Made by a program: the position numbers and the translations under genes. Under the pieces are notes generated by a model. It ran no database searches. It was given only the letters and a program-made list of their open reading frames with translations, and was not told the origin of the DNA. DNA of 64,000 nucleotides from Odiellus spinosus (lineage: Eukaryota; Arthropoda; Arachnida; Opiliones; Phalangiidae). The DNA lies in NCBI GenBank assembly GCA_963920705.1, contig OY987237.1, forward strand, positions 3,440,601-3,504,600, in the 5' to 3' direction. Shown here one piece after another: positions 1-64,000 of the stretch (position 1 is the stretch's first letter; every line of letters starts with the position of its first letter).

Positions 1-121
1 TCTTCCCAGTCCTTTTTCTGCGTTCTTTCTAGCTGACTTAAAAGCCGCTTCGTTTTTGACTTTGAATTTTCGGTTGATTCAGGCAAAAACTCTTCGCGCA
101 ACCGATCTCTTACTTTTCCTC
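1..121 (-). CDS. Partial coding exon at the left edge, unrecognised charged protein
   Basis: Read on the minus strand, one frame stays open from an acceptor at about 122 to the window edge. The acceptor follows a long pyrimidine tract (130-150 region, ending TTCTTCGAG). The predicted peptide is rich in Lys, Arg and Glu, with stretches such as KVRDRLREEFLPEST and LLSQLERTQKKDWE, which is unlike translated AT-rich noise. If the acceptor is at 122 the exon starts in phase 1. An alternative acceptor at about 153 (TTTTTTAG) would start it in phase 2 and add a hydrophobic stretch. The exon runs off the window, so its 3' end is unseen. I do not recognise the family. It could belong with the weak minus-strand exons at 14-16 kb. 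Confidence 0.4.
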
Positions 122-263
122 CTCGAAGAAAGATAAGGCGAAAAAAAGAACACCTAAAAAAGATATCCCAGTCCACATTCATTTTATTGATACATACTTA
201 TCAGAAATCGAATTTGTTTCGAGGTTTCTCTTTAGGCTAGATTAATTTCTTGGAGGTTAATTA

Positions 264-494
264 GGGACTGTCCATAAACCACGTCACGCCTTAATTTTCC
301 TATGGAATACATTCCTGACCTACAAACTTTCCCACGCGTAATGGATGGATACCGTGGGAACACATTTTTCTAAAGAGGATAGAAAATATTTTTGTATAAC
401 AAAAAAAAGTGACATCACAGACCGATGTACCCCTACCCCCCTTGCGTCACAGCCCCTCCCCCAAAATCATGTGATGTAGTTTATGGATAGTCCC
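264..494. mobile_element. Harbinger-like MITE with TTA target duplication
   Basis: Both ends are inverted copies of GGGACTGTCCATAAACCACG (the right copy has a few changes). TTA lies directly outside each end (261-263 and 495-497). A 3-bp TTA/TAA duplication with ends starting GG is the pattern of PIF/Harbinger elements. The 231-bp interior holds no coding sequence, so it is non-autonomous. Confidence 0.6.
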
Positions 495-524
495 TTACGG
501 TAGCCAAGACTCCCATATCGGCTT

Positions 525-570
525 ATTTAAACGCTAAGGAATTTTTTGTTAGGTTGCATTCCCCCTTTAA
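525..570. mobile_element. Right-end fragment of the TTAA MITE family
   Basis: The sequence matches the right arm of the TTAA-flanked family seen complete elsewhere in the window: TTTAAACG, TAAGGAAT, then GGTTGCATTC and CCCTTTAA at the end. No matching left arm is seen nearby, so this is a truncated copy. Confidence 0.45.
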
Positions 571-727
571 AATTATTATTAAAATAGAAGAACTAAAATA
601 TTTAAGGTTAATATTAAGGACCATGGTGGTAAATATAAATATTGAGCACTCGAGATACAAATCACGTGGTTTTTTTATTATTTAAAAGCTAAATGTTGGC
701 GGTGTAAAAGGCCGGGCTTGGTTACAT

Positions 728-1043
728 CAAGAATCCATTCAGGTTCCATAAGAATATGGGAGGGCCGCGATTCAATAACCATCCTCCCAAACTTTGTAGC
801 AAAAGTTCGTCCGCTTCGAATCGATTTTTCAAGTAAATCGCTCCTGACATCTATTATTAACCCGCGCCACTAACGACCTTGACATAATATTTTGGGTAAT
901 AAAAATGGAGCCGACCGAAAAAAGATCTAAGCGTACAAATGTTGCGAAAATTGCTGACGAACTTTTGTTACAAAGTTTGGGAGATTGGTACAAGAGGCTA
1001 AAGCTATGCTCCCATATTCTTATGGAACCTGAATGGATTCTTG
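728..1043 (+). mobile_element. MITE family 1, copy 1, 7-bp TSD GTTACAT
   Basis: This 316-bp element has terminal inverted repeats starting CAAGAATCCATTCAGGTTCC and ending in the reverse complement. GTTACAT is repeated directly outside both ends (721-727, 1044-1050), so the insertion is intact. The interior has no transposase; the 72-residue open frame inside (905-1123) overruns the element and is not a gene. Copies also occur at 23872 (reversed), 34935 and 60785. Confidence 0.85.
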
Positions 1044-1050
1044 GTTACAT

Positions 1051-1569
1051 GTACGACGCGTTTCGGAGAACGATCTCCTTTTTCAAGTACGACAATAATG
1101 AAATATTATGTTTCATTATTTAACATTATATCTATTAAATTTGGACTTTAACACTTTCAGAATTAATAAAAAAAGGGAAGGCCTATTTTGTATTTCATTT
1201 TTTATCAACTAGTAATCGTTTGAAAAAATACCATTATTCTTAGAACCCGGTAGGGTTCTATGTATTGGGCCCATCATCATCTGTAATGCTATTTTGATTT
1301 CCTAAAAAATTCAGTCTCTAGCCAATCAAAACGCTCCATTCTCCCATAGAATAACATTAAAATCGACTCTTTCGAAGACAAGTCCAGTGATTGACAGAAC
1401 TAAAAGAGGAATTATTTGTTACAGATATAATCACTTTTAAATGGTAGAGCAAGGTTCGAATGTTGAACTTTTCAAGTTTCATTTAAAAATATTAAGTCTA
1501 AGTATTTTAAAATTAATTCTAAAGTTGACCCTTTTTTTGGTACTTAGCTGGTTTCGCGCATGGCCAAAT
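1051..1569. other. AT-rich intergenic or intronic DNA
   Basis: No coding exon, RNA gene or repeat structure is visible here. A short copy of CCCATAGAATAACATTA at about 1344 recurs at 1570-1590 and 2060-2075, so part of this stretch is related to the inverted-repeat element just downstream. Confidence 0.4.
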
Positions 1570-2074
1570 CGTAATGTTATTCTATGGGATTTGGTTTTTT
1601 GAAAGTGGCTTACCTTTCAGATTTATTTTCTAATACTTCCGGATATTTTTCAGACTTGGATTTTCCGTGTGGTATGAATTAAGATTCGAGCTTTATTTTA
1701 AGACTAATTTCATAATTTTACACCAATTAGATGGCCCACAATCTATTTATGAAAACGGAGGGAACAACAAGGCGGAGAAATAGATTCGCCAAAAACCTAA
1801 GCCTAATTTGACAAATTAGGCTTAGGTTTTATATGGCTTTTTAAAATCACGAGCACGAGCGCGCGCGCTTGATTTGGAGGCTATGGGTATTGAACTCTAA
1901 TGACTTAATTTCTCCTTCTTCATATTTTTGCCGTTTATAGACTGTGACCAAACTAATCGGTATAAAATTATGAAATTAGTCTTAAAATAAAGCCTGTAAA
2001 ATATTTGGAAGCATTAGAAAATAAATCTGAAAGGTAAGTCTCTTGCAAAAAATCTAAATCCCATAGAATAACAT
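1570..2074. repeat. Inverted-repeat element with a central perfect hairpin
   Basis: The left arm (about 1570-1721) is the reverse complement of the right arm (about 1959-2074), sharing AATAAATCTGAAAGGTAAG, AGTCTTAAAATAAAG and CCATAGAATAACATTA. Between the arms lies a separate perfect hairpin at 1792-1830: 19-bp arms (AAAACCTAAGCCTAATTTG and its complement) with a one-base loop. The hairpin arm resembles the AGGCTTAG core of the TTAA MITEs in this window. The unit is probably a MITE or a pair of nested MITEs. Confidence 0.6.
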
Positions 2075-2161
2075 TAATTTTCAATATCTCCGCCTTAAAA
2101 GTACTCTCCTTTTTAAAAATGAGTGAAATTCCGAACGACTTGCCATTCCGAACGGCAATAA

Positions 2162-4500
2162 GGAAGGTATTAACATCAAAAATAATGAAAAAATTAATTG
2201 GAATTTGGTTTAAAGGACAATGGGGAAAATATAAAGATTTCGCTGCGGCTGTCGGAGGTATTAACATCAAAATTGCTGAAATAATTAATTTAAATTTGGT
2301 TTAAAGGGCAATGGGGAAAATATAAAGATTTCATTGCGGCTGTCGGAGGTATTAACATCAAAATTGCTGAAATAATTAATTTAAATTTGGTTTAAAGGGC
2401 AATGGGGAAAATATAAAGATTTCACTGCGGCTGTCGGAGGTATTAACATCAAAATTGATGAAAAATTTAATTTAAATTTGGTTTAAAGGGCAATGGGGAA
2501 AATATAATGATTTCGCTGCGGCTGTCGGAGGTATTAACATCAAAATTGATGAAAAATTTAATTTAAATTTGGTTTAAAGGGCAATGGGGAAAATATAATG
2601 ATTTCGCTGCGGCTGTCGGAGGTATTAACATCAAAATTGATGAAAAAATTAATTTTAATTGGGTTTAAAGGGCAATGGGGAAAATGTAGAGATCTGACTG
2701 AATCAAGTGAGGCTGCCCCAGCTATTAACATCAAAAATTATGAAAAAATTAATTTTAATTGGGTTTAAAGGGCAATGGTAAAAATGTAGAAATTTGACTA
2801 AATCAAGTGCGGCTGCCCCAGCTATTAACATCAAAAATTATGAAAAAATTAATTTTAATTGGGTTTAAAGGGCAATGGTAAAAATGTAGAAATTTGACTA
2901 AATCAAGTGCGGCTGCCGCAGCTATTAACATCAAAAATTATGAAAAAATTTAGTTTAATTAGGTTTAAAGGGCAATGGTAAAAATGTAGAAATTTGACTA
3001 AATCAAGTGCGGCTGCCCCAGCTATTAACATCAAAAAAACGTAAAAATTAATTTTAATTGGGATTAAAGGGCAATGGTAAAAATGAAGAGATTTGACTGA
3101 ATCAAGTGCGGCTGCCCCAGCTATTAACATCAAAAATTATGAAAAAATTAATTTTAATTGGGTTTAAAGGGCAATGGTAAAAATGTAGAAATTTGACTAA
3201 ATCAAGTGCGGCTGCCGCAGCTATTAACATCAAAAATTATGAAAAAATTTAGTTTAATTAGGTTTAAAGGGCAATGGTAAAAATGTAGAAATTTGACTAA
3301 ATCAAGTGCGGCTGCCCCAGCTATTAACATCAAAAAAACGTAAAAATTAATTTTAATTGGGATTAAAGGGCAATGGTAAAAATGTAGAGATTTGACTGAA
3401 TCAAGTGCGGCTGCCCCAGCTATTAACATCAAAAATAAGGAAAAAATTAATTTTAATTGGGATTAAAGGGCAATGGTAAAAATGTAGAGATTTGACTGAA
3501 TCAAGTGTGGCTGCCCCAGCTATTAACATCAAAAATTATGAAAAAATTAATTTTAATAGTTTAAAGGGCAATGGTACAAATGTAGAGATCTGACTGAATC
3601 AAGTGCGGCTGCCCCAGCTATTAACATCAAAAATAATGTAAAAATTAATTTTAATTGGGATTAAAGGGCACTGGTAAAAATGTAGAGGTTTGACTGAATC
3701 AAGTGAGGCTGCCCCAGCTATTAACATCAAAAATTGTGAAATAATTAATTTTAATTGGGTTTAAAGGGCAATGGTAAAAATGTAGAGATCTGACTGAATC
3801 AAGTGCGGCTGCCCCAGCTATTAACATCAAAAATAATGAAAAAATAAATTTTAATTGGGATTAAAGGGCACTGGTAAAAATGTAGAAATTTGACTGAATC
3901 AAGTGAGGCTGCCCCAGCTATTAACATCAAAAATTGTGAAATAATTAATTTTAATTGGGTTTAAAGGGCAATGGTAAAAATGTAGAGATCTGACTGAATC
4001 AAGTGCGGCTGCCCCAGCTATTAACATCAAAAATAATGTAAAAATTAATTTTAATTGGGATTAAAGGGCAATGGTAAAAATGTAGAGATTTGACTGAATC
4101 AAGTGCGGCTCCCCCAGCTATTAACATCAAAAATAATGTAAAAATTTTTTTTAATTGGAATTAAAGGGCAATGGTAAAAATGTAGAGATTTGACTGAATC
4201 AAGTGCGGCTCCCCCAGCTATTAACATCAAAAATAATGTAAAAATTAATTTTAATTGGGATTAAAGGGCAATGGTAAAAATGTAGAGATCTGACTGAATC
4301 AAGTGAGGCTGCCCCAGCTATTAACATCAAAAATAATGTAAAAAATTTTTTTAATTGGGATTAAAGGGCAATGGTAAAAATGTAGAGATTTGACTGAATC
4401 AAGTGCGGCTGCCGCAGCTATTAACATCAAAAATTATGAAAAAATTAATTTTAATTGGGTTTAAAGGGCAATGGTAAAAATGTAGAGATTTGACTGAATC
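2162..4500. repeat. Two-subfamily satellite, 91-bp then 100-bp units
   Basis: The shared landmark TTAACATCAA recurs at 2170, 2261, 2352, 2443, 2534 and 2625 (period 91), then at 2725, 2825, 2925, 3025, 3124, 3224 and on to 4421 (period about 100). The longer unit differs by about 9 extra bases around GACTGAATCAAGTGCGGCTG. Units carry TTTAAAGGGCAATGG. A three-unit block is repeated almost exactly with a period of 299 bp (2903-3133 and 3202-3432 translate identically), so higher-order duplication has occurred. The open frames inside are repeat artefacts. Confidence 0.95.
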
Positions 4501-4566
4501 ACTTTTTAATGGGCTAGTCTTTTAATATAGAAGTTAACACTTTCGTGTTAGACTGAAGTGACAGAT

Positions 4567-4868
4567 ATTATATCAAAAATGTCTTTGCGAACAAAGACCC
4601 AGAAGGACATGTTATGGCCTTGAATGTCTGAAGTGACAGATATTTAATTTTCTTTTAAAACATTAAATTTAAATACAATTAAATTTTCTTTTAAAACATG
4701 AAATTTAAATACAATTAGATTTTCTTTTAAAACGAAATTTAAATATAATCACAATCTGGCACGATTTAGAGTTTCAAATTTCAATACAACTGATTTTATT
4801 CACTCGGAAATATTTAAGAAAAACATAACAGACGATTTTCTCCCATTGACGCTTAACATTAAATTTCG
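4567..4868 (+). repeat. Inverted arm of a Penelope-like element (plus orientation)
   Basis: This 302-bp segment is an almost perfect reverse complement of 5701-6000; the only difference I see is a 2-base insertion (TTTAGAGTTT against TTTAGTTT). It begins inside the last codons of the GIY-YIG reading frame (DPEGHVMALNV then TGA) and continues through the 3' flank. Repeats that include the end of the open frame, in direct or inverted orientation, are known for Penelope-like elements. Confidence 0.75.
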
Positions 4869-4977
4869 ATAGAAAAATATACTTAATTTAGCTTTGGCTT
4901 TAGGCATAGACTCAAAGTTCTATGATCTGATCTCATACCTTAATTGGATAATGTTTTCTATGGATAATGTTTTCTAT

Positions 4978-5300
4978 GGATAATGCTTTATTATAACTCT
5001 TCGACTTTAGTCGAGGCAATTCGTTCTCGTTCATGTTAGCTTATGAATGCTTATCAAGGAATTTAGAGGGAAAAAAATTCCCCATATTTTAATTTTTAAT
5101 CTAGGTTGCAAACGAACAAACCTAATCCATGGATAATGTTTTATTACAACTCCTCGACTTTAGTCGAGGCAATTCGTTCATGTTAGCTTACGGATGCTTA
5201 TACAAGGAATTTAAAGGGAATAAAAATTCACCATATTTTAATTTTTAACTTGGGTTGCAAACGAACAAACCTAATTCATGGATGTTTTTTTATAACTCCT
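4978..5300. repeat. Tandem duplication, about 150-bp unit
   Basis: Units start with ATGGATAATG at 4978, 5131 and about 5280 (partial). Each unit contains the 6-bp stem hairpin CTCGAC-TTTA-GTCGAG (with one variation), CATGTTAGCTTA and GGTTGCAAACGAACAAACCT. The array lies between the two inverted arms of the Penelope-like element. Confidence 0.75.
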
Positions 5301-5700
5301 AATAACTAATTAGTGGTCCCTTATGGAAATCATCATTTTAATTGTACGGTTTTAATGAAAAGAAAAATGAAAGTATTACAATTTATTTAAAAAGCTTATC
5401 CGCTCTAAAATTCGTCGCTTTGAAATTCTCTCCGCTTGCGCGCGCAATATAGCTTTGAAAGTACAAATTGTTATGGTTTGCGTCGTCTGCTAAGCTAGAA
5501 AAGAAGGTGACTTTAAACGGGCTTTAAAAAACACATTTCCCTTTATCATATACCCATTCCAATAAACCGGCGAGTATTTTTAACGATCCGTTCAATTGCG
5601 AGTCGTGGAAATTCGGGTTAAACTAAGAAAACATAAAGTGGACTCGCGTTATACTGAAAAATAACAGTTCAATACACGTTTTCCCTGAAAAATAATTAAG
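5301..5700. repeat. Interspersed repeat shared with 27.4-27.5 kb
   Basis: The stretch around 5395-5530 (CTTATCCGCTCTA, ACAAATTGTTATGG, CGTCGTCTGCTAAGCT, GGTGACTTTAAA) matches the reverse complement of about 27370-27510. It is a dispersed, non-coding repeat. The rest of the interval shows nothing recognisable. Confidence 0.45.
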
Positions 5701-6000
5701 CGAAATTTAATGTTAAGCGTCAATGGGAGAAAATCGTCTGTTATGTTTTTCTTAAATATTTCCGAGTGAATAAAATCAGTTGTATTGAAATTTGAAACTA
5801 AATCGTGCCAGATTGTGATTATATTTAAATTTCGTTTTAAAAGAAAATCTAATTGTATTTAAATTTCATGTTTTAAAAGAAAATTTAATTGTATTTAAAT
5901 TTAATGTTTTAAAAGAAAATTAAATATCTGTCACTTCAGACATTCAAGGCCATAACATGTCCTTCTGGGTCTTTGTTCGCAAAGACATTTTTGATATAAT
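5701..6000 (-). repeat. Inverted arm of a Penelope-like element (minus orientation)
   Basis: This is the reverse-complement partner of 4567-4868 and forms the 3' end of the endonuclease reading frame plus its downstream flank. The two arms point towards each other with 832 bp between them. Their near identity suggests recent origin or ongoing conversion. Confidence 0.75.
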
Positions 6001-6259
6001 CAATATTGAGCTGACCTTGTTTTTTTATGTACAGGCTTTCAATATATCGTCGTTTGAAATAATTTGATTCTAGTTTTAGAATATATTTGTCCCCCCAATT
6101 AATTTGGTGTTTATTTTCCCACGCGTGAGCGGCCAGGCCATTGTTCATGTCCCTATTTTTAACAGCTCGGGCATGTTCTTGGACTCGCGTATTGAAGGGT
6201 CTTTCAGTTTCGCCTACATAAGAGGAATTGCAATCGTTACACGGGATATTATAAACCAC
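5936..6259 (-). pseudogene. GIY-YIG endonuclease domain of a Penelope-like retroelement, 5' truncated
   Basis: The 107-residue frame reads VYNIPCNDCNSSYVGET near its start. It has the zinc-binding-like CxxC (IPCNDC), the GIY-YIG-type core (YNIPC...SYVGET), an Arg in RPFNTRVQEH, a conserved AAHAWENKHQINW segment (the His and Glu expected in this fold) and the closing YIKNVFANKDPEGH. That is the C-terminal endonuclease of Penelope-like elements, which nicks target DNA for reverse transcription. No ATG begins the frame (GTG at 6257-6259) and no reverse-transcriptase core is present upstream, so this is a 5'-truncated, dead copy. Its last codons lie within the inverted arm. Confidence 0.8.
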
Positions 6260-6490
6260 ACCCGCCGGATTAGCTTTTATGTTCTTGTTGTTAATAATGT
6301 TTTTGGTTGAATTAATAAAATAATATTTAAGGTTAGGATTACGTTTATGAGCCAGATTAATATTTAAATGTTTTAATTGTCAAAAGTTCTAATTGCTCGC
6401 TTTTATTTTTGATGTAGGGGAGGGCTAGATAAAGATCAGTTGTGCTATTAGGGTGGGTGAGGGATTCACATGTTTGAATGTTAGATGTAT
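6260..6490 (-). pseudogene. Decayed linker region of the same Penelope-like element
   Basis: Upstream of the endonuclease frame the minus strand still encodes recognisable pieces such as TDLYLALPYIKNKSEQLEL and INSTKNIINNKNIKANPAG, but with stops and frame changes between them. This is the linker normally found between reverse transcriptase and endonuclease. The homology fades after about 6490. Confidence 0.5.
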
Positions 6491-7101
6491 TTCTGTTAGA
6501 TGTATTCTATAACTAAAATTATATTTGATGATAATCAAAAAAAAATTACAGACCACGTTTGATTCAAGTGCGAATTTAACTCTCGGTAAAAGTTTCAACT
6601 CTTAAAAGAGTAAATTCCTTTTTTCTCTTTCGGTTTTAGCGTGGAAGGGGCCAGTTTTTTTTTTTTTTTTTTTTTGGTTTTTTTCTATCCCAATACATAC
6701 AGTCTTTGCTCGCTTAAGGGTGGGTACTAAAAATGCTTCTACGAAATAGACTTGGATAGGGTGATCGCTATAGCAGCATCTGTTTGCCAAAGACTTATCA
6801 TTCAAGACACAGGCTTGGCATAAAAAAAGCCTTACTGGTAAAGTGTATGCCAATATCAACACTTCTTTTCATATATATAGAGACAGGGCAGATCTTGGCT
6901 CTTTAACGCCCTAGGGCCAATGCTAAAAAAGAACGAGATGCTGAAGCTGTATTTTTACGAAATCGAACTGAGATTTCAATGGGTATAAATCCATCTATGA
7001 TTGAAATATCTTGAAGAGAGAATGAAGCGTAACAAGTGATTTATTTATGTATTATTTATCATTAGGAAATGCCCAGGACCATTAGCAATGATCACCTCAT
7101 C
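6491..7101. other. Non-coding stretch with a poly-T run
   Basis: A run of about 18 T residues lies at 6655-6675. A minus-strand open frame covers 6602-6862, but it includes the poly-T translated as polylysine and has no family resemblance. I see no supported gene here. Confidence 0.35.
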
Positions 7102-7429
7102 CAGGGTTGCCACAGGTCAGGGAAAACAGGGAATTTGAAAATGAAGCAAAAACACCAGGGAAAAGTCAGGGAATTTAAAGATTTTTCAAGAAGCTAGGAA
7201 ATTACAATCATTATCCGCGGAAAAGATTCTTAGCTGATAGTGTCAGTTGTATAGATTAGAACAAAGCTACGCGTGCAACAAAGTTTGGCGAACGCGATTA
7301 TATAAAAAATAAAAGGTTAAAAATTGGGTAGTATTAGCTGAAATGATCAATGAAAATCGTTGGAAAAAGTCAGGGAAAAACCTGCAAAAGTCAGGGAATT
7401 TGAATCTGAATGAAACTGTGGCAACTCTG
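7102..7429. mobile_element. CAGGGTTGCC-ended element, copy A
   Basis: The ends are CAGGGTTGCCACAG and its inverted copy (GTGGCAACTCTG). The interior is built of repeated GTCAGGGAA motifs around a conserved core (TTGTATAGATTAGAACAAAG, then GTTTGGCGAACGCGATTATA). No target duplication is obvious for this copy. The CAGGG end is typical of hAT-type elements, but the superfamily is unproven. Confidence 0.7.
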
Positions 7430-8400
7430 CCATTGTTCTTAGGTACTTAAAGTATTTAGCAGGCAGTCTGAATCTCCTCCTATAAAAATTAAATTAAACC
7501 AATTTTTAACTTGCCTGGAAAGTAGGCTTAACACGAATCCATGAAGAGTTTTAAATCTGACCATTAAACAGTCTCCGGCCCATCACGTGACTTGCTGGCC
7601 CTTTTTTTTTCAACAATAAAACATTTCGAATTAGACTATGGTGGGAGGCAACTTTTGCTGATTGGAGGTTAACTGTTTAACGGCGCGATTTCAAATTATC
7701 CTACCTTTTGAATAAGTTAAAATATTTGTTTATAATTTAAACGTATTTTAATGATAAGAAAATCATTTTTTTGGTCAGGATTCATTATCACTTTACTTTC
7801 CCCCGACTTCCAGTGAAATCTGGGTCTGATTTGAGTGTCAAAAGACAGTGTTTAAATAAAGCGAATAGGACTAAGTTATGACAAGGAGAGATAGCCGGAA
7901 GATGAATGCTTAGAAATGCGCACAAACCCACCTTCTATTGTATTAAATCGGGTTCAGTGTGTATAGATTCTCTTTCGATATTCAAACGAAGCTTTTTATC
8001 GAGCATCCTCAATTCATAGCGACTATCAGATTTTTTATTTCAATTTTATATCAACTATTACATTCTTGGAAAGAGCCTATATTTCTCCTACGAAAGGAGC
8101 TTTAAATATTTGAACTTTGATCCTTTCTAAGACGAAAATTCTCATATTTTCCTTATATCTCGCACCCATGGGCAAATTTAAAAATATCTTACCTTTTAGT
8201 TTTTTGATATTCATCGCGCAGTTTTTATATTTAACTATTATTCTTATACATAGTTAAACCAACCCCCTATACTCGTTACAATTTTCAGAACCATTTTCCA
8301 ATTGTTTTTGAAACAAATATAATTTCAGTTTTCCAAATTACGCGCTTTCTCAAATTCCATTACAATTTTAAATCATATTCAATTTTATAAAAATATTCGA
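7430..8400. other. AT-rich DNA without recognised features
   Basis: No exon with credible splice sites, RNA gene or repeat was recognised in this stretch. Confidence 0.35.
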
Positions 8401-8592
8401 TTAAAGGAATTGTAAAACCCTACAGTTGTTTTTAAAAATCAGGTGACATAGTCATTGACGTCACAATTCCGATGAGAATGACGTCAAACTCGTCGTTAGT
8501 GTAGATTAATTTGTTTACCTTATAGGGGTCTGACGTCAATGACAATCACGCGTATTCTTAAAAAAAAAATCAAGATTTTACAGTTCCTTTAA
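8401..8592. mobile_element. TTAA-flanked MITE with CRE-like palindromes
   Basis: TTAA lies at both ends. The arms (AAAGGAATTGTAAAACCCTA and the reverse complement of GATTTTACAGTTCCTTT) are inverted repeats. Inside, TCATTGACGTCA and TGACGTCAATGA form inverted partners containing the TGACGTCA motif, plus another near-copy, AATGACGTCAAA. The element is 192 bp with no coding sequence. Confidence 0.6.
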
Positions 8593-8699
8593 TACGGAAA
8601 AAGTCGCTATTTAAAGTTATTATTGAAATTATTTATTATTACCAGAAGTCTATTAAAAATTAGCATCGGGGAAGTTAACATCATACTCTAGTCTTTGAT

Positions 8700-9050
8700 T
8701 TAAGGGAGAATGCAACCTAACAACGAAGGATTTTTTATAAATTCCTTATCGTTTAAATAATCCTAAAACAACAGCACTTAAAAACAAATATTAAACTAGA
8801 AATAAATTAAAAATTTACCATCAAATTAGGCTTAGCTGGATTCATGATGATATCCTGAACTCCAATGACATTGATCATGAGATCCCGCATTCCCCATATA
8901 AGAGCCATCGTGATCAATGTCATTGGTAGCTAGTCCTAATACGGGGAGTTCAGTTGATCTCCATGAATCCAGCTAAGCCTATTTTGATGGTAAGTTTTAA
9001 ATTTATTTGTAGTTTAATATTTGTTTTTAATTTTGTTTACTGTTGGCACT
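8700..9050. mobile_element. Palindromic TTAA MITE, right end incomplete
   Basis: The left end is TTAAGGGAGAATGCAACCTA. The long inner arms are inverted partners: CATCAAATTAGGCTTAGCTG to AGCTAAGCCTATTTTGATGG, and AATATTAAACTAGAAATAAA to TTTATTTGTAGTTTAATATT. The outer right end is missing here; a diverged piece (ATCGATAAAA, TTGCATTCTC) occurs near 9540-9575. Related complete copies are at 49281-49633 and 23221-23423. Confidence 0.6.
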
Positions 9051-11100
9051 GCCTTCTTTAATACTATGCCTATCCGTAGGAAAAGAAAGGGGGTGGCGGT
9101 ACCGATTTCAAAAATATCGTTAGATGTCGTATTCTTGATGTTAAAAAGTGGGAAATTCAAATGTAGGCCGAAAATTCAAAAATAGATACGATTGTTAGGT
9201 TAATAATCGAGAGTAAATTTATAGGGATTAATTTAAATAATTAAATAGTGATTTTAAAATATTTACATTTAAAACAAGTTCTAAATCAAATCGTTAGTTT
9301 AAATCAAGATCTCTACGTTATCACCTAGGTGTCGCTAGGAGTTCTACGATCTGACTTCGCCTTAGCTTTATCTAATTGGCTCTTGGCGACGCCAGACTCG
9401 CGATTGGCTATTCATACCTCAGGAAAGTGACATCTATATCGGACAAATTGCAAATTAAAAATATCAAGAAAAGAAACCTTGTAACTGACATTTCGGGGCC
9501 TAGTATTAGAGTTGGATTTGTCTTATATAAACGATCAGGAATCGATAAAAAAAAAAAAATTTATGTTGCATTCTCTGGAGTAGTAGTTTTTGTAAAAAAC
9601 TTGCCAACGTAGGAATATGTTGTTAGTAAAGGCAGATCTACGACGAAACTCTCCAGTTAGGAATAATTTACTTCTGTTATTACTGAGCCTTTCGTTCAAT
9701 TCATTCCGTAACTCATCCCTTTTCAATTTAATAACTTTATTTGATCCATTATAGGTAGGGTATACGTGATATATTATTAAGCGTATACGGGAAAGCCGCT
9801 TATCCCAAAATTTATTAAAAAGGAAGAGCTCGACTTTTTTGATTGAAATTTCATCCGATCTCCTACTCTCGCGCTAAACCCGAGTTCCTTCAAAAGTCTT
9901 ATATTTTCTTTTAAGGGCAAAAAAACACAGATTGAATAGAAAGATGTCATTACCAGACTTCCCTATATCGTTATACATTCACTTACACGCTTTGAAACGA
10001 ACGAAAAACACAGTCAGATTTAGGAAATCATACTCGCTTGGGATTAATCTCTTGTTAGGCTTAGTGCTGGCTTAAATCTTAAATATAATTTTGATAATTA
10101 ACTCTTTAAATTAACGAGAAACCTTTACTGGTGTTCAATGGCCTTTTATTCATATTTTTATCCGCTTTAATCGATTCAAGATTAATCCCTTTCATTAAAT
10201 TGATTTGCATTAAAACTCCTAGAAAACCAATAAATTAAACCCAATTTGGTTTTATAATGGGGAGGGGAAATTTCGAAACTATTAAGAGAAAATTAATAAC
10301 CATATTATCAGGAGAAAACTTGAAAAAAAATATTTGAGGAAAATAACAAATAGGGTTGAAAGATCTATAAAAAATTCTAGCGCCTTTGTTGACCCCTTTT
10401 AAGAATGAGATTATAATATTACAATCAACTGCTAAATTTCCACGCTTCTTATTTCCCTATAGTAAGCTTACTCTACTCTTATACAGAGACAAAGTGGAGG
10501 CAACTTCGGGCAAGGCCTAGGTTGATCCGATTGCTAGCTTCGAAGCCCGAAGAGAGAGAGAGAGAAAGAGTGGGTAGAGAGTGAGATACGTCAAAGAGTA
10601 TTAGTATAGTTTGAGTCCTGGAGTAGGAGAGAGAAGGTGGAAAGGCAAAGCCGCTTAGAACGAGCGAATCTCGGCGCTCTGATCCGTTAGACACGCGGCT
10701 AGAGTGAGCGAGGTCTTTTCCCGAGCGAAACAAATCTGATGAATCGTTGAACGATTCGCTGAATAATCTAATCTCCTGGTAATGTAGCCGCGGTGGCCGG
10801 GTAAAGACCAAAAAGACCCCCTATATATATATATAGTTTAATTTGCCCCCCACTCCCCTCCGAACAACGATTACATCGGTCTTTTTGCCTACTTTGCTAC
10901 CAAAAATGCATCCAGAATATCTAAGGATTCATATTCACGATATCTAGAATCTTAAAGGGGGTTTTATTCCTTTTTTTCTTATAGGGAGGATGAAATACTA
11001 TAATTTATGCTTCAGTATATAATTTATAATATATTCATCACATTATAATTGGTTTGATAGTATATAAGTTATTTCAAATTAATTTGTTTTATCGTATATA
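9051..11100. other. No gene supported; GA-rich tract at 10550-10640
   Basis: Two small open frames (9376-9612 plus, 10479-10811 minus) have no family resemblance and no convincing splice context. The second is set in a purine-rich tract with (GA)n at 10553-10570 and raised GC to about 10800. That tract could be a promoter-proximal or first-exon region, but nothing in the sequence proves it. Confidence 0.3.
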
Positions 11101-11106
11101 CGAAAG

Positions 11107-11585
11107 CAGGGTTGCCACAGACATGGAAAAGTCAGGGAATTGGTCTAAAAGTCAGGGAATTGGTCTAAAAGTCAGGGAATTTTAAAATATTCCAAAGATC
11201 AGGGAAAACTCGTAATTTTCATATTATCCAAAAATAAAATTATGGAATCTCATAGTATGGATTTAGTTAGACCAGGGAGGCTTCCATAAATATCTGTAAA
11301 AAATTATTATATGGGATCAGAGCCTTCAAAACATTTATGGAAAGTCCCTATTGAGAAAAACACGTTTTTCTACGAATACTTTCTAACAGTATATTGTTTT
11401 AACAGAAAACCTAATTTTTGGGAAATGGTGATTTACACAAGGAAGAGCTCCCGCGCCAATCTCTAGCAACCTTGGAGTTCTACTAATTTAAACCTTTAAA
11501 TTGGTCAGGGAAAACCGGTGTAGATGGTCAGGAAAAACCTGGAAAAGTCAGCGAATTTTGTTATGACAAATCTGTGGCAACCCTG
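11107..11585. mobile_element. CAGGGTTGCC-ended element, copy B, 5-bp flanking repeat
   Basis: The terminal repeats CAGGGTTGCCACAG and CTGTGGCAACCCTG are perfect inverted partners. GAAAG repeats directly at both outer edges (11102-11106 and 11586-11590). The interior contains the GTCAGGGAA series, but the conserved core of the other copies is replaced by a different 300-bp sequence. This is the best-preserved copy by its ends. Confidence 0.75.
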
Positions 11586-13113
11586 GAAAGTTTATTACAT
11601 CTTACGTATATTTTATTTTTCATCCTGCCTTTAAGATATCTATGGTGTTTTAATTCGCGGAGTGCTCGCTTCGAAAACTACTTAGACTGGCAAAATTGTC
11701 TTCTATCGTTCGTTCACTCTCTTAGAGTCAATGGAATTAACTACAAATAGAAATAGTAATAGAGTAAATATCATTACCCATATTTCTTTCATCCTACCTT
11801 CCACTCTATTTAATTTATAATATTGAACGGATTAGTACGTGATAAACTCAGTTAAGAACTTAGAAGCGTTGTTAGAAATCTCGATGACCCAAGCGAAAAT
11901 ATATGTTAGTGAAGTTTCTACCCGAAAATGTTGGCGCTATGAGAGAAAAACATTTCTACAGGCGTTCTATGGGAAACTAATGGTATTAGTTTCACCCTGA
12001 ATGTTGGCTTCTCTCTGAACATCTATGGTTGGAACACTTTTAAAGGCGAAAAATTAAAAAAATATTTTTTGCACTTTAAAATAGTTTCTCATTGATCCCG
12101 TTTATAATTCAAAGTAGATAGCTTGTTGGGCCAAAAATATTAAATTTTCAGAATTTTTGAAGGTGACGCTCAAGTCTCAAATTTGGCCCCTATGAGACCC
12201 CCAAAAATTAAAAATATCTCGTTCTGTAATTTTTTTCCAGTGTTTTCGTCATAAAATTCGTATTCAGCACCTTTTTTTCGTCTATAATATGAATTTTGAT
12301 TAATCTAACTCTATTAATTCTAAAGATATTAGAGAAAACCCAATTTTAAAATTTAAAATCCAAATTTTAGCAAAAAAATTTAAAAAATTATAACTTGAGA
12401 AATAATTTTTTTTGGAATCTAAAACTTGGTAAATATCAGTTTCTTTCCCTTATATATCCATAGAAAAATAATGGTTGAAATTTAAAATTAGGCCTTTTTT
12501 CCTCAAGTCGAATTCACATGGATTGACCCAAAGATTGCCACTTCTATAATAGAATTCATCGATTTTTTCAAATTAAACGAGAGGTTTAGTTTTAGTTAGA
12601 GTTTTGGGCATTATCTTCGTCCCAACCTTGAAAAAAGGCAACATCTTCCGTAGAAATGGTTCTATTTAACGGCTGTTTTTGTTAGTTTCAAGGCTGGCAA
12701 TATTGTAGAAAATCCTATACTTTGAAGCAACCTTGGAAAAAGCAACATCTTTAATACAAACGGGTGCTTTTTAACGGCTTTTTTATTCGTTTTCAAGGTT
12801 ATTTTATAAAACGGTCTATTCTGTACGGAAAGCAAATTAATTTGGAACGATTTCCGTTTTAAGAAACACGTTTAGTGCCAAGGTTAAAAAGACTTTTGAC
12901 GTAAAACAGGAGACGGTGAAGGCGGTTAAGCAAAGTTCTTATTAAGTTATTATTTCATTAGCGTTCGCGGCTATGGGACCGCGGAGAATAAGGTAAGCTT
13001 TATTTTTAGGAGCTCGCCGCTCTCGCTATCCGTCATAGAATGTCAGCGAACGAGAATCTATTTTGGTCATATAGGGATGGACAACGACCATGGCTAAAAA
13101 GTCCGAATAAGCT
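11586..13113. other. AT-rich DNA with a diverged local duplication
   Basis: A segment near 12625-12695 (CCTTGAAAAAAGGCAACATC, then TTTAACGGCTGTTTTTGTTA) recurs in diverged form near 12730-12800. A stretch near 11940-11975 (ACATTTCTACAGGCGT) is the reverse complement of part of 50555-50585, so a dispersed repeat is present. No coding exon is supported. Confidence 0.4.
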
Positions 13114-14132
13114 TTAAAGGGAGAATAAAGTCTAACAAAACAAGATCTTATTTGCTAGACCATACCCCCTACTATATAACGATGGTTATGGGTTAATTAG
13201 GACCATGACGTATTTGAAATTTTCAAGTTTTGATATATTTCGATCCCTAGCATACTGGATTTTAACATTTGAAAGTTTCAAATAGGTTTTTCTCACACTT
13301 CTACTGGTTTTAGAATTTTTTTTTTAATTTTTTCTGATCTCCCCAGTCCATATCCATCGTTATCTTATCTCCAAAATGGTTCGCAAATAAGTTAGAAATA
13401 AAATTTTAACTTCTAGAGTTTGATATCTGGCAGTTAAAGGGATAATGTAGTCATTTTTATAATATATCTTATTCGCTACTAAAAAAAACTTAACAAACAA
13501 ATATTATGGTTAAAATCAGAAGCCGATGAAACCCTCCTTTGAAGTCTACTACTCTAATATTCCATATAGCGCTCCTCTCTGTATGGGTAAAATTCACAAT
13601 TTTACGAGATCGGAGGGGTCCTACTTCATACCCCCCTGTCTACGGAAAATTGGAAATTCTCTCTCTCTACAAACGACGACGTTTTTTTGACGAACTCCAA
13701 GGCTGCTAGAGATATTCGCTCGACGAACTCCCGCTCCGAAAATATCTACCGTTAGGAGGCGTACGAATCGCGCTTTTTGAAACTAACCCATACAGAGAGG
13801 GGTTGACAAGACCCGGGAGTAATAGACTTCAAAGGAGGGTTTCATCGGCTTCTGTTAAAATGTATTTTTAACTTACGCGGAAAAAATGGCTTAAAAAGGC
13901 TTCACCGAGAGTTTGATATTTGGTCGATAAACGGCGAGTAAAAGCGCCTCAAATTTAAGAAGACACTCGCTATTGGCGAGAGACTGTTTAACGATTAAAT
14001 TGATAACTCTCCATTAAACCTACTTTCATAATTGATTGAAAATTAATTTCTACCTTAATATTGGTTGACCTTTTTTAATGGTAAGAAATGGATTGAAAGT
14101 TATTTGTTGTTAGGCTTCATTATCCCTTTTAA
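13114..14132. mobile_element. TTAA-flanked MITE carrying a nested insertion
   Basis: The left end TTAAAGGGAGAATAAAGTCT and the reverse complement of the right end (TTAAAAGGGATAATGAAGCC) match, followed by CTAACAA in both arms. TTAA flanks both ends. A family 2 MITE with its own target duplication sits inside at 13517-13854, so the outer element is the older insertion. Confidence 0.65.
13517..13854. mobile_element. MITE family 2, copy 1, 7-bp TSD TTAAAAT
   Basis: The 338-bp element has long inverted ends: CAGAAGCCGATGAAACCCTC at the left and its complement at the right, extending through CTTTGAAGTCT. TTAAAAT is repeated directly outside both ends (13510-13516, 13855-13861). The interior has IRs around a CTCTGTATGGGT / ACCCATACAGAG pair and no transposase. 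A second copy is at 58207-58543. Confidence 0.85.
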
Positions 14133-14255
14133 TGAGTTATTTTTCCTTCAGCTTTGAAACTTATTTGGCACAAGGTAATTCTACCTTTGTATCGCTTCAT
14201 TCGATCTTTATTGGTGGACGAACCCTTCCCATTACCGGTATATGCTGGTCCTTAC

Positions 14256-14337
14256 GTCGCCAAAGATTGTTTACCGAGTTTTTTACCGGCATATTTTACC
14301 ACAGCCAAAGCTAGGAATTTTCCGAAAACGCTCCTTA
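14256..14337 (-). CDS. Candidate internal exon, unrecognised
   Basis: On the minus strand a pyrimidine-rich acceptor (ACTATCTCTTTAACAG) is followed by an 82-bp segment open in only one frame and then a good donor (GCGAC, GTAAGG). The segment would start in phase 1 and end in phase 2. It encodes a peptide containing FLALAVVKYAGKKLGKQSLA. The plus strand is also open here (14154-14369, starting with ATG just beside a MITE end), so the strand is not certain. I do not recognise the product. Upstream and downstream partner exons are not established. Confidence 0.25.
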
Positions 14338-15280
14338 CTGTTAAAGAGATAGTAACACGAATCGGTTGAAATTCTAATACAAGGTTAAATAAAATAATCT
14401 TGGAACCAACAAAAAGCGACGGTAAAAAGAATGTGTTTGTGTAAGAAATGTTGTCTTTTTCAAGGTTGAGACTACTTGGGGCTGAAAATTTATTGAACCA
14501 TCTATTGGTATAAAAATTAAAAATATACATTCTTATTGTACAGGGGATATTTAGAGAAAGTAATTGATGCCTCCCCCCCCCCCAAAATAGTCGTTAATAA
14601 TTTAAATAATTTGGATTAGCAAATTAAATATAGTTAAAATACGTAGATAACCAAACTGGTTATAATATAAACCGGTACGATACTGATAATTAATAATTCT
14701 TGAGCAAAACTAGATAATTGTTGTCGAGGCGTAAATTCAGGAGTGAGTGACAAGTCTCCACTTACAAATTATGATATCTAACTACGCAAACAAAGATAAA
14801 TTGATCAAAATAAGATGTTTTTAAGATTAGTGTACATTTTCTTGATCTACGAATCACGTGAGATTAACCCTTTAAGGCTCCCCGCCTTTGACTTTGTTTC
14901 AAACTAATCTTAAAAATCCGTAGTCTCGCGGTCTTTGTAAGTTTGTTCGAGAAGACGCGGCTTCTTCACTAATTGACAGGCAAAGTTGTTTTTCTCCACG
15001 ACACTTTGTTCGCGTATATTTGATTATTAAGTACGTAGAAGGGTGAATAGAAACCCTTCGCAACTGAATGTAGTATTATTTTAGCCTTCGTGACTCGTCC
15101 TGTATTCGCTGGAATATCGCGAACTATTCTTTTTAGACAAAAAGGCAATCTTAACTTCGTCACAATATATTTTCTTAATTAACCAGGAATTAACCTTTTT
15201 CTAAGGCTCTAAAATAACCGTAATTTTGGAAATTAATAAAAATACTAGAAAATTTAAGGTTTCGCGTTAATTTCCTTAAT
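14338..15280. other. No feature supported; poly-C run
   Basis: A run of 12-13 C residues lies near 14571-14583. A 64-residue minus-strand open frame at 14969-15163 has no family resemblance. Nothing else is recognised. Confidence 0.3.
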
Positions 15281-15619
15281 AAGGGTTGCCACAGGTCAGG
15301 GAAGACGGGGAAAAGTCAGGGAATTTGAAAATGAACCCAAAAAGTCAGGAAATTTTAAGATATTTTAAAGATCTTTCGAGAAGCCAGGAAATTCCAATCA
15401 TTATCTGCAGAAAAGATTCTCAGCTGACCGTGTCAGTTGTATAGATTAGAACAAAGATACGCCTGCAACAAAGTTTGGCGAACGCGATTATATAAAAAAA
15501 TTGATTATAAATTGGGTAGTATTAGCTGAACCGGTCAGGGAAAATCGTTGGAAAAGGTCAGGGAAAAACATGGAAAAGTCAGGGAATTTGAATCTGAAAA
15601 AAAAACTGTGCCAACCCTG
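15281..15619. mobile_element. CAGGGTTGCC-ended element, copy C
   Basis: The left end reads AAGGGTTGCCACAG (first base changed) and the right end GTGCCAACCCTG. The interior follows the family consensus: GTCAGGGAA repeats, TGTATAGATTAGAACAAAGA, GTTTGGCGAACGCGATTATA. No clean target duplication is seen. Confidence 0.7.
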
Positions 15620-15937
15620 TTGACAATTGATTAATTTGGGAAAGAATGTAACGAATGGTGGCAATCGTATATTCTCTTCTTCCTCCAAGTGTCCATCTCG
15701 CGATGAAAGGGTTTTGGTCCCAATTAAAACTTAGACCAGATGGTGCGTGATACTATCGCTTTAATATATCGTGACGCGGCACCGTTTCAGACTGGCTTTT
15801 ATCACGCGATGGCCTAATGCGAATGAAATACGAGAAGAATGACTATATCATATTGATAAGAAATGATCTTATTACTATAATTGGAGTTAGAATCATCACT
15901 TTATCATTTATCTATATGTTAGTGGATAATTTATGAT

Positions 15938-16063
15938 TCATTTCCATATGAACTTATACGGGGCGTCAGCCTGCTTGCCCCGCTTTGTATATGACATGTC
16001 TAAATTAATGTACTCTTGCGCGAGAGAAGTTGGAACCGACTGTTTCCTTCGAGTCCGAAGACC
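15938..16063 (-). CDS. Candidate terminal exon, unrecognised
   Basis: A strong minus-strand acceptor (TTCTTTAATTTCAG) is followed by 42 codons in phase 0 ending in TGA at 15938-15940. The peptide starts GLRTRRKQSVPTSLAQEYIN and continues with DMSYTKRGKQADAPYK; its mix of Arg, Lys, Gln, Asp, Ala and Pro differs from translated AT-rich noise. A GTATAA within the end of the frame could serve as a donor instead, making it internal. No upstream exon of matching phase is proven, and the product is not recognised. Confidence 0.3.
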   Translation of the reverse strand, partial: GLRTRRKQSVPTSLAQEYINLDMSYTKRGKQADAPYKFIWK

Positions 16064-17668
16064 CTGAAATTAAAGAATGAGCTTGATAATGACAGAACGC
16101 CTCCAAAATAACATTCAAACATTTACGATGAAAATTAACTAGATGGTTAGGACCCAACTCTTTTATATTTTGATTTTGGAGCCCCAATATTGTGGGGTCC
16201 CTTTTAAATTGTAAGGTATATCAATTTGCCCCAGATTTTCTCATTACGCCAAATACTCTAGATCGGACAATAACGAGCCAATGTAATTAACGTCACCGGC
16301 TCTATGATACAATCATGGCAATTCCTATTCCTTTACCTTTTATATTTAAATATATAAATATTATCGTTAAAATGATGGATACATTTGAAGCCCTTTTTCT
16401 ACCTCCCTATAGTTATGTAAATTTAATCCTAATTCAGATGGAATCCAGCACGGGATAACTCGTCTCTGAGTGCTTAATTCCATTGGTGGGAAACTTATCA
16501 CCCTAGGTTTATGTTTATAAAGATGATCTGAAATGCGTCCTTTCGCCTTTAATAACGCTAAAGTATACGGATGATATGACGGGATACACCCTATTTATGA
16601 TGTGGTTCTCTTTCTTTTTGGTTATAACAACTAGGCGAGCTTTGTTGAAGGTATACGTCTAGTTTGGGCGGGGCCCGGGACAGCTTTTACGACCTAGCTA
16701 AGGACCTAACCCACCCTCTTTCCTAATTCTCTTCGGAAAGTAATTATTGTAGTTTCATTAGGCCATGCCGAGTTTCGACCCTAGATAAACTTTCAAGCTG
16801 ACCTATGGGTTTTTAATTCGCTTTCCTAGAATACCACGGATTAAATTTAATCGAGGGAGGAGTCTAAAACTCCACACCACTCCTTTTAACCTCCTTATTC
16901 GACCCGAATTAAGTTGGTTTAACATTACACGCGCCAAAAGAATCCTTTGATTCCTAGAAAATTAGTTTTCTCGGAGGTTTTTAAACTCAGAATTTAATAC
17001 GTGTTTTTAAAGGGATAATAAAGCCTGAGGCTTTTTCAATTTCTCGTGAAAATACACCTGAAAAACAAATAAACAAGATGGGTGGCCGCGTGTAAAGAGG
17101 AAGGGATAAACCAAGAGGTCACGTGATTAGCAGAACAAACCGCAGTGCCATCTAGAGAAGAGTTAAGGATTTAGAGATAGTTCTATTATTTTATTGGCTA
17201 TATTATGTAGTCTGCTAATTTTTCTAAAACTACATGAACTAGGCCTAGACGATATCTAAGACGCTATTATAGAAGTAAATAATCTTAAAAGATTACATTA
17301 AAGTTTCTTTTATCAACTGAAGATGAGTGTTAAAGGAGGTTCTGTTTGTTGTGTTAATAAATAGTTACTAGTAAAAACCTAAATCACTATAATATTAGGT
17401 TCTGAGATGTAATATCTATTAATCAATAAAATAATATAGATATTACCGAAATCGCCGTAGGAGTTTGGAAATGTTACAGACCATCTATAGCAGAAGACAG
17501 ATACACGTTTTTTTTTTTTCCAAACTCAAAAATCAGTCTTTGCGCAAGACAAAAATCAGCCAATCAAGCGTTCCCTTCCTCATATATTTCCCGGCAAACT
17601 AGACTGAGGCCGTTAGAATATTTCAAAGGATTTGTTTTTCAGGTGTATTGGCGCGAGATCAATTAAGC
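16064..17668. other. No gene supported
   Basis: An AT-rich stretch with a short GC-richer segment near 16665-16720. A MITE-like left end (TTTAAAGGGATAATAAAGCC) occurs at about 17006 without a clear partner. Nothing else is recognised. Confidence 0.3.
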
Positions 17669-17946
17669 TACGGGCACACTAGCATTTCTTAATCGATTAG
17701 AAACGGTAAAATCAAACAGATATTCGAATCGCCAGGAATCGTTTTAAGCCTCACGTGTTCACACATTATCTTTATAAATCGATTTATCGTAGCTTCAGCT
17801 AACCGTTTTTGAAACCGAATCGGTACGAAACTGGTTCCCGAAGCAGTTTCGAGAAATCGATTCGAGAAAAGATGGTTTCCCATTCACACGACTCTATAGC
17901 GAAACGTTTGAAACTGTTTAAATCGATTCCAAAGCCTAGTATTGAT
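17669..17946 (-). mobile_element. AAATCGATTT-rich element, copy 1
   Basis: The sequence is related, in reverse orientation, to 58601-58870 and 60214-60505. Shared segments include ATAAATCGATTTATCGTAGC, GGTACGAAACTGGTTCCCGA and TTTCCCATTCACACGACTCT. The ends (GGGCACACTAGC / GCCTAGTATTG) are loose inverted partners. There is no coding sequence; it is a dispersed non-autonomous repeat. Confidence 0.6.
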
Positions 17947-18828
17947 ATAGATAATTGATTATTACATCAAACTGAATTATCTGTAAGTTTCCTTCGTACG
18001 TATACAAAGATATTAGTATTACGGCTTAGTAGCGTGCTGATATAAGGAATATTATTGGCTAGTTTCGCCAAAGACGACGATTATGTATATCTATATAATA
18101 AAGGTGCGCTATTGTTGTTCGTTGAGAAGACACGCGTGATCCAGCCTCTCTGCTATTACGTACATTATCGCGTGACCACTTACACCCATCCTCGTCGTGC
18201 AGGAGGCAATATACAATATACATGTAGAGACAAGAACCAAGTTATGGAACGCGGGAATTGGGTTGTTGGTCCTAGATGCCAGATTTTGTTAGTGCCTATA
18301 CACTTATATACCTTCTACTCGCTTGAAAGAACTGTAAATTCCATTTTTTTGGAAAAATTACGTTGTCATTGTCTTTGACGTCACACCCTTAAGGGTATTC
18401 GAATGTAAAGAGAAGCTTATAATCAAATTCATTTAGATTTCGGCTTCTCTGTCGATTGAAGCCTGCTAACGCCCACGGCTTGATTTAAGCTTGAACTTCG
18501 ATTTGACGAGGAAGCTCGCTTTTTGACAAAAAAAAAAACTCTTGATTGAAAACGCGCCTTATGACATCATACGATTGCTTAATTAGCAGCTCCGTTTACC
18601 TTTAGTAAAAGTAGATATTTTTATTGTTTAAAAACGGTAACTGTGGCGATTAATGACTTTGGGTCTCTGACGAGGTCTTACGAGGTCGAAAGCTTTCACA
18701 ACTCCACGGGTTTTTCCTTTTATAAATTTATTAAAAATATTACTTTACCACGGATTTAACGTTCATAAAAGTATATATCTTGGTTAGCTTAAAAAACTGT
18801 TATTTTTGGAATCGGAACTCTGTCGCAA
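17947..18828. other. No gene supported
   Basis: A plus-strand open frame at 18055-18378 starts with TTG and has no family resemblance. A short CRE-like TTTGACGTCAC near 18374 resembles the MITE at 8401-8592. No splice-supported exon was found. Confidence 0.3.
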
Positions 18829-19225
18829 CCTAACAACGAGTAATTTTTTTATCGATTACTTATTGTTTAAATATGCCTAAACCACTAAGGAAAAAATTTA
18901 CGAACAAACATTAAACTAGAAATTGAAAAACTTACCCTGAAAATAGGCTTAGCAGATTTCCTCGCGAATAAAGTCTAGCGACCAATCAAACGAGATTGTA
19001 AGTCTCGCGTGAACGTCGGGCCTTCGCTCATTGGTTTCTAGACCTTACACGGAGGCGATTCAGCTGATCTCCATGAATCCCGTTAAGCCTATTTTCAGGG
19101 TAAGTTTTAAATTTATTTCTAGTTTAATATTTGTTTTGTAAACTTTTAACTGTTGGATAAGGGCTATTTAAACGATAAGGAATCGATTAAAAATAACTGT
19201 TTAATAGGTTGCATTCTCCCTTTAA
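18829..19225. mobile_element. Palindromic TTAA MITE with damaged left end
   Basis: The right end is complete (GGTTGCATTCTCCCTTTAA). The arms are inverted partners: AACCTAACAACGAGTAATTT with the right-end region, AACATTAAACTAGAAATTGA with TTTATTTCTAGTTTAATATT, and AAAATAGGCTTAGCAGATTT with AATCCCGTTAAGCCTATTTT. The AAAGGGAGAAT at the left end has been lost. Confidence 0.6.
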
Positions 19226-19278
19226 AGCGTATTTATAATTTCAATATAAGTCTTTTTGAAAATGAAACGGGTCTCGTC

Positions 19279-19468
19279 TCAACGGTAATCTCCGGTTTCA
19301 ATTATTAGTTCTTGGTAAAGGCGAGCAATGACCATCGCCTCGCTTATCGATCCCGTATATTCTTCCTTACAAATTACTTCGTATATATTTCTCCTTGTCC
19401 CGCGCTCTCCTTTCCCGGAAACTGTACCACCAACACTAGATCGACTAGCTACTTTTCTTGTCCTTTCA
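19279..19468 (-). CDS. Candidate cytoplasmic-tail terminal exon
   Basis: On the minus strand an acceptor (TTTAACCTCTAG) is followed by one base and 63 codons ending in TGA at 19279-19281. Phase 2 matches the donor of the transmembrane exon at 28904. The peptide is rich in Arg, Ser, Gly, Glu and Thr (ERTRKVASRSSVGGTVSGKG), with NIYEVICKEEY containing a YxxI motif, which would suit a receptor tail; joined to the three upstream exons it gives 282 aa. A second acceptor at 19486 would start it in phase 0 instead. GTAATT inside could also act as a donor. The link to the fibronectin gene is an inference from phase only. Confidence 0.3.
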
Positions 19469-19864
19469 CTAGAGGTTAAATTTTTCTAGGTAAATACATA
19501 TAGCTGGTAGTCGCCTAGCTATAGATTTCCTGTATTTCTTTAGTTTAGTTTTATTTTATCATAAACCTCAATAGTAGTCTCTTTGATGGTCCGGGAAACA
19601 TTTTTAAAACGTGTGTAAGTAGTTTTAAAACAAATTATTATTTTTATTCCTAAATAAAGGCTTACTGCTAGGGTTAAAGGTCTTGTCTAATTTAAATTGT
19701 CGTTTTTGGTTTACAATAGATTCTAGTAGAGTGCAATAACAGCTTCGAATTGAGATCCATTACGTTAAAATTTCACAATTAATTTTTAAAAAAGGTTTTT
19801 CATAAAACTTTCAGTCCAAAATCTATTTACACAATAACTAGACTTTACTAGAATATTTACACAC

Positions 19865-20756
19865 CTCCTCTGCTTGGAATCCCAATCCAATCAGACGGAT
19901 TTTAGAGACCCGATGATTAATGATTCGAAATCATTTTAATACTAACTTAGCCCTGATATATTTAATCTCTCCTCTGCTTGGACTCTCCATCCAATCAGAT
20001 GGATTTAGAGACTCAATGATTAATGATTCGAATTCATTTTGATATTAACTTAATCCTGATATATTTAAGCCCTCCTCTGCTTGGACTCTCCATCCAATCA
20101 GATGGATTTAGACACTAGATGATTAATGATTCGAATTCATTTTGATATTATCTTAATCCTGATATATTTAATCCCTCCTCTGCTTGGACTCTCCATCCAA
20201 TCAGACGGATTTAGAGACTCGATGATTAATGATTCAAATTCATTTTGATATTAACTTAATCCTGATATATTTAATCCCCCCTCGGCTTGGACTCTCCATC
20301 CAATCAGACGGATTTAGAGACTCGATAATTAATGATTCGAATTCATTTTGATATTAACTTAATCCTGATATATTTAATCCCTCCTCTGCTTGGACTCTCC
20401 ATCCAATCAGATGGATTTAGACACTAGATGATTAATGATTCGAATTAATTTTGATATTAACTTAATCCTGATATATTTAATCCCTCCTCTGCTTGGACAC
20501 TCCATCCAATCAGACGGATTTAGAGACTCAATGATTAATGATTCGAATTCATTTTGATATCATCTTAATCCTGATATATTTAATCCCTCCTCTGCTTGGA
20601 CTCTCCATCCAATCAGACGGATTTAGAGACTCGATGATTAATGATTCGAATTCATTTTGATATTAACTTAATCCTGATACATTTAATCCCTCCTCTGCTT
20701 GGACTCTCCATCCAATCAGATGGTGTTAGATACTCAATGATTAATGATTCGAATTT
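19865..20756. repeat. 103-bp satellite, about 8.6 units
   Basis: The block CCTCCTCTGCTTGGACTCTC, CATCCAATCAGACGGATTTA, GATGATTAATGATTCGAATT, CATTTTGATATTAACTTAAT recurs about every 103 bp from 19865. Units differ at a few sites (GACGGA/GATGGA, CTCGATG/CTAGATG, AACTTAA/ATCTTAA). No coding frame persists. Confidence 0.95.
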
Positions 20757-21439
20757 TTGTAGACGTAGTTGGTCTTATATTGAAGCTCATACTGCACTAA
20801 AAAAACGGACATTTTAAACTTGGCCTGTCCTTTGTTTCCTTTCCATAATATTTTACAGACAATTTCTACTTTTAGATTCTTAAGAAGACTCTTTTTTATT
20901 CGAGCTATAGAAAAAACATTTTACCCCAGGTCGTATCCGGACTTTTTGTTTGAAAAACACTCAACATTTCGTTTTAGATATATTCTGATATAAGTTCTCT
21001 ATAGCGTATACCAATCTATATCCCAAAATACACGTATATATTATCTTTATATTTATGAATAGTAAAATTCTGTTTTTCTCGAATACGACTCTTTCGCCGC
21101 GGTCTAGAATTACGTGCGTAAAATATTCGAGTATCCTATATATACTTTCAATTGACCTACGTGCCCTTTTTTCCTACACCCCTTTATTTCCCCCACCCCA
21201 TATGCTTTAAACATATACCCTTTTTACCCCGAAGTTCCAACTTCCAAGAATAACGTACTGTCTCCTTTTCAAATAATTTATAATATTCGAAGAAAGTTTG
21301 TTGCCTAAAATGTAAATAATTTAATGTTTTTGATAGTTGACCCCCAAGTGAGAGGTTTTGAAATATCGCCAGCGTCATACCTAAAAAGAAACCTGGGAAA
21401 TATTGATTTATCAGAATTTTATGTCGGGAAAGACTAGTG
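20757..21439. other. No feature supported
   Basis: AT-rich DNA between a satellite and a minisatellite. Nothing is recognised. Confidence 0.3.
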
Positions 21440-22812
21440 GAGTTTAGTTTATCAGAATAGAGTCATGGAGTTTAATTTATCAGAAAAAGCTCATGGAGTT
21501 TAATTTATCTGAAAAAGGTTGAAGTTTAACTTATTAGAAAAAGGTCATGGAATTTCATTTATTATTAAAAGGTCATGGAGTTTAATTTATCAGGAAAAGG
21601 TCATGGAGTTAAATTTATCATTAAAAGGGTCATGTAGTTTAATTTATCGGGAAAAAGGTCATGTAGTTTAATTTATCGGGAAAAAGGTCATGTAGTTGAA
21701 TTGATCAGGAAAAGGTCATGGAGTTTAATTTATCGGGAAAAAGGTCATGGAGTATAATTTATCAGAAAAGGTCGAAGTTTAACTTATTTATCAGAAAAAG
21801 GTCGAAGTTTAACTTATTTATCAGAAAAAGGTCGAAGTTTAACTTATTTATCAGAAAAAGGTCGAAGTTTAACTTATTTATCAGAAAAAGGTCGAAGTTT
21901 AACTTATTTATCAGAAAAAGGTCGAAGTTTAATTTATTTATCAGAAAAAGGTCGAAGTTTAACTTATTTATCAGAAAAAGGTCGAAGTTTAACTTATTTA
22001 TCAGAAAAAGGTCGAAGTTTAACTTATTTATCAGAAAAAGGTCGAAGTTTAATTTATTTATCAGAAAAAGGTCGAAGTTTAACTTATTTATCAGAAAAAG
22101 GTCGAAGTTTAACTTATTTATCAGAAAAAGGTCGAAGTTTAACTTATTTATCAGAAAAAGGTCGAAGTTTAACTTATTTATCAGAAAAAGGTCGAAGTTT
22201 AATTTATTTATCAGAAAAAGGTCGAAGTTTAATTTATTTATCAGAAAAAGGTCGAAGTTTAACTTATTTATCAGAAAAAGGTCGAAGTTTAACTTATTTA
22301 TCAGAAAAAGGTCGAAGTTTAACTTATTTATCAGAAAAAGGTCGAAGTTTAACTTATTTATCAGAAAAAGGTCGAAGTTTAACTTATTTATCAGAAAAAG
22401 GTCGAAGTTTAATTTATTTATCAGAAAAAGGTCGAAGTTTAACTTATTTACCAGAAAAAGGTCGAAGTTTAACTTATTTATCAGAAAAAGGTCGAAGTTT
22501 AACTTATTTATCAGAAAAAGGTGGAAGTTTAACTTATTTATCAGAAAAAGGTCGAAGTTTAACTTATTTATCAGAAAAAGGGCATGGAATTTAATTTATT
22601 TATCAAAAAAAGGGCATGGAATTTAATTTATCAGGAAAAAGTCATGGAATTTAATTTATCAGAAAAAGGTCATGGAGTTTAGCTTATCGGGAAAAGGTCA
22701 GGGAGTTTAAGTTATCAGGAAAAGGTCATGGAGTTTATTTTATCAGAAAAAAGTCGTGGAGTTTATTTTATCAGAAAAAAGTCGTGGAGTTTAATTTATC
22801 AGAAAAAGGTCA
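21440..22812. repeat. Minisatellite array, homogeneous 30-bp core with 27-28-bp flanks
   Basis: The core (about 21765-22575) is some 27 nearly identical 30-bp units reading GTCGAAGTTTAACTTATTTA then TCAGAAAAAG; the few differences are C/T in AACTTA/AATTTA plus single changes. Both flanks hold a related shorter unit, GTCATGGAGTTTAATTTATC then AGAAAAAG. Because 30 is divisible by 3, one frame stays open for 302 codons with a 10-residue period (KRSKFNLFIR). There is no upstream gene signal, so I treat this frame as an artefact of the repeat. Confidence 0.95.
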
Positions 22813-23180
22813 ATATAAGAAAGATAACCCTTGTTTTAGAAAATAGTAATTTTTTATTACGTTTTATTACGAAATATTCTCCGTAATTATGAAAACGTCT
22901 AATTATTAAGCAAGATTTTAAATTGTTACAAATTTTATATTTATATATTAATTTTACACAATGGAGAGAAATATAATTGCGATAAACTTAGCTACTATAG
23001 ACGATGAACTATATCTATTTGACACACACCATATAGTACCCGTATGACATTTTTGGTCCCCTCAAAGCGACGTCACACCAAAATTACCATAATTTAATCA
23101 CATTTGGGTAAACTATAGGTGCATCTTTACGAGTGCGCCTTTGTTAAAAATATAAGAACACTTTAAAACATCATAGATTT
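22813..23180. other. No feature supported
   Basis: AT-rich stretch between the minisatellite and a pair of MITE ends. Nothing is recognised. Confidence 0.3.
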
Positions 23181-23423
23181 TTAAAGGGAGAATGAAGTCT
23201 AAACACTTCCTGATTAACTATTAAAGGGAGAATGCAACCTAACATTTTTATCGATCCCTTATCGTTTAAATAGGCCTAGTCCGACAGTAAAAAGAATTAA
23301 AAAAAAATATTAAACTCGAAATAAATTTAAAACTTAAGATCAAAAAGGCTTAGCTGGATTAGGCCTATTTAAACGATAAGGAATCGATAAAAATTCACTC
23401 GTTAGTTTTCATTATCTCTTTAA
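23181..23423. mobile_element. TTAA MITE, internally deleted copy plus an extra left end
   Basis: A lone left end (TTAAAGGGAGAATGAAGTCT) at 23181 is followed at 23221 by a short complete copy: left TTAAAGGGAGAATGCAACCT, right end TTTTCATTATCTCTTTAA at 23423. ATCGATCCCTTATCGTTTAA and TTTAAACGATAAGGAATCGA are inverted partners. The loop between the arms is only about 30 bp, so this copy has lost most of the interior. Confidence 0.6.
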
Positions 23424-23871
23424 GACTACTTTCCAAGCAAGTTAATTGATTTATATTTTATTACCATTGATTTTTATCGATTAGATTTTATTCTCTCTTT
23501 TAAACAGTAGCAATATTCTTATTCAAGTTCGCTAAACAAATAAAATATTGTCTCCAGTGTCCCTCGCTAAGCCTAAATTGTTTTTAAGTATTAACTCCGA
23601 ATAAGAATTATCGACAATTTAGTATTTATGACTAATTAATTTTAATTTATGCAAATTCCGTGTTAATATCGCGTACACTATCGAAGCCACGAATAACGAC
23701 GGTTTTTATTTTATAATTCTACTCATTTTTGGGCTTTTAAGTAACTTAAAGCAGTTTTATTCACATTTGTTTGCACTGCCAATTATTATTTTTAAAAATC
23801 ACAGATATCTATATTTAATTATCATCTTTGCTATTTTCTCATTAATACCATCTATTTATTTACGCTAACAC

Positions 23872-24187
23872 CAAGAATCCATTCAGGTTGCATAAGAATA
23901 TGGGAGCATAGCTTTAGCCTCTGGTACCATCCTCCCAAACTTTGTAACAAAAGTTCGTCCGCAATTTTCGCAACATTTGTACGCTTAGATCTTTTTTCGG
24001 TCGGCTCCATTTTTATTACCCAAAATATTATGTCAAGGTCGTTAGTGGCGCGGGTTAATAATAGATGTCAGGAGCGATTTACTTGAAAAATCGATTCGAA
24101 GGAGACGAACTTTTGCTACAAAGTTTGGGAGGATGGTTATTGAATCGCGGTTCTCCCATATTCTTATGGAACCTGAATGAATTCTTG
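23872..24187 (-). mobile_element. MITE family 1, copy 2 (reversed), 7-bp TSD CTAACAC
   Basis: 316 bp, inserted in the opposite orientation to the other three copies. The ends are CAAGAATCCATTCAGGTTGC and AACCTGAATGAATTCTTG. CTAACAC repeats directly at 23865-23871 and 24188-24194. No coding capacity. Confidence 0.85.
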
Positions 24188-24194
24188 CTAACAC

Positions 24195-25483
24195 GAATAC
24201 GTAATTAGGTATTAAACCTTTCTATCAACGTTCACGTTCAATCAGAAATTATGGTACCTTTCTTGTCAGCTCTAAATCCATAACTAACTACAGGTTTGAG
24301 AAAGAATTAAGATCTACAAATGTCGATTAAATATTAGTATTTCCATTTAAATGATAAGAAAAATGATCCCAATTATACGAATACGCGCGTGAGAAGTTAA
24401 TCTTTAACTATTAAAATAAGTTATAATTAGCGTAAGCTCGACGTTTCTCCAGATATTAACTAAATGGTTAAGCCTTGGTTAATTAAATTAGTATGAAGTA
24501 AACCTTAAGTGCGAAACCTTATTCGGTTTTTTCTACATGCTGGTACATATTCCTCTTAGCGTAAGTAACATAGTAGACATAAGTATGACATAGCGTGTTT
24601 CAAAGAAAAGCCAACCAACTTGGTTCGAATCAAAATTAATCGTGTTGTTGCCAAACTTTTGTATTTCTAAGACTTTTAGAATCCATAGCCTTGAAACGAT
24701 GGAAAGTGTCATACTTATATTTATTACGTTACTTAAGGTGTAGCGTCAATAAATTATTATTAATATTTACAATTTAATTCCCTTTATTTATTAGAATGAT
24801 TTATATATAGTTTAGTAGATCTACAATTTTAATTTTATTATGAACATTTTTGAACCAGAATTAAGTTTTTTATTTTTATTATTATTTTTTTTTTTTTTTT
24901 TAGAATTCACCAATGTTTCAGTATTTTAGTCTCTTTCCTATAATCGCCGAATTCCAGACAATAATTAGCGTGGGAATTTTTAATGACGGCCCCCTTTATT
25001 ACGAAGTTTCGAGTTTTTAAGAAATGTTTCAAGTTTTAAATTACATAATCCTCCTTTCGTGGTTATTCGATTGGAAATTCAATTCTCATTTTTCACGGAC
25101 CAATAGACGCGTGAGATTTCACGATGTATTACTTAAACACGCACTCTCTTGAACTTTGACCCGCACCTTTTAATAACACCTCGAAGAACGCGTTGATATG
25201 CTCTTTTAATTCGTGTCATCGCAAAATGTATCTCAGGATTATTTTTAGTTTCCCTTGGTTATAAGATTTTTTCCCTTTCGTTGATTTTATTCAAAGCCTC
25301 TCAAATATGGAAAATCATCATAATCTCGTTCTCTGTAAAAATAAAAATAAAATAAGTGTTAATTATAATTCAAGATTGGCTGACACCATTTTTCTCGAAG
25401 GATATTGAAATTTTAAATTTTTCATACTATTAATTAAAATTTAGTTGGTTGATGCGTTTGAAAGAAACTTATAAATATATAGA
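24195..25483. other. No feature supported; poly-T run
   Basis: A T-rich run (about 18 T) lies near 24884-24901. No credible exon or repeat structure was recognised. Confidence 0.3.
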
Positions 25484-25530
25484 CAGGGTTGCCACAGGTC
25501 AGGGAAATCAGGGAAAAGTCAGGGAATTCG
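25484..25530. mobile_element. CAGGGTTGCC-ended element, left-end fragment
   Basis: Only the left terminus and the first GTCAGGGAA motifs remain (CAGGGTTGCCACAGGTCAGG onward). The rest of the element is absent. Confidence 0.6.
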
Positions 25531-25910
25531 CTTTAAAGGTCTACTGACTTTAAAAGTAAATATATTTTAATTATTTCCCCAATAATTTAAAAAACAAACC
25601 TTCCTTATTCAAAATTGACGTTGTTTCTATAAAACAAATGAAACAATTGAGTTTCATTATACCTTTAAATTTGCAGAAAAAGATTTTTTGCTAAAAGGGA
25701 GAAGTTTGTTCAGCTATGTTTTCTAATTTTAAATATAACCTTAACTACAAGTTCAAAGGAACTTTTACTAAGCCTATACTAGTAAGTTTGAAGCGTATAA
25801 AGGCGCGCTAAAAAGGCCCCAGGGCTCTGCCCTTCACTCCTGACAATTTAAGAGAAAAGGGACCAAAAGCGTTGACACTGTTCCCGATGGCGGGGACTAT
25901 CCTTACACAT

Positions 25911-25968
25911 TCAAGCCTTCATTTCCCTCTGATTTGAGTCGCAAACGCGTGTTCTCTCAAAATTAACT
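25911..25968 (-). CDS. Candidate short terminal exon after a (CT)n acceptor
   Basis: On the minus strand a (CT)n tract ending TTAG (25969-25993) is followed by one base and 19 codons ending in TGA at 25911-25913. Phase 2 fits the donor of the transmembrane exon, giving a tail reading VNFERTRVCDSNQREMKA and a 238-residue protein. The pyrimidine tract is also a simple microsatellite, so the acceptor may be fortuitous. This candidate competes with the terminal exon at 19279-19468 and with the stop codon at the end of the transmembrane exon. Confidence 0.25.
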
Positions 25969-25993
25969 CTAAGAGAGAGAGAGAGAGAGAGCT

Positions 25994-27339
25994 ATAAGTA
26001 TAGTATGAGTTAAAGACAACTCTTCAAGTAGAGAAAAATGGCGGGAAAGAGGCTTACCACGAAAACTAAAAATTTCCGTCCAATGGGCACGAAGACACGA
26101 TTCTAAATACCATTAATTTTCCCCATCTTTTTTAATATATCTAATTTTCCTCAAAAATTATAAATTTTTACTTCAGTTTCATTCTCGAAAGAGACTTTTT
26201 TCAATTTAAAAAATCTTTTTCTCGAGAAATTACATTCTTACTAAGATTAAAATGATCTATATATATTTTGGTACTTTGTAAGCTCGTAGTTTTATTGATA
26301 TTACCGCGGATTAATACGTCATGTTAAAATCTCATTAAGGTTAAAAATAGTTTTGGTAAATGGTCATTGTTAAATTGAATCAAAAATAGGGGGAATCTTA
26401 TCAACAGAAATTAATTAAGATTTATAGTGTACGGGGAAATAATATTATAGTATTTTTAATATGGTTTGTATGTTTTAGTGTACAAAGCATTACTAAACAC
26501 GTTTTTAGTGTTTAAATTAAATTAAACGTTTCAGTTTCCCTTTAATAGAACAAGAAGTTCTTCATTCAAATTCTAAAAACTCCCTAATAAGGTAATTGAC
26601 TAATTACTGACCTTACCCCGTATCTTAGTCCACGAACAACACGATCAACTTAGGCCTAATTAACTTAATCTAAATTTGAATGACTTTGGAGCTAGGAGCG
26701 CGTTATATTTCTTTTTTATTATTCTTTAGCCGATATTGTAAGTCTTCTAGATGGCTTTTTCGCTCGCAAATTGTCGCGGGTAAGAAGAAAACGGATCTAA
26801 ACCAAAGAAATTATCCTTGCAAATTCGAATAAGCGGGCAGGAAACAGGAACCCCACCCCCTTTTAAGTTTGGTATCTTTTTTATCCGTCGTTTTAGCCTT
26901 GGTTTTAGGGGAACGGAGCTAGAGGGATAGGATATCAACCCTTTTCAGCTCCAAAAACAGGGAGATCCGAAACGTTGGATTTTAAGAGTATTTTAGTTAA
27001 ATGGCGGCCTCCAGAGACGAGGAAAATGGCCTTTACTAAATAAGTTTATAGGTTTTGACTTCCCGAAACTGTTACTAGCTAGATAGTAAGGAAACCAACC
27101 AGGGGAACAATGCCATTGGTGGTGGGAAAGTGTTGTTACCGGCACAGCTGCCGCTTGCTGGTAAAAGTGCCAGGCCTCGTCGCTATAGGCCCATTCTCAC
27201 GCTAAGCCGTTTCGCGGGACCCGGGCTATGCCGAGGAAAAGGCAAATACTAAGAGAGAAAGAGTGCGCTCTTGTTACGAGTTGACGCTAAAACCCTAAAA
27301 GGCGTTTTAGACTATTGATTGAAATACTGCTAGCTCGAT
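25994..27339. other. No gene supported
   Basis: A GC-richer patch at 27080-27290 has scattered open frames on both strands but no phase-consistent exon. A minus-strand frame at 26747-26938 shows no family resemblance. Confidence 0.3.
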
Positions 27340-27747
27340 TTAAAGGGATACTATGTGGTTCAACTACAATTTTCCGCGTTTTCTAGAGCTCCTTTAAAGT
27401 CGCCTTATTTTATAGCTTAGCAGACGACGTTGGTTGTTACAAATTGTACAGCCAAAGCTGGGTTGCGCGTGTAAGAAAAGATAATTTTCAAGGGGGCAGA
27501 TTCTAGAGCGGATAGGAACACGTCAACATTGTTTTGTTAGTTCCATAATTTAGAGGACGATTATGAAGGCCAAAATCTGTTATTCCTATTACTACTAAGA
27601 TACTATAGCCTTACATCTAATCATTTTTGTACGAGCGCGCTACAAATTAAAATTTATTTTGATCCAGAAGGTCAAAGGGGTTCACATTTTGAAATCTGCT
27701 CAAGATATTGATATGAATGATATATTATCGTTTCATTGTCCCTTTAA
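27340..27747. mobile_element. Possible TTAA-flanked element with a dispersed repeat inside
   Basis: TTAAAGGGATACTATG at the left and TTTCATTGTCCCTTTAA at the right are inverted over only about 10 bases, with TTAA at both edges. The interior (27370-27510) is the reverse complement of 5395-5530. The pairing of the two ends is tentative. Confidence 0.35.
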
Positions 27748-28127
27748 AATTTAGATTTCCAAGCCGTTAGCCTGGCGTATCGCGGTCAGAGTTTTAAAGT
27801 ATAATAGTGGTTAACCTCGGGCGAGGTTATATAGAAGCGAAAATCCTCTTATATTATACAGCCAGCCGCAACCCTCCGAGCTCAATCACTCTTCTGATCG
27901 ACATTTTAATGAATAAGTTTTCTCCTATCCTAAAGAGAGATACGAAGGCTTTGAGAAGAGGATATAGAAACCGCGCGTGGAATATCCTTATAACTGTGGA
28001 GAATTTTAATCCTTAATGGATTGCCTCAAGCCTCTTAAATATAACAACCGAATTAACGTCGGCTTAGAGCCCCCGTTACAAATCCATAACTTAAAAGAAA
28101 AATTACAGTTTTATAGATTAGTTTGAG

Positions 28128-28545
28128 CAGAGGTATATAATAACCCCCTTCGGGGGGAAGTATGAAAGCCCCTATACTACCAATCCTAAAAATCACGAAC
28201 AACAAGAGCCCGCTGCTGACTATCTAGGCCACTAGCTCGCGCTGGACTTCTCAATGTCGCTACTATAGTAAATGGTCTTTGTATAAACAAGACGGCTCGA
28301 TTTGTGTTTAGAACTTCCTGTCTCAGGAGCCAGGCTATCTGTTAAATTGGAGTTGAAGGTTGACTTCAGCTCGCGAGTTCCGGAAGTGTGCGTAGGGAAA
28401 ATTTAGTGAGGTTCAAAATGGTGTAACTATTTTTTGGGAGTAAAGCGGTGTGTCGATCCGCCGCGATTTACGCCGGGCACTTGTTGTTCGTCGGTTTTGC
28501 CTACCTTTCATACTTCCCCCCGAAGGGGGTTATTATAGACCTCTG
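28128..28545. mobile_element. MITE family 3, 7-bp TSD GTTTGAG
   Basis: The 418-bp element starts CAGAGGTATATAATAACCCC and ends with the inverted partner GGGGTTATTATAGACCTCTG (one gap). The arms continue through a CCCCCTTCGGGGGG palindrome and AAGTATGAAAG. GTTTGAG repeats directly at 28121-28127 and 28546-28552. The interior has no coding sequence. A possible fragment (GGGGGGAAGTATTAAGG) is at 49068. Confidence 0.8.
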
Positions 28546-28598
28546 GTTTGAGGAATACGACTTGGAAGAACCTTGTCACGAGTATGATAAACTTTAAA

Positions 28599-28798
28599 CA
28601 GGGTTGCCAAAGGTCAGGGAAAAGTCAGGGAAGTTGAAAATGAGCCAAAAAAGTCAGGGAATTTAAAGATATTGTAAACAGTCAGGAAATTCCATTGGGC
28701 AGTATTAGTTGAAACGGTTAGGGAAAATCGTTGGAAAAGGTCAGGGAAAACCTGGAAAAGTCAGGGAACTCGAATCTGAGAAAACTCTGGCAACTCTG
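28599..28798. mobile_element. CAGGGTTGCC-ended element, copy with deleted core
   Basis: The ends are CAGGGTTGCCAAAG and CTGGCAACTCTG. At 200 bp it is shorter than its relatives because the core containing the GATTAGAACAAAG and GCGAACGCGATT segments is missing. It sits about 105 bp downstream, in the gene's own direction, of the transmembrane exon's donor. Confidence 0.65.
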
Positions 28799-28903
28799 TT
28801 TTACAATTTGACCTTTCCAAAAACGGTTCAAACGTCTCTAAATTCTAGTTTCCCAAATAAATATAGAGTTAAATAATTCTATAATATTTTTATGGTAACT
28901 TAC

Positions 28904-29180
28904 TCGATTTCCAAAATGCGTCTTCTTCTGAGTTGTCTTTGAGAATATCTCCTGACGGCCATGACCACCGTTATATTAATGATAAGAAAGCCGACGATGC
29001 CGCAAACGGCCCCCAGAATGACCGACGAGCTCTGCACCGTCCTGGTGTAGCTGTCATCGTCACCGCTCGAGTACATGCTGTTGCGAGAGACGCTCCGGTC
29101 GTAATAACCCCGGTAAGAACCCGAACTCGCGTATTGCTCCGGCAGCGAAGACGCCTGATTGTGGTGCAACGGGTTCACGC
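28904..29180 (-). CDS. Transmembrane exon of a single-FN3 cell-surface protein
   Basis: Minus strand, from an acceptor (CCTGGTATCTAG) to a perfect donor (GTAAGT at 28903-28898). The 277 bp run from phase 1 to phase 2 and follow directly in frame from the fibronectin exon at 46095. It encodes about residues 128-220: a Ser/Tyr/Gly-rich juxtamembrane stalk (SYRGYYDRSVSRNSMYSSGD), a hydrophobic helix of about 24 residues (VILGAVCGIVGFLIINITVV, roughly 180-203), then a basic stop-transfer segment (RRYSQRQLRRRR). The exon is markedly richer in GC than its surroundings. The donor overlaps a stop: GAG TAA GT reads as Glu-stop if unspliced (stop 28902-28900, 220 aa in all). The likely role is a type I receptor or adhesion protein; the ligand is unknown. 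Confidence 0.7.
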
Positions 29181-31954
29181 CTAGATACCAGGAGATATAC
29201 CCAATTAAGTTTGTTAATGAACTTCCTTAGATCTTGCTTATTTGAATCTACAGTGAACATAACTTGGGTAGGGGCGCGGAGGGCTTAAGGTAAACATGCC
29301 TACGTGTGATACTCGAAATAATTTGTGGTTAGGTTTTTATTTGAAGTAATTTTATAAAATAATTTGAGATACTTTGATGGGATTTGAAAAAATTTAAAGG
29401 GATTTGTAGGAATTTCGAGGGTTTTGAAACTATTTCAAGGAATTCGCGATAATTTGCAATGTTTTACATGATCTTTGACACCAATTAAGAAACCAATTAA
29501 AACAAAATCAAATAAACAGACGACAATAACCAACTATATTCATTAATTAAGTAGCCTTCTTATACGAGGAACTTTCAAGGGTCTCGCTTCGTCACACCAT
29601 GTTTTAACAACATTTGCATAACCCAGGCTTTTAATATCACCCAAATGCCCAAATTACATATGAATTATGGATCCGCAACCATATAGCTTGGACACCAGCC
29701 TCACTCTTGAGCGAATTCCAATTAGTTTTGTGGCTTAAATAATATTGGGTGGTTGAAATGATGTTTTGCTCCTTAAGCGATTTCCCTTAATTAGCGTTAG
29801 TTGTTTTGGGCGTGGTTTATATACTGTTTTACGCGTAATTAATATTGTTTAATATATAGTTGACCGCGCTTTGTTTAGTCCTCCTTACGTTATAGTTTAT
29901 GATAATATTATTATATATTGATTAGCGACCGTTAATTAGTGAGCTAACCTATTATCTCAACTATAACTCTTCCAGTTCTCACGAGTGTATTTTAATTTAA
30001 AGGTAGAATGCAGCAGAGTGATTTTGCGTCGATTTATTATCGTTTAAAAAACCCTAATCCACTTGTAAAATAAAAATTAATAGCCCGCGAAGTAGGCTTA
30101 ACGATTATCTGGTCAGCGAGCGAAATCCCGCGCCTCTTAAGCCTAATTTGATTACCAGAATCTTATTGGTTCCCCCAATTTACGTCTTCGTTACACGAAT
30201 GACTAAAGAAATTAAACCCCTTTCTATTTTTTCCCGCCATTATAGTGAAAATATCATTTTTACAGATTTTATTTTTAAATTTTACACCACAAGTTTAAAT
30301 AATGGTGTCATTTTCTCTACTCTTTGGAGCGTGCTTGAACACTAGATTAATAAATGATAGGAGGCGAATCTAGAAAACACTTCCGGTTTATCGGCCTCAA
30401 GAAAATGATCTTCCGTACCTCTAGGAGTAAAGTGTCGAAAGCTATTTGTCACAAAGTGTGTTTAGGTAAGCCGAGAAGCTCCTATAGAAAAAAACGCTGA
30501 TGTTTCGAAGGTTACTGGTTAAGTTTATAGCGAAAACTAAGATATCCTCTCGCCTTATTCTCGTACGAAAAAACCTTTGAGATAATAATAATATAATATT
30601 ATTTTCACTTTGATTTGATACCACGTGCGAAGTTAAGCCTTCCCTTTTTTTCTAAGTGAAGAAACGTAGCGATATAACTAGTAAACACTGTCAAATTAAG
30701 CTGATACTATACAGAATTTATTTAGTTTATTCAACCTTAATTGTCAGAACGTATAAGAAGGTTAATTCCCAGTTATCTCTATCATTTTTGGTCTTTGGAG
30801 ATAAAGTAGTTTTAGCTTTGTACCTACTGCAATCTGAAGCTTATATTCTGACTCGTTGTAAAAACATGTCCGTAAAATACTCGGGTTCCTTCTATCTCTC
30901 CTTTCATTATTGAAATATTCACTCTTTCGCCATGGAGTAAATATGGAAATTGAGTAGAAATGGTTACGTGATATTGAGAAATTTGGGAATGGTTTAAAAT
31001 TAAACGCTTAATTAATATCGGTTTTAGGATAATTAGTAGGTGGCTGATTTCTCACACAATCCAAACCTATAACTTTAGATCATAAGTAGACAATACACTT
31101 GTGTTTAATATTTAAATTTAATTATTAACTAACTACGTTTCAAAGTTATCGCGCCATCTTAAAGAATGACACTAAGTTGATACGACCTAAAACAGACAAA
31201 TACGTAATGTTTATTAGTATTTTTAAAACCTTTTTGTTAAACCTATAGAAAAAATCAGGGAAATGTTTTCCAAATGTTGTACGAACCCGAAATTATATTT
31301 CGTTAAACAGTGGGACTATTTTTTATTTTTTTTTATTTAACCCCAAAACTTGACGCTAGGTCGGAGTACCGCGTCATCTAAATTAAGTAAGGCTTACCGC
31401 TCTCTTCGATCTATATAGAGATTCGATAAATTTTCGCCTAGACTAATTAGTTTCTTTGTGTAAAACCAGAGCCCCGTCCCAATTAATATTATATTATATT
31501 AGTGAAGACAGAACGAATTGTCAATATTCCTATATTTTTGTTTATTGGTAAAGCTTAATTATATTTTACTCTTAATAAGAAGATAGAAAAAAAGATCAAA
31601 TAGACGCTATTGAGATCAAGATGCGTGTTTTAGTTAAATTGGTTGCATTCCATGGCCCGACCTCGACATTCTTTCCTTCCTTTACTTCTAGATAGAGTGA
31701 TACTTGTTAGCCTATAGCTTCTTCATCAAAACATATATACAAACAACGAATGGAGTGAATTGGAATGTATCTGAAGACTAGCCTATCCCTTTTTTATTCT
31801 AATAAACAATTCCACGAAGACAAAATATAAAGGAAGAAAAAAACTGAGAGAGATAAAGGGGGTTATATATAGGGTCATCCCAAAATTATGATTGTCATTG
31901 TCATCTCGTTTAATTGGATGTTCCTCTTCTAACTCTCTCTCACTCTCTTGTCTC
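29181..31954. other. Intron of the FN3 gene (minus strand), part 1
   Basis: This is inside the inferred 16.9-kb intron between the transmembrane and fibronectin exons. A lone TTAA MITE left end (TTTAAAGGTAGAATGCAG) occurs at about 29998-30100. No exon that keeps the phase 1 to phase 1 frame was found. Several small open frames here look like noise. Confidence 0.4.
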
Positions 31955-32388
31955 GCCCCATTTTCATGGTCGCTAGTATAGCGGACAGTTTTAGCGAGCG
32001 TTTTCAAGTTTCGCGGATCCTCCCAGCGGAAGCGGGAAATATCTATTTCAAACAGATCGGCGCGGAAAGTGAAAATCCGCTGAAATTTGTACTTCTCCGC
32101 GATTTATTTCGGCTTTTAACAAGCATGAAAATGAAACACGCGTGTAAAGCCTCATTTTCATGGTCGCTTGTAAGCAAAATTTTTACACGCTACACGCGAA
32201 TATCTAAACGAAACAGATATTTCATGCGCACGCCATAGCTTTAAGCTCTGCTAAATTACGAGCGAAAAATATGCGCTTGCAGTTTCTCCACGCTAGTTTT
32301 AGCGTACACGCGACCATGAAAACGGGGCTTTACGGAGGCGAATTTTTCGGTTTTTTACACGCTACTAGCGAGCATGAAAATGGAGCTT
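31955..32388. mobile_element. Inverted-repeat element with repeated CATTTTCATGGTCGC motifs
   Basis: The outer ends CCCCATTTTCATGGTCGCTA and, on the other strand, CTCCATTTTCATGCTCGCTA are inverted partners. Internal copies occur at about 32152 (CTCATTTTCATGGTCGCTTG) and, inverted, at about 32310 (CGACCATGAAAACGGGGCTT). The element is CpG-rich for this window (TTTCGCG, ACACGCG, GCGTACACGCG). No transposase and no clear target duplication are seen. It may be a composite of two insertions. Confidence 0.55.
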
Positions 32389-32393
32389 AAAGC

Positions 32394-33529
32394 GGAATAG
32401 TTTAAAGAGAGAATGAAAACTAATAACAATTCTATTTTTGTCGACTCTTTATCGTTTAAATAGAAATAAACCAACGATAAAAAGTTAATTACAATATTAA
32501 ACTGCGCGATAAAAAGTCCCATCCTACAGTGAAACATTTTAATTACGCAAAGATTAAATTTCACCCCAGATTTTAACTTTTTTAAATCTTAATTAGAGCT
32601 AACAAAAGTTGAAAAGGAGTCTTTTGGTTAGTCGTAATTAGTTCTAATTTTAATTGAATACAAAAATCAGAATGCATAGTTCAGAGACCTATTTTTCATG
32701 GTAGAATTTATAAATAAATCTACTAATAATGCTCTTCATCCTCCGTTTAATTAGAATCATGAAATCATTCTACAAAATTCATCCTTGATGTTTTAAAATG
32801 GTTTCTATATAAGATTATATCTTTAATCATATCTTTAAAATATTTTCTTATCGCTTTCTGTGATTGGTCGAGTCTCTTCTTTGGTTTGTATTTATTTCTA
32901 TCCCTATATGACCCTTCCAAAGGTTATAAAAGTATCCATACTTGATGAATTGTCATAACCACGTTTTTAAATCATCGCTACAAATTCTTTTCCCATTATA
33001 TGATGAGCAATCCTCCTGTTTAGGGCGGAAGGGAAGGTTTTACGATATTTTGAATAAACAGATTTGTTTGCCAGGATTGTAAACTTACGCTGTGGTCTGA
33101 AATGTAAAACTCGAAGAAAAAAACCAACCAAAGATGGTTCGTCGAAAAAAGAAACCATTTTTTTCTGACAAACCCAACCGATCTATTTTTAGTACAGAGA
33201 AATGTGAGGAAAAAAAATATATAAAAAACCTAGCTTCGCTCAAACGTAAAAGAAAAGATTTGAAAAAAGATAAAAACCATTCAATATTGTTTCATCTCGA
33301 GATATTTTTCCATTCCGCGGTTCTTTCTCGACTCTTCTCGTTCTAGATACGTTCGCATTAGAGCACTTTGAAACTGTTCTTAATTTTTCACGAATTATAA
33401 ATTCGTTATTTGATAATCTATAGTTGACCCCAAATTTTTAACAATTTGACCTTTGTACGATTCGTGCAGAACATAAAAAACTGCGAATTTTACTCCGGTA
33501 TCTTGTAAGATAATTATAATTTCTCAGGG
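32394..33529. other. Intronic DNA with a lone MITE left end
   Basis: A TTAA MITE left arm (TTTAAAGAGAGAATGAAAAC, then CTCTTTATCGTTTAAATAG) lies at 32400-32465 without a right end. Nothing else is recognised. Confidence 0.35.
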
Positions 33530-33935
33530 ATATTATAAAAATGAATGAATAATGGTCAGGGAAATTATTAAAATGAATGAATAATGCTCAGGGAAATTAT
33601 TAAAATGGATGAATAATGCTCAGGGAAATGATTGAATAATGGTCAGGGAAATGATTGAATAATGGTCAGGGAAATGATTGAATTATGGTCAGCGAATTGA
33701 TTTGATAAAGGTCAGGGAAATGATTGAATTATGGTCAGGGAAATGATTGGATAATGGTCAGGGAAATGATTGGATAATGATCAGGGAAATGATTGAATTA
33801 TGGTCAGGAAAATGATTGGATAATGATCAGGGAAATAATTGAATAATGGTCAGGGAAATTATTGAATAACGGTCAGGAAAATTATTGAATAATGGTCATC
33901 AAAATTATTGAAGAATTGCCAGGAAAATTATTGAA
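33530..33935. repeat. GGTCAGGGAAATGATTGAATAAT minisatellite
   Basis: About 17 units of 22-26 bp repeat GGTCAGGGAAATGATTGAAT plus AAT, with drift towards the array edges. The unit contains the same GTCAGGGAA motif that fills the interior of the CAGGGTTGCC-ended elements. Confidence 0.9.
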
Positions 33936-34934
33936 ACATGATCCAAGTTATTTCGTACGAACGTCGCTTTTAAAAAATGTTTAAAAACTGATTTTAAAGT
34001 TTGTAGTGTAAACGGGGCTTCCGTGTCTCTGTATCAAGCTTGTGGGAGAATGGTATTATAGTTCTAGGAGAACCCCCTACCGATTGCTTCTCTTTCGATA
34101 TTTCGTATATAATAACTTGTCGGTTTTTTTCGCCCAACTCGTTGACGAAAGACGGGGAAAGCGTGCTCATTGAAAGCGTAGATAAAAAACTCCAGGTAAA
34201 GAATTTTATAAAGGGACAGTGAAAGGAATAATGCGTTTTTTTTTACAAAAGAGTAAATTTTGGCGAATTATCAGAGCCCTTTCCACGGAGTTGTCTAAAT
34301 TTCAACGGTTTTATTAGTTTATTAAATACACCCGCTCAAAATAAAACGAAATGCTTGTTAGGGTGTTTAAGTATCTCTTAACAAAATTAGCTTCTTTAAT
34401 CAGGGATAATAGCGGAAGTAATTAATAATTAAATCGTTTCATTGCACCTTTAAGTATATTTCGAGGGATATGAAATAATTCTTTGTAAGCGAAAACCGTA
34501 GGTGACTCACGTAGACTACGCCAGGTTGTAAACGAAACTAAATCCGTCGATCCAGATGTCACTAAACCCCCTTTACCTCGTTACCAGTACTTGTTAACTT
34601 AAAATGCTCGCTCTGTTTATGACAGTACTCTGGCAACCCTTATATCCATTCTTTCGTGGCAATTCTTTGAATGAATAGACTATTTAACAGCCGGTCATAT
34701 CTTCCACAGTGATTTTTCCACAATTAAAACCCCTTTTTCTACAATAATTTTAATGAATTTCAAGCCTCAAATTATAAGGGATCTTACGGGGTTTGATTTT
34801 TAGTCGAGGAGAGAAAAAAACGAAAATTTGGACGGTGTTTATTATATATTTTTCGAAATGAAGAATTTTTAAACTTTTTTGCTTTGTTTTCTAATGAGAA
34901 ACTATTTAAAATATCGAATAGAATACAGAAATAC

Positions 34935-35252
34935 CAAGAATCCATTCAGGTTCCATAAGAATATGGGAATGGCTGCGATTCAATAACTATCCTCCCAAAC
35001 TTTGTAGCAAAAGTTCGTCTGCTTCTAATCGATTTTTCAAGTAAATCGCTACTGACATTATATTATTAACCCGCGCCACTAACGACCTTGACATAATATT
35101 TTGGGTAATAAAAATGGAGCCGACCGAAAAAAGATCTAAGTGTACAAATGTTGCGAAAATTGCAGACGAACTTTTGTTACAAAGCTTGGGAGGATGGTAC
35201 CAGAGGCTAAAGCTATGCTCCCATATTCTTATGGAACCTGAATGGATTCTTG
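34935..35252 (+). mobile_element. MITE family 1, copy 3, 7-bp TSD GAAATAC
   Basis: 318 bp with ends CAAGAATCCATTCAGGTTCC and GGAACCTGAATGGATTCTTG, which are perfect inverted partners. GAAATAC repeats directly at 34928-34934 and 35253-35259. The orientation matches copies 1 and 4. Confidence 0.85.
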
Positions 35253-35259
35253 GAAATAC

Positions 35260-36520
35260 TGTTTATCGCTGTCATTATTGACAGTAACAATATCAGAACT
35301 AATTTAGATCTTCTTTCCAAATGAATACTTTTTCAAGGGCTAGATTTTTAAACCCAACTCAAAAATCGGGCGGAAAATTAAAATAAAATATTCAAATACT
35401 TTGGAAAAACTCAATAGAGCTCGTTTTTAGTTTACATCTCTAGGGAAGCGTATGGAGTTCTTTGACTTTGCTAGGTATATTCGCTCGTAAACATCCAAGT
35501 ACTTGTTATATATTATTTATTGGTTGCGTGGCCCGTGGTTCATAACTTGACTATATTAATGTCATAATCTTTTTTACCTGGAAGATGCTATAAATATTCA
35601 TTGCTAACTTATGGCAGAGCTGTCGATAAACTAAGCAGCCCCCTTGTTATTTTCAGCCTGAAACTATCGCTATATCCGGATCGTTAAGCTTAATCCTCCC
35701 CCTGAAAGGTAGCTTCACTCTGAAAGCCAGGAAATTTTAAAAAGGAAAATGTAGGAATTTAAAAATATATTTTTTTGCATATGAAAATGAATTAATTTAA
35801 ATCTTTGCCATAATGTTAAATTAAGACTAATGATTCTTTGGAAGTTTTGTGTTTACAAATGATTAAAATATCTACAAACCTTAAGCCTTGTTAGAAAAAA
35901 AAAAAAAACGTCAAACTTGGGAACTTTTTGATAAAAATTAATTGTTAGCATCGCTTACGTACTTAACTTGACAATATTTAGGCTTAAAACTGAAGAAATT
36001 TTTGCTCAAAAGCGTGTTCTTGCATAAATTATAAAACCCTCCATAAATAAGAAAATAATTGACCGTGAATTTAGTCGCCAAGCAAGAAGATTAGTTCCAC
36101 TTAACCTATGTTTCAGAATCCTTTTCAGCACCTAAGTTTATACCACTCTTAATTGCCCTTTACTTTAATTTGTTAGATATTCAAACGAAGCCTAACGTTG
36201 AACGCAGTGCAATTTCAAACTGAAATATTTAAGCCTTCACGCCTTCATTCTTAGTAATTGAGAAACAAAAGATGTATTGATGAGAGTATATTTCTCTTCA
36301 TAATGAGATGGCACAATGATAGAAGCCGACGCTCTTTGATACGCTATGTTAAACCACGTAGGAAAATCGGTTATAGTTTACGAACCCATATTGAACACAA
36401 TTATATTGAAAAATTTAAATTATGGTACTATGAAGTATCGTCCCATAGTTTTAAATGCTTTTCCTTGTGCATTATTAGTCCTTTTTTTTCTAATACATAA
36501 TATAATACATCCACTGTTTT
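35260..36520. other. Intronic DNA, no feature supported
   Basis: AT-rich DNA with a poly-A run near 35898. Two overlapping open frames at 36258-36546 show no family resemblance and no splice context. Confidence 0.35.
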
Positions 36521-36524
36521 TAAA

Positions 36525-36690
36525 TGAGTTAGGCCTATTTTTATAGGAATTAGCTTTAATTTATGGGCCTATTTTTATGCGAGCTAGGCTTAATCCATAA
36601 ACCTTTTTTATGTGAGTTAGGTCTAATCCTTAAACCTATTTTTACGCGAGTTAGGCCTAATCCATGAGCCAATTTTGAAATGAGCTAAGC
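36525..36690. repeat. Short tandem repeat, about 48-bp unit
   Basis: Roughly three and a half diverged units read GAGTTAGGCCTAATCCAT followed by AACCTATTTTTA with changes (GAGTTAGGCCTATTTTTATA, GCGAGCTAGGCTTAATCCAT, GTGAGTTAGGTCTAATCC, GCGAGTTAGGCCTAATCC). Confidence 0.7.
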
Positions 36691-38033
36691 CGATTTAAAA
36701 ATATAACTTTACTAAAATTATATTCCCGCAATTGCTTTTGCTTTTCACAACCTCTTCGTTGTAGTATATATTTTACTCTAGTTGTTGCCCATTCGTCCGT
36801 CTTATTGAGGCTTAACCGTCAAAGTAACGCCTTTAGTTTTATCTTGAACCTTTTTTATCTATAAATATTTGATTCTTCTTAAAATGGAACTGACCACTGG
36901 TCAAATCCCCTTAGTATCTTGTTCTAGAATTGGTTCCGTCTCGTCCATCTTTCGATCACTCGCGGTTTCTAGTTCTTGACCTTGAAAGCGAAAGTTTGGA
37001 CCTCAACCCACGCGATACACCCAAAGCCCAAAGACCTCTTAACCTCCCTCCCCTCGGAATAAACGACTTTTTGGCTGCTATCCTAGGAACGAAGCTAGGT
37101 TCCTTAAAGGGCAAGTGTAAGCAAAGGTCTTTTATGTAGAAAATTATAAAAATTTTGGTTTTAGCTCTCTCGGTTGACAAAAGTGTGTTTACCCAATCGC
37201 GGTTGGTTAATTAGGATCGTATCTTCTCCGGGTCTTTTCCTAGAGTGATGAAGTCGCGTTCCGCGAATAGCCCCATTCTTTATCTACAAAATGAGCTCTT
37301 CCAGCTTTAAATCGACCGAACCGAAGTTAAGTTATACATTTTCAAATGAAAGTGTTCAGAATTAGAAGCGTTCAGATTTAGGAGGACTGACCATAGACGT
37401 CGTTTTTAGGTAGGATAAGAAATTAGGGCGGAAAAATTAAACTTTGAGAATTTATTGTAGTTTCAGTTAACGTTAGATTCGAATGGATTTTTTATCGAGT
37501 TTTCTTTTCACGTACTCCAGGTATTATATACGAATTTAACAAATTATTTGGACGTTATTCCTTTAAATAAAAGTTATTTGTCTCGTTAGTTAAAATTAAC
37601 AATGAAATTATTAAATTTAATTGGTGAGATATTTCCTTTAAAAGTCGAGTTGGATGGCTAAGCGCGATTTCTGTCGTTCTCCTAACACGGTTTCTTTTTT
37701 CGCGAACGATCGGGCAAAAGAAAGTAAAGAAAAGAAAAAAAAGGCGTAAAAGATAATCTTTGATTCGTCTAAGTGAGAATTAAACGACGTGTCGCCAGCG
37801 TTTAAGCTTTTTTCGAGGCGATTAGGAATGAGAGAGCTTTTCTTTTCTGTCGTTGTCGCGTTCGCGAACGAATTTGACATTTCAACGCGCAACCCTCGTC
37901 TATTTACGCTCGTTTCTAATGTTTTTCCGTCCTTGTTAATCTTCGTTTTAGTCGAGGATATTAGTCAAGGCACATTTTTACAATTTGTTTTTTTATTCGA
38001 GAAAAAAAAATGAATAACGTAAAAGGAATAGAA
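36691..38033. other. Intronic DNA, no feature supported
   Basis: Open frames at 36930-37139 (plus) and 36956-37180 (minus) overlap on opposite strands in a GC-richer patch, and I cannot assign either to a family. The 37638-38013 frames look like noise. Confidence 0.3.
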
Positions 38034-39255
38034 CAGGCTGGGAAATACGGATTATTTTTAAACTGGAGCCCAAGCAGTTTTATTAAAAAACTGGACATTG
38101 GCCAGTTACAATTTTCATGAGCTTGACACTCTCACTATGACGTCACTATGACGTAGGCTAAGAAACAAAATTTTGGAATTAATTAACTGGCCACCCCCTC
38201 CCCCCCTCCCCCCTCCCCCCTCCCCCCTCCCCCCTCCCCCACCTGTCCGTGCGCAGGGTGGGGGTAGTGTTCCATCTTTGTCGTGGTGAGGGGGCCCGAG
38301 TTCTAGGATCCGTCCTAGTTCCGCGAATTGGAACACGGCCGTCTCGCCCACACCCGGCCGACTCGCTGGGCCCGTCTTGGGTCCTGGCAGCTCCCTCTGC
38401 CTTTGAGTCGGTCTTGTTGGGTCACGGTTACATTGTAGGGGCCGTATGGCGCAGCTGTGTGGGTTCTGGTCGCCAAGCCGTTTCTCCTCCTTTTGTTGCC
38501 TTAGTCCCTCGGCACGTGTGTGCGGGAGCACTGGTCTGGTTAACTTCGGTTCTCGCTCTTTGGCCTTGTTTCCCGTTCCGGGCGTGGTTTCGCGTGCGGC
38601 ACTTCAGCGGACAAATGATTAGTCGCATGGATTGGCGGGGGTGTTGTGTACTTTGTTTACGGTGCACCCCCTTAACAATTCAAATGATGGCCACCCCATC
38701 CCCCCACCTGTCCGTGCGCAGGGTGGGGGTAGTGTTCCATCCTTGTCGTGGTGAGGGGGCCCGAGTTCTAGGATCCGTCCTAGTTCCGCGAATTGGAACA
38801 CGGCCGTCTCGCCCACACCCGGCCGACTCGCAGGACCCGAACTGGGCCCTGGCAGCTCCCTCTGCCTTTGAGTCGGTCTTGTTGGGTCACGGTTACATTA
38901 CGGAGGCCGTATGGCACTGCTGTGTGGGTTCTGGTCGCCAAGCCATATACCTTTCCTTCTGCTGCCATAGCCTCCTCACGTGTGTGCGGGAGCACTGGTC
39001 TGGGGCTCTTCGGTTCCCGTTGTTTGGCCTTGTTACCCGTTCCGGGCACGGTTTCGCGTGCGGCACTTTAGGGACAAATGATGCAGCCGCACGGATTGGC
39101 GGGGGTGTTATGTACTAGTTTACGGTGCACCCCCTTAACAATCAAAACTGATGGCCACAAGGCCAGTAGACCCCCAAGCATTTAATTTTTAAACTGGCCC
39201 AGCTAGTTTTTAAACTGGACTTTTGTCCAGTAAAACCGCCTTATTTCCCAGCCTG
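38034..39255. mobile_element. hAT-like non-autonomous element with GC-rich duplicated interior, 8-bp TSD GAATAGAA
   Basis: The ends CAGGCTGGGAAATACGG and CCGCCTTATTTCCCAGCCTG are inverted partners. GAATAGAA repeats directly at 38026-38033 and 39256-39263, the 8-bp size expected for hAT transposition. Subterminal TTTTTAAACTGG motifs occur near both ends. The interior is GC-rich, in sharp contrast to its surroundings, and consists of two copies of a 465-bp unit (starting ACCTGTCCGTGCGCAGGGTG at 38241 and 38706). No transposase domain is visible. Confidence 0.85.
38187..38240. repeat. C-rich microsatellite inside the hAT-like element
   Basis: (CTCCCCCC)n-type tract at the start of the first 465-bp unit; the second unit has only a short version. 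On the minus strand it is G-runs separated by single A residues, a pattern that could fold into a G-quadruplex. Confidence 0.85.
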
Positions 39256-39263
39256 GAATAGAA

Positions 39264-40372
39264 TATGATTGAAACAAAGACTATATTAAGTTGGTACTCT
39301 GATATGGACTAGAAAGATCTATATACGCGGTTAAGTTAAATATATTACTTAATATTATTTAGCTATTATATTTCCTGGAAATTCTGGGGATATAGATTAT
39401 CGAACTCGAATTTTACCCGTAAAGGAGCACAATTTAATGTTAGAGAAAGAGCAATTTAATATCTTTAAGATTATAGTTAGTCCACTACTCAAAAGATTTT
39501 AATTATTATTAAATATTTTTCAATAAACGGATGAAGACGACCAAGGAAAATTTCCTCTCGTATTATATTTTTACCGTTAGTGATCAATTTAAATATTTAA
39601 CTACCTTAAATATTTAATTACCTTGGTTAAAATGACAATCTTTACTCTTGCATAAACTCGAATTTTTAATAGGCCAAAAGAAAAAACAATTAGATTATCT
39701 GGGATATCTTTAAATACCTCAAATATATCTAATTAAATATAGTAGGAAATATATTAGGAAACAAGATGGTCAAGCCCTTAAGGAATAGCTAAACCCCTGA
39801 TCTTTGAAAAAGAGCCCTAAGATAATGATTTGACCTTTCATTTTTCGACCTTTTCATTTTTTCACTTTTCAAATTAAACGTTTATAAAATTATTTTTTCT
39901 ATAGAAATAGTTAATGTTAAAAATATAATAGTTAAAAGGTACTAGCCTTTAAAAAATCGTGATAAAACGTTTACGGACGGACAGGTTATCATCTCAATCG
40001 TATAAGCCCCTCACAGGGCGCAATCCCTTACCCTGAAATCTTGGGAATCTAAAACAACTAAAGGAATAAATCTATTTCTTCCTATTTCGGCAAAACATTA
40101 AAAAAAAACTCCCCCTGTTTCCTTATCCAATAATACTTTTTCCGTGGGTTGGCGTTTTTTTTTTTTTTTTTTTTCTTTATTTCCTATATAAGGCCGTGGC
40201 TTTAAATCGGGATAAAACAAGATGGTCAAGCCCATAGAATAGCTAGACCCATGACATAGTAAAAGAGGCTGAAAAGAATTATGCTATAGCAGGGGCTTGT
40301 TATGCATGCATAAACGCTCTTTGAACAATTTGAATGGCGTTTCTAGATCCCTTTAAACACGAAGTTTTTCAA
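39264..40372. other. Intronic DNA with a short repeated motif
   Basis: ACAAGATGGTCAAGCCC followed by GAATAGCTA-ACCC occurs at about 39762 and about 40217, and similar versions lie at 55308 and 63218. A run of 20 or so T lies near 40156. No exon is supported. Confidence 0.4.
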
Positions 40373-41538
40373 ATCATGTTTTTCAAATCATGTTTTTCAA
40401 ATCATGTTTTTCAAATCATGTTTTTCAAATCATGTTTTTCAAATCATGTTTTTCAAATCATGTTTTTCAAATCATGTTTTTCAAATCATGTTTTCCAAAT
40501 CATGTTTTTCAAATCATGTTTTTCAAATCATGTTTTTCAAATCATGTTTTTCAAATCATGTTTTTCAAATCATGTTTTTCAAATCATGTTTTTCAAATCA
40601 TGTTTTTCAAATCATGTTTTTCAAATCATGTTTTTCAAATCATGTTTTTCAAATCATGTTTTTCAAATCATGTTTTTCAAATCATGTTTTTCAAATCATG
40701 TTTTTCAAATCATGTTTTTCAAATCATGTTTTTCAAATCATGTTTTTCAAATCATGTTTTTCAAATCATGTTTTTCAAATCATGTTTTTCAAATCATGTT
40801 TTTCAAATCATGTTTTTCAAATCATGTTTTTCAAATCATGTTTTTCAAATCATGTTTTTCAAATCATGTTTTTCAAATCATGTTTTTCAAATCATGTTTT
40901 TCAAATCATGTTTTTCAAATCATGTTTTTCAAATCATGTTTTTCAAATCATGTTTTTCAAATCATGTTTTTCAAATCATGTTTTTCAAATCATGTTTTTC
41001 AAATCATGTTTTTCAAATCATGTTTTTCAAATCATGTTTTTCAAATCATGTTTTTCAAATCATGTTTTTCAAATCATGTTTTTCAAATCATGTTTTTCAA
41101 ATCATGTTTTTCAAATCATGTTTTTCAAATCATGTTTTTCAAATCATGTTTTTCAAATCATGTTTTTCAAATCATGTTTTTCAAATCATGTTTTTCAAAT
41201 CATGTTTTTCAAATCATGTTTTTCAAATCATGTTTTTCAAATCATGTTTTTCAAATCATGTTTTTCAAATCATGTTTTTCAAATCATGTTTTTCAAATCA
41301 TGTTTTTCAAATCATGTTTTTCAAATCATGTTTTTCAAATCATGTTTTTCAAATCATGTTTTTCAAATCATGTTTTTCAAATCATGTTTTTCAAATCATG
41401 TTTTTCAAATCATGTTTTTCAAATCATGTTTTTCAAATCATGTTTTTCAAATCATGTTTTTCAAATCATGTTTTTCAAATCATGTTTTTCAAATCATGTT
41501 TTTCAAATCATGTTTTTCAAATCATGTTTTTCAAATCA
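40373..41538. repeat. 14-bp minisatellite, about 83 near-identical units
   Basis: The unit TTTTTCAAATCATG is repeated without interruption for nearly 1.17 kb. I see a single variant unit (TTTTCCAAATCATG near 40490). Because the unit has no stop in any plus frame, all three plus frames stay open for over 400 codons with a 14-residue period; none has a gene context. The homogeneity implies recent expansion. Confidence 0.97.
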
Positions 41539-41996
41539 AATATTTTATTTCTGACATACTCAAACCCAACACGCATAAGCTCCCTTATTATCTCGTTCGC
41601 GACGACTTGTTTGTTGTTTTTGAGTTTTCATTACTGACAGACTAGAACCGAAACCTTCATAAGCTACCTTTTATCTCGTTCTCGACGACCCTTTATTAAC
41701 AACGACTTGTTTTCTGTATTGTATATCTATGAAGATATAAGGAGTTTTTCGCTAAAGTTTAACCAATTACCCGTGGTAACGAGGATGAGCGTCCAACTCT
41801 CGATCGCAAAGCTATGAAGCTTCGAGCGCGACGCGGTTTTTTCCGAAATTCGGGAGACCACTTGGTGGAAAATCGATATCTTAAAAAAAAATAGATATTT
41901 TAAATTTGTCTGGGACATCACGTCGTGACGTCTGGTGGATAAGAAACGAATGTTTTTTCGATACGATGACGTTTTTCGTCATTTCTGGGACACCGA

Positions 41997-42062
41997 CTTC
42001 AGACTTCAGACTTCAGACTTCAGACTTCAGACTTCAGACTTCTGACTTCAGACTTCAGACTA
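41997..42062. repeat. Heptamer microsatellite AGACTTC
   Basis: About nine tandem copies of AGACTTC, one with T for A (CTTCTGACTTC). Confidence 0.9.
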
Positions 42063-42549
42063 CCAGCACGACTCAAAACACTAGCTAGAACCTATACAAG
42101 TATAGGGTCTAGCTAAAAAGACTGTTAGGCCTTTGCCTATATACCTAAAAAGGCTAGATTTAAGGAAATAAATTCTCTTGACAAATTTCCTCCAGTTTCC
42201 AACTTCGATTGAACGATATTTTAAGAGTTTAAGTTGTTTGAAATCCCGTTGGGAGCCAACCGCCTAAGATAGGGGGACCTTTTTTCCTTTTCTTCTTTTT
42301 CAGGAAACTTTTTTTTTATCATTTCTCCCCCTTATTCGTGTCTCCTTGTCCTAAGATTGAACCTTTTAAGACCCTTAATGGTCACTATTCCTTCCTAGCC
42401 TGGCTTTTTATGTACTTTTTTTCTTTCCTCTACGTGGTTTTAACATAGTTTTATTTTATTTTTTTTTTTCAATCGTATAAGTTTTTATGCATATTTTTTT
42501 TAAAGGCACAGTAAAGTGTTTAATATGCCTGTAAGAAGTTAGGGTGATG
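42063..42549. other. Intronic DNA, no feature supported
   Basis: T-rich DNA with short poly-T runs. A small inverted pair, ACCTATACAAGTATAGGGT, lies near 42090. Nothing else is recognised. Confidence 0.35.
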
Positions 42550-43159
42550 TTAAAGGGAAGATGAAATGATTTATTAATATTTCAGCGTGGTTTTAGAAGA
42601 TTTTTTTGAAGAGTTTTTGAAGAATTTAATTAATTTTAGAAAGAAATAATACATTATTACCTTATGATATTTTCCCATTTTTAATTTAATTCACAATTAT
42701 TATTTATCACAATTAAAAAAAACTTAACCCTAAACGCTTCTTAAATTAGACACGTGATTGTTGACTTATTTCGAGTCTCGTTAAATTGACCTCGCGACAA
42801 ACACGTGAATTTCATTTGTTACACGCGCGTGACGTCAAAGTTGCTTTTCATTTATGACGTCAATCAATTCTTGAAAATGATATTGACACGTGATCAATTT
42901 GATGAGTCAGCACTTGTCTACTTATTGCGACAATATAATAACCTCTCTTAAATCGCTAAGCCTAAATAAATAAAATTCAATCTATAATCGTGTTCAGTGG
43001 GTGAATGCATGAACTACTTTTTTACAATTAAGTTTAACATAGCGTATCAATTCGCTCCGTTTTTCTCACTTTGCTACAGTCGTGTTTAAAGTTAAACTTT
43101 TAAATATTCTCTCGATAATAGGGTTGAAATCGAGTCTGTGTTTTTCATTCTCCCTTTAA
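42550..43159. mobile_element. TTAA-flanked MITE
   Basis: Left TTAAAGGGAAGATGAAATGA and, on the other strand, right TTAAAGGGAGAATGAAAAAC. TTAA lies at both edges. The interior has CpG-containing motifs (ACACGTGATT, GACGTCAAAG, TGACGTCAATC) and no coding sequence. Confidence 0.5.
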
Positions 43160-43441
43160 ATAATTTTTTCTCATTTTTTTTTTTTTTTTTGGTCTTGAAA
43201 TGTTTTTGTCGACATTTTTGGACGACTTTTAAAAATGACTCTTGTAAAGTTTTTCCGAAATTCTTAATTGTCCCTAGAAGCTGCGAAAGCTATAGCAACC
43301 AACTTGATAACGAGGGCTCGTTAGCGCCTAAAATATTTTTGAAATAAATATAAGAGTTCCCGACTACGGTTGACCCGGCACCTTTAAAATACAACGACAG
43401 GAAAGCGATACTAACTAACTACTACATATTTCAGACATATT

Positions 43442-43695
43442 TGACCAAGAAAAGTCAGGAAATTTTAAGATATTTTAAAAAGTCAGGGAATTTAAAGATT
43501 TTTAAAGAAGCCAGGAAATTCCAATCATTATCCGCGGTAAAGATTCTTAGCTGACCCTGTCAGTTGTATAGATTAGAACAAAGATACGCGTGCAAAAGTT
43601 TGGCGAACGCGATTATATAAAAAATAAAAGGTTAAAAATTGGGTAGGGAAAAACCTGGAAAAGTCGGGGAATTTGAATCTGAAAAAACTGAAGCA
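43442..43695. mobile_element. CAGGGTTGCC family, degraded copy without intact ends
   Basis: The interior motifs are recognisable (GTCAGGGAATTTAAAG, TCAGTTGTATAGATTAGAAC, GTTTGGCGAACGCGATTATA), but both termini are eroded (right side reads ACTGAAGCAAACCAG). Confidence 0.6.
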
Positions 43696-44525
43696 AACCA
43701 GTTAAAACTGTTAAACTTCTAGGTGTAAAATTACTTATGCTAAGCCATTAGTATATCATGATATGCTGGAACTTCTTGAGAACAAAGCGGAAATGGTTAA
43801 AAGAGGGCGCCCACAAAAGAACAGCTTTTCTCGAAGGCTCGAAACTTATTGTTTAGCTCATTATAGGAAAGGCACTAGTTGCCAGCCTGTTTTTCTACAC
43901 TGTTTCCGACAAATACCCTGTTCACGAAACTGGATTTAATGCGTGGGAATGCCGGTTAATCTTATCCTTACGCGTTAATAAGATTCTAACCCCTTCGAAC
44001 CCTTCATTAAATCTAAATCCACGAACGAAACGATGTAGTTATTTTTCTTTTTTGGGACCGACAGAGTGGAGACAAAAAAACCGAGCAATAACTAATGATT
44101 TCGTTTGTTCGATTTGCGATGTATGAAGCAACTCTTACGAACCTGGAATGCCTCGGTTTTCTCACAATTATGGATCAGACCCTTATTTTCTCACGACCCT
44201 TAATATTACTACGTTAGTTTTAAGAAAATGGGTAGTATATATACTATAGTCCGAGCCGATAATTGTTAGCCAGAGTCGAACGCCCCCGCTAAGAAAAGGT
44301 GGGAGTTAACCAACTTTAAAGGGAACGTAAAACGTAAAATTTTAATGATTTTATAATTATTCACGAATCGTATATTTTCTCTGAAGTATTTATAAAAATC
44401 TTACGTGGACGGCAAAAATAGGGTTCTTTATGTAAATTTTACTCTAAGTTAGGTCATTTAAAACATCCGGTTAGTTCGTAAAAAAATGTTTGTTGATTGG
44501 TCGATATTATTTACGAGCTCCACCC

Positions 44526-44792
44526 TTAAAGGGAGAGTGAAGAGGAAAATCAAATCATTTTGTATCCTATTCTTCTAGACTAATTACAAGACATCTGGAA
44601 GGCAGGGCGTTACGCGATTGGTTGGAAGGGTTTCAATTTTAAAGAGCAGTGAAATCTATTTTGATTTTGAAAATCATTGGGATATATTGTCCTGAATGAT
44701 TAACTTCGTGGATATGTCTTATAATTAGTAAGAAAAATCGATTAAAAATCACTTGATTTTCCTCTTCACTCTCTCTCTCTCTCTCTCTTTAA
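44526..44792. mobile_element. TTAA-flanked MITE with (CT)n growth in one end
   Basis: Left end TTAAAGGGAGAGTGAAGAGG then AAAATCAA; the right end is its inverted copy, but its GGGAGAG segment has become a long (CT)n run (44768-44788). TTAA flanks both ends. The interior shares GGGCGTTACGCGATTGGTT and TGTCTTATAATTAG with 54145-54240. Confidence 0.75.
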
Positions 44793-46094
44793 GGTAATTA
44801 TTTTACCTAGCTAAGTTTTACGTTTATGGCCTGTTACTTTAACTTAAAATAATCGCGCGATTTTAAATCACTTCATTATACATTTCATCTTCTCTTTAAA
44901 TGAAGGTTTCTTATAATATAGCTCAAAATGTCATTTTTTTTTTTTTTTTTCTGACGCTGGCGGAGTATCCGCCCATCCTATTTTAATGAAATATCCCTAA
45001 CTCTTAATATCGCTATAATCATTAATCATTTTTGACATCCTTTGGAGTTGTTTTTATTACGGACTTCTTATTTCAATCTTACAATTTTTTTTTTAATTAA
45101 AAATATCCTAAATTTTATAAGATTTATAACTAATATCGATTTTATTAATTGATTTAAGTTAAATAATGGATAATCTTGAAATTCTGGAGTTTTTTTCCTT
45201 CTTCAAAATGTTACACCTCTATAAGTTGATGCTTTCAAAAAAAACTAAAAAACTTAAAAATTAAAATGATATTTAAGAATAATTTCTTAATGACTTAGAA
45301 TATGTTTGGAACTCGCGAGAAAGGCTAAAAACCGAAGCTTAAAGGTTGGAAAATGTTGTAAAACGAATCCTTACAATTTTTAGGGAACGGGTTAAGTAGA
45401 GGTCAAGCTAGGGTATCTCCGCTTCCGGTTGCTCTCCTTTTGGAGCGGAGTGACCGAGCTACACGGATTGAGCAGCGTTTTTAGTCAAATAACACCCTAT
45501 ATGTGTTGGAACTGATCTCCGAAAGTTTGAATTGGAACAGCTACCAACTGAATTTTCTATTCATTTTACCATATTTTGTACCATCAAAGCCAATTTTTTG
45601 CGAACGTTCTGACAAGTTCTTGTTAAACAAATCTCCGAAAAGTTTTCTCTTAATTTAAACATATATCTAATACAAAAATTGCTCATTTTTATAGGGAAAA
45701 TTATTTTTAATGGAACAAATATAATGCATTATTTTCTTAAATTAGGGGATAAAGCCTTGTAAATCGTACAAAAAACCCTTGTATGTTATCAGGGGTTGTA
45801 GAGGGGCACATGCCCCCGGGCGCTTGCCAAATGGGGCGCTCAAGAAATCTGGTGATACCCAAATCTGAGCGATTATTTTACTAAAATATGTAAAAACTTG
45901 ACGTTAGTTATTGAATTTGAAATAATTTTTGGGCTCTACTGAGGGAGCGCGAAGAATGTTGGACTTTTAAATTAAGGGGCGCTTATAATTTTGCCCCCGG
46001 GCGCCAAATATCTTAATCTATATTATTGCGCGAAAATTCAAAAAATTTGAAAATTCCTTCTTAGATTAGGATTTAATTTTAATTTTAAACTTAC
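44793..46094. other. Intronic DNA near the FN3 exon
   Basis: A small repeated GC-rich motif (GCCCCCGGGCGC at 45812 and 45990) stands out in AT-rich DNA. Poly-T occurs at 44934-44951. No exon is supported. Confidence 0.35.
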
Positions 46095-46394
46095 CGGTAG
46101 TGAAGTAAACGTTATTTGAAAGTAACTTGACTCCGGAGTAACTGTAACACACCATGTGAAAATGGTAAGATACGTTGAAGGTTAGTCCGGTCACCTTGAA
46201 GGTATGACTGTCCGGTAAAAAGTTGGACAGGACCTCCAGGTGTTCGGGATCACTTTGGGGTCCGTAAACCAACTCGCACATCTTCAGGGACCACTGTTCC
46301 CCCTTTTTGAATGTCCAGTCAATCACTACCGAATCTTTGGTCACTTCGTACATTGACACGATCAGAGGGAACCCTGGTGATGATGAGTTCGTCT
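46095..46394 (-). CDS. Fibronectin type III exon of the single-FN3 cell-surface protein
   Basis: Minus strand: acceptor TTTATGACAG, 300 bp, donor GTAAGT (46094-46089); phase 1 at both ends, as is usual for single-exon FN3 modules. It encodes about residues 28-127. Typical FN3 landmarks are visible in order: Pro near the start (SPGFPLIV), the B-strand Trp (SVVIDWTF), a C-strand CELVYG, the turn NFLPDSHTFKVTGL with the conserved Leu, and the F-strand SYHFHMVCYSYSGV, closing VYFTT. Two Cys (in CELVYG and MVCYS) could pair. N-glycosylation motifs NSS and NVS are present. It is joined in frame with the signal exon (47091) and the transmembrane exon (29180). A signal, one FN3, one helix and a short tail is the layout of FNDC4/FNDC5, but the sequence similarity is too low to claim orthology. 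Confidence 0.75.
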
Positions 46395-46514
46395 CTGTCA
46401 TAAACCCAAGAAATGAGGAAAAAATTACAAATTTATTGTAGATTTGAGCTACTGTGGCGAATATTATTTTAAATTTACAATAATGGAAACAAAAGGAGTG
46501 GTTTTTATATTTTA

Positions 46515-46862
46515 CAGGGTTGTCACAGGTCAGGGAAAGTCAGGGAATTTGAAAATGAACCAAAAAAGTCAGGGAATTTTAAGATATTTTAAAAAGTCAG
46601 GGGAAATTTAAAGATCTTTTGAGAAGCCAGGAAATTGCAATCATTATCCGCGGAAAAGATTCTCAGCTGACGTCGTGTCAGTTGTATAGATTAGAACAAA
46701 GATATGGATGCAAAAAGTTTGGCTAACGCGATTATATAAAAAATAAAAGCTTAAAAATTGGGTAGTATTAGCCGAAACGGTCAGGGAAAATCGTTGGAAA
46801 AGGTCAGGGAAAACCCTGAAAAAGTCAGGAAGTTTGAATCTGAAGAAACTGTGGTAATCCTG
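46515..46862. mobile_element. CAGGGTTGCC-ended element in the first intron of the FN3 gene
   Basis: The ends are CAGGGTTGTCACAG and CTGTGGTAATCCTG (each with substitutions). The flanking bases TTTTA and TTTTC are nearly identical, consistent with a decayed 5-bp duplication like that of the copy at 11107. The interior matches the family consensus over its whole length. Confidence 0.7.
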
Positions 46863-47090
46863 TTTTCTGATATTCTTATCAGTGTAAAATGAAGTTAGTC
46901 TTAGCGAAATTAAATCTAATCTTAACTGCAAATTAAGGACATAAAATCTTCTTCATTATGCCTTGAAGAAACGCTAAAAGTAAATTTCTTTCGCAACTCC
47001 CTGAACAAGTAAAGTTATTTTAATCTTAGACCCTGTTTTTCAAGTTCTTATAATCCAACAAAGCAGAAAGATTGCAAATTTTTAACTTAC

Positions 47091-47172
47091 CGGAAGCGAA
47101 ACAAACGTAACAACCCAATTTAGTCAAAACTGTCCATAAAGAACACGCGTTTAAAACTGTCCGCCACTCCAT
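47091..47172 (-). CDS. First coding exon with signal peptide, single-FN3 cell-surface protein
   Basis: On the minus strand ATG at 47172-47170 opens a 27-codon segment ending at a perfect donor (TCCG, GTAAGT at 47090-47085) in phase 1, the phase needed by the fibronectin exon. The peptide begins MEWRTVLNACSLWTVLTKLG and continues CYVCFAS: a short charged start, a hydrophobic core and small residues near the junction, so a secretory signal peptide is likely, with cleavage near the exon end. The next residue is Glu, built across the splice junction. The gap to the fibronectin exon is only 696 bp. A more upstream non-coding exon cannot be excluded. Confidence 0.65.
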
Positions 47173-47450
47173 GACACGGCCACGAATCGTGCTATAATAA
47201 TAATATTATATCTCTATAATAAGAAGCTTGAATGTAACCCCGAGGAGCGCTCTCGCTATCCGTCGTCTTATCCGCCCACTGTCCATCTGGCTCTGGTCTC
47301 TAACTACGCTACCATGTTTATCCCCTTTTTATCCCTTTGGAGCGCGTGTCCGATCGACCTCTCTTTTCCGAGTAATCGATACGCCCCACCCACAACGTCA
47401 CCAGGGTGGGCGGGGCCATAACCATAGCCTTACGTTCACCCTCATTTTAC
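47173..47450 (-). promoter_or_regulatory. Probable promoter / 5' UTR region of the FN3 gene
   Basis: Directly upstream of the ATG (minus strand) lies an AT-rich block with TATA-like sequence (TATAGAGATATAATATTATT, 47194-47222), then a GC-richer zone to about 47440 with GGGTGGGCGGGGCC-type content on the plus strand near 47401-47417. The position suits a core promoter. No transcription start can be read from sequence alone. Confidence 0.35.
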
Positions 47451-48289
47451 ACATTTTTACCGGGGAAACCAATAACCAAGAACGTTTTAAAGTATACTAT
47501 TCTATTTCCAGTAATTATTTTCTGTATCATTGGGTAAGATTTGTTTTAATTTTAAATTTGCTAATCTGATAGGCGTTTGCCTCTTTTTACGATCGGAATA
47601 AATGCGGTAGTTGATCTTAAGAACCTATTAAATTAGCCATATCTTAGGCCTTGTTTAGTTTTCAGATTTACTCGATGCACACGCTGCTTGAGAGAGAGAT
47701 AGCCGAGGCTTAGGTATCGTTTTTATTATATCCGACGGGAGGGATTTGTTTCTTACTGAAATCCGCGATTATTTACGTTTAAATAGCAGGAGCTGAGCAG
47801 ATTTATTTATCTTTTAAAGGGGTATGAATTAACGTTTTCATTTTAAATATGTTTGCGAAATATTGCAATGTTCGAGATATTTAAGATTTGTTTTCACGCT
47901 TATAATTACGTGGGAAGATGAATTTTGTTTCCCTACATTTAAAGAGTATATTGGTTTTTACTCAGTGCATAGTTAATGTTATTTCTGTCCAGATTTTCAG
48001 TTTATTGACCTTAGGAAACTTTTACTCTCTAATAAAAGTCATTGACCCCCTTTCTTTGATACATTATTATATTATAGTTTTATTTAATTTCATATTTTCA
48101 TTCAAAAATATGTTTTTTTTTTTGTAAGATACAGTATTTTTTACCTTAACTCGCCTTGTCTACAGATTATTATAATTTCTTATTTATATATATTCAAGAA
48201 AACAAGATTTAAATATTTTCTAGGAATAATTGGGGTTTAAAATATCTTAATAGAAAATATATAGATATATGAAAAATTATATTTCAAGG
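47451..48289. other. Intergenic DNA between divergent genes
   Basis: No exon or repeat recognised. A plus open frame at 47918-48127 encodes only hydrophobic AT-rich sequence and is not supported. Confidence 0.35.
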
Positions 48290-48500
48290 AAATACATTTA
48301 AGTGTTTCTGGAAAATATATGCAAATGTTTCTAGAAAATATATGCAAATGTTTCTAGAAAATATATTTAAGCGTTTCTAGAAAATATATGCAAATGGCAA
48401 ATGCATTTAATGTTTCTAGGAAATATATTTAAGCGTTTCTAGAAAATATATGTAAAGGTTTCTAGAAATATATGCAAATGTTTCTAGAAAATATATTTAA
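48290..48500. repeat. Minisatellite GTTTCTAGAAAATATATGCAAAT
   Basis: About eight units of 23-24 bp alternate between GAAAATATATGCAAAT and GAAAATATATTTAAGC endings. TTTCTAGAAA is itself a palindrome. Confidence 0.85.
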
Positions 48501-49280
48501 GATTTTTAGAAAAAAAAATTGAACTTTAAGAAGTTTTCATTAAAAATATATAAAAAACTAAATTGAAAATATAAAAAAAACTAACTCAGGTTCAAGTAGA
48601 GTAGGTAAAGAATTCGTTTTTTCTGTAAGAATTAATATTGTGTATCACTCCGCCTCAGCAGTTACCATAATATCAGCTTCTATTCGACCAAAGAATAAAA
48701 TAATTATTAAATTAGATTCAAAACTAATTTCAAATTTACGATTGAAATTAGATGTCACCATATTCGTTCCAGACTTTTAAATTAATCGATTATTTCCCAG
48801 TCTCCCTTCTCGACTTTAAGGGATTCAAAATACAGTATCTTTTACTAGCCGCGAAGACCTAAAAGCTCGTATATTTTTCTTCTTTAAAACCCCAAATATC
48901 CCAAATCCGTTACAAATCGCCTCTTTCCTCTCCTATATCTTGTCGAGAAGAAGAAAAAAGCCTAAAAACACGTACTCTCTCGTACCTTTATCGAGTCGTA
49001 ATTAAGAAAATTAGGCGCGAAAGAGCTCGTTATAAAAAGAGCGCGAGACTTCGGGAGGAACCAATAGGGGGGAAGTATTAAGGCTTCGTGTCTCGTAATT
49101 AAAAATCCACGTCATCACCTATAGGACTACTCTGACCCTAATGAGTCGCGGTTTCTCATCAAATTCTTATCCTAAGAAATTAAGAAAAATACCGCTTTTC
49201 CTAGAAGAAAACTCTTAAGCCTAAAAAGACCGTTTACGTGTAAAAATTGACCCCAAATGACCCCTTATACTTGGGCATTT
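48501..49280. other. Intergenic DNA, no feature supported
   Basis: A short match to the family 3 MITE end (GGGGGGAAGTATTAAGG) lies at 49068. No exon is supported. Confidence 0.35.
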
Positions 49281-49633
49281 TTAAAGGGAGGATAAAAAGA
49301 AAACAACTCGTTGATTAATTATTCAATACCAACAATTTTTCGAAAGTTAGGCTTAGCGGAGATTAAAATCCACGAGGGACAATTATTATTATTTTTTTTT
49401 TATTTAGGGGTGGTATGGTTAAACGAAATAACGGGCGGGCTGATTGGTCAAAGTAGTTTCTTTCTTTTACGTAGTATTGTAATGACATTCTTCACTGGTT
49501 CATACACAGGGAGTTTAAGTTTTAAATTTATTTCTAGTTTAATATTCGTTTGTTAATTTAATTTGAATTAGGGATATTTAAACGATAAGGAATCGGTAAA
49601 AAAATCACTCGTTAATTTGCATTCTCCCTTTAA
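49281..49633. mobile_element. TTAA-flanked MITE
   Basis: Left TTAAAGGGAGGATAAAAAGA and right TTTGCATTCTCCCTTTAA. The inner right arm carries TTTATTTCTAGTTTAATATT and TTTAAACGATAAGGAATCG, the family hallmarks. The left arm has lost part of its counterpart sequence. No coding capacity. Confidence 0.65.
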
Positions 49634-51427
49634 GAAACTATATGTTTTACCCTTGTGGACTCTCAAACATAGACAAGGGGGGAAGTCAAAATAATATTTG
49701 CGCAGACTCTATTCATCAGAATTTCCCAGAAAGCTAGCAAAGGTTCTTTTAGATATATACACACAGTACATCACCATAAGTCCACATAAGAAAGCTTTCC
49801 TCTAAACCTACATTACCTAACCGTGAACTCTAACCCTTTAGACCTCTTAACCCTTGTACTTATAGCGTTTCAGTGTCAGCGAGGGGTTTGACACGCTTTT
49901 TTAATATGGTACGCGTTAATTAGTAAGCTTATTTTAATTTAGATTCAAAATATAAATGTCTAAATCAATTTTTAGAATCGTGGCAAAATTTTTAATCTAA
50001 GTTTCGATTTTACCCCGCGTACACATTGGTTCTGAATGTCTGACCCCCTTATGTTTTTGTATCACGAGGTCTAGTCTAGCTCTCGAGGTATAAAACTTAA
50101 AAAGAAGAAGAGTATTTAAGCGCGTGGAAAGGGGGGAAATAAGCCTTGGTACGCCAACCACGCAACTTCTAATTAGATTCGGATGGGGCTAGCTTCCAGG
50201 TACGAAAAACCCTCGGTCCGTTTATTGACTCTTTCCATTTTTACGAGTTTGCTCTCCTTAAGTCCTTGCTTACGGGACCACCATGCCAAAAAAAAAATAA
50301 AAATCTTAGAGACCCGCTAGATTTTATCTTCGAAGAAAGACCGAATGAATCGGATGTTAGATGAGAATACTTAGAAACACTCTTATATAATACCTGGAAA
50401 AAGAGTTAATTCAATTTTAAAAATGGGTCTTTTCATAAGTGGTTGTAAAAGATTTTGGAAATGAATAGTGACTAATGCTTGTAAAGGTGCTTTACCTGCT
50501 AGACAATTCTGTTCAGAAGGAAACAAACTTTTAGGGTGAAATTTTAATATAAGTCTCTCATAGACGCCTGTAGAAATGTTTTACCTGCCGTGCTTTCTTG
50601 CTCAGGGGGAAGCGAGCTTTTAAGGTACTCTTAGTAAGGTTTCATACGAAATTCATGGAAAAGTCAAGGAAAATATTAAAAATATTAATATTATAAATCA
50701 AGGAGTTTAATTTACTAGGTTTAACTTAGTTACCAAGGAAATAAAATTAGTTTAAAACCAATTAAAATGGCATGAAAAAGAATAACGTCTTAAAACTCAA
50801 CCCAATGTTTGGTTTGGACGTCAATGCTTGACTCCCATATCTCCTCACTATAGAAACAATGCTTGAAAAAATTAGGATTACGTGAAACCCGCTCTTATAT
50901 TCTCTGGTCTCATTATTAATTCGTTCTTGTTGGATCTGCCCTCTTCCACCATATTCGGGGTATCATCATACCTTACATACACGTATGATAGCGCGTAATC
51001 CGGCAAGGGGTGTCAATCATACGCGTAATTGAAGAAGAAAAGGCGTCAATCCAGAGTTCCCGAGGGACCAAGGGAAGAGATTTCATCTTTCTTTGTTTTT
51101 TTCTTTGGTTTGGCGCCCGCTTTCATTGGCCAGTAAATTCCCAAATCTGATCAAAAGCTTTCCAGAGTAAATGTCTCACGCTTCTTAAACCGTTTTCAGA
51201 TAAAAAATAAAAACCTTTCTCAAGTTATTATTTAATGGCCTTGGATTTCGAGATTATATAGAAAAAAATGGACAGTTTGAGATAGTGTGTACTCCTTACT
51301 TGTACGTGTACCTGAAGATAACTTTATATATAGCTTCACGTACACGTAGACGAATATACGGAGGATGAATTGATAAATTGAACGTACATTCTACAGTTAG
51401 TCTATGGCATTATAAAAGATATGCATA
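49634..51427. other. Intergenic DNA, no gene supported
   Basis: A segment at 50500-50625 is internally repeated (TGTTTTACCTGC... and GGTGCTTTACCTGC...) and partly matches 11940-11975 in reverse. An inverted pair with GTACACGTA / TACGTGTAC lies near 51300-51350. No exon is supported. Confidence 0.35.
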
Positions 51428-51900
51428 TTTTTCAAATTTATCCTATATTTTCATATAATTTCTCTGTTATTTATCCTATATTTTCCTATAATGTCTGTTA
51501 TCCTATATTTTCCTATAATGTCTGTTATCCTATATTTTCCTATAATTTTTCTGACATTTATCCTATATTTTCCTATAATTTTTCTGTTATTTATCCTATA
51601 TTTTCCTATAATTTCTGTTATCCTATATTTTCCTATATTTTCTGTTATCCTATATTTTCCTATAATTTCTGTTATCCTATATTTTCCTATAATTTCTGTT
51701 ATCCTATATTTTCCTATAATTTCTGTTATCCTATATTTTCCTATAATTTCTGTTATTTATCCTATATTTTGCTATAATCTCTGTTATTTATCCTATATTT
51801 TCCTATAATTTCTGTTATCCTATATTTTCCTATAATTTCTCTGTTATTTATCCTATATTTTCCTATAATTTCTGTGATTTATCCTATATTTTCATATAAT
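51428..51900. repeat. 27-bp minisatellite TTATCCTATATTTTCCTATAATTTCTG
   Basis: About 19 units of 23-31 bp repeat TATCCTATATTTTCCTATAA then TTTCTGT; length differences come from an optional TTAT/ACATT insert. Two long plus-strand open frames within it are repeat artefacts. Confidence 0.95.
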
Positions 51901-52425
51901 TTTAAATTTTAAATCCAATTTTCTTTAATTCCTATTTTTCGTATAAAATTTTTATTCCCTGGTCAGCCTGTACTTTAAGTTTTGCTGTGATCTTGTCCAC
52001 CCTGTATATTGGGAATCGGGTTAATGCTATTATTATTCTTTAGCCTATATAATATAATGAATTAATTAAAATACAAAATTATTTAGTTTTGTAGTCAGCT
52101 AATAACCCTTTCCAATCTTTAACTAACTCTCTAATCTTTCCAACTGAAAATCGTGCAAAAATCAACTTTATTTGATTATCAATATAATTACTCTTTATAG
52201 TCGGTAATATTTAACATCTTGGGAAACTTTGACTCTGTATATGTTGTTGACACTTATAAAGAACAGTCTGCCCTCGGGGTCTTGTTGGAAATGAGTTTTC
52301 TTTCTTTATAACTCGCCGCGTTTGGTGGTGTTAAGCGCGAATCTCTTGGAAATTTTCGAATGAAAACGCGTTGGGGCGAAACCCGCCTTTTCCTATCTAG
52401 ATAGCTTCTGCTCGCGAGTCTAGAA
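51901..52425. other. Intergenic DNA, no feature supported
   Basis: Nothing is recognised apart from short AT-rich runs. Confidence 0.35.
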
Positions 52426-52928
52426 TTAAAGGGAGAATGAAATACGATAACAAATGTAATTTATCCACTTTAGTTTTAACAGGGTTGCCACAGGTCAGGG
52501 AAAACACGGAAAAGTCAGGGAATTTGAAAATGAGCCAAAAAGGTCAGGGTATTTTAAGATATTTTAAATAGTCAGGGAATTTAAAGATCTTTCAAGAAGC
52601 CAGGAAATTCCAATCATTATCAGCGGAAAAGATTCTCAGCTGACCGTGTCAGTTGTATAGATTAGAACAAAGATACGCGTGCAGCAAAGTTTGGCGAACG
52701 CGATTATATAAAAAATAAAAGCTTAAAAATTGGGTAGTATTAGTTGAAACGGTCAGGGAAAATCGGTGGAAAAGGTCAGGGAAAATCGGAGGAAAAGGTC
52801 AGGGAAAAAACCTGCAAAAGTCAACTATGTTCGAGTTTAATATTTGTTTGTAATTTTCTTTACTGCAGTTGGATTAGACCTATTTAAATAAGGATAAAAA
52901 TCATTCGTTGCTTTCACTCTCTCTTTAA
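52426..52928. mobile_element. TTAA-flanked MITE split by a CAGGGTTGCC-ended element
   Basis: Left end TTAAAGGGAGAATGAAATAC at 52426 and right end TTTCACTCTCTCTTTAA at 52928 belong to the TTAA family (the right arm contains GAGTTTAATATTTGTTTGTA). Between them sits a CAGGGTTGCC copy starting at 52490, whose right terminus is missing where it meets the MITE arm (about 52822). Confidence 0.6.
52490..52822. mobile_element. CAGGGTTGCC-ended element, right end lost
   Basis: The left terminus CAGGGTTGCCACAG and the full family interior are present, with an extra GGTCAGGGAAAATCGG-type repeat. The sequence changes abruptly at AAAGTCAACTATG, so the terminal repeat was deleted together with part of the host MITE. 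Confidence 0.7.
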
Positions 52929-53072
52929 TAGTTAAAGAGGTCGTTTCCTAGTAAAACTATCTTGTTTTTTCGCCAGCCTAAAATTCCATTCGCATTTTGC
53001 AGAATTATGATTTCTTCCCGAACTTTCTTACCTCGGGCTAGTCTCGTTGCAACACTGAATATTTCGCAAAAC

Positions 53073-53277
53073 TATACATAGTTTTCAGTAAAGGGGCAAA
53101 AGAAAATTCCACCCCTCTTACCCAGCTTTGCTTTCATTCCCAGGTTGCCAGGAGCTTGTGAGTGCAGTTCAGAACAGATCAGTTTCAAAACTGAACTCTA
53201 GCCTTTCCCTCTGCACTCACAAGTGGTTGGCAACATGGGGGAACGGCACTTACCCCCTTTAGTGAAAACTATGTATA
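53073..53277. mobile_element. TA-flanked palindromic MITE
   Basis: The ends CTATACATAGTTTTCAGTAA and, on the other strand, CTATACATAGTTTTCACTAA are inverted, followed by AGGGG in both. A second inner inverted pair is GTTGCCAGGAGCTTGTGAGTGCAG / CTGCACTCACAAGTGGTTGGCAAC (each arm about 24 bp). TA at the edges is compatible with a mariner-type element. No coding sequence. Confidence 0.6.
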
Positions 53278-53929
53278 GCTACCTTTTTTTTTTCCTACTC
53301 GCTGAAAGTCATAACCTTGAAATGGACTTAAATCCCGTTTTAAAATAAGAATTGAGAGCCATATAAAGGGTGGCAATGACGTCGTAACTGTATTTTCCGT
53401 CTCCATGTCTTTTATCTTATCGCTTCTAAGAACAGTGTAGATGGTAGAAATTTACTAAATTAGCGAAAAGAAGGTCGCGAAAACGAACTTAAAACTATAG
53501 TTCTTTTAAAGAAGATTTGACGTTAACGAGTGAAGCTGGGGCGGATTGATACACCTCGTATTATGTAAAGTAGTATCGAATGTATTTGATCTATAGAGTC
53601 AGCACTGAGTTTTAATTTTCTACGAAACTTCGTGGTTAATTTGAAAGCTGTCACTACTCAATTATACAGAGTGATCTTTTAATGGAAATATATCTTAAAA
53701 ACGTGTTTAATTATAAGTTGATGGCTTGAATAAACTTTACCTCGTAGAGACCCAGACTTCAAAGATGTTTTCCCTATGGTAATAAATTAGATTAACACTT
53801 CAAAACATTATTATATAAGCAACCCTTTCTAGCGTTTATAATTTTAGCATTTAAAATTCGGGCCTCGGCAAATAGATCTCTCGACAAAGGCGCGAATGTT
53901 CTTGACTGTAAATTGACCCCCTTCAACCA

Positions 53930-54278
53930 ATCGCGTAACGCCTAGCCTTCCAACGAATTAAAAACTCGGGGCACGCGCTATATCACACAGACCTATTTTC
54001 ACGCGTTTGATGCTCGCGCGCTAATGGCACTTCTATCTATGAGCGCACAAGCGTGAAACGCGTGAATACAGGTCTGTGTGCATCCGCCTTTATTCATCAC
54101 ATCTCGCGCTGGAGATAGCGCGTGCCACGAGTATTTTGTTCGCTGGAAGGCTAGGGCGTTACGCGATTGGTTTGAAAGAACAATTTAATCTGGATCTAGG
54201 CCTATATTTTCCGAATGATTAATGTCTTATAATTAGAAGAATGGATTGATTTTTTACTGTTCACCCTCTCTTTAAACC
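53930..54278. mobile_element. Composite TTAA-family MITE with an inner palindrome
   Basis: CAATCGCGTAACGCCTAGCC at the left is the inverse of GGCTAGGGCGTTACGCGATT at 54151, and the right end closes with GTTCACCCTCTCTTTAA. Inside, 53984-54080 is a separate palindromic unit with ends CACACAGACCT / AGGTCTGTGTG and TTCACGCGTTT / AAACGCGTGAA. The element ends less than 200 bp before the start codon of the PLGRKT-like gene. Confidence 0.55.
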
Positions 54279-54467
54279 CTCTTGCTTTGTTTCCGTGATT
54301 ATACGTTGAGTTCTTTACCACAACCCGCATTTATATCCCGCGCTACCTATAATTTATTTAACTAATTATTTGTCTGTCAGTTGATTCTACAAGAGTTCCG
54401 GGAAGGGAGTCGAGAGAGTGAGAGAGAGCGAGATCTCGTTTGCTCTCTGTATTTAATCTTATAAAGA

Positions 54468-56272
54468 ATGGGTTCCTACTTCAGTAGATCAATCAATGAT
54501 AACTTTAAAAAAAACCAAGAATTTCTATTGGAGCAACAAGTTGTTCAGGTTGGAGATTTTGATTTTTTAAACGAATGAAAATGTAATTTAACTCTCTTAT
54601 CAAACCGGTATTAGTTGGAACGACAAATCCAAATGCGTACCCAATTTCGAGAACGTCAAGAAGCCTTAAGAATAGCCAAGGAACGCGAACTTCTCTATTG
54701 GTTTGGTGCGTTTTATATCGTCGCCACTGCTGCCATGGTTGCCGGGTGGGTAATATCATAAGTTCATGATCATTTTTAAGCCTTGGCGATTGAACCAGAA
54801 CCTTATACGTTTAAAAAAGACAAAAAACCTATACACAAATAAGCCTTGAAATCGATTCAAAAGTTTCCCTTTTCCTTGAATCGATTTCAGGAAAATATTT
54901 CAGCTAGAAACCAGTTTCAAACCGATTCGGTTTCAACAAATAGTTCAAGCTATGATAAATCGATTTAAATTAGAGACTTTAGCCACGTTCACACTTGATA
55001 CTTTAAATACGCTTTCAAACTGGATTGGGATACGCTCATGTGTGAACGTAGGTTTAATAACCTTACATCTTTATAGGGGTCTCAAATATGACCATATTTA
55101 AATTAACAGTTAACCAAATTTATACCCCGTTGGTTTGGTTGAATATTCGCGTGACAGATTCAAGCGTAACCCAAAAACATCTACTTTGGTGCCTATTCTG
55201 CCTATGACTTTCATTCTGGCATATCAGGCTGATTTAGCCTATGGTAGCAAAGTTCACAGGATACGATGTAAGTCTTAAAATCACATTATACTTCTAACAA
55301 GATGGTCAAACCCAATGAAATACCTACACCTCTTATGGTTGTAAACTACAATGCAATGGGATTCCACGTTTGTCGCGTTCCCTTTTTCCCCCTTCCCCTT
55401 TTTCCACCTTCCCCTATTTTCGCCTTCCTCTATTTCCGCGTTTCCCTTTTTCCGCCGTCCCCTTTCTCCACCGTAACCTTTTTCCGCGTTCCCCTTTTTC
55501 CGCCGTCCCCTTTTTCCGCGATCACTTTTTTCCCCAGGCCTCTTTTCCCGCCTTCCTTTTTTCCGCCTTCCCATTTTTTTCCACCTTCCCCTTTTTCCGC
55601 CTTCAAATTTTTGCGCCTTCCCTTTTTTTCCGCCGTCCCTTTTTTCCGCCGTTCCCCTTTTTCCGCCGTTCCCCTTTTTCCGCAAATAAAGCGTAACCGA
55701 CACTCTAGTGAGAGGTGTAGATATAAAGGGTGCTTTATTACACATTGCACTCGTTAAGTTATTCCAACGCACTCCCTTTTACTACCTTCTATTACCTAGT
55801 ATCTTTCACTCTATTAAGCGTTATCCAATGAGCGAAGATAAATTCCCTGGGAGGAATAACAACGAGAGATACAGGTTACTAAACAATGTCGAAAAATATA
55901 GGTCTTCCGTTGTTATTCCTCTATGAGGATTGCTTTTTTTTCGTCCAATAGAATGAGATATTCTCCGTTGGAAAATATTTTTGCAACCATGGAGTAATAA
56001 TGAATGAAAGATTTTAATTGCTCCATGGTGGCCGAATTAATTTTCTAGCTTAAAACGGCTTGTTTCGCATCTAATACCTCTTCATTTTCCTTTTCTTTCT
56101 GGACTGGCTACTCTAATTCTAATGCTCAGGCGAGGCCGAAAACATCATGGAGTTTGAGGGTCCATTGGTGGAGATGCCATTCGGTAGTCCCACCTTCACT
56201 TCCATTGAAGATAGTAGAGAAAATCTCAAAGAGAGAGAAAATCTCCAAAGGGCACATGATATTTTCTTGTGA
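54468..56272 (+). CDS. PLGRKT: PLGRKT-like protein (plasminogen receptor KT family), complete four-exon gene
   Basis: Exons 54468-54548, 54615-54745, 55158-55267 and 56130-56272 join without a stop (465 nt, 154 aa; human PLGRKT is 147). Splice phases are 0, 2 and 1; introns are 66, 412 and 862 bp. Landmarks follow the family in order: MGSYFSRSINDNFKKNQEF at the N-terminus (human begins MGFIFSKSMNESMKNQKEF), LERQIQMR then FRERQEALRIAKERELLYWF, a first membrane helix (FGAFYIVATAAMVAG), VPILPMTFILAYQADLAYGS as the second helix and its end, then CEAENIMEF and the FTSIEDSRE region. The vertebrate protein sits in the plasma membrane with both termini outside and binds plasminogen through its C-terminal Lys. 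Here the chain ends HDIFL, so that Lys is absent. Donors of introns 1 and 2 are non-consensus (GTTGGA, GTGGGT). Gly2 with Ser after it would allow N-myristoylation. Confidence 0.92.
54838..55060. mobile_element. AAATCGATTT-rich element in intron 2 of the PLGRKT-like gene
   Basis: GCCTTGAAATCGATTCAAAA, GAAACCAGTTTCAAACCGAT, CTATGATAAATCGATTTAAA and a terminal GTGTGAACGTA match the dispersed family at 17669, 58601 and 60214. This copy is diverged and lies wholly within the 412-bp intron. Confidence 0.6.
55373..55683. repeat. Pyrimidine-rich minisatellite in intron 3 of the PLGRKT-like gene
   Basis: About 18 units of 16-18 bp read CGTTCCCCTTTTTCCGC with variations (CGCCGTCCCCTTTTTC, ACCTTCCCCTTTTTC). 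Almost every base on the plus strand is C or T apart from the CG steps. Open frames on both strands within it arise from the repeat. Confidence 0.9.
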
Positions 56273-56374
56273 AAGATTTTTTGTGAGTTTTTTTATTTAC
56301 ACCAGACTCTCTTACGGTATAATCTAAGGCCCCTATACTATGAAACTTATAAAAAAAGTCTGGTTTTTATTTGA

Positions 56375-56380
56375 AATAAA
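56375..56380 (+). terminator. Possible polyadenylation signal of the PLGRKT-like gene
   Basis: AATAAA lies 103 bases after the stop codon, the first exact match downstream in the sense strand. The cleavage site cannot be seen. Confidence 0.4.
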
Positions 56381-56989
56381 TAATTATATACGTAATGGGG
56401 TCAAATAGGGGTCAAATTTGATTCAAATACAAGCCAACGAATCATATTAACTAACTAAAAATAAAATAACTTGGATAAAATATTTTTAAAAACTTTAAGT
56501 AATAAAAAAATCAAATTTTATATTTAACAGAAACCGTTATGGTTATAAACAGACACCCAAATTCCCGTTTTTAGTTCGTTGCGTCCTTGAAATGGACTTT
56601 AATTCTCATCGAAAAACGTGTCTATTAATGGGAATTTAGGACCCTGCTTAGGTCCTATAGTATTTTATTTAAAATATCAAAACAGGGTGCTCTGAAATTG
56701 ATCAGAAGATAAAATTACAAAGTGGTCTTAAAATCTCAAAAACGAAATACCAAAACCCTTTTTCAGATCCTTTAGCGACGCACCCTGTAAAATTAAGTCT
56801 AAGATTAAATAACGTCATTATTGTAGAGGCTTATTTATAATTATTAATTAATTTTAACACTTAAAGCCTTAAAGACAAAAATTAAATTAAAAATGACGCC
56901 TTAAAAGTTACATCCATAACGAAATATTATAGGTTAAGAAATAGGGATTTTACTCGTTAACACTAGGTGGCTCTTTGGAATATTCAAAA
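56381..56989. other. Downstream flank, no feature supported
   Basis: AT-rich DNA with no exon or repeat recognised. A weak inverted theme, TAGGACC / GGTCCTA, near 56636-56660 was noted but does not extend. Confidence 0.3.
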
Positions 56990-56997
56990 ATACGCAG

Positions 56998-57237
56998 CAG
57001 GGACGGAAATAAGCACAAATCACTGGTCATTTGTCCGATAAATTTTCCAAATGTCCGATAACATTTTATTTTTAAGAGGGGGTCACTGGACAAATGTCCG
57101 ATAAAAAAAAAGTACTTTTCAATACAGGAAATGTAGCATTGTCCGGTAATTTTGTGAAATGTCCGATAACTTTTGAATTTTTAAGGGGGGTTACTGGACA
57201 TTTGTCCAATAAGAAAAATTTCTTATTTCCGTCCCTG
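56998..57237. mobile_element. hAT-like MITE, 8-bp TSD ATACGCAG
   Basis: The ends CAGGGACGGAAATAAG and CTTATTTCCGTCCCTG are perfect inverted repeats. ATACGCAG repeats directly at 56990-56997 and 57238-57245. The 240-bp interior is an imperfect duplication of a block with AAATGTCCGATAAC, then TTTTTAAG-GGGGT, then CACTGGACAAATGTCCGATA. The termini and 8-bp duplication fit hAT. Confidence 0.9.
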
Positions 57238-57245
57238 ATACGCAG

Positions 57246-58199
57246 TTCTTCAAAACACACGAACGAATAACTAAGTACTTTCGAGTTCTAGTTAGTCTAA
57301 AAAGAGTAAAGAATGACTACCAGAGACACGCTTTGAAAAATAATTGATGTCAGAGTGATAGAATATAGATTATCCATCGATTATCGTGAAACAGGCGGAA
57401 GAAATGAACTAACTTTTTAATTTAAATCCGTTATAAATACTGAAACTCCAAGACGCCCCCTAGTGAAGAAAACTGTGTAAAATTCCCCCTTCATTGTTTT
57501 GCTACTAGTACATATCAAAATAAAGCTTAAAAATCATTTATTTTCCAAAGGGAGAGTGAAATGATATTTTTTTTTGAAATATATAAACCTTTCTTTATAT
57601 TTAAAATTTAAAATCCAAGCACGCGCGATCCCTATATATAATAAATTAAATTACTTGGCATAATTATCTTAAATTTCTCTGTATCCTTACGCGCCAACAT
57701 TTCTCCGTGTCTAATTATTTGCCTAAGCTTCCGCCTATTGCTATAAAATAACCTACCTTCTTTTTTTCTATCTTTGAATGTCTTTCCTCAAAATCTTAAA
57801 TCTTATATAAGAGATCTTTCTATCAAAAGTATTTGGAATCGATTTTGTCAAGTCAATCTTTCGAATTTTTGTAATATCTGGATATTTTAATAATATATCT
57901 TATATAGTAATTAACGAAGATAAAAAATATTTAACGAAATTATAATAGTTAAGGGAAGTAGTTAACGAAATTGAAAGCAATATTAAATGTTATTAAAAGG
58001 TTGTGTCGTTAACGAAAAATTTAATTATTTATTAATATTAATTCAAGTTTATACGTTGTTAATGATAAAACGTGCGTGTAGATAGATTATAACATTTTCG
58101 TATGTTAATTAGATTTTAGTCTCGATTTTGATTGCAAACAAATTAGGAATTTCCAAAAAAATAAAAATCTCTTATTCTATCTGTTCGTATTTCTTATCT
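57246..58199. other. No feature supported; lone MITE end
   Basis: A left-end-like motif (AAAGGGAGAGTGAAATGA) at about 57547 has no partner. The remainder is AT-rich without exons. Confidence 0.35.
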
Positions 58200-58206
58200 A
58201 AATTAT

Positions 58207-58543
58207 CAGAAGCCGATGAAACCCTCCTTTGAAGTCTACTACTCTAATGTTCCATATAGCGCTCCTCTCTGTATGGGTAAAATTCACAATTTTACGAGTT
58301 AGAAGGGGTCCTACTTCATCCCCCCTGTCTACGGAAAATTGGAAATTCTCTCTCTCCACAAACGACGACGTTTTTTGGACGAACTCCAAGGCTGCTAGAG
58401 ATATTCGCTCGACGAGCTCCCGCTCCGAAAACATCTACCGTTAGGAGGCGTACGAATCGCGTCTTTTGAGAATAATCCATACAGAGAGGGGTAGACAAGA
58501 CCCGGGAGTAATAGACTTCAAAGGAGGGTTTCATGGGCTTCTG
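58207..58543. mobile_element. MITE family 2, copy 2, 7-bp TSD AAATTAT
   Basis: 337 bp, very similar to 13517-13854 (only scattered substitutions). The ends are CAGAAGCCGATGAAACCCTC and AGGGTTTCATGGGCTTCTG. AAATTAT repeats directly at 58200-58206 and 58544-58550. Overlapping open frames on both strands result from its palindromic arms. Confidence 0.85.
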
Positions 58544-58600
58544 AAATTATTAATATTTCAATCCATTTCACTCTTGAATGGGCAAGTATTTTATTAAAGC

Positions 58601-58870
58601 CGCGTTCATACTAGGCCTTGAAATCGATTTAAACCGTTTCAAAACGTTTCTCAGAAGTCGCGTGAATGGGAAACTGTCGTTTCAGAAATCGATTTGATTC
58701 GATTTATCGAAACTGCTTCGGGAACCAGTTTCGTACCAATTCGCTTTCAGAAACTGATAGATGAAGCTACAATAAATCGATTTATAAAGGTAACGCCTGA
58801 CGCTTAAATCGATTCCTGGCGATTTGAATATCGGTTTGAATTAAAATTTCAAATCGAGTAAGAAATGTGA
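58601..58870 (+). mobile_element. AAATCGATTT-rich element, copy 2
   Basis: Begins GCCGCGTTCATACTAGGCCT then TGAAATCGATTTAAACC, and contains CTGCTTCGGGAACCAGTTTC and ATAAATCGATTTATAAAGGT in the order found in 60214-60505. The right end is eroded. There is no coding sequence. Confidence 0.65.
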
Positions 58871-60213
58871 TGTTTCTTGACTAATCAATTTTTCTCTATT
58901 GATTTTCTTTCTCTATGATTTTCATTTTTATTTGATACCTCTATCAAAGCTAGGTTTCTTTTATCTCTAAGTAAAAGAATGATAGAGATAACAGGCCAAC
59001 GTAGCTTTATACACGCGTTAAAGTTAAGCCTAAACTAAACTTATTCCGTACAGAAAATTTCATTTAAAATTTAATTTATTCCTTATGAGTTTGACAGGGA
59101 ATCACGGCTACGTTATCGATTTAAAAAGGGTACGTTTTACGACCCATCTCTTAGAAACTAGAATTAATTCGTAATTAATGTTAAATATATACTAAATATA
59201 TTTTAGTAATTTCAAAATTTCAATTATTTAAAATCGCGTAAATTTCGCTGATTAATTCCTACTAATATAGTTTGCGTAATATTTTAATTTCCAGATTAAT
59301 TTATATTTAAATTTAATTACAAACATCATTTAAACCTTAATTTTTAATTAAACTTTCATATAGCAGAATATTTAAGTTAATTTTCAAGATAGGTGGCGCG
59401 TTATAGTTGTCGAATTAAAATCAATATTTTCAGTATATGGTTATGGCAGTCTTCTATCTTCGTCTATCTTACTTCCAATGGGAAAAAAACACGTTATGCC
59501 AAAAACCTTCTATTCTTCGTTTCGAAATTCGTATCTTCATTGAGTGCCCCTATTTCTTTGAAAAAAGGTTGTTCGTCTTAATGGAAATTTACAGCTAGAG
59601 AGATCAGTTTTTGAATCTAATAGTTTCCTACGCGTTGCAACCTCCCAATTACGTTTGAGTATGGAGAATCGATATTTTGGTGGGCTTTGATGATGAAGGG
59701 TGGATATTATCGAGTTGTAAGGGCGTTTATGAGGGTGCTAGCCGATCGTGGCTATCAGAGAAAAAGTCTTCTTGTAATAGAAATTGAATTTTCATCACCC
59801 TACTCTATCCTTTTTTTTATCGACGTGGTGATTTTTCCCAAGGGAATTTTTAAAGGACCATGATGCCCTAACATTACGGAATCAAAAGGTCAATTAAATG
59901 GTGTTTAGTACAACCTAGAGCAGTTGTAAAAATTCACAACCCCTATCTCTTAAAGAATCCTCCAGATATTTGAGCATTTTAACCATATAGGACATTAACA
60001 ACGAATAATTATATTAATTAGAAACAAATAAACTGTAGTAAAACCTCGCTCGTGTCCGCGGTGAGTTTAAAAGTAGCTTGAATTTACGGAAATAAGAATT
60101 TGAAACACGAATTTTGTGTTTAAAATCGCGGATATTCAAATATAAATCATTACGCTACTCTTAGAACTCTAAAAATAACTCGGTTCGTCGAGCAAAGACT
60201 AGAGTTAACTAAA
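58871..60213. other. No gene supported
   Basis: A plus-strand frame at 59393-59581 follows an acceptor-like TTTTCAG but has no family resemblance. The rest is AT-rich DNA. Confidence 0.3.
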
Positions 60214-60505
60214 GTCGCGTTCATACTAGGCCTTGAAATCGATTTAAAATGTTTCAAAACGTTTCGCTAGAGTCGTGTGAATGGGAAACCGTCTTTTCTC
60301 GAATCGATTTCATCCTTAAAACTGCTTCGGGAACCAGTTTCGTACGATTCGGAAGTTTCAACAACCGATGGGTGAAGCTACGATAAATCGATTTATAAAG
60401 ATAGTGCGTGAACGCGCCTTTAAAACGATTCCTGGCGATCGATTTGAATATCGGTTTGATTTTACCGTTTCAAATCGATTTAGATACGCTAGTGTGACCG
60501 TATCT
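60214..60505 (+). mobile_element. AAATCGATTT-rich element, copy 3
   Basis: The best-preserved copy. The left end GTCGCGTTCATACTAGGCC and the right end GATACGCTAGTGTGACCG are loosely inverted. CTAAAG occurs just outside both sides, a possible short target duplication. Internal ATCGATTT sites recur five or more times. Confidence 0.65.
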
Positions 60506-60784
60506 AAAGAAAACACGCTTCAAATGAACGTAAAAATAAAATAGACCAATATTGGGTAAAACTTCTAGGAAAAATTGTGTTTTAAGAGAAACGTTTTAGG
60601 TTTTCCAAGAAGTTATATTTAGAGTATAATATCAAAAATGATACAAATATAGATGCCTGGCCTGCTCTGGCAATCGTCAGAGGAAAAAAAATATATATAA
60701 GAAATAAAGTAAAGTGTTTTTCTTCTGCCGGAACTAGTTGCTTATCAGTACATCCGACAAAATATACCTTTAAATTCGTATTAT

Positions 60785-61093
60785 CAAGAATCCATTCAGT
60801 TTCCATGGGAGGGCCGCGATTCAATAACCATCCTCCCAAACTTTGCAGCAAAAGTTCGTCTGCTTCGAATCGATTTTTCAAGTAAATCGCTCCTGACATT
60901 ATTTTATTAACCCGCGCCACTAACGACCTTGACATAATATTTTGTCTATTAAAAATGGAGCCAACCGAAAAAAGATCTAAGCGTACAAATGTTGCGAAAA
61001 TTGCAGACGAACTTTTGTTACAAAGTTTGGGAGGATGGTACCAGAGGCTAAAGCTATGCTCCCATATTCTTATGGAACTTGAATGGATTCTTG
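60785..61093 (+). mobile_element. MITE family 1, copy 4, 7-bp TSD GTATTAT
   Basis: 309 bp with ends CAAGAATCCATTCAGTTTCC and GGAACTTGAATGGATTCTTG. It has lost about 9 bp (ATAAGAATA) near the left end relative to copy 1. GTATTAT repeats directly at 60778-60784 and 61094-61100. Confidence 0.85.
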
Positions 61094-61100
61094 GTATTAT

Positions 61101-62014
61101 TAAAAGGAAATAATAATAGCTATGAGAAGAGTGGCACTGTAGTCAAAAACGAGTAATTGTACGCATTATAATATAATTAGGATTTATTTAGAGCTTTGAA
61201 AGAAGACATTTCAAAAGATTGATGCAATATTTGGCTTCTCTTTTCCTCATGTATTTTTTTTATTATTCTTCTTTATAAATATTTAAGCTATAAAAACCTT
61301 TAACGCGTGTGCAGTGATGTTACGAGTGGGGACCGGTTGAGCAATGACACTATTATTCATTCAGTTTTTTTCTTTTAATTTCAACCCCTTTATAAAATAT
61401 GGTTTTAAAAATTCCCTCGAACTATTGTCTCGGTAGGAAAACGAGTCTTTACCTCCCCGGCCACTTCGTCTACTCTTAAAGTCTAAAAGGGTTAGTCTTG
61501 TCTTATTCATTTTATTTTAAATTTAGGTTACCCTCACATTTCACCCAAGTTATTCGTCCTAATTACCATTTCGCCCAATCCGTTTTTACCCAATTAACCC
61601 AATCTAATCTTATCTTGGGTGAAAGAAAAAATAACATTTTTGGGTAATCATTTAAGATTTTAAAGCGGTTTTTGATGGTGATTTTTGAGATTTCAGTGTT
61701 AATTTCCTACCTCTATTGAATGTTCAGTGATTAACATGATTATGGCCAAAGTGTACGAAATTTTGGCAAGTGTCCGAACCCTATCTGGTCCTATAACCAC
61801 CCAGTTAATTTAATCTTGGTTAGAAAAGTCGTCATAAATGTTCACGAGTGTCTTCTAATAGAAGTTTAAAATACCAGCTCAATCTAAATGATTGATTATT
61901 CTTGAAATATCTTAACTTTGTCATTAACTGTCTGAATTTGAAGAAAATGATGAAATTTTGATGATATGAATGAATCCTTGTCTTAAAAATATTTTTCATC
62001 ATCAGACTTTCTCT
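61101..62014. other. No gene supported
   Basis: AT-rich DNA downstream (minus-strand sense) of the terminal exon candidate at 62015. A repeated CACCCAAGTTATTC / CGCCCAATCCG / ACCCAATTAACCC theme occurs near 61545-61600. No exon is supported. Confidence 0.3.
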
Positions 62015-62232
62015 TTATAAGTTGAAGTATGGTGAGTCAGGCGTGGCATTCTCAACTCCGGTAGTTTTTAAAAGTTTTTGGTTTTTGGGGTTGAAAGACC
62101 TATATATATAGGAGCTTGGGTTATGGGAGTTGTATAAGGTCATACTGGGATGTCTCTGGGTCTCGGGTCTGACTTCCGACATTGACTTCCGCGAACACGG
62201 GCAACTGCGCTGCTCAACATCATTTGTCACCC
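62015..62232 (-). CDS. Candidate terminal exon with Tyr/Ser/Pro-rich tail, unrecognised gene
   Basis: Minus strand: acceptor ACATTCCAG, then 2 bases and 72 codons ending in TAA at 62015-62017. The start phase (1) equals the end phase of the exon candidate at 62424-62469, and the join creates no stop. The peptide includes EVRPETQRHPSMTLYNSHNP, SSYIYRSFNPKNQKLLK and ends PDSPYFNL. Such Ser, Thr, Asn, Pro and Tyr-rich sequence resembles a receptor cytoplasmic tail, but I recognise no family. The acceptor's upstream tract is purine-rich (GA)n rather than pyrimidine-rich, which weakens the call. Confidence 0.4.
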
Positions 62233-62423
62233 CTGGAATGTCTCCCTCTTTCCTACTAGCTCTCTCTCTCTCTCATACTCTCTCTCTCTCCGAGTCCCTC
62301 GACTCCTAGTCTGTTTCCACACTATTATATATTACTCCGTGTCCCTCCAAACCCTCCAATTCACCCCTCACTGATAACTCGGAGATCCTATCCGCCTTGT
62401 AGGTCTATAACTTCCCCCCTTAC

Positions 62424-62469
62424 CCCTGCATGGTGGCTTCTCTATCTCCTGGCGAACATCAAGATTGGT
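62424..62469 (-). CDS. Candidate internal exon, 46 bp, same gene as 62015-62232
   Basis: Minus strand: acceptor TGTGGCGTAG, 15 codons plus one base, donor GTAAGG. The peptide is TNLDVRQEIEKPPCR, then Gly across the junction. The phase agrees with the terminal exon 191 bp further on. A further possible exon (LRLKKD before GTAAGG, near 62728-62763) lies upstream in phase 0. Short exons like this are easily produced by chance, so confidence is limited. Confidence 0.3.
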
Positions 62470-62982
62470 CTACGCCACAGGGAACATTTTAATACGGCGA
62501 ACGCTAGCCTAGACCCGAATCAGACTGTATGGGAATATATTGGAGGATGATTCTAGATTTGTGTTTAACGTTCTATTTGTTCCGGTTTCACGGTTGATGG
62601 ATTGTCATACATGCGTCGACTTTAGAGGGTAATTGGGGTTATACTCCAATTTTTAAATAATGGCTAAATGTAAATAAGAACATTGAATCTTAAATATTAT
62701 AATTATATATCAAAGGAACCCTTACATCTTTTTTGAGACGCAGGTTTTGTTGTTTAAAAAACTAAATCCGTAATCTTGCCCTATTTTTATCCAACTTATC
62801 AGTTTTCAAAACGCAAAACTTTGTCCAACTTTCTCCCATTCTCATTTTTACCCAACTTTCTTCCATAGTTTTGCCAAAATTATTGTCAAACCAGAACCCC
62901 CAATAAAGCGTAGATCTTCTTGAAATGAACTGTAAGAATTTTAGACGTTTTTCTCGAGACTTCACCGCTTTTAAAATGGATC

Positions 62983-63540
62983 TTAAAGGGAGAATGAAAG
63001 GTCAATTCCGTACGATTTCGACCAGTGACGTCACACAAATTTAATCCGCCGCTAAATGAGCTTAAGATTCCAAGTTTTGAGCTTAAACTATTGAGGAGTT
63101 TTTAAATAATCCTAGTTTATCCACAACCCCTTTTTTTTGTTTAAAGTTTAATAACTTTTTTCCTATTTATTATTTCTCAACAAAATTAGGCAGTCTTAGG
63201 CATTGAGGCAAGGGCAACACGATGGTCTAACCTAAAAAGCTCTAACCGGAAGCGCTGCTGAGTTATTAAACGTATCGTTGGTATATTTTATTTTTTGGGG
63301 GCTATAGATTGAAATAAAACAGTACCTTTAGATAGCTTTTTGAAATCCTAGTTTCTTAAGCGCGTTTGAACAAATATTTAATTTATTCGGAAAGTTTTTA
63401 GGCTTAGTTGGGATTCAATAGGATTGAGGAAATGCGAAAGGAGAAAAAATAGAAAATCAATGATTTTTCTTCATTAGTTTTAATCATCACAAAGATTTGT
63501 TCTAAGCCTAATTTCAAATTATGGATTCATTCTCCCTTGA
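62983..63540. mobile_element. Possible TTAA-family MITE
   Basis: Left TTAAAGGGAGAATGAAAGGT and, on the other strand, right TCAAGGGAGAATGAATCC; the right target site reads TTGA rather than TTAA. The inverted match is limited to about 15 bases. TCTAAGCCTAATTTCAAATT near the right end fits the family. Confidence 0.45.
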
Positions 63541-64000
63541 AAATTGCACCGACGCAAAATATGGATTTTCACCAACACTCTCCATCCCTGAATTTTTATG
63601 TTTATAAAAAAATGTACACCATATAGTGGGGCTATATCTCCTCACCCTTTCTTATGATGTATTGAAAACTCCAACATATTCTTGTAGAAAAAATGTAGAA
63701 TAGCTTTCAGGGGAATCTCTCCTCAGCCCCCAACCCCCATCTTTCGCGGGCACTACATTTGGGGGCGTTTTTACATATACTTACTTTTAAATCTATACGC
63801 GAGTACTTAACAAGATCTACTTTCACTCTTAATCGTGTTATACATTAAGTATCAATTCTCTCCGGCTTTGATGGCGTTACGAAACAACTCGCGTATATCT
63901 GTAGAGTTTCTGGTCGTTTTTAACTTTCCATCGTAGACGTAAGTGTTTTATCCTAGTCCATAAGCCTTGAATTCGCTGTCAAGTAACGTGGGAAACGTGT
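63541..64000. other. Right edge, no feature supported
   Basis: Some open frames on the minus strand near 63825-63945 look protein-like, but no frame has both an acceptor and continuity. See rejected items. Confidence 0.3.

Follow-up and report, generated by a model that had tools for sequence, protein, structure and literature searches.

Galileo, a member of the P superfamily in Drosophila, generates target-site duplications of 7 bp, rarely of 8 bp, with the consensus GTANTAC (excerpts of PMC4168063). Zebrafish Pdre2/THAP9 and the Drosophila P element have a THAP9-type transposase, and the cut made by the Drosophila P transposase has a stagger, or extension, of 17 nt (excerpts of the preprint PMC10983969). 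This chemistry implies that, once the donor site has been repaired, as many as 17 nt may be left from each inverted repeat.

Here, seven insertions of three MITE families, A, B and C, are described from a window of 64,000 nucleotides of the Odiellus spinosus genome, the window being the whole stretch of DNA that was analyzed. It is likely that the three families are non-autonomous P-superfamily MITEs, mobilized in trans by P-type transposases encoded elsewhere in the genome.

Seven insertions and their genome-wide copies

Family A is represented by a 316-bp copy at 728..1043 (plus strand; duplication GTTACAT at 721-727 and 1044-1050), a copy in the opposite orientation at 23872..24187 (minus strand; CTAACAC at 23865-23871 and 24188-24194), another at 34935..35252 (plus strand; GAAATAC at 34928-34934 and 35253-35259) and one with a short deletion close to its left end at 60785..61093 (plus strand; GTATTAT at 60778-60784 and 61094-61100). 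Copies of family B are found at 13517..13854 (338 bp, plus strand; TTAAAAT at 13510-13516 and 13855-13861) and at 58207..58543 (337 bp, plus strand; AAATTAT at 58200-58206 and 58544-58550), and family C has a 418-bp copy at 28128..28545 (plus strand; GTTTGAG at 28121-28127 and 28546-28552). An earlier note on this DNA had listed these seven insertions, and the positions, the CA start and TG end, and the perfect 7-bp duplication were reproduced exactly for each of them. Its description of the interiors as unrelated was also confirmed, A, B and C being without mutual similarity at E ≤ 0.01. All three families consist of small, coding-free MITEs. Their inverted repeats measure 35 bp in A, where an imperfect repeat extends to ~90 bp, 38 bp in B and 41 bp in C.

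When the window was scanned for inverted repeats bordered by exact duplications, five of the seven insertions were recovered as 7-bp elements, those at 23872 and 28128 having escaped because base 8 differs in one tip. CA...TG tips were present in 67 of the 68 fetched MITE loci, the exception (L021) being a damaged end. These ends alone are non-discriminating, because two window elements with 8-bp duplications have them as well. Both elements, at 56998-57237 and 38034-39255, have CAGG tips, with duplications ATACGCAG and GAATAGAA, respectively, and are perhaps hAT-type.

In the 443-Mb assembly (286 contigs), a first look gave at least 90 candidates for A, at least 959 for B and at least 416 for C, and the best 40 scored per family were 96-100% identical to the window copy. 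Duplication length was tabulated for 8 A, 30 B and 30 C fetched loci (one of each being the window copy) and for 4 more window copies, making 72 copies, 70 of them distinct, which are best-scoring loci and no random sample. An exact 7-bp duplication was found in 55 of the 70 distinct copies (A 11/11, B 23/31, C 21/28), 7 bp with one mismatch in six (two B, four C) and an exact 8-bp duplication in one, the B copy L055. The duplication was unrecognizable in eight copies (five B, three C), among them L021 with its damaged end. Among the exact duplications of these best-scoring copies, 55 of 56 are of 7 bp and one is of 8 bp; the 7-bp length overwhelmingly prevails, and the mostly 8-bp outcome that the earlier note had named as contrary to its interpretation was absent.

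A wider scan for inverted repeats with exact duplications covered 360,735 bases (the window plus 79 loci, a sample biased by what was fetched) and found A, B and C again, together with two more families with 7-bp duplications. Family D, with tips CAAGAAGGAT or CAAGGAGGAT, has five copies of ~292 bp (e.g. L010:313-603 and L041:2417-2708), and family E, with the tip CAAAAGTGTA, has one clean copy of 368 bp (L015:1126-1493). Three single elements with CAGG tips were also found, all with 8-bp duplications, and the leftover rows of the scan were shifted versions of reported elements, simple-sequence matches or unclear singletons. At L015:1119-1925, an E and a C MITE adjoin, and three copies of CTAATAC separate and flank both. 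In this case, two MITE families hit one CTAATAC target, which was used twice.

The window holds other repeats as well. At 4567-6000, two inverted arms, 203 and 99 nt long and 100% complementary, enclose ~0.8 kb, and an overlapping frame resembles the GIY-YIG end of a Penelope-like element; five window frames, including this one, gave no Pfam match. A dispersed repeat with AGGGTTGCCACAGGTCAGGG near its start has diverged copies at 7103, 15282, 25485, 28591, 46506 and 52481, inverted tips CAGGGTTGCC are found at 11107-11585, and large tandem arrays occupy 40196-41600, 21616-22755 and 2483-4578, with units of 14, 30 and ~100 bp. A search of a phage collection with the window's first 20 kb gave no match.

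Target preference and the P elements of this genome

For A, B and C, the target motif was derived from empty sites rebuilt from the insertions with an exact 7-bp duplication (11 A, 23 B and 21 C). A palindromic motif, T...TAnTA...A, is common to the three families: counted from the centre of the duplication, T is preferred at -6, TA at -2/-1 and A at both +2 and +6. Each family has a palindromic target similar to the GTANTAC of Galileo. The position-weight correlation between families is 0.46-0.60 in register versus -0.23 to 0.20 at 16 other offsets. The 7-bp duplications and the common target preference thus point to one transposase superfamily for A, B and C.

A search with the P-transposase domain (PF21787) gave 386 candidates; of the 150 that were scored, every one exceeds the curated cut-off, and many matches fall within open frames 500-900 codons long. 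Clean inverted repeats with duplications were present at five of the ten P loci read, the other five being without clean ends. At four of the five clean loci the duplication is of 7 bp (GTTTTAC, ACTACAC, GTCTGTC and GTTTATA) and at the fifth of 8 bp (CGCCAACC), and the tips are CA in three and CG in two. In this small sample of five clean loci, P elements make mostly 7-bp duplications, like Galileo in Drosophila. The earlier note regarded exactly 7 bp as rare among animal DNA transposons; this length is nothing new in animals, being made by Galileo (excerpts of PMC4168063 and PMC2775673) and by four of the five clean P elements of this genome.

A Pfam scan of the main frames of L069-L073 found PF21787 and PF21788 in all five and THAP in three, and two opposite-strand frames in the scanned P loci had no Pfam match. 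A GGL-x-Y frame is present at L070:4488-5225 and L073:4371-5024 (both minus strand) as a separate, convergent open frame on the opposite strand; in L069 and L077, the GGL-x-Y stretch is on the transposase strand. The related frames of L070 and L073 are 36% identical over 73 aa (E 2e-12), neither has a Pfam family above cut-off, and in this convergent arrangement a P transposase may have been divided between two genes.

P-type transposases, with their THAP, RNase H and GTP-binding domains, would act in trans on A, B and C. Insertion would occur at a palindromic TA-rich site and give a 7-bp duplication, as in Galileo, the duplication and the motif being the parts of this scheme read directly from the DNA. 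P-type transposases, and not a new kind of enzyme, are probably the movers of the three families.

An autonomous partner was sought with tip patterns that exclude the MITE interior, a search that can miss diverged partners. There were 34 matches for C, 179 for B, 30 for A and 250 for the outer tip of B (control 26), and those checked by script amounted to 34/34, 100/179, 30/30 and 49/250, respectively. The checked matches are single ends and short remnants only. Among the checked A, B and C matches, no facing pair of tips 1-12 kb apart was found and every match is more than 8 kb away from any of the 150 scored P hits; the C pattern, which differs from the MITE by one excluded base, is the weakest test. 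Also, the similarity of A, B and C to five full P elements is no better than chance (best E 0.077).

Two candidates were rejected. A lone B end beside the P element of L077 was considered as a longer relative, but the next 4 kb (L079) are without a second end, and it is therefore probably a truncated copy. The P element of L070 was considered as the partner of B; the B sequence on both of its sides marks an insertion into a B copy, the full P element at L070:612-6431 sitting within a family B MITE.

The search for autonomous elements and their transposases suggested in the earlier note has thus yielded abundant P transposases but none with the termini of A, B or C among those checked, and no autonomous element with such ends was found among the checked tip matches and the ten P loci read. 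The earlier note had proposed one transposase lineage for all the insertions. At the level of the superfamily this is supported by the 7-bp duplications and the target preference, but for a single lineage it is not, the tips being family-specific and a matching autonomous element not having been found. That several P subfamilies each have a MITE of their own is at least as likely as one lineage, and different subfamilies for different MITEs would be likelier than one for all. It is rather doubtful that one P-type lineage, tolerating very different repeats and recognizing chiefly tip chemistry and spacing, amplified at least five families, A-E, with unrelated repeats, 7-bp duplications and one kind of target.

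Short tip-to-tip remnants

A P-type transposase would excise an element by cutting one strand at its tip and the opposite strand ~17 nt further inward, within the inverted repeat, and the repaired donor site would retain at most ~17 nt of each end. A genome-wide search for two facing 8-nt B tips with 0-30 bases between them found 58 sites, spanning up to 46 bp, against 1 for the reversed-pattern control. With 31-61 bases between the tips (47-77 bp), a range covered for B only, there are 3 sites (control 1). Among the 50 listed of the 58 sites, the length is 20-44 bp, and 31-38 bp in 32. The letters were read at 19 B sites, which correspond to 17 distinct sequences and 34 sides; by exact matching, 33 of the 34 sides keep 8-17 nt (8 being the search minimum) and one keeps 18-20, and with one mismatch allowed, five exceed 17 nt. 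Three sites have one common sequence, and the B sites are therefore not all independent. Judged by known P chemistry, the short B remnants are probably scars of the staggered P cut.

At least two B remnant sites bear the variant tip of a related family. The remnants at C2:11751587 and C3:20336893 have the variant tip CAGAAGCCNATGGAAAC, whose sequence suggests a relative of B with a different inner repeat. Moreover, three sites (C11:12809051, C12:12656187 and C15:4649586) seem to hold ~24 nt on one side, as estimated from the first 26 letters and lengths of 40, 38 and 38; such sides could come from copying during repair.

The nine A remnants measure 26, 28, 34, 34, 34, 38, 42, 44 and 44 bp (control 1). 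Three of them are exactly 34 bp, or 2 × 17, and the fit of A to a 17-nt limit is suggestive. For C, 14 sites were found (control 1), with six remnants of 45 bp, three of 42 and the others of 28, 30, 43, 44 and 46 bp. Since 12 of the 14 measure 42-46 bp, the 2 × 17 limit is not displayed; such lengths would require extra bases or joining at a micro-homology inside the repeat, so that C provides no clean test. Retention of at most ~17 nt per inverted repeat is found for B only, with exceptions. In the window and the fetched loci, no short A-E remnants were found.

Two adjacent 31-bp remnants lie inside the P element of L073 and bear that element's own tips. Their flanking 7-bp duplications, CTTCTTA and TTCTTAC, overlap between the two remnants. 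In one remnant the two tips are left with 17 and 14 nt; in the second, one tip is left with 13 nt and the other with 17 nt and at least one further matching base. These remnants, which are neighbours and not fully independent, connect remnants of this form with the P superfamily and with 7-bp duplications.

The short palindromic remnants could also be internal deletions of MITEs, produced by hairpins or replication slippage, and not excision scars. The three B sites that seem to keep ~24 nt on one side are in line with such deletions, and the 45-bp length of six of the 14 C remnants would match that of a micro-homology join. However, the B remnants reach a length of ~44 bp and hardly exceed it (58 sites of at most 46 bp versus 3 of 47-77 bp), a repeat of 38 bp should also give longer remnants by slippage, and the remnants of the P family in L073 share the same form, which makes this explanation unlikely. 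If it were true, the assignment to the P superfamily would lose one line of evidence, with the 7-bp duplications and the target motif untouched.

That A, B and C belong instead to the hAT superfamily, with an unusual 7-bp in place of an 8-bp duplication, is highly improbable. The CAG...CTG tips of B and C and the T/A target positions do recall hAT elements, and CAGG-tipped, MITE-like elements with 8-bp duplications occur in the window. Nonetheless, the three local CAGG-tipped elements make 8 bp, and the 8-bp duplication of hAT elements is found in only one of the 56 exact cases of A, B and C, the other 55 being of 7 bp. Also, hAT excision is not expected, to our knowledge, to leave 8-17 nt of both tips, which is what the B remnants keep. 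Just as improbable is a mover from another superfamily with 6-7 bp duplications, such as Dada, or from an undescribed one, which would fit the lack of an autonomous partner among the matches checked but is opposed by the 7-bp P elements, present and abundant here, and by the B remnants, which fit P chemistry.

Comparison with known P elements and P MITEs

Under the P-superfamily assignment favoured here, the dozens of sites that keep a short piece of each tip would be a natural genomic record of P-type staggered excision. For the remnant-length test pattern counts suffice, and it could be of help in sorting master-less MITE families into superfamilies. Among titles and the opening lines of abstracts, no report of P MITEs with 7-bp duplications outside Galileo was found, which is no claim of absence from print.

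The Drosophila P element has CA...TG tips, and both this element and zebrafish Pdre2/THAP9 make 8-bp duplications, unlike A, B and C. Pdre2/THAP9 resembles the three families in its CA...TG tip (excerpts of PMC10983969). The P-MITEs of Anopheles gambiae are numerous, like A, B and C, and the repeats of their P masters measure 27-31 bp; however, they make 8-bp duplications and their ends match known P masters (excerpts of PMC1562414). Galileo, with Newton and Kepler, shares with A, B and C the 7-bp duplication with rare 8 bp and the palindromic target with a TAnTA core (excerpts of PMC4168063), and many of its copies are likewise non-coding, consisting of terminal repeats and a spacer (excerpts of PMC4168063 and PMC2775673). 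The inverted repeats of Galileo proper are long and internally repetitive, a feature absent from A, B and C, whose repeats are of 35-41 bp (imperfect to ~90 bp in A) in bodies of 316-418 bp. The assignment of A, B and C to the P superfamily suggests that the 7-bp duplication is a trait of this superfamily beyond the Galileo of Drosophila.
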